Positions 1 through 64,000 of a DNA stretch of 64,000 nucleotides are shown here, in pieces. Both the position numbers and the translations under genes were made by a program. Numbering within the stretch: position 1 is the stretch's first letter; every line of letters starts with the position of its first letter. Source of the DNA: Physcia stellaris (taxonomy: Eukaryota > Ascomycota > Lecanoromycetes > Caliciales > Physciaceae); contig JABSSW010000038.1 of the NCBI GenBank assembly GCA_018902385.1, positions 1 through 64,000 of the forward strand, written 5' to 3'. The notes beneath the pieces were generated by a model, which saw only the letters and a list, made by a program, of their open reading frames with translations, was not told the origin of the DNA and did not search any database.

Positions 1-1424
1 TTTTTCGTGATTTTTGATTATTTTCATTATTTTGTTCTGTTCTCGTAACATTGTTCGACGATTTATCTAAAAATATCATCGTCGACGAGCAATTGTTTCT
101 GCAATCAACAAATTGACGACTAGTTTGAAATAAAAATCGATTTCATGATTTCGCATTTTTACACATTTGATGCGAATGAAAGCATGAATTTTGATCAACA
201 ATCTCTTTTGTCGTTTCTCGTTCGAGACGTGACGTTTCAATTTGTTTCACAACTTAATTAAATATTGATTGAACGCAACAATGCTTTGTCGAGACAATTG
301 TTTGACATTTTCAATGATAATAATCGTGTTCATGACACGAATCATCGAGTTGCTAAACAACGTCAACAAATAATCTTTATATTGTTTTCATGTTTGTTTT
401 TCAAATTGAACATCAACATAGTTACGTCATTGATTTTTCTTTGTCGTCATTAAAAGCGACGTCGATCAACTTGTTTTCATCTTCTTTGTTTGAAAATTAA
501 CAAAATCGAAAACGATATACTTTTCGCAATCACGCAATCAACTTTTCAAATTGTTTCAATTTTCACATTTTTGCGTGTTTGAGATTTTTGATCGTGCGAT
601 TCGTTTTTTGATATACGAAAACGAATTTTCATATTGATCATCGTTGTTGCGACGACAACGACGATTTCGATCACGTTTCGTTTTCGTCTTGATCAAGAAT
701 ATTTTAAAATCATTGAGTTTTGATTCAGTTTTCAGCATTTTGATACGCATTTTCATCTGTTTGAAAATCACATTTGAGTCGACAACAACAAACACAACGA
801 CATCGCTATTTGACGACAACGAAACAAAATTGTTTTTTCGTTGTGTTTCACTTTGATTAGAATGCGTAACAAATGCTGAATTGAAAAATTGATCAACATT
901 TGAAATCAAAAATTCGAAAACTGAAATGTGTTTAGTTGAAACGTCGACATCATCAAAATCGACAAAATCATTGTTTTCATCAAAATTTTCGAATTGAGCA
1001 TCATCAAACAATTCAGTAATTCGATCGATAAAAAAAAAAACATAAAAAAATTGTTTAATGAAATGATGTTTGATTGTGATGCAATCGATACGATCGCACG
1101 ATCACGAATTTGCGAACGAGTTTCGCGACGACGAGACGCATTTGTTGAGTTGAACATTTTTAATCGAGCAATTTTTGATGTAAAGCAATTAGAACTGTAA
1201 AAATGTAAACATTGCGTGACTAAAATGTGCGAATAATAATATGAATTGTTATGATAAATGCTAAACACATAATAGAATTAATTGCTAAAAAAACAAAAAG
1301 AAATTCGTGAAATTTCGAGTATATAAACACGAAATGCGACAACTAGATTCGCAACGTTTTAGCGTTCGTTTGATCGATTTCGTTTCATTACAATAAATTC
1401 GAAAACAAAACGATACGATAAACA
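1..1424 (-). mobile_element. Probable 5' part of a third LTR retrotransposon fossil, cut by window start
   Basis: AT-rich, heavily mutated DNA. A candidate LTR lies at 1247-1424: it starts TGTTATGATAA, ends GATAAACA, and holds a TATA-like stretch near its middle. To its left are minus-strand open stretches (about 556-1268) rich in Asn, Asp, Ser and basic residues. Their place just inside the LTR is where gag would lie in a minus-strand element. The partner LTR would be outside the window, so the LTR call rests on the termini and arrangement only. The element is broken, with many breaks, and looks old. A solo LTR beside unrelated degraded sequence is the main alternative. Confidence 0.35.
1247..1424 (-). 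repeat. Candidate LTR (178 bp), partner not in window
   Basis: The segment begins TGTTA and ends AACA, the usual LTR ends, with an internal TATAAACACG stretch that could be promoter-like. No second copy was found in this window, so the limits are set by the termini alone. Confidence 0.3.
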
Positions 1425-2219
1425 TTGTAATTTTTTATTGTTTGATTCGTTTGCTGTTTATAATTTTTATATTTTTCGAAATTATTTTTTTTTCTAATGA
1501 AAATTTTTTTAATATTTTTTTTAAAAAAGTCGACATATTTCTTTCAAATATAATTGATTTTCGAATTGTTTTTGATTTTAACGTTTCAAAATAACTGTGC
1601 GATAAACTTTTTTTTCAAAAAAATTACAACAAAAAAAAATTTAATTTTGTCAAAATTTTTGACGTAATCGTTCACTTGATTCATGTCGAATTGATTTTTC
1701 ATTTTTCAAATCTATTGAATTCATTTTTTATAATTATTTTCAACGAATAATTTTGATTTGTTTTTTATTATTTTGATGTAAAACGACTTTTTCTTAAAAA
1801 CAGAAATTTGAACGATCGAAAATACAAATGCACGTTGTAATGTTTTCATTCGAACATGTTGTTGTTGAATATATGTTCGATATTTTTTCATGATAACATC
1901 TGATTTTGATGAATTCAAAATGAATTCATTCTCAAAATTCGTAAAAATATTTATATTGTTGAAAAATGTAAACATGCTGTATACACGAATGATATTAATT
2001 TGTGAATTATGATAATTATTAAAATGTAAAATTCAAAAAATGTGACATCAAAAATGTATAACAGAAACGATTGTATGATTAAATTAATAATTGCAAAACT
2101 AATTATTTTTCAAATTTTTGTTCATATAATCAATCAATCTGTTCAATCGTACACATATTTCGAAATTTATTCGAAAGTATGAATTTGTTGAATTGATCGA
2201 AAATTTGATGTTGACGTGA
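1425..2219. other. AT-rich mutated DNA, nothing recognisable
   Basis: Long A/T homopolymer runs and almost no CC or GG. The open stretches are low-complexity and match no family I know. It is probably decayed repeat sequence lying between the candidate LTR and the dispersed repeat copy. Confidence 0.5.
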
Positions 2220-3230
2220 TCAAATTGATCGTTTTCGTGATTTATCGAATTTCGATGATCGAATTGTTTGATATAATTTTACAAATTTGCTCGTGAATTT
2301 TTTCAAAAAAATTTCGTGCAAAACTTCAAAATTAGATTTGAATCTGATAAAATTGCGAAAATCGATATTTCGCAATTGTTTTGCGATCTCAACGATTTCG
2401 CATTTTAATAGCATTTGCACTCGACAAATAAAACATACAAACGAAAATTCTTTTTGAAATTCGAAATGAGTTTTATTCAAATAATCAATAATATCGAAAA
2501 TCGATCGAATGCGCATTGAGTTATGATCGAAATCGCATCGAAACGTTGCAAACATTTAAAAAAATTGAATTTTCAAAAAACGAAACGTTCGACGATGTAA
2601 TCTTGAAAATTTTAAAACTATTGCGATAACGAATCGATTTTAATGATTTTTGAAACGTTGAAATGCGCTCATTTAACTTTACAATTTTGAGTAGTTAAAT
2701 GAAAATTATATGTGATTGTTGATCGAAATGCAAAATGCGAAACAACTGTACAAACAACGAAAAATTAAACGAAATTTTTTCGCAGACATTTCAATTGACG
2801 ATTTGACACAGATTTGACAACGACGAAATTTTGAAAATTTCAAAACTATTGCGATAATGAATCGATTTTCGTTATTTTTGCAGTTTTGAACTGCGTTCTT
2901 TCTGCTTTACAATTCTAAATAAATAAATGAAAATGATACGTGATGATTGATTGCGATGTAAACGATGCAGCAATTGCAAAGACGCAACGAATTTGATGAT
3001 TGATCGAAAAAAATTTGATGATTTATCGCATTGAAAATTTGAATTCTCAATTGATGAAAGTTATCGAATTTAACGAATACAGAAATCGAATTGATCAAAA
3101 TTCTTTTCGATCGATCATTCGCGTCAAGCGAATTTACAGAATATTTTATTATAGAAAGAATTTATCGAAATTCGACTCGCAATGTTTTGTTGATTTGAAT
3201 TCTGAATGTTTTACATTTTATCATTGATCA
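2220..3230 (-). repeat. Dispersed repeat, copy 1 (inverted relative to copy 2 at about 18150-19065)
   Basis: The reverse complement of about 2290-2550 aligns closely to about 18795-19060, and the plus strand at about 3040-3170 matches the minus strand at about 18190-18320. Differences are nearly all transitions. Inside are two diverged tandem units (about 2570-2760 and 2815-2990) that share a run near CAAAACTATTGCGATAA. No coding family is recognised. The two copies are in opposite orientation about 15 kb apart. It could be a non-autonomous element or part of a larger transposon not otherwise seen here. Confidence 0.6.
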
Positions 3231-3736
3231 AAACGTATAAAACGAAACGTTGATTTGTTTGTAAAACGAAATTTGTTTTTCATACGATCGTGAAATTCGA
3301 TTGTTGATTCGTCGATTGCAAAATGATTTTCAAAAATAATAAACGAAAATAATCGAATTTTGAAAATATTCAAAACGATTTCGATTTTTCAAAATCATGA
3401 TGCATTGTTGTATGATATTTGTTCATTAAATTCAACGTTCAAATGACGTTCAATAACATAATATCGATCGCGATTGAATGATGCATTGTAAAAAATTTTT
3501 TGAAATTAAAATGATTGAATTGTTGCGTTTTTTGCAAAATTTTGAGTCGTTTGAATTCATATAACAATTCATTGACGTAATTTCATCATAATGAGTACAT
3601 TTCAGTTGATTTTTTCAGTATGAATTTTCTAATTGATGTGTTGAAACAATAAATCGAATATCGATTGCAAAAAGAACAAAAACAATTGAACGAATTTTTA
3701 AAACGTTATACAAACGTGATGCAATTGAAATGATCG
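3231..3736. other. AT-rich mutated DNA up to the Gypsy insertion
   Basis: No open frame of note and no recognised motif. It ends at the target duplication GATCG (3732-3736) of the Gypsy fossil. Confidence 0.5.
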
Positions 3737-3931
3737 TGTTATACGTAATGTGTGAATTGATTTATTTAGAAATTATGAACGACAAAATGTCAATTTATGT
3801 ACAATAATTGCGAATCAATTGTTTGATCATATCTCATTTAATATGTAACGATGACAAAATTTTTTGTCAAATGTTTTGCAAGAATATTCGATTTAATTTC
3901 AAATCATTCAATTTGATTTTATGTCATAACA
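3737..3931 (-). repeat. 3' LTR of the Gypsy fossil
   Basis: 195 bp, TGTTAT to ATAACA, paired with 10991-11184. The element runs on the minus strand, so this left copy is the 3' LTR. Confidence 0.85.
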
Positions 3932-6900
3932 ATCTGTCAATCAAAGAAAAAAAAAATCAATGTTTTCATTGAATTTCATGTTTTATCATCATGCGTAATC
4001 ATGTCATGCATCAATTTATTTTTTTTTCGTTTTTCGTATGTCGTTGCGATCATTAAAATTTTGCGAATGATTGAGTTCGTATTGTTCAATGAAATTTTGA
4101 AAATTTTGTAATTCGAAAATGAATCGTCATTCGTTATATTTCGACTCATAGTCGATTCATTTGACTAAATATTGAATTACGAGAATTTTGTTGTATTTTC
4201 TAGTTCGCTTTTCGATTAACTTTTCAATTTCGTAAAATTTGTATTGATTCGTATCGTTTTCGATTTCAATGAAGTCAAAATAATGAAAACGCGAACGATT
4301 GTAAAAATCAATTTCGACAAATGTTAATTCGAGTTGTGCAATAGACACGACGAAATGAATTCGTCATGTTGATGACAATTTCAATTTGTACGCGAAACGT
4401 TTGATGCGTTCAAAAATTCGAAATGATTCACAACGTTGTTGAAATAGTTTCGAATTTAATTTGTCAAACAATTTGTAATCTTTGTTGAGTTGTAAATAAA
4501 TTTTTCATTTTGTTTTAATCGAATAGAAATATGACGCGCGTCATAATATATTTTGATTTTGATAATCGCAAAATTCGTGACATCGACAATTTTTCGTTGA
4601 TATTTCATGCGTTGAGTTGACAAATTTTGTATTTTTGTTGTGTTAAATGCGATTAGATTTGATATCGCGTTTTTGATTTTGAACTCGTATATGATCTCGT
4701 TGAATAATAAATTTGTAACGATGTTAAACGTGTTGTTTAATTGAATTTGAATTGTCGAAAAAGTTAAAATGTAATCGATGTTCGAAAACTCGATGACGAA
4801 ATATTTGATAACAATTTCAACAATTTGATTGATTCGTTTTGATGAGTCATTCGTTTGCGAATGATATGTCATTGAAATTAACAATTTCGTGTCTAATTTG
4901 ATGAAAAACATCTGTCAAAAATTCGACATGAATTTTGAATTTCGATTTGAAATTATAATCTCAAACACATTTCAATCGATTATTAACAATTTGTTCAATA
5001 ATGCGTTGATTCATTCTTTCGTTTCATAATTTTTTTTGTCGAAATCAATGAAACTCGACGAGAATATTTACATGTTGCGAACATAACAATGTTCATTTCG
5101 TCGAACATAATTAAAATGAAATCAATCGCAATGATGTAAAATGAACGCGAAACGAATGTGATAAACATGAATTTTTCGTACGATCGATGACGTTTGATTT
5201 ATGCTAATTGACAAATAAAACAATGCTCGATGTATTTTTTAATTTTTCGCGAAAGTCGAAATATGTATAACGTATTGAAAATTTTGTCATAACATCGATG
5301 AACTTTTGAATGTTGATTTTGATCATGAATTAAACGAAATATTTTTCGTTTCATTGTAACAAATATACACGATCGACGCGAATCAATGTCAACGTGATAT
5401 ATAATGTCATTCGTATTTATCGCGAAATTGATTTCTGTTTTGAATTTCTTTGATATAAATTTCGTATCGTCATTTTTTTGCTCATTGACGTTTCGATTTT
5501 TTACGTTGTCTTCGAGCGACGACGAGATTTGAAAATTTCGAATCGACAAATTTTGTTTTTTTTCGTGCATTCGAATCGTCAACGATTTTAACATCGTGAT
5601 CATGTTTTGTCACGTTTTTTCGTTTTGATATTCGTTTTTGATTTTCTTTTTTAAATTTTTCGACATGACAATAAGAATGCTTTGAAAAACGTAACAGTCG
5701 AAATTATTCGAAAAATCGATTATTTCATCATGATATGTGTTCAAATCAAGTTTATTTTTTGAATTTTTGTCGATTTGCTCATTTTCAAAAGTTAATTTTG
5801 ATAACGCATTCGAGACAACATGATTTTTTTCTAATTTATATTTCATTTTCAATTTAAATTGTGACAAATAGATTGAAACACGAACAAAACGAAAATTGAA
5901 TTTATCGATGTTGTTCGAGTTCATCGTGATTTGTTTAACGATGAAAATATTGACGACATGATTCGTGAACACAACAATGATATCTTTAATTGTTTTTATC
6001 ATATGTCGAACTTTTTTGACAATTCATACTAAATCACACATTTCGAATTCGATGAATCAATATTTGATTTCGATTTCGTTCAACATTCGATTTAGAAATA
6101 GAATGAATTCGATATCGTTACGTTTGAATTTGTTTGAATTATTGTTTGTTTTGAGATGATAAATCATCGCGTCGAATTCGCGTCGTTGAAACGCGTCGAT
6201 GTCGATATACAATTTTCGATCGAAATTGAAATGTATCAAAAATGAAATTTTGTTAAAAGTTTTTTGCAATAGTCGATATGATTTTAATTTCTCAATTGAA
6301 AAATTGTTTATTACAAATTTTTGCGAATAGATTTTGCGAATGATTTCTTTGTTGAACGAAAATCGACGTAAAAATAAAATTTTGCGACGTTATAACGCGT
6401 TCGTTTTTTGAGCGTAAAACGCGACAAAATCTCGTAATCATTTTGTTAAATCTAAATAGATTTTCAAATTTTTCAAAATATAAAGAAAATTCAATTTGAT
6501 TATAATTTTCAATTTATCGATTGCGATAATGAAATCAAAAACGTCAATTTTTTGATCAAAAAGTGCGATCGTAAAATAGTCGAGAAATGATTTTTTCGAC
6601 GATAAATTAATTTCATAAATATTCAATCGTTCGAACATCGAATGAAAATGAATCATATGTTTTTCAAAAATATTGAAAAAAACAACAATATTATCTACGT
6701 AAACACGAGCAAATTCGCGAAAATTTCGAAAAATAGAATCGATTCGTCGTTGTACGTATGATGATGAGTTTTTAAAATTCATCACGACGACGTTAAATTG
6801 TTTTTGTTTTTTATGTGAAACGACGATAAATTTATGTTTGTTTGCAAATTTTATCAATCATTGATGAAAAAAATTCGCAACGTCAAAGACGAATATAAAT

Positions 6901-9900
6901 TTGCAATCGACGACAATTGAAATAATGTTTGATTAAAAAAACATAAAATAGAAATTGATTAAAATGATTTTGTTTAATTCGCGTATATTCATGACGATTC
7001 GATTTTTGCGTTTTGAATCATTTAATTCAAATATTGTTTTTTATATTGCGAAAACAAAATAATCATGCGAAATGAATTGATTGATGTACTTCATGCGTTC
7101 TCGAACGTGCAATTTATCGAAAATCTCATCAACGAGTTTTCGATTTGCAAAATCGAGAGAATAGATTTTCGTTGTTTCAATTTTCGCGTCGAGTTTGAGC
7201 TCAATTAACATTCATTTTTCAAACGAAATTCGCACAGTAAACTCGTTATCATTTCACAATTTTGAATAATTTTCGATTACATTTGCAAACTTAATTCGTG
7301 CGTTAATATCATCGTAAATCGTGATATTTGCGATCAAAAAATAAACTCAACATTAATGTTTGAATTTGAAACAGAATTGTTAGAATTCTCGCACGAATTA
7401 ATTGCAAAATTGATCGTAGAATTGAAATTTGAAACGACGAAATTAATCGCGATCGCATCGTGCAAATTTTTATAATTAGTCGTTATAATCGCGTCAACGA
7501 TCAAAATCGAAACATTAAATTTTATAGTTTGTTTGAATCAATTTCGTGAAGCAAATTTATGAGCATTAGCAATTAAATGAACGTATTTCGAATCAACTAA
7601 ATAACATTTTTTTCTCGTATTTTTGTACGAGTTTCAAACGCGTATTTTTGAGAATGTAAACATTTTCAAAATTGATGTTGTTAATTTGAATCATCTTTGT
7701 ATGTGCATCAATGATATGAAAAAATACGTTTTCATTTGAATCTAATTTTTCAATTCGCGAGAACGTGAACATAAAGTCGCGTTCAATAAATAAACTATTC
7801 TTTTCACGTAATTTGAAAAAGATCGCAAAAATTGATTTAATTGAAATTTTAATAATTTCGTTGACACGAATCACGCGTTTGATCGAAAATTCAACATTAA
7901 TAATATTGAATTGAATTTTAATGTCTTTGCAATTTTCAATGATAACAATTTGTTTGTTTACATCTATACTCATTCATTTTGAATTCAATATATCATTGTC
8001 AAGAAAAATCTTTGTTTTCAATTTTTTCATTATGTAAATTTGTCGAATAAACGTGACAATCGCATTCTCGTCATCAATCGAAATTTTAAAAACACGAAAA
8101 ATTAGTGAAATATGATCAATTGTTGTGACGACGACGTTTTCGATATCGCGAATTTTGAAAAATTTTATAATTTGTCGCGCATGTGTTTTGTAATCAAATA
8201 TTTTTTGCATTAGAAATTTACGATCGATTAAAAATGCATCGCATTCGATATCGACGCACATATCGATGAAAAATTGTTTTATGTTTGTTTTTATCGTGAC
8301 GTAACGTCACGAACGAAATTCGAAATTGAGTCGTGTATTTGTTTTGACGTTTAATTGTATAATAAATGTTTGATAATTATGAACATTTTTCGTCGACGAT
8401 GTGTCAAATTTAGTCGAAATTGTTTGACACGAGCGCAGATGTCGATGAAATTTGTTATTAAAATAGAATTTCGATTGACAACGTTTGCATAAATAGATTT
8501 TTGTTTATTTAATTGAAATATTCACAAAATATTCGAATGATTCATGCGTCACATAATTTTCATTAAATTTTGAGTTTCGAAATGCTTTTCGTCATGATAT
8601 TCATCATTTATCATAGATATTTTTGACGCGTTCTCAATATTCATGTTGTGATCATTTTGATAATTTTTTTCATCGTTTGAATAAATGTTTTTTGTTTTTC
8701 TTTTGCAAAATACGCTCGTCGATATAATGTTTCATTTTAATTAGACGTTTCATTTTGATTAAAATAAATATTTTGTTTAAACGAAAACGAGAATGAATTT
8801 GAAAAATCAACAAAATATTGATTAAAACGTAAAGATTGCGAATATTGAAATCGCGAATCGAACGTGTTTCGATTTTTTTGAATTTCGTTTTGTTGCGTTT
8901 GTTGAAATCGATATTGTTGATTTGCGTATGAGCGTTTTTGCATATTTTGTGTCGATTGTTGTCGATTTGAATAATTTGATTGATACGAACGTTGTTGTTG
9001 TTGAAAAACGTAAACGTTATTCTGTTTGTTAAATTGATACGAAATTGAATATTGCGTTTGTCGTGATTGCGAAAAAAATTCATTGAAATTTTCGTAATCA
9101 TTACGTTCATTGATGAAAAAAAAATATTATACGAATCGAATGAAATTGAAATTTGAAAACGATAAATGAATTGAAAACGACGATCGTTTTCGAATGAATA
9201 ATAGAAACGATATCTGTTTTCGATGTTTCATTATATTTTTTTTTATCATCAAACTGTTGTAGAAATTCGTTTATGATAATTTTTTCTGTCGATTTAGCTA
9301 AATCTCGTCGAAATTTCAATTTCAATTTATTGTAAATCAGATAAAACTATGAATAAATTGACATCATAATCGATTTAACATTTTTGATTATTATTTCGAC
9401 GAAATCGAATGATTCTTTATGTTTGCGAGCATTTTTTATAATGTATTTCTGTTTCGTGATCATCGTCAACGTCGTGAACGACGATTTTTTATAACGTTTT
9501 AACAACAGACGTTTTCACTTTTTTACGTTTTTTTTAATTTGATCAATTTTTTTTGATCGTCATTAACGATTTCAATATATCATCGTAATGCATGATCACG
9601 CATGCAATTATAAAAATTTGCTCGAATTACATCAACATTTTTGAGCAATGTCATATTTTTAATTTTTTCAATATAGAGATGAACATTTCGAAAATATATA
9701 TTTTTGCTCGAATGTTCGATCGAATTGTCGATGATAACGTTCTTTTTTTCGTATCACGAGTCGAAAAATTTTGTTTTTTGAACATTTCATTTGACGTCAT
9801 CGTCATTGTCAAAAGATTCGATTGAATTTGATGATTCGACAAAATTTTGAAATTTTGTTTGAACATCGTTTCGAACATTTGTAATCAATATTTGAAAAAT

Positions 9901-10990
9901 TTGTCATTGTTGTTGCGTGAATTTCGTGTTTTGTCAATTGTTATTTTCGTTCGTCATATTTGAATTGAATGCGAAAATAAATTCGATATTTTCTGTGTTT
10001 CGAAAAATGATGTTCAACGAAATTATAATGTTGTTTCGTCGTTGAAAAAACGACGTCGACGAAATGATTTGAAATTTACGACGTAAATTCTTCGAGAAAT
10101 GAACGTAAAAAATATCAAAAAAGATATTTGCAATCGTCGATTTTAAATCAAAAATGAATGACGTAATTCGATCATTAATTTAATCGAAAAATGATTGATT
10201 GTTTCGATACGTTTCGATGACGATCACGAAAATTTTAAAATTTTTGCGAAAGCGAGTTTTGTCGACGATTCATTTTGTTGAATAGACAATGTTTGTCGAG
10301 ATTGAGTGATTAGTAATTGACAACGATGTTGATTTAGAACAATTAATTACGATATTGTTCACAATAGTTTTTGCAAATGTATTGACAAAATAAATTGAAT
10401 CAATTGTATCGATGTAATCGAATAACTCAAACGCAATGCGAATGATTTGTGATATAAAAACAATCAAAATGATTTAAATGAAAATGATGTGTCGTATTGA
10501 GATTTGAAATAAAATGATAATAAACAGAACAAAAAAAGAAAAACAAATTGAAATTTTCAAAATTTGTTGAACAAATTATTTGTTGATGAAAAAACAAATA
10601 AAATTGTTAATTTGAATTGCTCGAATCAAACAAAAACACAATGATGAATTGACATTCAAATGTGTCGTCATTGAGCGATGACAATGCGAATTTTCACGAA
10701 AAATCGAGATGTTTTGAATATTTGAATGAAAAATCAATCGTCTTTGTTGAGAGTTGTAGAAAATTGAAAAGATTTAATTGAAATTCTAATTTTCAATTGA
10801 GTGAAATGAGTTGATCGATCGTCGAAATCGAAAAAGCAACGAAATTTTCGATTGCGACAACGAAAAAAATATTGATGAACAAATGATTTGCGTACAGAAT
10901 GCAAAACTGTTCGAAAATTGATACGTTAAAAAACAAAAAATGATGTCGTTTTGTTTACGTACAAATCATCGTTTGAAAGATGCTATCAAT

Positions 10991-11184
10991 TGTTATGCGT
11001 AATGTGTGAATTGATTTATTTAAAAATTATGAGCGACAAAATGTCAATTTATGTACAATAATTGCGAATCAGTTGTTTGATCATCATTCATTTAATATAA
11101 AACGATGACAGAATTTTTGTCAAATGTTTTGCAAAAATATTCGACTTAATTTCAAATCATTCAATTTGATTTTATGTCATAACA
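10991..11184 (-). repeat. 5' LTR of the Gypsy fossil
   Basis: 194 bp, TGTTAT to ATAACA, paired with 3737-3931. The next bases, AATCG, repeat the GATCG that precedes the left LTR except for one G/A transition. Confidence 0.85.
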
Positions 11185-12780
11185 AATCGATAAATAAATG
11201 TAATAAAAAATGTATAATCAAATTCAAACGTTTAAATGATTTTCTTTTGTTTCAATACAGTGAAACGTCGTTTTTTCGATTTCGAAATGAACGCGTTTGC
11301 ATCGACACGTGTTTTTTTTTTTTGAGCGATGACTAGCTCAGATGTTAGCTCAGCAAATGACATATTGTTTATATGATGTAATAGACTCGATTCAGACGAT
11401 TCAAACGACGTCGCAATGATCAGAATAAACGTATTATTGATGGAGTAATGATGGTTGCAGATGGGAGGAAGAGATCACGAAATAAACACGCTAAATTTCA
11501 CTGATTGGATGCGGAGGGGATACTTAAGCTCAAGGCCTGCCGACGCTAACGGAACGAGACAAGATCTTGGCGTCTATTATTTTGGCCGCATGGCATACTG
11601 TATTCTTCTCTGTCTCTAAGGTACAATGGCTCTGGTCTTGTGCAATGTAGAACTGCAATCTGTAAGTCTTTCTGACCAACCTTATAATCGAGCAAAGTAA
11701 TGAGGCCTTTCCGAAAAAGAGGCCACTCATCGTATCGTCGGGACCCGATGATGAAGTGTATGATCTTCTCATAATCTTACCTATCACGGACGTAGGCCAT
11801 GTATTCAATCTCATTCTTTACTCCAAGGACTCGAATCTGCGTTCGCATGCGACCGTACGCAGTGGTTGCGAAGGAAAGTCAACGTCTTATCACTAACATT
11901 CAAGCCTATCCAGGCTCCTGCTAGCTGAACTCGATGCAATCCCAATTTCTTGCTTTTCATTCAATCAGAGCTCAGGCGATCATGGCGGCCGGTACATCTT
12001 TAAGTTGGACACACGCATTGGACGGTCGGGGCCTCCGAAGTCGTAAAATATGAACCTGCAACAGCTTCACACGTGGATCTTCGATTCATTGTTCGAGCAA
12101 ATCGGTGTACAGGCTTGGGCTGACCTTGACTGTTTTCGCGTAGCAGAAAATTTGATGGTGGCAGTCCACAAGCTGGGCTTTTGGAAGTATCATTGTACTC
12201 TATATGGTCTCATATGATTACCCCATACAGCACGACCATGGCATCAAGGCGTTGAGAAAGATGGGACCGGTGAGGTGTCAAATTGTAACTCAGCAGATTT
12301 GTGTTGGTACCCGAACAGTGACTTGGGACGAAGGGCTGCATGCCAGGCTTCATGCTGCAACAAATTTTAAAGACGGGCTCTATGATCTGATAAAGGATTC
12401 ACCTCACCTCGACACACTTCTTACCTAGAACGGGTTATTCCATTGATATCTACCGTCAGTGTTTAGCACGCCTCACCACAAGTCTGGACTTACAGATAAG
12501 AATGTCCACAGATCACTTAATTGTGGGTCAGGACCACACTAGAACTCGGGGCCGCATGAATTGTATCTGAGCTCCAACGAATCAAAGAGACATGATCGCA
12601 TTCGACGTCATGATAGAGCGATTACGTGCAGAGTATAAAGCAAATCACAATCTCTTTAGATCCCAATCCTAGTACAGTCTTTCACATACTTTAAGATTAA
12701 TGCTTCGCAGGATACTAAAATCACCCACAAGGTATTGGATGTGAAGTAGAATTTCGGTCCTCATATTACAAGTCTAATAT
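11185..12780. other. Transition from AT-rich block to normal DNA, no firm gene
   Basis: The AT-rich composition ends near 11330. Beyond it, GG and CC return. Two short open frames are present without recognisable domains: one on the minus strand at 11530-11814, and one on the plus strand at 12050-12217 (55 codons from ATG, including a WIFDSLFEQIG stretch). Both could be fragments of a lost gene; neither is supported enough to call. Nothing else was seen. Confidence 0.5.
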
Positions 12781-12822
12781 TCTTACCACTCAAAAAGGAC
12801 GATCCATGATGCATCCTGCAAC

Positions 12823-13660
12823 GGGTCACCATTGGTGAGGGCGCTCGAAAAGGTGATCCACGGACTGCACGAGAGCATCGACATCAACAACAGAACCCAC
12901 CTCTCCGTCTTCATCGGTAAAGTCATCTTCATCTTCATCCTCGTCCTCCTCATCCTCCCCCTCATCCTCCCCCCTCTCCACCCCGCTCAAACACTTCTCC
13001 CGAAACCTCACACAATGCCAATACCTCCACCCAAAAACCACCTTTCCTGATCGCCCTCCCTCTCCTCCTCCTCCCCCAAAAAGATGCGAAACAGCGCATC
13101 CCAGACCCCGGCGGCGGATTCCCGCCCTCCCATATCCTCCCCGCGTCGAACTCGCGCAGCATGCGCAAATGCCGCGCGTCAGGCGGGTGCGAGTGGTGCT
13201 GGTAGGGCCGGTGCGGGTTCATGTCGCCGTGGAGATGGGGGCGACGGAGCGGGCAGGGGGCCATTCTGTTTTTTCTTGGTCTTTGTCTGTGCGGGGAGGA
13301 GGGGCGGAAGGGCGTTTCGAGAGTAGGGAGGTGAGCTTCCTGTAGGAGCGGCGGGGCCCGGCGGAGGAGATGGGTTTGGGTGCTGGAGTGAGGGGGTAGG
13401 GATACCCCGCGGGCGCGGTGCAGGGGGAGCACGTCTTGGGAACGGCGTAGAGCTCTTCTTCGTCCGCGCTGTTGGCGAGCTGGATGTTTAGTGGCAGGAG
13501 GGTTGGGGAGCGGGGAGCGCGCTTTGGGGGCGCGGTGGAGCGGTGGAAGCCGCGGGAGGCGAGGAGGGGCGAGAGGTAGGCTTTTTGGGAGTGGGGGTGT
13601 TTGTAGAGGGGGAGGTGGCGCGTGGGTTTGGGGGGTTTGGGGGGTGGCCCAGCTTATGTG
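12823..13660 (-). pseudogene. Unrecognised GC-rich minus-strand gene, apparently frame-broken
   Basis: The minus strand holds protein-like stretches in three different frames one after another. From 13653 to 13219 one frame is open for 144 codons before its stop, and includes a segment around SADEEELYAVPKTCSPC. Next, in another frame, comes a segment around HPPDARHLRMLREFDAGRIW (about 13180-13110). Then a third-frame stretch ends at 12826 with a strongly acidic run of about 20 Asp/Glu residues (about 12905-12980) and a tail ending LFERPHQW. The coding strand is C-rich and has few GT dinucleotides that could serve as splice donors, so frameshifts look more likely than introns. I do not recognise the family. 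A multi-exon intact gene, or chance open frames in GC-rich DNA, remain possible. Confidence 0.3.
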
Positions 13661-13899
13661 TTGGGCGGGCATTTTGTGGAGTGGGTTGAGATTTTGTTGG
13701 GATTTGATCGGAGCTTGGGGGAGAGTGATTGGGTTGTTAGTGGGTTTGCTTTTTGGAGAACTTGATTGAGGTTGGGTTTTGTTATATGCAAGTCTTGGGA
13801 GTCTGCTGGAGAATGGTGATGAGGGGAGGTACGTCTGGTGCAGAACCACTGTTCTGTTTTCTAGCCAACGTTCGTGACAAAGGGACGGCGTGAACAATG

Positions 13900-14837
13900 C
13901 ATTGTATAAGGAACAAAGCCCATTCTCAAAAATAAATCCATTGGAACAAAGGACGACATTGCCGATGCAATTGCGCCCGTGTACCCCTTACCGTCTTTTG
14001 GCTCCCGGAGAACAAAGATACAATACCAATCGTGGACTCAATCCTGCGTCGGAGTTTCAGTTGCAAGAGATAGCTGATTCTTTGTATCGCTTGGGTAGAG
14101 CCGCAGAGTCTTCGGAATGGTCAGTGATGGTTTTTCAGACAGGATACAGCCCCAGGACGCCGAGTTTCAACATGGCAGAATGGCGATACCCGCGCCTAGA
14201 AAAGGTGGTCTGTATTCCCTGCTTGAAAAGGCCAGTATAGCTCCCATGTAAATCTCCGGTGGAAAACGCATCCCGGGTTTCTCGTACAGATCGGGACGCA
14301 GCTGCATTTGAAGGGGGTCTTTGTTAGGCAGTTCAGGACCCTGCAGCCAGAGCCATGATCGGGGTATTCTCGATGGCAGCGACCCGACCAAAGACCCGTG
14401 CGTTAGGACAATAGATCGATGCATGTTCATTCTGTAATTGAGTAGCCCGTAGTTACGTAGCTGAAGACATTGGATGAATCTGTAGGCATGAGGTGGTCAT
14501 CCCCGAGATGCCTCGCAAATGATAAAAACCAATGTACGATTCGTCGGAAGCTGTATCAGTTCCTATTGGGTTCTTACATGAGGCCAGTCATGCATGGTCC
14601 TTCTGCGGCGCCGCTACTCGTAGCCTCATGCATGGTCCTTTCGTAGGATCCAGACCAAAAAGGTTAGTCTCGATGCAAGGTCGCCTTCTTGATGATGCGG
14701 CGAGGCTGAAGGCCCACATTGTGCTTTGTTATATAAATCCCTGCGAATCCGTGGTTCGGCGCTTGTCAGCGTTGTTCTTTGATTCATACTACACCCGTAC
14801 CTTTGTAGCTAAGGAAAACCTTGGAGCCCGCCCAACT
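13900..14837. other. Gene-free stretch upstream of the Clr5 gene
   Basis: Short opposing open frames only (about 13890-14240 plus, 14167-14430 minus), neither with a recognisable domain. The second half is probably promoter and 5' leader of the Clr5-domain gene. A near-duplicate phrase, CATGCATGGTCCTT or CTCATGCATGGTCCTT, occurs twice around 14588-14640. Confidence 0.45.
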
Positions 14838-16141
14838 ATGCCTCCCTCCAATGATCCCCCAACAGCTGATGATTGGAACTCTCGTCGAGATCTGATCACT
14901 CGGCTATACCGCGATGAAGACAGGCCTCTTAAAGAGATCATGGCGATGATGAATGGACCAGGGTTTCGAGCAACGTAAGATAATTAGCACTCGGTACCAG
15001 ACCCGGAGACCATCTGACGAAAACGTGAAGTCCGAAGATGTTCAAGTCCAGAATCCACAAATGGGGACTTGACAAGAAGCTCAAAGAGCGTGAAGCACGC
15101 GCCATCGTCCATATGCAAGCTCGCCGACGCGGCAAAGCAACGCGGATGCTCCTCCGTGGCAAGGCCGTAGACATCAAAACGGCGCAGTCTCATTTGAAGC
15201 GAAAGGGAATAACCGTCGAGGACGCACTAAAGACCATTGATGACCCTCTCCCTGATTTGATTTGCGAGACACCTCGGATGAGTCCAGGACCGTTATCCCC
15301 AAATTCACAGTCGCAGAAAGCCCGCACAGATACTATCGAGAGTACCAGTTCACAACTGCAAGTACTTATAGAAAGAAGGCGCCCGCAGCATCTCGACAGC
15401 CCCACTTTATTGAAGACGGCCGAGCTACTGTTTATGGATATACGTGAGTGCGTTCTCAGCTCTTTCGAAACCGGCTCCTGGGTCTCAAATGGGCCGGACG
15501 AGTACTGCCGTCCAAAGAATGCACGAGTTCGTGAAATAGGCACCTGCGAGGAAACTTACACCGCGAACGTGCTTTCTCACCAACGGTTCAATAACCTTCG
15601 ACCCATCGAGACTCGGGATACATTTATGAAGCGGACTTGGACTGTTGAAGAAGAGCAGTCCTCGATGATCCTGCAGTATCTGGTTCAAGGAATCGCGCTA
15701 CTTTTCATGAAGCAATCAAAATCAATAGTTCTGGAGCTGCTTGTGCAGCTCTATGACTTCTATACATCTTCCGGTACTGAAAAGATGAGAACTTTGTCTG
15801 TACTTATAAGAATATGCACGCGGATCAGGATATTGGTGCACAACGACGTAGCTTTGGATTACCTACCGACGGCGTTACGGGCCTTGATCGATTCGCACAA
15901 CGAGGTTCTTGATCAATTCCATCTTCAGACGATCCACCTTGCTGTCATGCTAGCCCGGGTGATGGGTATCCTATATGGCCCCACGGGTCTTACCAAGCCA
16001 CTCGAAACCTTGCACTCGTCATTGGAAAGGCAACAGATGTCAGCTTCTCGGCGATCAGCTTTACTCCTTATCGAGCTGGAAAATATCCATATCCGAGGTG
16101 GTCGCTATGGCTATGATGAGATCATGTTTCGGCCAGCTTAG
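14838..16141 (+). CDS. Clr5-domain protein
   Basis: Two exons, 14838-14974 and 15031-16141, joined across a 56-base intron (GTAAGA to GTGAAG), give 415 residues. The intron is placed because only this join completes an N-terminal Clr5 domain (about residues 12-65). That domain runs from a W-N-S-R-R-D-L-I-T-R-L-Y start through PLKEIMAMM and GFRAT, then after the splice into KMFKSRIHKWGLDKK. Clr5 domains are DNA-binding-like N-terminal domains of fungal proteins, named from a fission-yeast silencing factor. The rest of the protein has no domain I recognise, and its last 200 residues look alpha-helical. The ATG at 14838 is the first one just before the domain; an earlier in-frame ATG exists at 14532 but would add sequence without family resemblance. 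It is the only clear intact gene in an island between two retrotransposon blocks. Its targets cannot be told from sequence. Confidence 0.75.
14975..15030 (+). other. Intron in the Clr5-domain gene
   Basis: Begins GTAAGA and ends GAAG. Removing it joins GFRAT to PKMFKSRI and completes the Clr5 domain in one frame. Confidence 0.7.
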
Positions 16142-16975
16142 CTTAAGCTTAAGATGAGCTAGAACATGGGGCGCTGCCATCTGTGAAAAAGACAGCATTG
16201 TCGAATAGCTACTGACACTCTACTCTAGAGCAGCAGCATAGATCAACGCTTTTCGGCCTACACGCCCCCTCGGGTTTTGGTGAGGCGGCTGCTCGAGCAT
16301 AGAGAAGGTACAGGTTTACCAATCCCAGTGGGGCTCAAAAGATAAAGTTCGTTTCGGTTCTCACCAGACCCTGAGCGATTCCTAGAGCTTATTAGGTCGT
16401 TTTCAATCAACCTTTATGGGATGTTATCGTGAATGCAGATCCTTACGACACAATCTCTCCTTTCCAATGAGAGGCTCCTGTAACTTAATATATCATATGG
16501 ATTGGTGTGGTGCGATTCTGCCTCCCATGCATCGCCACTAATATATGAAGACTACATGAGCATGATATCAGAAAGACATCACTTTCTAATGCCGTCTCAA
16601 GTCGGGTAATCGCTGATCTGTCGCTGTAGTTGTAGAAATTACACCACTTGCTAGCAGACCGTGAGATACAATTGATACTCTGATAGACCTATGTCATCCT
16701 TGAACACTCCTCAAGAGATGCAACGTTGAATCGAGTGAAAATTCGAGCTCATGGAGTTTTGCTCGCAATAGGTAGATATGTTTGCCATAAAGTAAAGTGT
16801 CCTTGAGCAGGAAATTTTTGCGACATCTACTATACTCACTGAAAGACAGCATAGGGAGTATGTATTGAAAAGTTAAGGTGGACGAGCTTGGATAGAATCG
16901 AAACATCAACACGTCGCCTCCGTGTGTTTATGAAAAGAGATCGGACATTTGCGAGCTGGCATTGTTTGTAGTAGA
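16142..16975. other. Gene-free stretch, 3' of the Clr5 gene
   Basis: Normal base composition. No open frame with a recognisable product. It ends in GTAGA (16971-16975), the left target duplication of the outer Copia fossil. Confidence 0.5.
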
Positions 16976-17120
16976 TGTCAGACTGCATGGAGTCGTAAAT
17001 CATTGATTGCATGTTGTTCTATGAAGTGCTAATTTACATGGTTTTTAGCATCTAATGTCATTGAAATGCGCACTAGTTATTAAGCTCTTGACGATTTTTG
17101 ATTGATCATCTAGTTTTACA
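16976..17120 (-). repeat. 3' LTR of the outer Copia fossil
   Basis: 145 bp, TG to CA, paired with 28952-29096. The outer two thirds still match well; mutation is concentrated in the part touching the AT-rich interior. Confidence 0.75.
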
Positions 17121-18149
17121 CATCTTTTTAAAAGAAAATATTTGATATTTCGTTTTATTTTTGATGTTTTATTCATTTTTCGATGTGATTCATGATGCGA
17201 TTTATTCGATTTTTGATTGATCGAATTCGTTGTTTTTTTTCGATTTTGATATCGAAATAAATTTTAAATCAATCAGTTTCACGAATGTTTTTTGCTTTTG
17301 AAATGATAAAATTTTGATGAAATCATCGATCAAAATATTCGTTGTAAAAATTCATTGAATGTTGATCGTGCTTTTTTGCATTTTTTGACGTAATCAATGA
17401 CGATGTATATCGACATGACGTAATTTAATGATTAATTTGATCGTTGACATAATAAACGTTCGTATAATTTGACGATTATCGCATTGAATGTGAATGAATT
17501 TTTTCATATTTATTTGTATTGATTCAAAAAAACGATTTTATTACATTTTGATGTTGATCGTCATTGACATGATCAACAATTCGATTTCGATGAAATTAAT
17601 TGTGATTGTTTTTTGTTTTGTGATTTTTCAATCGATGAAATCGTCGAAAAACATAAAACAATATTCATTTGAATTTTGACGAATGTTTAAATCGTTTGCG
17701 AATGACGCATTTGACGAAATTAAAAAAATGATGATTGTATAATTTGCTTGATTTTTGTAAACAATGACGTAATATTTGATGTGTGTTAAATATTTTAGCG
17801 TTCGAATCGTTTGCTTCGCATGATGTTTAAATGAATTCGTAAAATATTCAAATAATAACGAAATTGCAACGATTACATTTGATCGAATTGTTGTTGCAAC
17901 GAAATTGATTGAATTTATTTTTTGTTGATACATATGACTTTTTTGAAAAATAACATTATTTTCATTTTTTATCATCGAAATATGAGTGAATATAGACGAT
18001 TTTGATTTTTTTTTGATCATATCAATGTTGAATTTGTTGATGAATTTGTCGATATAATTGTTTTGACAAAACGACGTTGTTTGTTGTTTTCTATCGCGTG
18101 TAATGCGAATATTGAAAAATCATTCGATTTCGTCGATGTTTTTCATCTC

Positions 18150-19065
18150 GTATGTTTCGAAAAGTTTTTTTTCGAAAACGTCGATTTGTTTGAAATAAAA
18201 TCTTTCTATAATAAAATATTCTGTAAATTCGCTTAACGCGAATGATCGATCGAAAAACATTCTGATCAATATTGAAATCGTATTCTTTAAATTCGATAAC
18301 TTTCATCAATTGAGAATTCAAATTCTCAAAAAGAAAATCTAGAAATGAACATCAAAACAATTTTCGCACTGTACAGTTGTTTCGCAATTTGCACATCAAT
18401 CAATAATTACATATGATTTTCATTTATCTAGTCAAAGTTGTAAAGCAACATGAGCGCATTTCAAAATTGCAAAAATAACAAAAATTCGCTCATTATCGCA
18501 ATAGTTTTGAAATTTCGAAAACTTCATGATTGTCAAATGTGTGTCAGATCGCAACTGAAATGACTGCGAAAAAATTTCGTTCATTTTTTCGTCGCTCGTA
18601 CAGTTGTTTCGCAATTTGCACATCAATCGTCAATCATATATGATTTTCATTTTAATACTCAAAATTGTAAAACTAAATGAGCGATTTCAACGTTTCAAAA
18701 ATCATTAAAATCGATTCGTTATCGCAATAGTTTTGAAATTTTCAAGATTACATCGCTGAACGTTTCGTTTCTGAAAATTTCATTTTTTCAAATATTTGCA
18801 ACGTTTCGATGCGATTTCGATTATAATTCAATGCGCACTCGATCGATTTTCGATATTATTGATTATTTGAATAGAGTTCATTTCGAGCTTCAAAACGAAT
18901 TTTTGTTTGTATATTTTATTTATTGAATGCAAATGCTATCAAGATGCGAAATCGCTAGAATCGCAAAGCAGTTGCGAAATATCGATCTTCGCAATCTTAT
19001 CAAATTTAAATCTAATTCTGAAGTTTTGCACGGAATTTTTTTGAAAAAATTCACGAACAAATTTG
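18150..19065 (+). repeat. Dispersed repeat, copy 2, inside the outer Copia fossil
   Basis: Matches 2220-3230 in inverted orientation. It holds two tandem units with a period of 227 bases, each starting GTACAGTTGTTTCGCAATTT (18371 and 18598). It separates the RNase H and reverse transcriptase remains of the outer Copia, which suggests insertion into that element. Exact ends and any target duplication could not be fixed by eye. Confidence 0.6.
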
Positions 19066-21436
19066 TATTGAAAATAATACATGATTGTTATATCGTTCAC
19101 GAAAAAAAATAAAATCATGTAATTATTGATGAATAAACATTCGATATCGAACATTTGTTTCAAATTTAAATCGTTAAAAGTGATCGACAAATGTTTATAT
19201 CATAATGTTGAAAATTGTTTCAATTCATAGAACGTCTTTAATAGAAATAATAATACATTGTTCGTTTTTTTTCAATCGTCAAACGATTTACAATAAATTG
19301 ATTTATCGATATCGTTGTTTGCGAACGCATTGATCGCGTTATATTGACGAATGTTCAAATCGAAAATTGTAATTATAATCATTAATGTTCGAAAAATTCT
19401 AATAATTAATGTAATTGCGTAAACATTTTGCTCGATTTGTTGAAAATTTTCTCGAACACACAATCGAATTTTGTGTTTTATCAAATATTTCTCGTTGTCG
19501 AATTTGTATTTGAATATTTATGTGATAAATATAAAATTTTTTTTTGTTTGTTTGACATGATTTCATGAAATTTTTTTTCAAATTTGTTTTGATTGTAATG
19601 TTTTGATTTTCACGTCAATGATTCGCAAAAAAATCGACGATTTCAAAATATTTGAACATTTGATAATAAAAACATGATTCGACGAAAAAATCGTCACGAT
19701 GCGATTTTTTTGTCATTGAAATTATGAATGTTTCATAAAATGAACGCATTTTTTTTGCTAACGCATTTTTTAAAACGATGAAATAATTGAAATTTCGAAA
19801 CGAATTTGATTTGCGAATGCGAATGAATTTTTCAAATTGAATATTGATTTCGTCAATCGTTGTTTTCGTTCAATGTTTTGATTTTTTTCTTTCAACGACG
19901 ATACAAATGAAAATAGTTTCTTTATTGTTTTTGCAACGACAAATGACGAGAAATTTTCTGTAACGACAAATGACGAAAAATACGAAAAATCAAACGTATT
20001 TGACGTGTTTTCATTTTTTGACGAAAATGAAACAAATAAAAATAAATATTTTGATTCAAAATCGTTTTCAATCATTTGTTTGTGAAATTTTTTTGCATCG
20101 CGATCGATAATAGATTTTGTAAATGTTAATTTTTATACATTTTCGTCGTTGTTTGATTCGATGTTCATTATTTTCGTGAAATCGTTTTGCGATATGTCAA
20201 ACGTATCGTTAATCAAAAAAAGCTCGTTAACGAATTGAATTAAATTTATTTCGTTAAAACGATAACGTGAATTTTCGTTGAATGTGACATCACGTGTACG
20301 TATAATTTTTCGTTGACTAAAAATTTAAATCAAAAAAATGTTGATGTTGTCATAATTTACAAGAAAATCGATGTGTGTTTTGATTTTCATCTTTTTTTTC
20401 TTCGAAATATTTTTATTCAAAAAGTATGTTTTTGTTTTATATTGAACGATGTGAACAAAATTCGATTTTTTGTCAATGATCATTTCGAACGATGTTTTTC
20501 ATTCATGCTTTTTGAAAAATGTACGATTCATTATGTAATTAGCGATTTCATTGATTCACGATTATAAATAAACAGATAAATTTGTTTCGAATTTCATTGT
20601 TCGTGATTTAATCAACAATATGTCATTTAATCGTTCGTTGTGATCGTTTTGTGTTGAAATATCAACGATCGAAAATTCATATGTAATGTTTTTGAATGCA
20701 CAATAATTATTTCAAACAATGTTTAACGCGCGTTCGTCGTCAAAACGTACAAATATCATTTTGTCGTTGTATTTGATCTCGATGATGTGAATAATTCGAA
20801 TAAATATTTTCGTGATTTGTTTTTTGTTTTCATGCGTGTATATCATGTGAAAGTTTGTTTCGAAACATGTCACGTGTGATATTCATTTGTGTTTGTTTAA
20901 AATCGTTGTTATATCGATGAAATCGTATATTATACGATAAAACGATTTGTTCGAAATTTTTGATTTTACAAAAAATTTGAATACAATTCGATGTGTTTTG
21001 AAAAAAGCACATTTTTCGCATTTGTTAATTAGTGACGTTTTATTTTTGTTGATAAATTTCATTTTTTCAATTGTTTTTTGTAAATGTTATATGACGTCAT
21101 TATTTGCATAAACGAAAAATTGATGTCATTTCAAAATAAATTTTTGTCGCACGATAATTGCGAAAATGTTCATTTTTTCAAATTTATTATTTTCGAAAAC
21201 GTAATGTGTTTTTATTCGTGAAACGAAAACGATCGATGCATCGTTTTTGTGCAAATATTCATAAATTGTATCAAAATGCAATTTTTTGTTTGCGAAAATG
21301 TTTTTCGCGACGATATTGATCATGAAATCTGATACGTAATTGACGTTTAAAAATTTCATTGATTTTTTTTTGTGAACGTATCGACGTTGATACGTATTCG
21401 ATTATATGTCAAAATAAAAAATGATTTTATGTCGAA

Positions 21437-21632
21437 TATTGAACGAATATGAATGATTGTCATTGCATTGCATGCAATACTATCGAAATTACGTATAGAA
21501 ATAAATACAATTTGATTGCGCAAATGTTTCTAGTAGTGATCGATTTTGACACGTCTCGTTTAGTCGATCAATCAGAAGTTCTGATTCTATTCGTGCTCAT
21601 ATTTCAATTTTTTGTCATCGTACTTTTCAACA
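21437..21632 (-). repeat. 3' LTR of the inner Copia fossil
   Basis: 196 bp, the same length as 27118-27313 and about 93 percent identical by eye. It is preceded directly by the target duplication TCGAA. Confidence 0.85.
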
Positions 21633-21741
21633 TTTTCATTCGATGACAATTATGCTCATTGCACTCGTGAATGCGACTTTCATTGAATTTCAATTCATGC
21701 ATTGATTGTGATTTTCATTGAGTGCTAATTCGTGCAACGAC

Positions 21742-22142
21742 GTAATTCTCATTGAGTTTCAATTTCTAAATTCATTGATGAAAAAAACATTGAATTTCTC
21801 TGATCAAAAAATTGATTTCGAAAAAAATCATTTTGAATCATCATGCAACTCGAGTTTGAGCACGATCAACGAATTTCTGTTTTCAATCATAGCTTGTCAA
21901 ATTCGTACAATCGAGTCATCATCGCTTCAGAATGAAAGAAATGACGTAATTTTCATTAAACTCGAACTTTTTTAATATTGACAAAAAAAGCATTGACTTT
22001 TTTTGATCAAAGAATTAAATTCGAACGATTTCAAAGAAAATCATTTTGAATCATTATGCAATTCGAGCTCGAGCACGATCAACGAATTCTCGTTTTCGAT
22101 CATGACTCGTCAAATGTGTACGATTGAATCATCAACACGTCA
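21742..22142. repeat. Tandem duplication of about 200 bases near the 3' end of the inner Copia
   Basis: Two units with an offset of 213 bases around the shared run ATCATTTTGAATCAT (21827 and 22040) and a shared CACGATCAACGAATT. Each ends with a TCGTCAAAT- or TTGTCAAAT-like phrase. It lies between the RNase H remains and the 3' LTR, so it is probably untranslated. Confidence 0.6.
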
Positions 22143-25100
22143 ACATGAAAAAAGCAATTCTAATTATTGAGAAAAATTTAATTGATTCTCGATTTTTTCA
22201 ATCTCAACTGTTTCACGAATTTCTTGAATTTATTTTTTGACAGTGATTTAGTCAAATCATCGACTATCATGTTTGCATTTGAAACGTAGTTCAATTGAAT
22301 TAAATTTTTTTGATGCAAATTTCTGATGTTGTGATAAATCACATCGATGTGTTTTGATCGTTCATGAATATGTGCGTTTTTGATCAACAAATTAGCGATT
22401 TGATTATTCTTTAAAAGTTGCATTGATGAACAGATTTCATGTTTATCGTTTTGAGTGATTGCTATTTGATTCAATTCGATTTCAAAATATTTAATGAGAT
22501 TCAGATCACGAAGAAATTGTGTTATTCATAGTTTTTCTTTAGCGCATGTCGATAAAATCATATACTCGATTTCAATGATTGAAATAACGATCGATTTTTG
22601 TTTACGACTCATTCACGATATTGATTTTTCAACGAACATGTAAACGTATTCGAAAATCGATTTTTTGTTTAATTTATCGATTGCGTAATCAAAATTCGAA
22701 TAAATTTTGATTTTGAAATTTTCATTGTTGTTCAGTCTCAAGTCGTATACAAAATCTAAATCGATGATCGATCGAATATAACGAAACAAAATCTTCATTG
22801 CTCTATCGTGATGTTTCGCAAAATCACTGAGATATTGATTTAATCGTTCTAATGCGAAAGCGATATTTGAACGAGTGTGTATGACAACATACATGAATTT
22901 TTCAATTTTGTGTTGATAGTTTTTTGAATCAATTCGTTCGTCGTTCGATTCAGCTGATTTGAATGAGTCGTAATCGTTCATGAATAGTTTCGTACGTTCG
23001 TGTTTATCGATATTCATATGCAGCTCATTCAATATTTCGTTCAAATAATGAGTTTGATTCAATCGAATAATTCGTTTTTTACGATCGCGAGTGATTTTAA
23101 TGTCAAGAATTTTCTTCATTTTTTTCAAATTTTTGATTTTGAATATCTTTTTGAACTTATTTTTGAATCAATTGACTTGCTCGTTGAATTTGACGACAAC
23201 AAAAATATCGTTCACGTAAAAAAACAATATGATTTCTCGTTTTTTATAACGAAACATGCAAAAATCAATCGAAATTTGTTCGAAATTCAATTTATGCAAT
23301 TCTTTCACGCAGCGCTCGTGTCAATTTCTAGTTGTTTGTTTCAATTCATAAAGATTTCGACGAATCAGAAATGTTTGTTCAAAAAATAAATTCACGTCGA
23401 ATGACGATTTCATGTAAATTATTTTCTTTAAAAATGATTTCGTGAAAACATTGTTGACGTTCATTTGATGACATTCGAGATTTTTCAACGCAACGATGAC
23501 AAAAAACAGACGAAAAATATCGAATTTGACAATTGAAACAAAAATATTTGTATAGTCGATTTCGTATATTTGCGAAAAATCTTTTGCAACGAATTTGATT
23601 TTCAATTTGTTCAATGTATCATTCACATGCATTTTGATTTTGAATATTCATTTATTGATGACGATATTGACGTTTTTCGATGAAATGACGACGTTTCAAG
23701 TCTCATTGACTATTAACGTCGTCAGTTCGATCTGAATAATCTCGAGTCAAAGTTTGTTTCAAATAGAATCATTGACGATTTTCTGATAATTCTCGAGTAC
23801 AAATATGACTAACTTTTCAACGAATTGTCGATTTGTTTTTTTTGTTGTTGCAAATAAAATTCACTCATCATGCTCGCACGTATCGAAATTTTCGATCAAA
23901 AAAATCATCATGACGCGTGCAATTTTGTTGCGATGCTCATCTCGTTTTTTCTCGTTCGTGATGTCTCGTTTACGTTTAGAAATTGTCACGTGAAAAAACT
24001 GCCGTATCATGCGTGAAGATTTCGTGAAAAATGCTAATTTAACACGCGTTTGAATTGTCGACTTCGTCGTAAATTCGTTGATTTCATTTTTTTCATTTGA
24101 TGTATCGATAAATTCATCGTTCTTTTTCATGTGCATTGATTGAATTTTTTTTTTGTTTTTCGAAATCATAGACGCAATGAAAATCGAAAATTTTGCAAAA
24201 ATTGATGCAACAAAAATTGATGCAAACGTCGATGTCATCGAAACGATTGCAAATGCAAAAATTATTTTGCGTGATTTTTCGACAAATCGTTTTTCAAATA
24301 ATTCGTTCATTGTAATCGTGAGCAGATTTAATGACTCATTTTTTCATTTTTCGTTTTCAAAAAACATTATTTTGTGATGTTTAATGACATCGCGACGATC
24401 AGAAATTCATATTTTGTATTGAGTGATGATGTTTTCGTCATAATTCATGAACACATTTGATTTTTTTGTATTGACGAATTTGTTCTTTTTGTTTCTCTCG
24501 AACAATGATTTGATATCAACGAACGAATAACATTTGCATTTTCAAACGCGTATGTGATTTATCGACGATTTAATATTTGTTCAAATTTCAATAAAATTTG
24601 TAGAATTGTCGTCGATTATTGATTTCGTGTTCATACGATTGCGAACATATACATTTGTTTTCTTTGTTTCAAGTCAGAATTTTATAGACAACTTTGCATT
24701 TTGAGTCATTGTTCGAATTTGATTCTCGAATGTTTTTATGACACGCTCTATTACATCGTTTTGAATGAAATTATACGAAACGATGTATTGTGAAACAATG
24801 TCGATAAATTCGCATCAAAAATCAAATATAGATTTCAATTTTTTGACGTTGTCACAACGTATTGTCTGTAGTTTTCGTTGAGTTTTTAGTTTCATTTTCA
24901 ATTTTCATTTGTTGAGAATTTCAGAAACATCGACTCGTTTGCGAAGAAATAGAATTCACGTTCGTCGAGAATGATTATTCACGATTTCTAAAAAATATTC
25001 GTAATCGAATCTTGAAACAGATAAAAATTCGCAAATATCAATAAACATCAATTTCAATATATGAGTTTTGCGTTCGATTAAACGACGATTATGTGCATTG

Positions 25101-27099
25101 ATCATCTTCGTAATCGCACATATTTTACATGAATCGTTGCGATTTTCGACGATGAAAATCGATTTGCGTAAAATTGTAATTTTGTGCAAATTTCGAAGTT
25201 TTGCAAATTTCATATGATCAAAACGTCGATGTCATAACTCGTATAAATCACGTCTTTTTTGATCAACATTTGAGTCAATATTTGAGTCAATATTTGAATC
25301 AATATTTGAATCAACATTCGATGATTGAAAATCGATTTCGATATCATTTCGAGAATCAATATTTGCATCGAGCAAAATTTCGTTCGAATTCACGATTGTT
25401 GACATTGCAAATGAAACAGACAAAATTTTAAAAAATTCAATTGCAAACATCGTGTTGCTCGTTAACAATGCGTATTTTTTAAATTTTGATGTGATTTTGT
25501 TTATTATGTAAACATTTTCTTGAGCGAATGTTCGAAATATTTCAACGTTTTGTTTATTGCGCATGAACAAATTATCGTTATTAAAATTTTTTATCAAATT
25601 CTTTTTGATAAAATGTTTGTCGAATAGAAAATTGACGTCGAAATCAAATACATAAAACATTTTCGTTAACGTGTTTTCATCATTTTTGACGCGCATCGTC
25701 ATTGAATCACATTGATTTGAATACAATTTTTTTCTTCGATCTTGATCGTGCGTCTTTTAATCGATTTGAAAAATTCATTAAAAAATCGAAAATCGTCAAT
25801 CATGTGTGACGAGACGTCGATATTTGCGATTCATACGAACTTGAGAAATTTATTGATCAACTCTTTTGACAAAACGACGATTTTTTTCATATCGTTTTCA
25901 TTGTTTGAATCGATGTCGATGTCGAAATTGAAATTGTTGTTAAACGAAAAAAAGTCTGCGACGTTGTACGTTTTATGTTTTTTGTTCTTTTTTTTATTTT
26001 TGATTGTGAGCAATTTTTTGATTTGTTGTTTCTTTGCTCACTTTTTTAATGTTTTCAGAAAATTGCATTCGACGATTCTGTGTGAATCGTCACAAAAAAA
26101 ACAATCTTTAATTTTTTTCGTCATGATTTTGAAACGACGACGAGAACTTTCATCAAAATTAAAAAATCGTCGTTGAAATATGCGATACGATTGACGACGA
26201 TTGTTTTTCGTCATTAACGTCGATTCGACGATTTTGCTCGCAATGAATTGTGCTTTTTTCTTTTGCAATTTTTGAATAGATTTATCGACATCGAGATTGT
26301 TTTGTGCGTCGATTGCATCACGAATGACATCGTATTCGACAAACAAAAATGCTAAAAATGTTTGAAAACGACGTTTTGATTTGAACAAATTCATCATGTT
26401 TGATTGCATGTTTGCAATTTTGCGACTCTTTTGATGATATCGATATAGACGATCTCAATGATCACGTTTGAAAATTTTTTGTAATTTATGAATTTTTGCA
26501 ACAATTGTCGTTCAATTGTAACAAATTTTTGTTTGTATTTGTTGACAAAAACTTTTCAAATTTCTTTGACAGTTTTCAATTTCGTCATCAATTTTTGATT
26601 ATCGTCATCGATACATTCGATGAATTGATATTGTGTTTTTGCGTCGAACTTTTTTTCAATCTTTTTTTCATCAAAATTCAAATCGACATCTCATTTTGAT
26701 TTTCGAAAATCATTCGACAATAGTTTCGACACATAATCTGAATCGACGATCATTCAAATTTTTTCGTCGATGAGTCATTGTTTCATTAATTTGAATCATT
26801 TCTCGCAATTTTGACGAGTGAGAATATCGCAAACTCGACGCGCATTGAATTTGTTGAATTCGAAATCGTTCATGATGCGTGATATGATATGTAAATATGT
26901 AAATTTTTTCTATTTGTTGTATTTCGTGAAACATTTTCACAGTCGTTCGTTCATTCGTTGAATTGATGATCGAACTCGAATATGTAAAACATTTCTACAG
27001 TTTTGACGCGATCGAATCGATGAAACATTTTCATTGCTGTTTGATTTTCGTGATTTCGTGATCGAACGATTGACGTTGACAATCACAAAAAACTTATGC

Positions 27100-27117
27100 T
27101 AACTCGAGCTCATAATC
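27100..27117 (-). other. Primer-binding-site-like segment of the inner Copia
   Basis: On the minus strand, directly next to the 5' LTR, this reads GATTATGAGCTCGAGTTA. Copia elements are known to prime from an internal fragment of initiator methionine tRNA, whose complement gives a site of the GGTTATG... type. The match is partial, as expected in mutated DNA. Confidence 0.5.
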
Positions 27118-27313
27118 TATTGAACGAATGTGAGTGATTGTCATTGCATTGCATGCAATATTATCGAAATTACGTACAAAAGTAAATACAATTTGATTGC
27201 GCAGATGTTTCTAGTAGTAATCGATTTTGACACGTTTCGTTTAGTCGATCAATCAGAAGTTTTGATTCTATTCGTGCTCATATTTCAGTCTTTTGTCATC
27301 GTACTTTTCAACA
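27118..27313 (-). repeat. 5' LTR of the inner Copia fossil
   Basis: 196 bp, paired with 21437-21632 and followed directly by the target duplication TCGAA. Confidence 0.85.
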
Positions 27314-28732
27314 TCGAACATAATTTTCGATTCGTTTGTGCAATTTCGTTTTTTTTGAAAACGTTGTTTCATTGTGTTGTTGATCACGTGAATGTCGAAA
27401 TCGTGATTCATAATTCATGACGAACGAAAAGAATAATTTGACGAAAACGAATCGTTTGTAAACGATTTTATAACATTGACGTGAATGACGACGAAAAATT
27501 CTATTTCGATTTTTGTGCTTTTGTTATCGTTTTTTTTTGACGTTTTTCGTCAACTCGTTTAATGTTCTGTTCTATTTGTTTTTTTTTTTTTTGAATTTTT
27601 CTTTGTTTCGTCTATTTTAGTCACGATTTTTGATTTCAATTTGAAATCATTTGAACGTATGTTTTCGTTGAAATAAAAACAATCGTCGTAAAAATGTTTT
27701 TTTTCGCAAATGCAAAAATTTCGAAATTGATTCTGATTTCGAAATGACGAAATGTCGAAAAAATTTCGATGATTTGTGTGTTTGCATTCGTCGATAACGA
27801 ATGTCGAATTAAATATCGTTTTTTTTTTTTTTTTCGAATTTTTTTCATGCGCATGTGATGTCGAAAAATTTCGATGAAAATAAAAAATTGTGTTTCGTGA
27901 TTCGTTACGATGTTTAATTGAAATAATTGTATTTCAACGAAAATAAATGCGATTTTGTCGATTGCGTGTAAAAAATCACGATACGTTCGTTTGTTATTGA
28001 TAATTGCAACAATTTTCGTTTGTTTAACGAAAATCAACATTTTCAAATAGTCGTCTAATCAAACATCGATGTTTTGATGATTGAATGAATTTTTGATCAT
28101 GCGATTGTATTTTTGTTTCAATTTCAAATTTCTAGTCGAATCGATGAGTGCAAAACGTGTTTTGAAAACACGAAAAACGATTCATGAATGAATTTCAACG
28201 ATTTGAATAAAATTGAAATTTGTAATCGTTGTTGTATCGTAAATGTGATCGATTATTTTTGTCATGAAATTTTTTTGTTTTTTTCAATTTTGAAGTTTTT
28301 TTTTGTATTTCGACGTCGTTATTTTGTATCGAGCATGTTTTTCGCTGAAATTCGCATTTTGTTGTGTGTCAAAATTGAATTTTAAAAATTCAATTTTTTC
28401 TATTGATTTAATATCGTTGAATAAATCGATGAAATTTCAAATCGAATATTTTGTGATTTTGATTCGTACGATCGAAAGTCACGCGTCTCAATTTTTGAAA
28501 AAATTCAATTTGAATTTTCGTTTCGTATTCGTTATCGTGTTAAACGAACGAATAAATAAAAAAAAAATTTGATTGTTGTTAATTGTAAAAAAATGTAAAC
28601 ACAAAAATGTTTTCGCGATGTTTTGATTTTTCGTGTTAATTTGTCGAAACAATCGAATGTTGAAAATATTGATAATTAAATAAATCACGTATTGAATGCA
28701 ACAATTAAACGTGATTTGTGTTACGAGCATGC

Positions 28733-28771
28733 CTGGCAGGTAGGTCTGGCAGGTAGGTCTGGCAGATAGGT
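28733..28771. repeat. Three 13-bp tandem units in the outer Copia leader
   Basis: CTGGCAGGTAGGT occurs twice and CTGGCAGATAGGT once, head to tail. It is the first GG-rich sequence after more than 11 kb of AT-rich DNA, and lies between the mutated interior and the right LTR. Confidence 0.85.
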
Positions 28772-28951
28772 CTAGATCGGGTTATGTCCTAATTCCCTGA
28801 CGGGACTAGCGTGGTTTGGGGCTTGGCGTCCGCACACTGTTTGCAACTCCATCATTCTGTACATACTTGTTTCTGCAGACTTATTGTCTTCGTCTAGCTA
28901 GCCAATAATACGTCTATCCAAGCACGGCCCATGATAATTTGAGTTCATAAC

Positions 28952-29096
28952 TGTCAGATTGCATGAAGTCGTAAATCATTGATTGCATGTTGTTTTATGA
29001 AGTGCTAATTTACATGGTTTCTAGCATCTAATGTCATTGGAGTGCGCACTAGTTACTAAGCTCTTGGCGGCCCCTGATTGGCCACCTAGTTCTACA
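28952..29096 (-). repeat. 5' LTR of the outer Copia fossil
   Basis: 145 bp, paired with 16976-17120. It is far less mutated than the interior of the element and is followed by GTAGG. Confidence 0.75.
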
Positions 29097-29405
29097 GTAG
29101 GTGATGGCAGTAAGTTTGACCTCGCATTCTTAAGACAAGAAGCTGCAGAACAAGATGCCGAGGTGGACCCATACCGGTGACAGAAGAAGTAAGATCAGAT
29201 GAAGATACAGACTTAAGAGTATGTTCGATAGCCACATGACTTACGACATCGCCAAAAAGCCAGAGGCTATGGATTGGGGTGAAATCAAAAGGCAACAGGT
29301 AATGGGCGAAAGTAAAAGCGTCATCGATGGTCATGTAGCGTTCTTATAGTGCTGAACTGTAGAGTGGCTGGCGCCATCTGTTCGTGATACCGCTGAGATC
29401 GTATT
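29097..29405. other. Short gene-free stretch between the Copia end and the catalase-like gene
   Basis: A minus-strand open frame (29092-29334) overlaps the element boundary and has no recognisable product. The rest is probably the 3' flank of the catalase-like gene. Confidence 0.5.
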
Positions 29406-30527
29406 TCAGGGGATTGCGTTGATGTCTTGCACCTCCTCGGATTGTGATGCGTTGAGATCCTCTCTTTTCGCTCTACTCGCATCGTAAACACCTTTCCTCA
29501 AACGATTGATGCTTCCAAGTGGTCTATGCGCCTCCAAACATCTCCAAGGATGGAGCTTCATGTGATTTTCCCAAAATACCCTCCTCTCTTGCTTAAAGCT
29601 ATCTTGCGTTGGGAATTGTAAGATACCGATTGTGGAATAAGGCGCTGTAGCTTCATCCCACACCACGCTTGCATCTTCTGTGGGATGATGCTCTGGCGAG
29701 GTGCCGAGTTGGATCTTGAAAAGATATCTTGCGGCATTGCCAGAGAAGTAGTCGAATAACCAGTCTTTGAGAACGTTGTGAGGGTCAGAGGATGAAACTT
29801 TGTCTTCTGATGCGCCATGAACCGGTTCAAGCATCATGTGCCCATAATAGTCCCCAAATCGGAATGCAGACTGTGTATACATGGAGTGCGAGATGATGTT
29901 TGTGTTCGGAAGCAGGAATGGCGCATGCTGCTTGACAAGGTCCGTGCGTAGCTTCATATGGCGGAACAGGGCGGCTGGGTCGTCGAAGTATTTCTCTCTC
30001 AGCTGCATGATGTCCAAGCAGGTATCGACATCGGTCAACTCAATCATGGGAGCATTGTTCCAGAAGAAGTCTTGAGTCGAAAGATTCTCATTGCCGGGCA
30101 TATCCCGAAGACGCTCACCTTTGACATCAAAGACGCGCAGGGCCATCCCACGAGGACCAGGCTCTTGATCGGCTTGTAGAAAAACAGGCTCGTTCGCATA
30201 GCGGGCAGCGACAGGGTAGGTGCCAGGTGTAGCAAAGAGGCCTTGCTGTAGGTGTGCTGGAAGTCCCGGAACGGTAAGTGTGCCTTTGACGATGCCTTGA
30301 GTCTTGACGTGTGTCGCGGTGAAAGCGCGGCGATGTCGGTCGAAATTGTGCTCTTGCATCCTGTTCATTGTCTCCCCAATCTTTTTCATCTTCTCTTCCT
30401 CGTTCTCCACCGGCGTCTCCACACCTGGGGCATCCCAGCGGAGGTAGGCATCGTTAGGAGGGGCGGATGAGAGTGCGCGTTTGGTAGCCGTCAGGCCAGA
30501 GCTTCCTATGTCTTTGACTGCATCCAT
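29406..30527 (-). CDS. Catalase-like haem-binding protein (y4iL-type)
   Basis: A single exon of 373 residues from an ATG at 30527. The sequence follows the small catalase-related haem proteins. A distal-histidine region ATHVKTQGIVKGTLTV is at about residues 72-87. It is followed by GLFATPGTYPVAARYANEP and GPRGMALRVFDVKG, then TQDFFWNNAPMIELTDVD, an AFRFGDYYGHMMLEP segment and, near the C terminus, NRLRKGVYDASRAKR, where the Tyr could be the proximal haem ligand. It is shorter than true catalases (about 500 residues or more). The family is poorly characterised; roles as peroxidase, peroxygenase or isomerase are known for relatives such as allene oxide synthase, so the substrate is open. No signal peptide is visible. 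The next gene upstream on the same strand is a short-chain dehydrogenase 373 bases away, and a retrotransposon fossil ends 310 bases downstream. Confidence 0.8.
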   Translation of the reverse strand: MDAVKDIGSSGLTATKRALSSAPPNDAYLRWDAPGVETPVENEEEKMKKIGETMNRMQEHNFDRHRRAFTATHVKTQGIVKGTLTVPGLPAHLQQGLFATPGTYPVAARYANEPVFLQADQEPGPRGMALRVFDVKGERLRDMPGNENLSTQDFFWNNAPMIELTDVDTCLDIMQLREKYFDDPAALFRHMKLRTDLVKQHAPFLLPNTNIISHSMYTQSAFRFGDYYGHMMLEPVHGASEDKVSSSDPHNVLKDWLFDYFSGNAARYLFKIQLGTSPEHHPTEDASVVWDEATAPYSTIGILQFPTQDSFKQERRVFWENHMKLHPWRCLEAHRPLGSINRLRKGVYDASRAKREDLNASQSEEVQDINAIP

Positions 30528-30900
30528 TATCAGCTGAAAAGACTATCTTCACGTGAATTGGATTGAGGAATGAAGAGCACTTACCTCGAAGACCTCATTT
30601 AAGCACTTTTGTCGGTTGTAGAGAGTGGATAAGTCGGAAGGGTGATGTAATCGTCTGGAGCGGCTAGTTGTACTAGCGTTATCTAGCCTGATGTGCCAAG
30701 ATATTGGACGAGCTTCGTACAATTACATGTAAATGAGTTCAGGAGTTGATAGCTATTCTGCTACGACTATGCGGTAGCTGTTTGCTAATCTGTCTTTACT
30801 TGCTGCAGTCCATCGCCAATTGCTCTCTACATATTCCCATGACAAAGTAATCGCTGCCAAGCAGTGAGGATAAATCCATCTCTACAGCTCATGCAAGAAC

Positions 30901-31706
30901 TTAGCCGACGGTCTGGCCTCCGTTCACCCGAATTATCTGCCCTGTGACCCAACGACTGTCGCTTGATGACAAAAATGCCATCGTATCTGCAATCTCATCG
31001 GGCTCTCCAAGCTTACTCATGGGGCTTATGCTGGCGAGCTGCTTCAAAAGCTGCTCGCTCTTACCCTCGTAGAAAAGGTCGGTGCCGGTCGGGCCTGGAG
31101 CAATCGCATTGACTCGAATGCCCTTTCGCCCAAGATCCTTAGCCATCACTCGCATCATCTGCTCAATTGCTCCCTTGGTAGTATTGTAAAGCAGGTAACC
31201 AGGCGTGACAGGGGAGAAAGCACAAAGACTGGTGGAAACAAGGATAATGTGAGATCCTTCCCACATGTGGGGAGCGGCTTTCTATGTCAATGTCAGCCGA
31301 CCGATCATCCCTAGAACTCCTGTGCTGTACTTACCTGACAGAGGAAGTAAGGACCTTTGACGTTGACGGTGATGGCACGGTCAAACATATTCTCAGTGGT
31401 GTTTTCAAGATCCATCATGGGTAAGATGCCGGCGTTCGGAATAAGAATATCGATCTTGCCGAAGCGATCCATGGTTCCTTTGACGAGCGTTTCGACTCCA
31501 GCGATACTCCCAGCGTCGGCTTTGATGGCAAGGCAGCGATCGTTTCCAATCTCTTTGACGACCTCCTCTGCAGCATTTGCATCGCTGGCGTAATTGATGA
31601 CCACGTTTGCTCCATCTTTTGCAAGTCGGAGAGCAGTGGCCTTGCCAATACCCTTTGACCCTCCAGTGATGAGGGCGACTTTCCCAGCGAGTGGTTTGGA
31701 AGACAT
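30901..31706 (-). CDS. Short-chain dehydrogenase/reductase (SDR, classical)
   Basis: Two exons, 31706-31335 and 31281-30901, joined across a 53-base intron (GTAAGT to ATAG), give 250 residues, typical of classical SDRs. The cofactor motif TGGSKGIG is at about residues 14-21, NAG at about 91-93, the catalytic Ser in LVSTSL, and Tyr/Lys in YNTTK at about 155-159. Next comes a PGPTGTDLF segment, then the C-terminal VTGQIIRVNGGQTVG typical of 3-oxoacyl-ACP-reductase-like SDRs. It should reduce a ketone or oxidise an alcohol using NAD(P)H; the small basic residues after the first beta strand hint at NADPH, but this is inference. It lies between a catalase-like gene and a GMC oxidoreductase, all on the minus strand, consistent with a shared pathway. 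Confidence 0.9.
31282..31334 (-). other. Intron in the SDR gene
   Basis: On the minus strand it starts GTAAGTACAG and ends TGACATAG. It joins FLCQ to KAAPHM without a frame change and restores a continuous SDR fold. Confidence 0.85.
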
Positions 31707-32985
31707 TGCAGAAGAGATCCTTCTTGAATACGAGGTATACTAGGTAGATAACGACAAAAGTGTGAGTTGGCACAGTCAAACTTTGAAGTGCTGCTTGACA
31801 CTCGTTTTGAATGGTGGAAAAGACAGATTTTAGAGACGTTCTGAATGAAACATGAGTGGAGTGTTTAGACAGAGAGGGAACAAAGTTTATATACTTCTAT
31901 CTGGTCAACTAGTCATTTCCACTAGGGCTGTGGTGTTGATGTGAAAGCGATGGAGGGAGAATCAGTGCGGAGTTAAGGCTTCAATCAGACTCCGGACTAG
32001 AGTCTCTAGCAGACGTTGCTGTAGCTAGACTTTAAGAGACCAGTGGGCGACTAGTGTTGGACGTATCTATAGAGGTACTAAGCTGTGCTAAAAGCTAGCC
32101 TCTAGTTTTGTACAACGGACTACGAGTTAGCTCGAGTGAAAGTCGGACCGATATCTTAGTATGGCTGATCATACAGCTTGCTAGGTAGATCAACGTCGGA
32201 CCTAAGGATTTATTGCGGAGATGATATTGCCACAGGCCGATTAAACATCTGATCAATTCCATGGAGTGAGCGTCCTCGGCGTCGTGAAATGACTGTCGCT
32301 TAAGACCGCGGATATAAGATCATCGATATCCGGTGATAAGGTACGAGTAGTTATCGCCTGGAGGAAATTTTCACGAACCAGGGGAAACTCTTAGTGCCTT
32401 ACCATTTCAATGACAGGATCATTACTTCTCCGTCGATGAAAGAAATCCTTGTTGATTAGCTCTCACGAAGAGAGACACCCCAGCATCGTCGTGACAGCAA
32501 GCACTCTCGCCATCAAGTTTGTTTTTAATTGTTGTTTCTTCTTCAACCGTCTATCCTTGTTTTTTTCCCCTTTGAATCTAGTTCTACCAATCGATATCTT
32601 TAACCTTCTTGCCTTGCACATTTCCGTCCTGTAATACGATTCGCACTGTTGATGGTACATTGGCAGAAAGAGGATGTGTGGATCGCCTGAATTGTCTGGG
32701 CAATAGAGCAATGATCATTAGTCAGAATGGTGATAAGTCTGACTCTTAGTGAAATCGCATGTAAGGTAGAACAATAGCAAAGGGGGCCAGACGCGATATC
32801 AAGCGCAGCTGAGGAGCTTTGGCGCATGGGCCGAATATCGAAGGTGGCATCAACCACTCGAGCACGGCGTGTCCGACCGAAGTGAGAACGGACAGCTGGC
32901 AAATCGGCAATGGATTAGCATCTTGAAGGGGTAATACTATGCCTTCGACTTCCATCATCCTTTCAATTTTACATTTGTTACCCCT
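31707..32985. other. Intergenic stretch between SDR and GMC oxidoreductase genes
   Basis: No gene seen. The first half (31905-32190) has an unusual density of the tetramer CTAG, about nine in 280 bases. Short open frames near 32450-32950 on both strands have no recognisable product; this part is probably the 3' flank of the GMC gene. Confidence 0.5.
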
Positions 32986-33867
32986 TCAAGTACTACTGCT
33001 GCGCTTTTCCCAATCTTCTTTGATCATATCTGCACCCTTCTCCCCAATGGCGTAAACGGTGGCCTGCAAGTGAGCTCCTATCTGTAACGGCATGATGCTT
33101 GCATCACAGACTCTCAAACCTTTGACACCATATACTCTCAACCGATCATCCACCACTCCACCTTTGATTCCTTCATGTCCACCCATTGCACACGTGCCGA
33201 CAGGATGCCAGTCGGCGACCACTGTGTCGCGGACCCACTCTCCAAAGTCTTCTGTAGTAGGATCTCTACCGTCATCGAGAGGAGGAAAGACTCGTCTAAC
33301 AATGATATCGGACATAGGACTGGTGGAGCAAATCTTATGCCCGAATCTCTGCGCCGCTGCCATGGTCAGCCAGTCAACTTGACCGCCAGCACCCTCACAG
33401 AACCGAGGGTTAATGACTGGCTTGTCGTCTGAATTCGTAGCTCTATTCTCTGCTGATGAGGCTGGGATATGGACACTTCCCGCAGAAAATGGATATTGTA
33501 GCATTTGCATCATCGTGCCATATCGCTTTCCGGACTCGGAAGCGAAGTACGCGCTGTAGTTGCTGACATCGAACATGAACTCAATTTGCCCGCTCTGCTT
33601 CGACGACGAGAAACGCTCCGACAGTAGCTGGTCGCGACGTCGTGTTGTTGCTGGATCAGCGGGCGGTAATTGTCCTGCAAGACGAGACTTCTTCTTCGGT
33701 GGTATAATGGGAGAAAGGAAGGTACGCCGCGGAGTAGCCTACTGCAGTGCGTGGTCCAGTCTTTGAAATCCGGTATTCCTCATCTGCGGCTGCAGCGAGA
33801 CTAGGATCGGAGCGCAGAGCTTCCGGGGTGGAAATGGAAGGGTCGAGTTCGTAAACCATCATTGTTA

Positions 33868-33917
33868 CTGCGGCAATTAGAAAGTCATCTCATTGATGTC
33901 GCTGGTCGTGGCTATAC
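33868..33917 (-). other. Second intron of the GMC gene
   Basis: On the minus strand it starts GTATAGCC and ends GCCGCAG, with a branch-like CTAAT. It joins QDHM to ITMMVYEL in frame. Confidence 0.75.
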
Positions 33918-34501
33918 TCATATGATCTTGGAGATTCTCGCCTACGTTGGGGTTGGCTACTCTGGTCTCGACGCCTGAAGCATCGAGAATCTGTGGATTG
34001 CCAACGCCCGACAGCTCAAGGATTTGCGGCGACTGGATGGAACCTGCGCTAATGATTATCTCCCCGCTGACTGATACTGTGTATTCTTGGGCTTTGTGCA
34101 TCAATCGAACGCCTGTTGCAACCCATTCGCCATTCCCACCTTTCTTCTCCAGCACCACATTGCGCACAGTTGCCTCTGTAAGTAGAATCAAATTCTCTCG
34201 ATGCGAGACTGGCAGATAATATGCTGGCGCGGAGTAGCATCTCTGCTGGGTCTTGGGGTCTACCCCAGCAGGTGCTGTGAAGGTACCAACATTCGACCCA
34301 GACGCATGTTTCTGATTCTTTTCTACTCCAAGCTTTTTGAGGGTGGTGTGCCAATACTTTTGACTGGCTCCATATTCAGAAGAGTAGATTGTTTTCAGTG
34401 GTCCATCTGTGCCGTGGAAATCTAAATCGAAATGGACATCATGACGCTCTTGGTATGCTTGATCTGGGGCTTGAAAAGTCTCGCTTTTCTTGAAATACGG
34501 C

Positions 34502-34658
34502 CTAAGAGTTGTAAGTCCAGCTTTTAATCGGCGCATGCAAAATCCAAAGGTCAAAGATATCATCTCAACGGAGAGGACTTTACGAATCTACCACTTAACG
34601 ACGACTATACTGTCTTGCAGCTGATGAAACAAGCGTAGACTGCAAGACAGTGACCTAC
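34502..34658 (-). other. First intron of the GMC gene
   Basis: On the minus strand it starts GTAGGTCAC and ends ACTCTTAG. At 157 bases it is long for this window, so two introns around a tiny exon are possible, but the direct join gives the expected LPYFKKSE. Confidence 0.65.
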
Positions 34659-35050
34659 AGTATCCCATCCCAACCCCAACCACTGTTACCCAACTTCTCC
34701 CAGGAATCGTAATCTTCTCTATCTCCTCGATGCCACATCATAAAGTTCAAGGCACTCGAGCCCCCAAGAACCTTACCTCGATTAAACGGTATTTTTCTGT
34801 CATTAAGACTTGCTTGGGGCACTGTCTCAAATTGCCAGTCATATTCCGTGAACAGTGTTTCCCCTAGCCGTCCGGGGACGTTGATACGAGGTTCATCGAA
34901 GGCGGCTGGGCCAGCTTCGAGTACACCAACAGTTATTGTAGGGTCCTCCGACAGCCGAGCTGCAACGACGAGGCCTGCTGTACCACCACCAACAACTATA
35001 TGCGTAAAGGAATAGGAAAGGAATCGGTTGGCTTCGCCCAGGCTGCCCAT

Positions 35051-36178
35051 TGTTGTTGAAAGTCTCAGAAGCCGGATAGGGAACCAGGTCTTGGACAGAA
35101 ACGCGACCAAACCTCCTAGAGAAAGAGAAAGGAAAAGAAATACTTAGCCTAGTAAGATAGGGATGCTATGATCTGCAACCTTGAATAATTTACTCGATGA
35201 CCCGAACAGCCCGAGTACTGTCTCGCAGAAGCCGGAAAAGCCCAGGATATCTGGACCTGTGCGCAATCTCGCACCCACCCTCACAGCGTCTGTGATTGAG
35301 AGAACCAACGAAGTTCTAGAGCACCTACGTCGGAAACGGGAGGGCTGTTGAAAGATTTCTCCGCACGCTGATTGCTGCGCATACATAGTACTCTAGGCTC
35401 ACGCCACTTGGTCTTTTGGGGGGTATGTGATAGGGCGCGAGGTTTTTGGGACAGAGTAAAGTTTGCCCTTCAGCAGAAAAACTCGAGTCCACGTTCGTGC
35501 TAACGTCGCTCTCTAAACCCAAACTAATGTCAACGGTGCAGCAGCGTCTTACTCTTGCAGGGCCTGGACCCAGAACCGTATCAGCGGGATTATCCCATGG
35601 TCAGCCTCTTCTGAATCCTACCTGACAGGCTTACACAAGCCAAATAAGCTTTCTTCTTCCACCTCCGATCAAGATCATTCCCACAAGGAAGGATCCAGTA
35701 ACATCAATGTCTTTTCTCTCCGCTGGATACGCTTCGGCGACACCTCCATGGGCCATCATCTGACGGCGTTATATGAGCCAAAGGATTCGTGACTGCTTCC
35801 GCTTCGAAGCTCATGCATAGTACTACTCATGCAGCCTGCTTATGTGAACCAAACCGCATCATCACCTCCAATCACAGAATGGCCAGCACGTGGGATGACT
35901 TGCACCGTTGCACGACTTTCTACCCTCGGCCAAAATTCTAATGCCTTCGCAGGATTTGTTAGAGAAGAAGTGGCTAGGGACGTGGCAGCTAAGCTGTGAC
36001 CACCGAGCCACCATGGGCTAGCGTTGAACATCTGTGTACTGCGATATGAACCAAGGAATCCTACATAGTCTATGGGCTATCTCAATGCTTCGTTCGTTAT
36101 TTGCCCCCAGCATGGCAGCAACTCTATCTCCAGTCAACGTTCATAGCTTCTAGCCCGGAGACAGCGACTCCATAGAGT
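35051..36178. other. Divergent intergenic region between the GMC and permease genes
   Basis: The two flanking genes point away from each other, so both promoters should lie here. Short minus-strand open frames at 35144-35522 and 35840-36031 have no recognisable product. No operator-like motif could be assigned. Confidence 0.5.
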
Positions 36179-37919
36179 ATGGCCACCTATCCAAACGCAA
36201 TGGACGCTCCCCAAACTGCAAATTTGCACGCCGATCCTGAGAAGGCAGTTGAGGAAAAGGCTATTGAAGACGTCCGCGTCTCTTCCGACGCCTCTAGCAG
36301 CCATGATGCCCTCCCTTTACACGTTCCTGAGACTGTCACCAGGTGGAACAGAGCAATTGAGTCCATCCGAGGGTTCGAAGCCCGAGGAATCAGCCGAGTG
36401 CTACCTCATGAGCGAGAATCACCCTCTTTGGCCCAGCACATTCAGATAATGCTTCTTTGGTATAGCGCCAACATCACGGCGAACAATTTAGGTGTCGGAT
36501 TCCTCGGGCCCCTGCTATTTAACCTTGGCTTTCTGGACAGCGCGCTCTTGGTTGTTTTTGGGTGCCTTGTTGGGTCGCTGTCACCTGCTTATACTGCAAT
36601 ATGGGGACCGCAGAGTGGGCACAGGACCATGGTGAGATATCTGTCATCCCTGGGCAGTTGGAGAACGGCATTGATCAGGTTCGAGTAGGTCGTCGCGCGA
36701 TACTTTATGGGCTACTGGCCCTCCAAGCTTATTGCTGTGCTCAACATAATCCTTATGGTTGGCTATGCTGTCATCAGCTGTATCATCGGAGGTCAGATCC
36801 TGTCGGCAGTGAGTGGAGGGAGCACGTCCGTCGTCGTCGGTATTGTCATAATTGCACTGATTACCTGGGCTATCGCGGTATTTGGCATGACTTTATTCCA
36901 CGCATATGAAAGGTACGATCTCAACTAGCCCGGTTCGCACTTGTACAGCCAAGAAGTCTCCCTCCTTTTATTTGAGGTATTAGAAGCACTGCGAACTTTG
37001 CTGACGTCTTAGCAGATGGGCATGGATACCCCAAACCCTTGTCCTCTTTATCCTCATCGGCTCAGCCGGGCCCCACTTCAACACCTCCCTATCTTCCGTA
37101 GGTAATAGCGCAACTATAGCCGCAAATCGCCTCTCCTTTTTCTCCCTCCAAGCATCAGTGCCCATTTCCTGGACTGGCGCTGGCTCTGACTTTTTCGTCT
37201 ACTATCCCGAGCGAATCCAGAAGTGGAAGGTATTCACCATGACGTTCATCGGCATCAGTCTCTCTTTCATCTTCGTCAACCTGGTCGCAGTCGGTCTGGC
37301 GAGTGGCGTCAGTGTAAATCCAGACTGGGATACCGCCTTTGCTACTTCGCCCGGCGCGCTAATCCTGGCTGGATATGATGGGCTTGGTGGATTTGGAAAG
37401 TTCTGTGGCGTTGTCTTTGCACTGGGATTGATTTCGAATAACGTCCCAGGCACGTACGCAGCGTCGCTTGATTTTCAAACCCTCGGAAAGGTATGGAAAG
37501 CCATTCCTCGATACTTCTGGGTTACGGTCGCAGCGATCATCTATTTCGTTTGCGCTGTAGCAGGTCGGGACCACCTCTTCCTCATCTTCCAGAATTTCCT
37601 GGCATTGATGGCTTATTGGGTTGTCATCTTCATCACAATTGTGTTGGAGGAGCATGTTATCTTCAAGAATCATAGAGAGTTTGACTGGACGGCCTACGAG
37701 GACAAGTCGAAGCTACCAATCGGTATCGCGGCCTTAGTCTCATTTTTGATCGGCTGGGTAGGACCGATTGTTGGTATGTACCAGGTATGGTGGACGGGTC
37801 CTGTCGCAGCTCTCTTGGGCGACGCTGGTGGAGATTTGGGTCTCTGGCTTGGAATTGGGTTCACGGCTGTGGTCTTTCCGCCGTTGAGATATGTGGAACT
37901 TAAATATGTGGGACGTTGA
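36179..37919 (+). CDS. NCS1-family nucleobase/cytosine-purine permease
   Basis: Three exons, 36179-36631, 36689-36912 and 37016-37919, give 526 residues, the usual length for the purine-cytosine permease branch of NCS1. The first 90 residues are hydrophilic and cytosolic. They are followed by hydrophobic segments consistent with about 12 membrane helices. Family-like segments include LWYSANITANNLGVGFLGP, IWGPQSGHRTMVVARYFMGYWPSK, ILSAVSGGS, SWTGAGSDFFVYYPE and LGLISNNVPGTYAASLDFQTLG. The protein should be a plasma-membrane proton symporter for a nucleobase, a vitamin such as pyridoxine or thiamine, or a related small ring compound; the substrate cannot be read from sequence. It lies between two divergent sets of biosynthetic-type genes, so import of a precursor or export of a product is possible but is inference. 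Confidence 0.88.
36632..36688 (+). other. First intron of the permease gene
   Basis: 57 bases, GTGAGATATC to TTCGAGTAG. It joins HRTM to VVARYF between codons. Confidence 0.8.
36913..37015 (+). other. Second intron of the permease gene
   Basis: 103 bases, GTACGATC to TTAGCAG. It joins FHAYER to WAWIPQ in frame. Confidence 0.8.
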
Positions 37920-38563
37920 CTACCTCATCATTGAAGTCTTCGATAATCATACCATGATTCTCTGCTCAGTGTATGAGGGTCTTGACTTCAATTTGCCTTC
38001 CTCAGTCCAGAAGAAGGCAAAGATCGCTTCACTAGCCGAGCATGGGTTGGCTTCACTGACTTTTGGAAAGAACCATGGAGTAAGACCTTCTCGAGCCGGT
38101 TAATGAGGTGAGAGTCAGTGATTCCACGGATGATAGCCTCATGATATCTCTTGGAAGTGAAGACCACTCTCGCCACTTCTGATATTAGAACAACCCTAGA
38201 AAGATTTAACCCTAGAAATGTCTAACCCTGTTGAGAAAAGGGTTAGGGTTGTGATCGGCCACACCGCCAATCCAATTTCTCACTGTTCGCTTAGCCCCAA
38301 GAAACAGTAAGCCAGATGATATCCTACTAATTGAACAGTAAGCCTCGAGAAGATACAGTATTCCTGGATCTCGAAGCACACAATCCTGACTCTCCATAAA
38401 GTGGCAGGCACCAGAAATAAACTGCCCTGCTATTGCTTTGATAATTTAGGTAGATTTGCAATCTTTATTCATTGAATTAGCCAGGCCATCGTCCTTTCTT
38501 CGATATGTCTGCTTGAGACTCTCTAGATGAGCATAGATTGTTACATGTCGCACTCCTGGCACG
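37920..38563. other. Intergenic stretch with a telomere-like inverted repeat
   Basis: Lies between the permease stop and the reductase start. It contains 3 CCCTA-type units followed by 2 TTAGGG units (38191-38251). No open frame resembles the N-terminal extension of Lys2 enzymes, and the frame of the reductase ATG is closed upstream by a TAG. Confidence 0.6.
38191..38251. repeat. Inverted repeat built of telomere-type units
   Basis: AACCCTAG occurs at 38192 and 38208, TAACCCT at 38223-38229, then after a 9-base loop AGGGTTAGGGTTG (38239-38251). The inner 7 bases pair perfectly. It could form a hairpin and might serve as a 3' end signal of the permease transcript. Confidence 0.7.
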
Positions 38564-41500
38564 ATGGTGCAGTTACCAGACCCTACTGTGGACCTTGACT
38601 GGTCAGGCTATGTCGGATCCATCCAGGAGCATTTTAGAGATGCTGCAACGCGACACCCAGATAAGACATGCGTGGTGGAAACAAGGTCGTCGAGTGCTCC
38701 TGAGAGGAGCTTCACGTATAGACAAATCTATGAAGCATCGAATGTTCTGGCACACTACCTCCATAGCGCGGGAGTCACCAATGGGGATGTTGTCATGATA
38801 TGGGCACATCGCTCGGTGGACTTGGTCGTCAGCATAATGGGCACATTGGTACAGCTTCTTGTTTTATACTGAGGTACAGAAAATCGTTGTCAATGCTAAC
38901 GATTAATTCTCTCTCTTTTTTAAGGCTTCCGCTGCGACAATAAGCGTCCTTGATCCAGCCTATCCCCCGGCGAGACAAAAGATTTATCTCGAAGTCGCCC
39001 AACCCCGTGCTTTAATCAATATTGCAAAAGCGACAGATGAGGCAGGACCTATAGCCCCGATTGTTCGAAATTATATCGATGAAGAGCTCCAATTGAAAGC
39101 CGAGGTGCCTTCGCTCCGCATCGATGACCACGGCGTCCTTTCAGGGGGTGAGATTGGTGGGAACGATGTTTTTGCTCAAGTGAGAGCAAGCGCCTCATCC
39201 CCTCCAGAAGCACAGGTAGGCCCAGATAGTGCACCCACACTTTCTTTCACTTCCGGCAGCGAAGGCAGACCAAAAGGAGTGCTAGGCCGGCATTTCAGTC
39301 TAGCTAATTACTTTGGCTGGATGGCGGAGAGGTTCCAGCTCAGCTCTGAAAGTAGATTTACACTGCTATCAGGTATCGCACATGATCCAGTGCAGAGGGA
39401 TATTTTCACACCTCTATTTCTCGGTGCGCAATTACTAGTCCCCTCAAGAGAAGACATCCAGCATGAGAAACTAGCAGAATGGATGCGAGAACACAAACCA
39501 ACAGTCACTCATCTAACACCTGCTATGGGCCAGATCCTAGTTGGTGGAGCAGCAGCTGAATTTCCATCACTGGACAGGGCATTCTTTGTGGGCGACGTGC
39601 TCACAAAGAGGGACTGTAGAAGTCTACGAGAGCTTGCAGTGAACGTGAATATTGTAAACATGTATGGGACCACCGAGACTCAGCGAGCCGTGAGTTATTA
39701 CGAAATACCGAGCCGAGCCAAAGATCCCGACTACCTGGATAAATTAAAAGATACTGTTCCTGCGGGAAAAGGTATGAAGAATGTGCAACTTCTTGTCGTC
39801 AACCGTGAAGATCGAAGCAAGATGTGCAAGGCTGGGGAAGTGGGTGAAATCTACGTTCGAGCCGCTGGTCTCGCTGAAGGGTACATGGGGCATCAGGCAT
39901 TGAATGATCAGAAGTTTCTCATGAATTGGTTTGTTGACAACCAGACATGGATAGAAGCCGACAGGAAGAAAGATAAAAATGAGCCGTGGAGAAGATACTA
40001 TAAAAGACCGCGAGACAGACTATATCGTACTGGAGATTTGGGCAGATATCTTGAATCTGGCGATGTGGAATGCACAGGACGAGCGGATGATCAAGTGAAG
40101 ATCCGTGGATTCCGAATCGAACTCAACGATATTGACAGTAATTTGAGTCAAAATGCTTTGATAAGAGACTGTAAGACACTGGTCCGAAGGGACAAGAATG
40201 AGGAGCCAACATTGATCAGCTATATCGTACCGGAGCTGAAGGAGTGGCCTCAATGGCTCAAAGCTCGAGGCTTGGAAGATATCGATGATGAAGGGACCGA
40301 TATTGGTCCTACAAAGGTCTACTTCAAGAGGTTTAGGCGGATGCAGACTGAGGTTCGAGACCACTTGAAAGGTCGATTACCAAGCTACGCAGTACCGACT
40401 ATATATATTGTCCTCAGTAAGCTGCCGCTCAATCCCAATGGAAAGGTTGATAAGCCAAATCTCCCATTTCCGGATATTGCGGAACAGACGGAAGAAGCAT
40501 CAGACGAGGACTTGAAAAGATGGAAATCGTTGACAGACATCCAGCGAACTGTTGTGACAAAGTGGGCTGAACTTATCCCTGGTCTTAACGCAAAGACGGT
40601 CACGCTTCAGAATGACTTCTTTGACCTTGGTGGTCATAGTATCTTAGCACAACAGATGCTTTTAGACATACGCAAAGCGACTGGAGCAGATGTATCTATC
40701 AATACGCTTTATGAACATCCAAGTCTGGGTGGGTTCAGCGTACAAGTAGAAAAGCAGCTGGGAGGATCGAACGGGATCAATGGTAACAGTGATGGAGTAC
40801 AAGAAACGCATTCCCCGTACGCAAAGTCGCTCGAGGAACTTCTCCAGAAGTTGCCAGCTACCTACCAGTCAGCGCATCCAGCGACAATTCGTGCATCATC
40901 GAAGCCGACCGTATTCCTCACCGGTGCCACTGGATTTCTCGGGGCTTATATTATCAAGGATATTTTAGAACGAACAAGCCGTGCCGTCCGAGTCATCGCC
41001 CATGTGCGAAGCGTTAAAGATCCCAAAGCTGCGAACGATCGGTTACGGCGCTCACTTGAAGGCTACGGGCTCTGGAAGGATGAATGGTCGACTCGACTAA
41101 GCTGCGTTGTCGGCGATCTTTCAAAACCGAAGCTTGGGATTGAGCAGCATGTGTGGGAGACTCTATCCCGGGAAGTTGATATCGTGATCCATAATGGCGC
41201 TACAGTCCACTGGGTCAAGAGATATCAGGACATGATGGCCGCCAACGTCACTTCTACGGTTGACGCGATGCAGCTCTGCAATGAAGGAAAGCCTAAGCTA
41301 TTCTCGTTCGTCAGCTCTACAAGTGTCCTTGATACTGATCACTACGTCAACTTGTCAACACAGCAGGTTAACACCGGTCAAGACGCTATCTCAGAGGATG
41401 ATGATATGCAAGGCAGTAGTAAAGGGCTTGGTACTGGCTATGGCCAAACAAAATGGGTTTCCGAGCAGCTTGTGGCCGAGGCTGGACGGCGAGGTCTCCA

Positions 41501-42170
41501 AGGCTCAGTGATCCGTCCCGGATATATTCTAGGCGACTCAGAGACAGGTGTGTGCAACACCGATGATTTCTTGATTCGCATGCTGAAAGGCTGCATTCAA
41601 TTATCATCCCGACCTCGCATTATAAATACGGTCAACGCCGTCCCCGTCAATCATGTCGCTCGCGTCGTGGTAGCCGCTGCTCTAAACCCTTTGCCAAATG
41701 GTCAGCATGTCATCCATGTGACTGGCCATCCACGTCTACGCATGAGCGAATACTTGTCCCTGCTCGAGTACTACGGCTACAAAGTTCTTGAAGTCCCCTA
41801 CCAGACTTGGAAGGATGAACTCGAGAGGTATGTTTCCGCTGGTGGACAAGAGAAAGATCAGGAACAGCACGCTTTGATGCCCCTCTACCATTTCTGCGTT
41901 AATGATTTACCTGCTACGACCCGAGCTCCGGAGCTGGATGACAGGAACGCAGTCAAGGTGCTGAGAGCCGATGCCGAGAATTGGACAGGAATCGACGAAA
42001 GCGCTGGCTATGGTATCAGTAGGGAGGACGTGGGTAGGTTCCTGAGATATTTGGCGGAGATCAAATTCACCAGCTGGCCCTCTGGCAGAGGAAGGGCGCT
42101 ACCTGAGGTCAACTTGAGTGAGTTGCAGATGCAGGCTGTTGGGGCCATTGGGGGAGGGGTGGCGTTATGA
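38564..42170 (+). CDS. Lys2-like A-T-R reductase (alpha-aminoadipate reductase paralogue without the N-terminal extension)
   Basis: Two exons, 38564-38848 and 38925-42170, give 1176 residues. It has an adenylation domain with SFTSGSEGRPKG (about residue 202), NMYGTTETQ (about 340), YRTGDLGRY and GRADDQVKIRGFRIEL. A carrier domain follows with DLGGHSILAQQML, whose phosphopantetheine Ser is at about 667. Last is an NADPH-dependent thioester reductase with TGATGFLG (about 761) and YGQTK (about 934). The wording GIAHDPVQRDIFTPLFLGAQ, and the long insertion after GYMG, are those of fungal Lys2, which reduces L-2-aminoadipate to its semialdehyde in lysine synthesis. Fungal Lys2 is about 1400 residues. 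Here the protein starts at LPDPTVDLDW, so the roughly 200-250-residue N-terminal extension is missing. It could be a paralogue with a new substrate. It is less likely to be the housekeeping lysine enzyme. Confidence 0.88.
38849..38924 (+). other. Intron in the Lys2-like gene
   Basis: 76 bases, GTACAGCTTC to a pyrimidine run and TTTAAG, with a branch-like GCTAAC. It joins IMGTL to ASAATISVLDPAYP. Confidence 0.85.
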
Positions 42171-43124
42171 CGACCAAATGATGGGTTTAGATTTACAGGA
42201 TATAGAAAGGTGCAGAGAAGCCAAATAGACAAATGATCCCATACTACAGGATATGAATCCAGTTTCTGGGTTGAACGAGCTGGTCCAGCTACTATCAGTT
42301 GTTGATATCTGCTTTGGTCAGTGAGCGGGATGAGATACGGTAAACCTGATACTGCTCCATTGCGATCTGCGATCTACGATATCAATAGCATTGACATCCT
42401 GTTATTCTCCAGGCGGATATCCTGCTGGAGAGGAGAGGGCCAGGTCACCACCATCGTTCGGAAATAAAACAGCTAATCGAGCTAACCAATGCAAACAAAC
42501 ATGCTTATGTCATCAACTTCAGACTTGGCACTGGGCCTTGGGCTCCTTGAGTTACATCCATCATCCTCATAGGTACCAGCTTACCCTCCTCACCTTTCCA
42601 TTCCGAGTCTATCAGGCTTCCAGTAGCGATATCTAATTTTACTGAGATACCTTCCTCCCAGACCTGGGGTAGACGGATGAGACTCATGGTCTTACGTGGT
42701 CAGCCCGCGTCAGATTCAAACCCTAGACGCAGCGGAGAAAGCTCTCGAGCTGACTGCATGACTTGGCGAGAAAGAAAGACTTGCTGGGCGATCATCCCGG
42801 GATAGAAAATCCAATGGGTGTTTTTGTGATGGCTTGCAGGCGCCCATTGATGTAATAGGCCACGACATAGATAAGCATAGGAGGGAGGGGAGGCAAGGCT
42901 GAGTGATGGCATCATTTAGTAAGTACTATTTGAAGTTTTCAACGTTGCATTTCCCCTACTTGACTATTGATTCATTTCAATTAGTTGTTCTAGGATCTTG
43001 ATCTGGCTGCATCAAAGACATATTGACAGCTCAATATATTCTTGTGACCCGAGAAATGCTTAGCTGAGGCTCTCATGCTTCTGCTTGGGCAGCGGTGAAA
43101 GCATTTTTTCATGACATAGAGAAC
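42171..43124. other. Intergenic stretch between the reductase and HET genes
   Basis: No gene recognised. Short open frames at 42391-42915 on both strands lack known domains. The right part should hold the HET gene promoter. Confidence 0.5.
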
Positions 43125-44468
43125 ATGCGGCTATTGAATAGCACAACGCTCGAGTTCCGCGAGTTCTTTGGTAGCGATATCCCAGAATATACAATTCTAT
43201 CGCACCGCTGGGGCTCTGACGAGGCTAGCTTCCAAGACTTTGAGAGGGGTTTGGAGCACACTCGTGAGGGGTTCTCGAAGATCGAAAAGTGTTGCCAGAT
43301 GTCTTTATATCATGGCGTTAAGTGGACCTGGATCGATACTTGTTGCATTGACAAAAAGAGTAGTGCAGAGCTCACGGAAGCCATCAATTCCATGTACAAT
43401 TGGTACAAGAATGCAAAGAGCTGCTATGTCCACCTAGCCGACGTTCTATGGGAGAACCACACGTACGAGTTGCATCGAGCGTCTATAGAGCGCTTTCATA
43501 GGAGCGTATGGTTTACAAGAGGCTGGACGCTGCAGGAACTGCTTGCGCCGCGCTTCGTGTCTTTTTATGATGGAAATTGGCGCTTTATAGGAATTAAGGA
43601 TGACCTTGTGTATGAGATCTCGAGTATCACTGGTATAGAACCTGAATACCTCCAAGACAAAGAGAGGAGTGAAGAACCTCGGCCTTGCATCCAAAGTCCG
43701 GATTGCCGTGGCCACATGCCTGAATTTCGTTTCAAAGCTTCGGGGCATATAAGAGTAGGCACTAGTGTGGCCACGAAGATGAGCTGGGCCTCGAAGCGAC
43801 GGACGAGTCGAGTCGAAGACACAGCTTACTGCCTGCTCGGTCTCTTCAACGTCAACATGCCACTGCTTTATGGTGAGGGACGGAAAGCTTTCACCAGACT
43901 CCAGCATGAGATTATCAAGCAGACCGACGATGATTCTATATTTGCATGGACCACTGACCAGGCCAATCTTTATACAGGTATGCTTGCCAACTGGCCAACA
44001 GATTTCATGAAATCCAAACACGTCCAGCGACGTGGTCCAGTGAGAACAAAACGAGCTCCTATCACTATAACCAATCAAGGTATCGAGCTTCCTATCACCT
44101 GGCGCGTCTGGAGCATTCTTTCGAAAGAAACATCTGTGATAACAGTGATGCTTGATTGTGGCGTCTGCGGACCGAAAGGATTCCATAACGTTGGTTTAAA
44201 ACTAACCAACGTGTGGGGGGATTTCATTTGGCAAAGAATCGGGGCCAATTGCTTAAACCCTGAGCAGAATGTGTCCTGGTACAATCCTCTAGATCCTACC
44301 GAGACAATGGCAAAGCCAATCGCCAGTGCATACAGCGAGCTCGAGAAAAAGTTCGCGAGGACACCAGAAGAACGAGTGCACGGCTTGCGAGCGGTCATGG
44401 TATTATCGGAAGGGTCTACATCAGAGTGGTCCCATAGCCTGGTACTAAGTGGTGCTAATGCTTTGTGA
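43125..44468 (+). CDS. HET-domain protein (heterokaryon incompatibility type)
   Basis: A single exon of 447 residues from the ATG at 43125. This start is preferred because it gives MRLLNSTTLEFREFF, the canonical opening of this family. The HET core follows: PEYTILSHRWG (residues 20-30), then WTWIDTCCIDKKSSAELTEAINSMYNWY, SCYVHLADV and FHRSVWFTRGWTLQELLAP. A later segment, RRTSRVEDTAYCLLGLFNVNMPLLYGEG, is typical of the het-d/het-e-like group. There is no NACHT or WD40 region after it, so it is the short form. HET proteins can trigger cell death on contact with a non-self partner; most short members have no known partner. Position next to a metabolic cluster and transposon blocks fits the fast-turnover parts of fungal genomes where such genes gather. 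Confidence 0.9.
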   Translation: MRLLNSTTLEFREFFGSDIPEYTILSHRWGSDEASFQDFERGLEHTREGFSKIEKCCQMSLYHGVKWTWIDTCCIDKKSSAELTEAINSMYNWYKNAKSCYVHLADVLWENHTYELHRASIERFHRSVWFTRGWTLQELLAPRFVSFYDGNWRFIGIKDDLVYEISSITGIEPEYLQDKERSEEPRPCIQSPDCRGHMPEFRFKASGHIRVGTSVATKMSWASKRRTSRVEDTAYCLLGLFNVNMPLLYGEGRKAFTRLQHEIIKQTDDDSIFAWTTDQANLYTGMLANWPTDFMKSKHVQRRGPVRTKRAPITITNQGIELPITWRVWSILSKETSVITVMLDCGVCGPKGFHNVGLKLTNVWGDFIWQRIGANCLNPEQNVSWYNPLDPTETMAKPIASAYSELEKKFARTPEERVHGLRAVMVLSEGSTSEWSHSLVLSGANAL

Positions 44469-47400
44469 CACATCTCTTTCATGATATCACCCGAAAGATC
44501 GGCGATTACCCGATTTGAGACGGAATTTGAAGATTGTATCTTCTTCATCTTGTATTCAATCAGTCTATGCCGAATATGGGTACACGTCCTGTCGCATTAA
44601 GCATGTAAGTGGTGATGCATGAGAGGCAAAGTTAGCACCACACCAGAGCATCCGATAGTGACATCCTATTTTCATGGCGGAATCCGAATGGAGCTACGAT
44701 GACACCCCATTTTGGCTAGACGGGATCACAAGGCCGCCGTCGAGTGGGATTCCTCATCTTATGAATCTCAATCTCAATCTCAAATTCCCCTCGCAACCTG
44801 TGACATCGCCAGGCCAACCCAAGCACAATGAGACCTCACAGTCACAGAAGCAGATTCCACACCCAGAGAATAAGCTCACCCATGTACTGAGCGAGCTCCC
44901 TGCGTGGGCGACACTACCTCAAATTACATCGCTCCAAGCCAAGCTAGTGTTCCGCTTCTTCGCGTCGATCTATTATTATAAGAACGATCTTGTTTGCCTC
45001 AAACCATCTTGGATAGTAAGGCGAAGAAAAAGAACGATGACTCTGTTAATGAACAAAGCAAAAAGCAGATGCGAAGGGGAAATGCGTCCTTGGTCCTTTG
45101 TACTAGCCATCTAGCGCTATTGCTACCTTGCTATAGCAATGCCACAGATCATCGAATACAAGCGCAGCTCTGGGACGCTCCAAAACCCAATCCAAAACCC
45201 GCTCTGAGCCGAGAACAAATTCTGACAGACAATTGACACTAGACAGTCAAGTTTAAGAATAGACTGAACATTACTTTTCTCACATATCATATTTCCTGGC
45301 TTTTACAAACCATAAACATAACTTGGAAAGTAAAGAATTGGGAAGAAGGATAAGGTGTACGATCTGATGAGGTACCTGATGGCATTGATAGAGGTCTACC
45401 GCCGCCGACGATACAGCTTGCCGTCGACCTCAAGTATAAGGCGCGCTCCCTAGTCCTTGAATTTCATTTATACCCTTTATCCCCATAGTCACTGAGGACG
45501 CTGCTCACAGTACCCTTAGAGAACTTCGAAGATTTTATTGAAAGGGTGTGTCTCTTTCTCTCCTTTTACAAGTAAAAAAAACAATAACGTCCCTCAACGA
45601 TACGAGATCCAGACAAATACGATCTGATTCACATCAACACAAAAGATCCTGTCTATTTCCCCACGTCCACTTTCAACGCCACCACCTCAACCCCTCCCGG
45701 AATTGCTGTCTATCACCATCTCTCGTCTCATGCCAACCCACTTTACACTGAAAAAATTCGATACTCCATTCAGTAAACTCATGCAAATCAGGCAGGCATG
45801 CGAAAGCAGGATCTCCCCCTCAGACTTGTTGAACTTTCTTTTTCCTTTTTCTGCCCAGCTCTACCCTATCGAAGTCTATACTGGGTTTTATCTCTTCCTC
45901 TTTCATTCTCGTCCATCTCTATTCTCTCCCCTCTCTCTTCGTTCTACATATTTCCGAACTTCAAATCTCCCAATCCCACGAATCCTCACAAGCTGTCACT
46001 GCAGTATCTAAGCACTCACTCTGCCACATCCGCAAGTACAGCGAGCTTCAACGCTGTATTGTCCTTTCCACTGGGTTCAGATCAATAAATGTGAGTCGCA
46101 GATTCCCAAGACGCAGAGACGCAGAGACGGTTGGCCATTGACGGGAGTGGATGAAATTAGAGGTTGTAAGAGTGTGGAAGAGTGGGGGATACAAGCTATT
46201 GAGAAAAGAAAGGGCAGACAAAAAGAAAAGACTTTAAATGACCTATTCAAACAGAAGAAAAATCGCTAATCTCAACCGATCAACTTGTCAGTGAAAGAGG
46301 TCGGCCTTACAGCACAATTATGTTTTTAAGGCTTCCGGAAATATGTACAGAAGAAAGCAAACGATCAGTGTCAAACGATTGGAATGAGGAAATGAGCGCA
46401 TCTTAAGCCCGGATACTTATGCTCTGCTCTGGCTCTGTTGCTGAGCAAACTCTGCCAAAAACAGGGATTGCCAGGATATATGTATAATTGTATATGTATA
46501 TCTGTATCTATATCAGCAACCTATCTCCATGCACCCCCATCCTCCCCATCCTTCCCCTCCCCTTTCCAACAAATCCATCCTCCCCAACCCACCAAAAGGC
46601 CAAGACGCACAAACAATTCATCAACCCCATTAAAAAAATAAATTCAAACTCAATCCCATCAAAAGATCTGCTACTTAATCCGTTTTCGGAATTTCTCATC
46701 GATATAACCTCACAAAACATTCTCAACTCAGTCACTAAAATAAGGTCGTAGTCAAAGCTTTCCAATACCCTGCCTAAGGTCCCATCTCGAAGGCTAGTGT
46801 GCATTATTCCAGTTGGGTTAGGGACGGGGGATATGGAGTAGATTTCGAAGCAGGCAGGTACTTACTTACTGGGGTGGGTATTGCATATCTCGTATCTCCA
46901 TCCCCCTCATTCAAACGCAACCCCCCAAACATCCTCTTCACCATCATACTTCCCCCGCCTATTCCTCTCTCTTAATCCTCTTTCTAAATTCTTTGCTAAT
47001 TCCCCTTCTTACCCTCACCTCAATCCCCCCTCTCCTCCCCCTCCTTCCTCGCCCCCTTCCCTCCCCCATCCCCCTTCTTATTCCCCCTCAAGTCCCTTTC
47101 CTTCCCCCCTTCCAAAACATCTCAAGCCCCAACCCCCAAGTCCCCAAAAATCAGCCAATCTAACTTACTCTCCCAATCCCCGTCCCTCCTCCCCTTTTCC
47201 AAACTCCAAACCCCAAACCCCAAACCCGACTTCCCAGTTCTTCGTTCACGATGTTTCTATCGAAGCCCCACCCCCCCAAAAAAAGAAAGCAAGAAAAGGA
47301 GTACGGTTTCAGGATTGAGTTTCGAATTTTCTGGTGTGAAAACAAGAACTTGGAGGGGGGGTTTCAAGGTGAGAGGTCTGGAATGGGATGCGTTGGAGTT

Positions 47401-48107
47401 GCGTTTGGAGATTGGTATAGGGTTCTTATTACCATGTACAAGGCCAAGAGGTATGAGAGAGAGAGAGCTCGAAAAGTATAAGAATCATACGCAGAATAAT
47501 GAAATGAAAGGGACGGGGGTCAATGATTGGGAGGAGAATGGAGGACAGGATACATACCAAGAAAGGGAGAAAAGAAGCGAAACAGGGAAAAAGGACTTCG
47601 ATGCTTGTCCCTCCCCCCTCCCAAAAAAACTTGTTAGCAATATTTATCAATGAAACCACGATAGCACGGATGTCGTGCTCCCAAGTCCCTTCTATACAAA
47701 AACATGATTGATTGGATATATAGGCGGAGAAACAGACATGGGTATCTATCTAGCAGAAAAAAAATGGTATATATCCCCATTTCCCGTCTCCCCTTCCCCT
47801 TCACTTTCCATTTACTGTATGTGACGACATCTCCCTGCTTTTATACAAATCATATACGCTCCAGCTCTCCATAGTCCAGCTCCGTCAACACCGCTTCAAT
47901 CCGCAATCGAATCGCGGATGAGAAGGGTTATATCGAGCCAGTCCTGGACATAACCCCAGCCATCGGGTGTCGAAGGTGGATAGGAACGGTATCGCGGCTC
48001 GCGTAGCTGGGGGCTTGGTGGAGGGTTCTTTATATGCTGCTCTCCCCACCTCCTCTTATCAAGATACCACTCATCAGACCATCCATCAAGTCTCAAATAC
48101 CTCTCCC
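44469..48107. other. Gene-poor stretch with pyrimidine-rich and G-rich tracts
   Basis: Apart from the weak open frame at 44674-45114, no gene is supported. From 46890 to 47270 the plus strand is very C-rich, with Pro/Ser-type reading only and no ATG in the longest frame. A CCCAAAC-type simple repeat lies at about 47206-47227. From 47340 to about 47600 the plus strand turns G- and A-rich. A long untranslated leader or downstream region of neighbouring genes is possible. Confidence 0.45.
44674..45114 (+). CDS. Hypothetical protein, unrecognised
   Basis: An open frame of 146 codons from an ATG 205 bases after the HET gene stop. The N-terminal half is Asn/Leu/Pro/Ser-rich (a LNLNLKF repeat), and the C-terminal part is basic. 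From about 44994 a second frame is also open and more hydrophilic (SKAKKKNDDSVNEQSKKQ), so an unseen intron or frameshift may join the two. No domain is recognised; it may be a chance frame. Confidence 0.3.
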   Translation: MAESEWSYDDTPFWLDGITRPPSSGIPHLMNLNLNLKFPSQPVTSPGQPKHNETSQSQKQIPHPENKLTHVLSELPAWATLPQITSLQAKLVFRFFASIYYYKNDLVCLKPSWIVRRRKRTMTLLMNKAKSRCEGEMRPWSFVLAI

Positions 48108-49521
48108 TCATCCACCGCCCCCAGGCGGGCGATAGGGATGATACGTACTCCCCGGCAGTTCACTCGGCTGCGTCTCCATTTCCGGCTCAGGCGTCGGATT
48201 CGCGATTCGCAGCCCTCCGCCCTGACCCATCAAGCCCGCCGTATGCTCCACGGGACTCCCAGGCACCGTGCCCTGCGAAAAGCCAGGGCTGACAGGCACG
48301 CTGCCTGGGAGTTCGCTCCCTCTATTGATATTCCCACCTCCCCCCACCCTCGTCGCATCCCCCGGAGCCAGCCCGCCTGCGCCCCTGTAGCTCGGTGGCG
48401 CCGTCCCGACCTTCTCGCCACTTGGACTGCCACCACCGATCTGATCCGGGCTCTCGTAGCTCACCGGGCTGTGCAGTTCCGGGAGGTGGGGTTTCTGGCT
48501 CGCGTACATATCCACCGGCTCGCTGCGCCGTTTATACCCCGGATTATCATTCTCCCAGGTTGTGGATTTTCGTTGGCGCCGCTTTCTTCTCCAGAGGAAG
48601 AAGGCTAGGAAGGCGAGTGCGAGGACGGCGACGGGGACGGCGACTGCGGGGGCTATCGTCGAGGCTTTGGAGCTGGAGCTGGATTTTGAGGATGCGGAGG
48701 AGGTAGAGGGGGTGGATGCTGGGGCGGCGATGATGCTTGAGGAGGAGGTTGTGAGGGTTGAGGAGGCGCCGTTGGATTGGGTGATTATTGATGTTACGAG
48801 TATTATGCTTGTGGAGTCGTGGGGGGTGTTGTTGTTTTGGTCTACCGGAGTTGTGGTGCTTGTAGGTGTGTTTGAGGTTGCGGTATCTGGGGAGGATGTG
48901 GATGTGATCGGAGAGGCTGTTGGGGCGTTTGTTACGACTGAGGTGGCGGAGTCGGAGACGGAAGGGGTTTCGGTGGTGGTGGTGGGGGGCGTTGAGCTGT
49001 CAGGCGTAGGCGTGCTGGAAGTAGAGATGACTGAGGATGTGACGGAGCTGACTGGGGATACATCGGCGCTGGAGGGTCCGTTGGCCACGGACGAGATTAC
49101 GACGCCATTATTGAGCGAAAAGCGAGCGTTGGAGGTATTGCAGCAGCCTTTACTGCTATCGCCTTCAGCATCTGGACGGTTGGCGTCGCAGCAGTAGCGG
49201 CCAGGTTCGCATTCGAGAATCGCTTCTGCTCCGACGGCTTTGAGGTCTGTGCCATTATCAGTCCACCTGTTACCCAAAGATCCCGATTGATGCCTGCATA
49301 CCTTGTGTGCATATATTGGGGCAGCCTGACGCCTTCCAGGTCTGATCGGTGCAGGTGTATCGACCGGTGTAATTCTGAGCTCCCAGGTAGCAAAGGCCAT
49401 TGTCGATGCACTGCCAATTGAGTGGGCAGCAAGCTACGCCGTCGCCTGAGCCGCAGGGGATGTCACCATCGGATGATCGGTCACCGTTGGGGTAGTAGCA
49501 CGAAGCAGCTGAACTCGACAT
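48108..49521 (-). CDS. Single-pass membrane protein with Cys-rich and Ser/Thr-rich ectodomain
   Basis: Exons 49521-49302 and 49246-48108 are joined across a 55-base intron (GTATGCAGG to GGCACAG) and give 452 residues. The N-terminal part is Cys-rich: ASCYYPNGD, then IPCGSGDGVACCPLNWQCIDNGLCYLG, GRYTCTDQTW and, after the splice, CEPGRYCC and GCCNTS. A Ser/Thr-rich stretch of about 170 residues follows, probably O-glycosylated. A membrane helix lies at about residues 270-292 (PAVAVPVAVLALAFLAFFLW), with a basic stop-transfer RRKRRQRK and a Gly/Pro/Ser-rich cytoplasmic tail. The layout resembles fungal surface sensors of the Mid2/WSC style, but I see no proven homology to those. The chosen ATG gives no signal peptide; the frame is open upstream to about 49635 without an ATG, so a first exon with the signal peptide may be missing. 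Confidence 0.75.
49247..49301 (-). other. Intron in the membrane protein gene
   Basis: 55 bases on the minus strand with a branch-like GACTGATAATGG close to the acceptor. It joins CPNICTQ to DLKAVGAE in frame. Confidence 0.75.
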
Positions 49522-52500
49522 TGCAGTTACTCCGAAGAGATTTGGATTCACGTCGGCCAGACAGTCCACAGACAAGCGAAGGGACGAAAGACGATCAGAC
49601 GAAGTGGAGGTTGTGGGCAAAGATGCGATTATCAATGTGAAGTTGAGTGCGGAGGTGAAACATAACGGGGAGGGCGCAGTGGTTGGGTCATTTCGGAGCG
49701 ATGGACGATAAAGACTTCCAATTTAGGTCGGTCTCATTTGAAGCATGAGTGACATCCACCCCTGCGATGTGTGAATTGACCAGCTGTGCAAGCAGGTTGA
49801 ATGATTGTGATGAGGGGATCAGTTGAATATGCAAAGACAGGCGTCTGTCAAGCGATTTCTCCTCGCCGTCAACGAGGCTGAAAAGCTTGCATCGATTTGA
49901 GTGCTGACTGCACAACCAATGATACCTTAGGCAGTCGCTGCCGCTAGCCCGCCCACCATCGGCAAGCATCCCGTCTCCCCGTGAAGCCTGCATAAGTCGG
50001 GATAGCAACCCCAGCAAGGCCCCCGAAATCATGTTGTATTTGTCGCTATCATCACTCCACAACCACCTGAGCCCCGCCTTCTCGGCCCTGAATGCATATC
50101 AATACCGGAGAAATCTAAGCGCGAGTAAAGAATGAACTTGCTATTGGGATAATTCGAAGTAGAGGACGGTGGTATGGTTGAGATACCATAGATCGGCCGG
50201 TGAGCAACGATACAATTGTACTACAAAACGTTACAGGGTATGAGGGCAGGAGTGGGAAGACCGTAGGATGATTCGGCTAGGGAGCCAGGATGTGTTCTTA
50301 AGATGATAACAAATCTAATGACAATTAACATGATAGCGACCCCCGTAACCCGTCAAATATATTTGCGGTCGAAGAGCGGAAAAACATAGAAATAACGCAA
50401 GCTTTGTTAGCCACGGCTAATCTCAATTCCTCGTAATAGATCTAGGAAAGATTCAGACATCCCAAGGCGGGGATGAAGCCGAATATCAACGACCAAAGCA
50501 GAGAAGTAACAAAAACAAGCATGTGGCCTCAAATCTAAGGTAGTCCTTAAGGAGCAGAGGTTGAACCTTGAAAGAAGCACTATACCCATACGAAATAATC
50601 ATTGACAACAGAACGCAATATGCTGGAACAATTAAAAGAGATAGCTGACCCCTTCCCCGTCGGCGCTTTTTCAGTTCATCGGCTACCACGCTTTATTTGG
50701 AAATTCTAATAGAAAACGATTATTTCTCTTGTATCCCCTTGTGGCCTCCATGAAGCTGATGGATATCGTAGAGTTGGTACCTTTGATATATACCGCTCAA
50801 GGATCACTGATCGCTTTCCCTCATGACTATAAATGGTGTCAATCTCCTTAGGCTACCATCCAGATAGCGTCCACGGTCTGGTCCCGAACTCAGCAACTCC
50901 TCCATACCAGCGCTCTGAAAACGATACAACGCCACCTGCCTAGACCCTGGAACAAGAACGCCACTGAACTCTTCGCCAACTCCCTATCTCGACTACAACG
51001 CGAAAACCATGTGGATGGAACTCATTGTGTTCTCGATGGTAGCTCAACAGTTATCCAGCTCGCAAATCCGCTCACTGCTTTCCTCCTTTTCTTTGGATCT
51101 CGATATTAAAACAAAGATATGCTAGACCCCAATACCACGAATGAAAAATGCCATCATGGGCTTGAGATTTCCTCCTGCTCTTGCTCGTCAGCGATGTCTC
51201 TGCTGTGATGTAACTTCCAGAACCAAATCAAAGCTCGCCTCGAGACTTCCCCTTTCCATTGATTCGGCTTTGGAAGTGAATAGGGTGATTGTATGGGATC
51301 TATCAAGTTATCTTATCCAAGAAAGCTGTGATTCTTCTCCCTTCTATTCCTTTTTAATTCGAAGATGAGAGAGATGAATAATGAAAAAAGGGTAAAGAAA
51401 TGGAGAGAACGGCGCATGATGCAATTCAGTTGCCGGCATTCTTACGTCCAAAGAAAAGTAGAAAAAAAGAAAGGTTGCGCTCGAAGCAGAGCAAATCCAT
51501 AGATCCAATCCCCAAGAACGACGAAACAAAGCACCATAAACTTGATAAGGAAATATTCAATCCCTCATCTTATCCACCTAACTCAGCCCCCGCCCAAAGT
51601 GCAAAGGCCAACCCAAGTCCATGTAAGGAAAATAGAAAAGAGGATTCCTCAACGCTCACCACTTTTCTTCTTTTCTCTGCTCTACTGTCCAAAATGTGAA
51701 AAAAGAAAAAAGGAGGGATATCATTCTACCCACGACTCGCAAAGCCTCACCTCCTCTCACCCTTCATCCGCTAACTCAGCACCTTCAAGCCCGCAGCCCA
51801 CAGCCCATAAACCAGACCCCCACCCAACCCAACCCAACCCCAACCACTCTAGATATCCCGCCGTCCAAACTCCAAGCCCCCAACCCAATATCCAGGCAGC
51901 GACGGACCAGCCCGGCCAAAAATAGTCTAGTGGGATGACGCGTCCACGCTTCAGCTTGCTGCCTGGGACTGCCCTTCCTGTAGGATCGAAGCTCGCTGCG
52001 TCATCTGCCTTTTCATATCCATACTCTTGCCCTTACGACCTTGAATATCTTATTTCATCCCAAGTATCATCTGCCCTGCGCAGTGCCACAATCTCGCATA
52101 CTGGAAATGGTGAAGGTAGATCCATCATGCTGCTCGATAATGCGGATACGGAATTTACGGGGGACTGTGATCGGGCTTGTTCCTTTGAGAGACTATAACC
52201 CCCAGCTTGTTGCTAGCACCTGCCCTGGCCTAGTAGCTTGAGGGTGCAAGGGGTGTGTATGCGAGATACTCCACCACCTCCCTTCCCCCAAAGACCTCCG
52301 TATATCTCAGTCTCTTACCGCCCTCGATCATTTCCTGCATTAACTGATTTCCGGGTTTGTTTGCGAGCTGGTCTAGGAGGAAAGAGGGGGGTGAGTGGAC
52401 GGGTACAGAGTGGATGAAGTAAGATGTGGATCGTAACCTAGACAGGGATGGGCATGGGGATGGGGATGGGGATGGGGATGGGGATGCAGTAAGGCAGCTC

Positions 52501-53736
52501 AGCCACGAATGGCTATGACTCTTTCACCCCACGCACATATCAGCCTCAGCCTCATCCGTAGTCTTCTGGGGAGTAGCAAAAGCCCAAAAACAAAACAAAA
52601 CACAAAAGATCAAAAGAGAAGAAAGAAGAAGAAGAAGGCAATCCAGAAACCCGAAATCCGAAAAGCACCATCATCCACATCACAAAAACCCTCTTTCCCT
52701 TACCTGAACAAGATATCCCCCCACAAATCCTACCCCAGCCGCCGTGCGAAGAAGAAAGGAAGAAATATATCTCACTCACCCATCTCAGGCCTACCCAGGT
52801 CCTCTATAACCACAAAGCCGAAAGAACAAGAAACAACAATGATAGAAATCCGCTCAGCCTACAGCAAAAAGGATAAAAGTCGGTCCCCGCTATTGAATGA
52901 CTACAGACGGTAAAAGGATAGCAAGCGGCTCGCCCACGTTGGTTGGCCGTGGAGATAATTTGGCGGTATGCCTTGTGCGGCGTGGGAAGCAAGCCACCAG
53001 CAATGACTAGAAGCGAAGCAGAGCGGGACATGTGCAAAGGAGTGCAAACAGGATCTAGCTTCCGATGTGGAGGGTGCAAAAGGACAAGGACGGAGTTGTA
53101 GGCTGGTATGCCGCACTCAGTCTGATCCGAGTTTTCATCTGAGAGCAAAGGGCTGTGATGCGAGAGGCAGAAGTCGAAGCAGTACAGGAGGAGTCGGGGT
53201 ACGAAGATTCTGTTTCGATGGCGGCATCGGCAAGGGATGTACCCAGGGGTTTGAAAATGATGTATTGGAAGACCAAGAGGACAAGGTAGTTCTACTCAAG
53301 GAAAATTCGCCTAGCTGAAAACCTCGTTACCCGGCTCAAAAACGCCCCCGAACCTGCTCCACGATGCTAGGTTCCTCATGCTATGCTATGCGCAGATTAA
53401 ATCGACTCCGGTCGCTCATGCAAAGGTAATTCCAACATTCAAAGTCTCAAAACTCCACAATGCCAAGCAAAGTAGCGCAACAAAGGTGCCAAGAGTACCT
53501 CAACTATTCCAAAGAAAACCGGAGCGCAACATGCCAGAAAGCAGATAGGGGTATAATGTGTGTAACTCCGTAAGAATGGCAAACAAGGCTGAAGGTATAT
53601 CGAAAGGAGACGAAAATAGGTCGAAAAAAGGTGGTGGTCCCGAAGCGGACTAGTGGGGAATATGGAATGATCGCATGACTCGAGCCATCTGAGCCCACCG
53701 CACACCCTCCACGTAGGATCGCCCGATATGGACGCG
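49522..53736. other. Gene-free stretch of about 4.2 kb
   Basis: Only short open frames without recognised domains. A GGGGAT simple repeat lies at about 52455-52487, and CCCAA-type repeats at about 51815-51845. The purine-rich stretch around 52570-52780 is low-complexity. Parts may be untranslated leader of the membrane protein gene (left) or 3' flank of the MedA-like gene (right). Confidence 0.5.
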
Positions 53737-56434
53737 TCATCTGATCTCGCGCGTCCCAGAGCTCTGCGTCGTCGTGGGACTCATGATCTCGGGTCGGTAC
53801 TCGTTGGCTTGCTGGAGGCCTTGATTCGGCATGGTGGGACTCGTGTCAATGTACGAGGCCAAGTCCCATGAGCTTCGAACTCCTAAGCCCGCTGAAGGGA
53901 TGTGGCCTGCTGAATGATATAGCTGGTCTTGTGACGCGTACTGGCTCTGCGTGGTGGGCACGCTGAACGAGTATGTCAGGCTGGGGGCGGTCATGGGGTA
54001 GGCAGCAGGCTCCGAATATGCTGGCTCGGATGCTCGCGTGTGCGGCATCGAGGGGGACATGGTTGTCGACATCAGGCTGCTAGTGTAGCTGCTGGACGCT
54101 GTCGAGTTGGAAGCCGACCGTGGCGAGGCCGTCCTGCGACGTTCGGCCGTGCTGTCCGAAAGACCAGGGTACATGGAGCTCCTTGGGGTGACAGAGCTAG
54201 CGGTGGAGGAGTAACTAGCAGACTATGCGTTGTCAATTTGACATCAATGCTCACGGGCTCCGCACGGACTTACATATTTGCCAATTATCTTCTTAAGAGC
54301 GTGAGCAAGAATCTTCCACGGGAATACCTTCACATCCTTCTCGATATTCCGGGGTTTGGGGTTGGGGAAATCCATGATGACTTTGAAAAAATCCTCGCTG
54401 TCCGACTTGCCTTTCGAAACCGTCGTTGGCTTGAACCCTTCCAGATTGCGACGGATCCGGTTTTTCTCCTCCACGGTAAATCGCATAGCAACCAATGACT
54501 CCAACAGGTATATGGTGTCCACGCTGGTCGCATAACACTCCTGACGCTCGGCCCACCAGATGCAGCTGATACATATGCCTCCCTTGGGTGCTCCCTGCTC
54601 CGGCGGTATGGCACCGAACTCAGCATCGATGGTGCTGTTGTTTTGCGACCTCCGAAATTGCACAAGACGTCTCTTTGCAGTCCACTCGTCGTCTGACCAG
54701 CCATCCGCCATAGAGTCCAAATCGCCATTGATCTTCAGTACCGCCTTATAACCGTAGGGATACATGGAGCTGCTGGAGGCCACGCCTGAATTTGCCGGAC
54801 TGTTCGGCGTCTGCAAGGTCGATGTCCGTATCAACGGAGGATTGGCAGAGCCAGACGTCTTCTTTGCTGTCCTGGAGATGGAGGACATGGGTGTGTAATT
54901 GGGAGTCGAGCCGGTCACACGTGGGCTTCTAGCGCCCTGTCCGACATAAGGAGAGCCCCAGGTCGACGCTTGTGACGGCGCAGTACTGGTCGAGTACATG
55001 GACCGATCAGATCCGCTTTGCGTGCTCCGCCGGAGGTAGTCTTCTTGCCGCTCATGGCCATAAGACCGCGGATTTCCGTAGACATAGCCAGAAGTGCTCG
55101 GCTGTTGCTGGTAAGAGTACAGGTTGTGTTGGCTGCTATACGGACTTGCAGCATAGTTTGAGCTGTTAGATTGGAGTCGTTGATTTGACGGTCTCTTTGT
55201 CGGACCCCTTGAATCTGCTGATTCTATGGAAATCTTCCTCTTTCGAGGTCCATCAAGTGGCGAAACATGAGCCTGAGACTGAACAGCGTCTGTATACAAG
55301 AATGTGCCCACGTCCACAGATTCAGGTGCGGGCTTTGAGTTCTGCTGCACCTGTAGCGAAATGGGCACCAGAGGAGTTAACCATCTAGTCGAAGCATGCG
55401 ATGGTGCTTCGACGGTGAGCTGGTAATGATATTCTGATCCACGAGGCTCTAATCGATCGACAACCGGCGTGCAAAGCCTCGATGCAAACATCAAGCTGAT
55501 AGTAAGCAGGCTGTAGGCTAGATCGTATGTTGTTGAGATGTAGATGTAGATGTGGGATCCTTGAGGTCCTTGCTCTGGGTTGAGGCCAGTAATTTCTGGA
55601 AGCTTGAGGGTCTCCGTGTCCGCGGTCGACGGCTGTGTTACTTCATAACCCGCACGAGGCTCTCGAAATGAGCTAGCTGAGTAGGGCATCTGATCTGCCT
55701 GGCGGTCATATGTTATTGGACTAGGCTGCACCGGATGGTCGGCATAATCTGCTTGAGGGTATGCGAGGTACATAGTGGTCTCCCGTAGCGATCTATTAGC
55801 ATCATAGTCTCCAAGGTTGATGTTGGCCGGCAGTGGTCTGCTTCCATCGTAGTCTGCAATAAGGCTGAAGTTAGCCCAGCGCGCCTTTTAATGCTTTGCA
55901 ATGTGGGGCTCGCTATATTTAGCAAGTATCATCATACTCTGCGTATGAGCACGACCCAACTTACCGTGCACATCCGGATTAAGGTCCTTTCCTGAGCCTG
56001 ACATGGACAGCAAGGCTGCCTGATAGTCGGCCTTGGCTAGCAAGCCTCCACGATGCTCGCCGCCAAAGCCCAGTGCCACGGTTTCAGCCACGTCGTAGGT
56101 ATCGTCGACGATGAGAGGTGAAGGTAGTGTCTGTGGCTGTGGAAATTAGTTATCTTGCCGTGCAGTGAATTGGTTTCTAAGAGCGGTGTCGTTCATAATG
56201 CGGCGTAATGCTGCGAGCTCAATACCGGAGTAGGCAACAGTATGCACAAGTCTTCACATGCTGCATTCCACACGGTGCCGCGTAGCACGCGTAGGAGAGT
56301 CGGATTGCTTACCTCAGGATCGGGAGTGTTGAGAGTGGACGCCAGGGTGAAGAGGCCGAGATGGGTGTTCTTGGATGCCTCCCGAGAATGAAATCCAAGG
56401 GAATTGCGAGTTGGAGAGGGAGGAAAGGTGAATG
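53737..56434 (-). CDS. medA: MedA/Medusa-type developmental regulator
   Basis: Minus-strand exons with good support are 56136-55965, 55853-54274 and 54222-53737, giving 745 residues. A further 5' exon, about 56434-56313 ending in TPDPE, continues the frame across a 176-base intron, but its own ATG was not found. The conserved block is unmistakable. RRLVQFRRSQ and ISCIWWAERQECYATSVDTIYLLESLVA lead into RFTVEEKNRIRRNLEGF, KSDSEDFFKVIMDFPNPKPRNIE and KVFPWKILAHALKKIIGKY. The N-terminal half has an IPT-like segment (GLNPEQGPQGSHIYIYI to VDVGTFLYTD), followed by a Ser/Tyr/Gln-rich disordered region and a Ser/Thr-rich tail. MedA in Aspergillus and its relatives (Acr1, Ren1, Med1) are nuclear regulators of conidiophore development, adhesion and virulence. 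The length fits the family. About 5.8 kb of gene-free DNA lies upstream. Confidence 0.88.
54223..54273 (-). other. Last intron of the MedA-like gene
   Basis: 51 bases, GTAAGTCC to CGCATAG on the minus strand. It joins IIGKY to SASYSSTASS, as in other MedA proteins. Confidence 0.85.
55854..55964 (-). other. Intron in the 5' half of the MedA-like gene
   Basis: 111 bases, GTAAGTTGGG to TTGCAG on the minus strand. It joins NPDVH to DYDGSRPLPAN with the split codon G/AC. Confidence 0.75.
56137..56312 (-). other. Probable first visible intron of the MedA-like gene
   Basis: GTAAGC to TTTCCACAG on the minus strand with a branch-like ACTAAT. An alternative acceptor six bases further on would drop two residues (PQ) and give NTPDPETLPSPLIVDDTYD. 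Confidence 0.55.
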
Positions 56435-59400
56435 CTCATCAAAAGGGGAAAGAGAGGAAGCAATGTAAGGGTGTAAAGTAGCGCTGGTGACACAAAAGCA
56501 GGGCGCAGGTACGCTGGCGCTCGGAGCGTGATCAACGCAGTGGTAGATATTGTGGCGATAGTGAGAGTAATCGATTGAGGTAGTTCGAACCTTTGATGGT
56601 TCATCCCATCAAAAGATGGGTTCGCGCTAGGGTGGTGATGATGCCAAATCCAGCAGAGGTTTCGGGTCGTTGAAGCGTCTCAAACATAGATCATAGCATG
56701 TGCAGCGCCCACATCTGAATCACTGTGAGTACCAAGATCTCAGCAGCAGGTTTCGCTACCGTACAGTAGAAACATTCGGAATCGGGACTCACGGGGATGG
56801 ATAAAGAAATCGTCCAGCACGAACAACGCCGTAGAGAGATCGTTCTGGGATATGCGATATTGCTCCTTTGGGAGGCAAGGGTCTCGTTTACTCTTGATGG
56901 TCAAAGCTTTTAGCGAAATGGGTGGGACGGACAGCATCATAAGCATGCAAGGGATGTATGGTGGGGAAGAGCCAAACTCACGACGTCTTGAACTCCTTGA
57001 TAAGCCACACGGACCTATTTTAATACGGTGAAACGCAAAAAGCGGCCTGTATTAAAGGTCTGGAAATGATTATAGACCTCCGACGGTACCGGAACATAAG
57101 TAGCGAATGAAGCGGGCTCGGTTGACGGTAAGGCTAGAGTACGGCCGTGTTTGTAGGAAGGAAGGATCACTCATCGCTGCGCTTATAAGTCCTCGGTACT
57201 AGTCACCATATCGATGTTGACGGTCGTCCTCGAAGAAGTTACTGATCCGTGGATGCATGAAGACGGGATAGTCTAGATATGCCCAGATTGCGGGGACTTC
57301 AAGAGTAGTTGATAAACGGCTCTGGCGCTTTTCTTGAAGCAAACGCTTATCATAAGCGAGATGAAACATAAGACTTGTAGGAAGAGTGACGCTTTCACTT
57401 GAGGCTGTGCTGACAATCGAAAACAATGATATGGGCGCCAAACTCTCCAGGAGAGCATGGCATCCCGAACAGAAGGGAGCGTGGGGGGACTGCGTGTGAT
57501 ATCGTTCGTACGAACGAATCGATACTTGAGCAGCACCAATACCTTTCGGAGAATTTCCTGACATGCGCATATTGGCTTGCACAAGGCAGATAGATGTGGA
57601 TGGCGCAGAATGCAGCGTCATGGAGACATGGATGCAGCATTGAATGGTCCGGCTAGTCAGACAGACGACGGCTCTTACTGGTCTGCTACCTCTAGCGAGA
57701 TGCTTCAAGGAGGATAGCGGAGTGTACACTCTCCCCTCTCCCTAGGCCATCCATGGTCCATCACGACTCGATGCCTCGGGAGGAATTGACAGAACAGAGC
57801 GATGGGCGAGTCGTGTGGTGGAGTGAAGATCCAACAATCTGTGGTTCTATTTTGGGGCACCCCTGCAAAGGATCGCCAACCTTAAAATAATCGACGAAAC
57901 ATCCAAATAGCAGGCGCTGGACGCTCTCGCGATGTCGTTTCTTCGCCATATATTATCAGCATATATTATGCATATGCGCTCTTGCTGATCACTCTCATCT
58001 CGCATCCATCAAATAGCGGTGACCACTCCGTCAGCAGAGATTTGTACTGCAGCCCCCAGGAGAAGGAAGCTGCAGCATGGCAAGGAATCCGCCACAGGAA
58101 GGTCAGATGAAACGCGACCTGGTTGATGCGGCTCCCTCAACATACAATCTTATCCCGCTTCATGCCTCGAGATGTCAAACCCATTTCTGGCAGCGGCTCG
58201 TTGGCAACCAATTTCGCCACGTTGTGCAGACGGCATAATTTCGCGTGAAGGACGACGTCGCTAAAGACGTTTTTTGCAGTGCCAGTGAGAATGGAATCCT
58301 CACGTCTCGCACTGCTTTGGCGAAGCTGGCAAAGACACACCGTTAATCCCAATTACCGTAAGGAATATCTTGCGTCCTGGATTACGGAGTACGTCGGCTT
58401 CGCTACAACTGCCACATGGGGAGTCGAGTGAAAGTTATGGCCCGGCCAGCAGGATGGTGAAGCCTTCGAGGCCACTCGGTACCCCAGGCCATTCTTGACC
58501 CCTCCTTTATCGATAGGGATATCCTTGATGTTGGGCTGTCATGCTGACGGACCGCTCCTGACCCAGGGCAGTCGACGTTTCATCATTCTTTGGTGCAATG
58601 CATAGAGGTGTAAAAATAAACTGATCGCCCTGCATCACCGATCTCAACTTTATCGCCCCGGCTCGTTAACCGACGACTCCGCACTAGCCCATTCCCGTTC
58701 AGGCCTTCTATCACTTCCATCTTACCTTACTCGTGTCATATTTCAATTCTCCCAGAGTCAAGCTCCAAGCCTCCGTATCGTTTTTGCCGTCTGCATACCT
58801 GACTGTTCAGGGTCTCACATTCGACCTCTATCATATCGCAATTACTTCGATCTAAGAAAGGTCCACCGCTGTCATCTGATCGCTCAGATCTCTCTCTTTG
58901 TTCCTGCGAACATGCTGGGAATTTACACCTCGGCAAGCCTGTCGTTCGGGCTACTTGCCTAGAGGCAAGTAGCCGAAATGGCCTGGTCGATGCACTTGAC
59001 CGTCATTCATCTCAGCTTGCACGTACTGGGAAAGGACCATCCTTTCACATATCAGCCTAGCCTTTCAGCCAGAGAAATAGTGAATCCATGTTGAGGTTGT
59101 CTCATAACGCCAACAAGCCTAATTGACGGGTCTCGCCATGTAGTTGTTTCTTCTTCATTTCCGCTCCCGTTGTCTTCGGGGCCCTTGCCTTGTCCAGTCA
59201 AATGAGCATCTGTGTGGCAATAGCTTGGATGAAAAACTGGTATTCCATACCCCTTCTTGGCGGTCTCGGCTGGCTGTGTCTCCAGCGTATCATTGAGGGC
59301 GATTGAGGGCGATTTCAAAAAATCTCGAACCATCCGATAGAGCATAGTGACCGTTTGGAGGGCACCGGCTACTAGAGATCTACACTGACTCTCATAGAAT

Positions 59401-62264
59401 TTCCCCGATGTGGTGCACCTAGGTACGTTGCCCCAACTCCCGCGAATCGAAAAGCACTACTCCGATCGGACCACTCTGCGATCTGAGCCACGAAAGTTCT
59501 GTCTCAACTTTGATTTTAGCCTTCACGGGCAACCGTCGGAAGCAGGATCAGCCCTGGGCACCGACGACACCCTAGAGGTACTCTCGGGTTCGCGGCATGA
59601 ACAATGTTCTAAGGCTGTATCGTTTTGCACAGCCGGCACAAAAATTTATGAAACCGGATAAGTCCATTCAAACTTCCTTCATCAATGGTTTGGCACACAG
59701 AGCGTTTGAAAAGCGACACTAACGGATCGCATAGCTAGACGGTTGGAAGGCACATCCAACTCTGCAGTCAAGAATAGACTCTTGTAAAGTCTCCTGCCAG
59801 AAAGAGTTTCCTGCCTTGCTGGAACCGCAAGACTGCTCACACCTCCCGCCTGTTACTACTCTGCCTCTGGCATGGGAGTTTTCATCCACAACGGCTACCC
59901 CATAGTCAGCCTACCCAAAATGATAAACCTAGTGAGCCAAAGGTAAAGGCCGGGGAAGCAGCTTCTCATACTCTCATCTACTTTATTAGCACTTCTGCAT
60001 TCTCTCTTTCAACCCACTTGCATTTCAGTTTATTCAAACCCCTTATTCAATCTACCTTGAGAACACTGCAACTCTTCCTCGTCGTCCCTGTAGAACCCTC
60101 TTCAAGTACGGGTCTCCACTTCCCAGGAATCTCAAAGACTGATCTATTGCCAACTGCACATCGTCTTTTCCTTTCTCTTCTGCAAACAACATGCGTCAAA
60201 TAGCCCTCTCTTACTCACGAGTGTCAAGTCCTAGCCTTATCAACAATCCACCAAGTACAATTCTACGTCTCACAGACTACCAAAAGTGGCTTCTACAGAG
60301 CCGCCTGTTCTAGGATCCTATCTCACGCAGACGGCAAAGTCCCAACTCGTGCAAGGCTCTCAAGACCGGCTGTGTACGGTCACTATTTAGATTGCATAGA
60401 GAAGCCACAGCAAAGGCAACACAACCCCATCTCCACGAAAATCCCCAAGCTGCCGAGTGCCACCGCTTGTCAATGCCCCTGCACCCGCAAGCTCGATGAA
60501 CGGGCAAGAAACCATGGTGGCCTATCCTCGTGTGCAAAGGCTTGGGATTGGAGTGGGACAACCGCAGCCTGGCTCCTTGGACTAGGATGGGCTATCCTAA
60601 ATATCTACTAGCCTTGCACTTCCATAAAAACCCTCAGGGAAGTAGATATCTACCTACCTTTCCAAGACGACATCATCTTAAGCGCTGAAAGCGATCTAGA
60701 TTACCGCCAAGCATCCCCATCGACTCGTTAGGGAACATGCCCCTCTCGCGTTTTGAGACTGAAGAGGTAGAGCTAGCTCTACAGCGAGTTCCCTAGAATT
60801 ATACTGCATTGGACCCACCCATCCCATTTCCCTTGGCATACTGTCCATAATTGGACACCGCCTATACATCGCCGCCTCCGCTATATAGCCGGAAGACGTA
60901 GCGCATGGCCATGCTTCACAGATTATGGAAGCAACATTCTCCAGTCTCCACCTCTTTCTCTCCCTATACGCGAGAAAACCCCCAGGTCTTTCCCTCCCCA
61001 TCCCCCTTTCAAAAAACCTGACGCGTGAACTCATCTGCGCCATTGCTAGGACTGATGAAGCCGTAATCCCCGCTTGAAGAGTGTGCGGTGTAGTGAATTA
61101 CCGCATCGCATGGTGGATGTGATAGTTCGGCGGAGTGGGTGAAGGGTTGGGTGTGACTGGATGAGGTGGCGATTATGATTGTGAAGAAAAAAGGTGAAGA
61201 AGGGATCATTTGTCCGTGTCGAGATTCACGATATGTAATCCCGCGGTGATTTAGGGTGACCCATGACACTACCTACCTACCAGCAGATGTGGTTAATGAG
61301 AGCGGCGATTGTCTGTGGAGATGAAGACATGGGGTCACGACAACTCCCCAGCTGCTTTCTGGAACCTGAACACCAGAAATACCCAAATTCCCCCAACGTA
61401 GCACTCAATAACGCAGCACTCCTTCTCCACCCCATCCCAGCTCTTACCCCCAAACTACCTGTAACCCCCTCCCATCCCATCCCATCCCATCCCGATGCAA
61501 ACATTACCAAAAGCATCAATCCATCAAGCACAGCGTTCCCTGCTTGGACTTAGCGATATATATCCATGGATTGGGAAGTAGGTAAGGAGTATGAATAGTG
61601 GATGGGGATAGGGAGAAGGGTGGGGGAATGGAAGGTCTAGATAGCGGAGGGAGGTTTGAGGGGGAATTACTGGATGTGGACGTGGGACTTGGGGAGATTG
61701 GGAGGTTGGGGATTGATAGACGTAAGTGCGCCAGTGATGGGGCAGCAGATGGCTGTCAGATGGCTATGGTGGTGCACTTCAGCTCTTTTCCGGATATTAA
61801 GGAGGCTGCGGCGCGGTTTGGAGAAGAATATGCGTTGAGCGAGTTGAGCCCGCCACAAACCTCATGGAGAGAAGTATTGCTCAATATCTGTACACTTTGG
61901 GACTGCTGTATATACCGCCGTGGATAGACCAAAATGCTGATCTAAAAAGCTATGTAAATTTTAATACGAGATAGAATATCTGCAATGTAAACGCCTCATC
62001 TATGTTCATGTCCCCAGCCCTGTCCATGCATCTACTCTCCCTGCTCCTCGTAACTCGAATCGCAATAAGTGAAAAACACCGATTTATCGTCTTCGTGTAA
62101 AAGGCAAAAGCGCCAGAGAATCCCACCAAGAGAAAGGACATGCTATGCTTTCGTGAATGCTTCTTGTCCCCATGTAACAACCAACCTGCTATTTCCCCCA
62201 GAATCCAACCTCTGTATCCGTCGCCACCCATCCGCAGTTCCCGAACGTTCTAAGATATGAAGAA
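56435..62264. other. Gene-free stretch of about 5.8 kb upstream of the MedA-like gene
   Basis: Many short open frames on both strands, none with a recognised domain. A 40-codon plus-strand frame from an ATG near 60190 follows a pyrimidine-rich, leader-like stretch and might be a small gene or leader ORF. A CCCAT simple repeat lies at 61471-61490. The size and emptiness fit a large regulatory region or a very long 5' leader of the developmental regulator, as is common for such genes in fungi; this is inference. Confidence 0.5.
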
Positions 62265-63338
62265 TCAGTGGATCGTAAGCTGTCGCTGTGAGCGCCGGCC
62301 ATGACGAGGACGCCAAGGGGGATCACGATACGGAAACCCGAGATCGTCTTCCAGGTCATGGCAAATGTCTGGCTCCAGCATAAGTTGCGAATCGTAAGGA
62401 TCGAGGAACGAGCCCCCACCACCGTACATATACGGTACGTCTAACATAAGATCCTCCTCGTAGCCGTAAGGCTCGTGGGGAAACCCGAGGCCTGGAGGGA
62501 CCGGCTGCCGATCAAGCGTCTCCAAAGTCCTTAAACAAATGTCGCGTACATCGTCCAAGTATAGAACATTCGGGTTTGGACGAGGGGACGATGGAAAGCA
62601 TCCCTGGTGGGAATGTGGGCGACGTTCGAGTCGGGGTCGGTTTAGGCGCATATCGTGCAGCTCCAGGGCACTTCGATGCTGACGACGAGCCTTTGCGTTT
62701 GATTGAGCCATCAAGCTCACCAAGATTCTATGGGACTTGGGACTTAGCGATTCCAGGCGCCTGTGGTCCGGCATCAAGAGTCCCCCAGTCTCTAAGCTGC
62801 GGACAAGACAGGCTAGAGCGGGGGCCATATCGCATTTTCCATTGAGACTGATTTCATCCAATACAAATATGTAGAAAAGACCGTCGTGTGCGGCGAATAG
62901 CTCCTCGTTATGTTTGAGGAAAAAGCCCTCCATCTGCTTGAACAGCTTGGGGCCGCATCCGAAAACTCTGGGGTGCAGCAATTTGCCCAGCGAGGCAAAG
63001 GTGTCTTGAGTAGCAAGGAATCCATTGTTATGCCGGCTGTGAGAACCAGCGAATAAAGCTTCAAGACCGTTTGTCAACGCGGCAGACACACGGTCCCGAC
63101 CGCCTACTTCTGAAAGATACTCGAAGAGTAAATTTAACGCCTTCTCACCCCCTGAATTCAGCTGGGGCGCTAGGTCCGACAAGGGTAAATTTCCGTAAGA
63201 TATCAATATTCTCCTCTCTCTGCGCCATAGTTCTGGCAAGTTTAGCGCGATAACTTTGCTCTGGACTTTGTGGTGGTGGCCATTATGTTCGAGGCAGATT
63301 GGAGCGCCAGGAGGGCGCTGGTTATGGAATCGTTGCAT
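62265..63338 (-). CDS. Hypothetical protein, 357 residues, unrecognised
   Basis: A single open frame from the ATG at 63338 (MQRFHNQRPPGAP). The middle (about residues 30-200) reads like a folded helical domain: NLPELWRRERRILISYGNLPLSDLAPQ, LFEYLSEVGGRDRVSAALTNGLEALFAGS, and FVLDEISLNGKCDMAPALACLVRSLE. The last 120 residues are Pro/Gly/Asp/Tyr-rich and probably disordered, with a basic end. No domain is recognised, and no signal peptide or membrane helix is seen. The in-frame extension upstream starts only with TTG, so the ATG is preferred. Codon use and open length support a real gene. Confidence 0.6.
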   Translation of the reverse strand: MQRFHNQRPPGAPICLEHNGHHHKVQSKVIALNLPELWRRERRILISYGNLPLSDLAPQLNSGGEKALNLLFEYLSEVGGRDRVSAALTNGLEALFAGSHSRHNNGFLATQDTFASLGKLLHPRVFGCGPKLFKQMEGFFLKHNEELFAAHDGLFYIFVLDEISLNGKCDMAPALACLVRSLETGGLLMPDHRRLESLSPKSHRILVSLMAQSNAKARRQHRSALELHDMRLNRPRLERRPHSHQGCFPSSPRPNPNVLYLDDVRDICLRTLETLDRQPVPPGLGFPHEPYGYEEDLMLDVPYMYGGGGSFLDPYDSQLMLEPDICHDLEDDLGFPYRDPPWRPRHGRRSQRQLTIH

Positions 63339-63732
63339 TCTTGCACAGAAAGGGGAGCAAGCAAGCAAGTCCAAGCAGCGTACGACCGTCAGAGCAGGAA
63401 AGGTTGCAAGAAGATGGGGCGGCGAACAGGACTGATCTGTGGCAATAGTAAAAGATCTGGAAAAGTAAATCTGGAGGATCTTTTATAGACTGACCTTAGG
63501 AAACTGCGGTGACACTACTAAAGTACAAACTTGAAAATGTGTTGGATGTGTGGGGCTTGGTGACCTGGTTTGCTTAAAGAGGCGTTCGCGTCACCTCAGC
63601 CAGCCTAGAGATAGAAGCAAACACGCTGACTTTGAGATGAAAGAGGTCATGCTACAGGACATACTTGGCTACGTGACCAAGGTGCATTAATTCCCAACTT
63701 ACTGAAGGCCTCGTCACTCGAGGTCGGAATAG
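63339..63732. other. Short intergenic stretch
   Basis: Lies between the divergent hypothetical gene and the partial frame at the window end. Nothing recognised; promoters of both may lie here. Confidence 0.4.
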
Positions 63733-64000
63733 TGGAAGAGTAAACGCATCGGCCCCGAAAATCGGAGGCGAGAACAGATCCCACCCGTCGAGAAGCAGCT
63801 GTCCGCGCAGTCTACGATTGGGTTCCTGCGGAAAGCCATTAGAGCCGGTTATCGGGATATGGTAGAGAGGAAGAGCACGCAGGCTCAGACGAGCAAAGCG
63901 TTCGACGAAATCCGTTGGGCGACCACCCAGGATTGGCTGATTCTGAACGGTTTGCTTCTGGCAACTTTAGTGGCGGCCTCAGCACAAACAGCCAAAGCAG
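63733..64000 (+). CDS. Partial coding exon, cut by the window end
   Basis: The plus-strand frame opened by TAG at 63730-63732 stays open to the window end (89 codons), with a balanced, protein-like make-up. It contains QLSAQSTIGFLRKAIRAGY, an Arg/Lys/Gln-rich helix-like stretch, and DWLILNGLLLATLVAASAQ, which could be a membrane helix. There is no ATG before residue 46, so it is either an internal exon with an acceptor near 63738 or starts at that Met. The family is not recognised. Confidence 0.4.

Follow-up and report, generated by a model that had tools for sequence, protein, structure and literature searches.

The window analysed here is a 64,000-nucleotide stretch of the Physcia stellaris genome (assembly GCA_018902385.1, contig JABSSW010000038.1, positions 1 to 64,000). 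It contains two AT-rich, repeat-filled blocks on either side of a gene island (Table 1). The putative Gypsy element of the first block has a second converted copy at C50 (L021), with 89% identity across 7.4 kb. In the second block, the inner Copia carries an RVT_2 match at 23015–23707 that is interrupted by 4 TGA codons. Segment 27900–28716 of the outer Copia matched 30 other places over almost its full length at 88–95% identity, and judged by this identity only, these copies are presumably also converted. The same segment was 71–75% identical to three little-mutated copies. The right LTR of the outer Copia was 97% identical to one LTR of the little-mutated copy L029 and 92% identical to the other. 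The ~205-bp repeat at 28732–28937 also flanks, on both sides, L039 and L040, two RVT_1 elements at C12 and C5 that are little mutated; it is therefore probably a solo LTR that landed where body and right LTR of the outer Copia meet.

Table 1. Repeats, gene island and AT-rich DNA mapped in the window (CpY, CpC or CpT).
Feature	Position	Strand	Basis
AT-rich block, CpY-converted, zero CC/GG	1–11330		dinucleotide counts
Dispersed-repeat copy, CpY-converted, inverted relative to 18195–19067	2280–3165		repeat comparison
Converted LTR element (putative Gypsy), LTRs 3654–3957 and 10911–11211	3654–11211		repeat comparison
Gene island, unconverted, Clr5-domain protein, CC observed/expected 1.01	11331–17090		composition
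Left LTR of outer Copia; CpY conversion 1/8 at outer edge, climbing to 100% inward	16976–17120	-	polarised comparison
Outer Copia body, part next to left LTR, CpY-converted	17121–18197	-	
Dispersed repeat within outer Copia, CpY-converted	18195–19067		
Outer Copia body, polarised against little-mutated L027, L028 and L029	19065–21439	-	
Inner Copia, LTRs 21437–21633 and 27118–27314	21437–27314	-	
Outer Copia body, CpY-converted	27315–28715	-	
Unconverted ~205-bp repeat	28732–28937		
Right LTR of outer Copia, nearly unconverted, 4/32 CpY changed	28945–29096	-	

Dinucleotide frequencies in the window blocks were expressed as observed/expected ratios over both strands. Block 1–11330 (GC 0.273) contained neither CC nor GG, with ~211 per strand expected from its composition, and its ratios were 0 for CC, 0.29 for CT, 1.29 for CA, 3.14 for CG and 0.44 for TA. 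Block 17090–28730 (GC 0.284) gave 0.00, 0.31, 1.32 and 2.93 for CC, CT, CA and CG, with a single CC at 24002 and a single GG at 19032. CpT was thus reduced to ~0.3 of expectation in the AT-rich blocks, CpA and CpG were retained, and TpA/ApT was 0.40–0.44. The gene blocks (11331–17090 and 28731–64000) had ratios of 1.01 for CC, 1.00–1.08 for CT, 1.08–1.09 for CA and 0.82–0.90 for CG, and CC and CT were depleted in the AT-rich blocks only. The original prediction, placed at 1–28730, described CC/GG as near-absent, CT/AG as scarce, and CA/TG and CG as kept in the AT-rich blocks. The counts bear this out, more strongly than claimed; the gene island inside the interval 1–28730 has normal composition. 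They are also the opposite of a loss of CpA/TpG with raised TpA. C/(C+T) for each 3′ base, computed with A, G or T as the 5′ neighbour, fell in the AT-rich blocks to 0.000–0.002 before C and 0.08–0.11 before T. Before A it was 0.48–0.62 versus 0.48–0.66 in the genes, and before G 0.47–0.50 versus 0.38–0.48. Context classes with a 5′ C were emptied in the AT-rich blocks because CpC is contained in them.

The direction and order of the changes were determined by comparing a piece of 2.4 kb from the outer Copia with little-mutated relatives, in which CC and CT are normal; gapped columns were omitted from the pair counts. With L028 as reference, the piece had lost 257 of 266 CpC, 257 of 284 CpT, 41 of 329 CpA and 18 of 287 CpG, which gives the order CpC > CpT >> CpA and CpG. 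Conversion was similar with L027 and L029 as references. The changes comprised 274 C>T, 299 G>A and 52 of all other types at 2374 aligned sites, so both strands of this heavily converted piece were changed. The 5′ neighbour had no effect at the target dinucleotides (NCC 94–100% and NCT 89–93% converted). Among the rarer CpA changes, a 5′ C was commoner (CCA 17/80 versus 4/77, 8/89 and 12/83 for the other NCA). CpA (12–15%) and CpG (6–9%) also differed in these comparisons, which counts against a strict CpY rule.

The LTR pairs gave a mixed picture. From the right LTR of the outer Copia (reference) to the left one, over 159 aligned bp, 10 of 12 CpC and 5 of 20 CpT had changed, along with 1 of 29 CpA and 0 of 6 CpG; the prediction of nearly exclusive CpC/CpT change with CpA and CpG kept was correct here. 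So was the predicted ratio of roughly three CpT per CpA in the inner Copia, where the 12 differences were 9 CpT, 3 CpA and 0 CpG. For the Gypsy-type pair, the claim of mostly CpT differences failed: among 59 differences in 300 bp, 38 were transversions, and the C/T transitions fell on 9 CpT, 8 CpA and 4 CpG. CpT leads in this pair only per site (9/12, versus 8/89 for CpA and 4/43 for CpG).

The little-mutated copies L027, L028 and L029 are ~95% alike over 4.6–4.8 kb, and L039 and L040 share 95% identity over 3 kb. Among such copies, C-to-T differences at CpC (0.038–0.050) were slightly ahead of those at CpA (0.022–0.034), and in one pair CpG (0.040) equalled CpC (0.038). L029 is not brand-new, as its two LTRs have come to differ at 8 of 129 sites; 4 of these differences are C/T transitions, 3 at CpY, which is too few to tell a preference. 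A constantly active RIP ought to have hit copies of this kind, and their coexistence with converted ones counts against the RIP-like reading unless the process is episodic or these copies are protected or recent.

Conversion stopped at the left edge of the outer Copia. In 60-bp steps inward, CpY was changed at 1/8, 7/15, 16/20 and 17/17 sites, a drop that spans 180 bp, and CpR (CpA or CpG) conversion was 0 in the same steps. The flank (16300–16968) was reached by none of the 39 other scored matches (40 of 166 candidates scored). Because the two rounds of repeat matching scored only 40 of 168 and 40 of 166 candidates, the uniqueness of the flank is not absolute. Confinement to the repeated segment with fading at its edge is a trait of RIP, seen here in one element.

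A displaced rDNA unit, a repeat that is not a transposon, was CpY-converted as well. In conserved columns (upper-case consensus letters) of 5.8S and LSU model positions 1–452, with SSU and the rest of LSU excluded, 12 of 13 CpC and 10 of 24 CpT were changed, compared with 0 of 15 CpA and 0 of 16 CpG; when all 5.8S columns, including lower-case consensus, were counted, CpG stood at 5/26. RIP acts on any duplicated DNA and not on transposons alone, which agrees with this one unit. The Copia and rDNA comparisons together support the predicted C-to-T process with a need for a 3′ pyrimidine.

Depletion of CpC and CpT was found in all 123 AT-rich 1-kb bins, drawn from 13 sources (including the window) in the 44-Mb genome. 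The survey comprised 324 bins after omission of the overlapping stretches L001–L004 and L031, of L039–L042, and of part bins and bins with N. From GC 0.36–0.40 down to 0.24–0.28 (93 bins), CC relative to baseline fell through 0.25, 0.07, 0.03 and 0.003, and CT through 0.54, 0.49, 0.29 and 0.12. At the AT-rich extreme, CA and CG were lowered as well, to 0.82 and 0.92 at GC 0.20–0.24 (28 bins) and to 0.76 and 0.50 below 0.20 (2 bins). None of the 123 AT-rich bins passed the canonical RIP index of TpA/ApT > 0.89, and canonical CpA-directed RIP was rejected.

A different strand pattern appeared in the lightly converted copy L026, which had 14.8 GG per kb versus 59.8 CC per kb and, in one frame, 15 TGA versus 2 TGG codons. 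The asymmetry extends over ~3.4 kb, with the G-to-A excess on the coding strand. L026 thus seems to be converted on one strand only, as judged from this single copy without an ancestral reference: L025 gave no match to it, and L030, at 59–61% identity, was of no use. No clear one-strand bias was seen by eye in L017, L041 or L042.

The genome encodes two RID-like methyltransferases, whose catalytic parts are 40% identical and which carry the PCQ motif, and one DIM-2-like protein; all three genes sit in normally composed DNA. The names RID and DIM-2 are putative and follow features of the proteins (EQT instead of ENV; size). No solved RID structure was named among 46 structure matches, the best of which were DNMT1 chains. 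Eight PF00383 (cytosine deaminase) matches were also present, six of which were inspected and lie at loci of normal composition. The search for a deaminase neighbouring these enzymes yielded one match ~25 kb from RID2, but by eye it resembles a RIB2-type deaminase of the riboflavin pathway.

We consider it likely that the AT-rich blocks consist of transposon copies that a RIP-like process has degraded, with a RID-family variant of 3′-pyrimidine specificity as the putative agent. C:G to T:A transitions were concentrated in repeats, as in RIP, and two RID-like methyltransferases are encoded. A preference for CpA, typical but not defining of RIP, was absent from the window, the Copia, the rDNA and the bins. 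Non-CpG 5-methylcytosine placed at CpY in repeats by a DIM-2/heterochromatin route, then slowly deaminated without any homology-triggered mutator, would fit the presence of a DIM-2-like gene and the intermediate degrees of conversion. This is unlikely, as nearly all CpC were converted with CpA and CpG little changed, conversion drops at the repeat edge, and slow both-strand decay would not give the one-sidedness of L026. In Zymoseptoria, moreover, DIM-2-linked mutation reportedly turns CpA into TpA.

An AID/APOBEC-like or other cytosine deaminase acting on repeat DNA, for example by editing minus-strand cDNA in the course of reverse transcription, would account for the G-to-A excess on the coding strand of L026. 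The eight PF00383 matches also speak for it, although the one near RID2 looks by eye to be of RIB2 type. AID/APOBEC enzymes, however, read the 5′ side of their target, and no 5′-neighbour specificity was found at CpC or CpT. APOBEC3G resembles the present process in its CC target and strand-wise action, but it alters the 3′ C and needs the 5′ C, whereas in the present process the 5′ C of CC is the one altered, whatever base precedes it. Since both strands are changed in heavily converted copies and the rDNA, no retroelement, was hit, cDNA editing was rejected as the sole cause, and we regard a deaminase in general as very improbable. Skewed composition, which transposons can have, would explain the blocks with no mutation at all; we rejected it and give it practically no weight, because the polarised comparison contradicts it, CC and CT are at normal levels in the little-mutated relatives of this Copia, the rDNA obeys the same rule, and the complete lack of CC falls far short of expectation. 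The original prediction had left a non-canonical RIP enzyme and another deamination route side by side. With two RID-like genes present, the RIP-enzyme route fits better than a free deaminase, because conversion halts at a repeat edge, heavy copies are hit on both strands, one light copy is seemingly hit on one, the rDNA is affected, and the 5′ neighbour is irrelevant at CpC and CpT.

Under this RIP-like reading, the mutator would be a RID-family cytosine methyltransferase, one of the two paralogues, with altered target recognition. It would require that the target cytosine be followed by a pyrimidine. The process converts CpC to TpC at ~2–4 times the rate of CpT to TpT conversion, with CpA and CpG little or not affected. 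Homology between copies may be the trigger, action would precede meiosis, and a single round would act on one strand, as L026 suggests.

In Neurospora crassa, RID-dependent RIP follows the order CpA > CpT > CpG > CpC according to excerpts of PMC5496416; CpA comes first and CpC last, unlike here. CpT-to-TpT change is among the main classes of RIP in Botrytis, Sclerotinia, Magnaporthe and Anisogramma, as far as excerpted accounts go; CpT exceeded CpA in Neurospora Tad1, where CpA was raised too (PMC2621366, in part), and led in LARD alignments of RIP-capable control fungi (PMC7882544, in part). A strong CpT class by itself is therefore not new. In those four genera, however, CpA is targeted too, and CpC is not named as leading target in the excerpts, whereas the present signature is led by CpC and spares CpA. 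Two rid genes and dim-2 occur in Anisogramma, as in the present genome, and a partial table in PMC4352252 seems to list two RID-class genes each for Botrytis and Sclerotinia. Tuber, Microbotryum and Rhizoctonia solani AG8 share a C-to-T bias in repeats (in AG8, near repeats), but it is directed at CpG (excerpts of PMC4352252 and PMC4014442), which is spared here. In Table 2 of PMC4014442, CpC SNPs are the most frequent single class for the basidiomycete AG8, with one per 214 bp across the genome and one per 301 bp in repeats; according to the same excerpt, these SNPs are heterozygous and spread across genes and repeats alike. CpC depletion or CpC-to-TpT change is noted alongside dominant CpA in portions of PMC2621366 and PMC8959702. 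No CpC-first repeat mutation is described in excerpts of the open-licence literature, in which CpA, CpT or CpG leads.

A survey published in 2025 and covering 1,239 genomes concluded that a CpA preference is common to RIP-like defences (PMC12543289); the target order is inverted here, with a CpC count of zero over 11 kb. In our judgement the chances are even that we are dealing with a separate class of mutator, directed at repeats and strictly specific for a 3′ pyrimidine, which arose when one RID paralogue altered its target recognition following an ancient duplication. If so, the view of a shared CpA preference would be incomplete. As the TpA/ApT index is blind to a CpY process, some fungi called RIP-negative may carry such a mutator, and these calls may need review. 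With two RID-like paralogues in the same genome, the basis of RIP dinucleotide choice becomes testable.

Stop codons in RVT_2 matches were 401 TGA, 101 TAA and 3 TAG (137 matches; 150 of 165 candidates scored), and in RVT_1 matches 250 TGA, 33 TAA and 3 TAG (150 matches; 150 of 527 candidates scored). Change at CpY does not account for the TAA stops, 134 in total. The sole stop that it creates inside a sense codon is TGA from TGG, which agrees with the excess of TGA, and with in-codon stops arising from Trp only, CpY conversion would disable genes differently from classical RIP.

The composition of the AT-rich blocks agreed with the original prediction that CC and GG would be nearly absent and CT scarce, with CA and CG retained. 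In the left block, CC and GG together numbered 0 (both strands counted), where ~211 CC per strand were expected from composition. The observed/expected ratios in this block were 0.29 for CT, 1.29 for CA and 3.14 for CG (both strands). The right block held a single CC and a single GG (both strands). The share C/(C+T), computed with A, G or T as the 5' base, was 0.000–0.002 before C and 0.08–0.11 before T in the AT-rich blocks, while before A (0.48–0.62) and before G (0.47–0.50) it remained near gene values. Dinucleotide counts were normal in the gene blocks of the window, and the transition zones at the block borders were tens to a few hundred bp wide.

Coordinates of the features discussed (window positions unless a contig is named)
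Feature	Position	Remark
Left AT-rich block	1-11330	
Right AT-rich block	17090-28730	
Gypsy-type element	3654-11211	
Outer Copia	~16976-29096	minus strand
Compared segment of outer Copia	19065-21439	
Inner Copia	21437-27314	
Left-edge query	16300-17100	
Outer part of left-edge query	16300-16968	
Right-end body piece	27900-28716	
Inserted repeat	28732-28937	205 bp
Right LTR of outer Copia	28945-29096	
RVT_1 family of the repeat	C12:57396-64094	
L026	G000:C20:569401-574400	lightly mutated Copia copy
L032	G000:C41:41001-50000	displaced 18S-5.8S-28S unit
L034	G000:C6:765836-766144	cytidine-deaminase-family gene

Three little-mutated members of the outer-Copia family (L027, L028 and L029) served as references for polarised comparison. 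Against L028, C-to-T conversion in the compared segment had affected 257/266 CpC, 257/284 CpT, 41/329 CpA and 18/287 CpG sites; against L027 and L029, the values were 95–96%, 89%, 15% and 8–9%, respectively. In the outer Copia, the 5' neighbour of the target C had no influence at CpC or CpT, and the low conversion rate at CpA was raised by a 5' C (17/80). L032 is a non-transposon rDNA copy, whose ancestral state is given by conservation, and it was also converted at CpY (CpC and CpT). In columns with an upper-case consensus, 12/13 CpC, 10/24 CpT, 0/15 CpA and 0/16 CpG were converted; across all 5.8S columns, where the pan-eukaryote consensus is a less sure reference, the counts were 13/15, 8/12, 0/21 and 5/26. 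This unit was the single 5.8S match in the genome among 39 of 2644 candidates scored, and a pattern search for an unmutated or simply converted 5.8S found no copy; therefore, the functional rDNA array may be absent from the assembly.

The LTR pairs had been predicted to differ mostly at CpT (Gypsy-type and inner Copia) or at CpC and CpT (outer Copia). This was borne out for the inner Copia (12 differences: 9 CpT, 3 CpA, 0 CpG) and the outer Copia (CpC 10/12, CpT 5/20, CpA 1/29, CpG 0/6). For the Gypsy-type pair, per-site rates did lead at CpT, but raw counts were 9 CpT, 8 CpA and 4 CpG and transversions made up 38/59 differences, so that CpT is favoured per site only.

The pattern extended beyond the window. 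The sample comprised 324 bins of 1 kb, taken from the window and from loci fetched elsewhere in the 44 Mb, 147-contig genome, with contig ends and retroelements over-represented. GC was <0.40 in 123 bins, from 13 sources including the window; in all 123, CC and CT were both lowered beneath CA and CG, and in none did TpA/ApT exceed 0.89. Across GC 0.36–0.40, 0.32–0.36, 0.28–0.32 and 0.24–0.28 (n = 4, 17, 27 and 45), CC relative to baseline stood at 0.251, 0.073, 0.033 and 0.003, and CT at 0.540, 0.492, 0.294 and 0.117. On a log scale, CpC was thus lost 2.2 to 3.7 times faster than CpT. Two further copies agree with this series: per 3 kb, L042 retained 48 CC, 129 CT, 181 CA and 201 CG (speed ratio 3.1), and L041 retained 5, 66, 218 and 177 (3.3). 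Because CA and CG were also lowered in the most AT-rich bins (0.82 and 0.92 in 28 bins; 0.76 and 0.50 in 2 bins), CpA and CpG may also be slowly attacked or decaying.

No description of CpC-led, CpA-sparing repeat mutation was found in the open-licence literature searched (subscription papers lay outside), and we therefore class this process as a previously undescribed form of RIP rather than an ordinary member. Earlier work gives the order CpA>CpT>CpG>CpC for N. crassa and lists CpA~CpG before CpT>CpC for T. reesei (PMC5496416). A CpT lead was known earlier, for Neurospora Tad1 (PMC2621366) and for alignments of RIP-capable control fungi (PMC7882544). A 1,239-genome survey describes CpA preference as common to RIP-like defences (PMC12543289). 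Rhizoctonia AG8 is called CpG-biased, yet the commonest SNP class in Table 2 of that source is CpC (PMC4014442).

The process does not act at every opportunity, since little-mutated, open-frame copies that are ~95% alike (L027, L028, L029 and L039, L040) occur alongside related elements whose copies are converted. Among them, C-to-T change was slightly more frequent at CpC (0.038–0.050) than at CpA (0.022–0.034); in one pair, CpG (0.040) equalled CpC (0.038). The L029 LTRs differed at 8/129 sites, with 3/4 C/T transitions at CpY, a sample too small to tell. In L026, CC stood at 59.8 per kb versus 14.8 per kb for GG over a 3.4-kb frame, AG was 52.7 (a different Copia family has ~70), and TG was unreduced; one frame of 1125 codons, otherwise open, contained 15 TGA and 2 TGG codons. 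This single case, with a G-to-A excess confined to one strand, is possibly a snapshot of one round on one strand, a reading that draws on strand asymmetry because the fetched loci included no little-mutated copy of its family. No clear strand bias was seen by eye in the copies L017, L041 and L042.

Conversion was limited to repeated DNA, as profiled on the outer Copia. At the left end of this element, CpY conversion rose in 60-bp steps inward (1/8, 7/15, 16/20, 17/17, 17/17) with 0 CpR (CpA and CpG) converted, and 0/39 other scored matches to the left-edge query extended into its outer part (40/166 candidates scored). At the right end, conversion of the body continued as far as 28715, with 43/45 converted over its final 200 bp. 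The body piece there had 30 other near-complete matches at 88–95% identity and 6 partial ones (40/42 candidates scored), versus 71–75% identity to the three little-mutated copies; since the 30 resemble a copy that is itself converted, they are presumed converted too. Beyond 28715 lay the unconverted inserted repeat, followed by the nearly unconverted right LTR (4/32 CpY). Because the repeat flanks little-mutated RVT_1 elements on both sides, at C12 and C5, it probably represents a solo LTR from the C12 family that inserted where the body and the LTR of the converted Copia meet. The right LTR may thereby have been separated from the homologous body.

A CpY change can create a stop within a codon only as TGG to TGA; classical RIP also turns CAA into TAA and CAG into TAG. 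Tallied by hand transcription, 137 RVT_2 matches (150/165 candidates scored) contained 401 TGA, 101 TAA and 3 TAG, and 150 RVT_1 matches (150/527 scored) contained 250, 33 and 3. CpY change does not explain the 134 TAA stops. Stop-free matches numbered 4 for RVT_2 and 10 for RVT_1, and the elements read among them were L025, L027, L028, L029, L039 and L040; absence of stops alone is no proof of absent mutation.

The genome encodes HET and Clr5 domains and has predicted introns; taken with its RID-like and DIM-2-like genes, these features suggest a filamentous ascomycete. The original prediction had proposed to look for RID and DIM-2 homologues, and a PF00145 search gave three genes, one DIM-2-like (C3) and two RID-like, all within normally composed DNA. 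By sequence, RID1 (L007, C5; 935 aa by exon join) and RID2 (L005, C6; 515 aa) both appear RID-like; they have PCQ motifs, share 40% identity in the catalytic part and are probably an old duplication. In a 2015 study, CpT signatures in Botrytis, Sclerotinia and Magnaporthe were associated with RID-class proteins that carry an additional motif (PMC4352252), and Anisogramma is described as having two rid genes and a CpA plus CpT signature. By analogy with these cases, a division of labour between two RIDs, one reading CpY, would be a natural hypothesis. L034, RIB2-like by eye, lies ~25 kb from RID2; this proximity is probably a coincidence.
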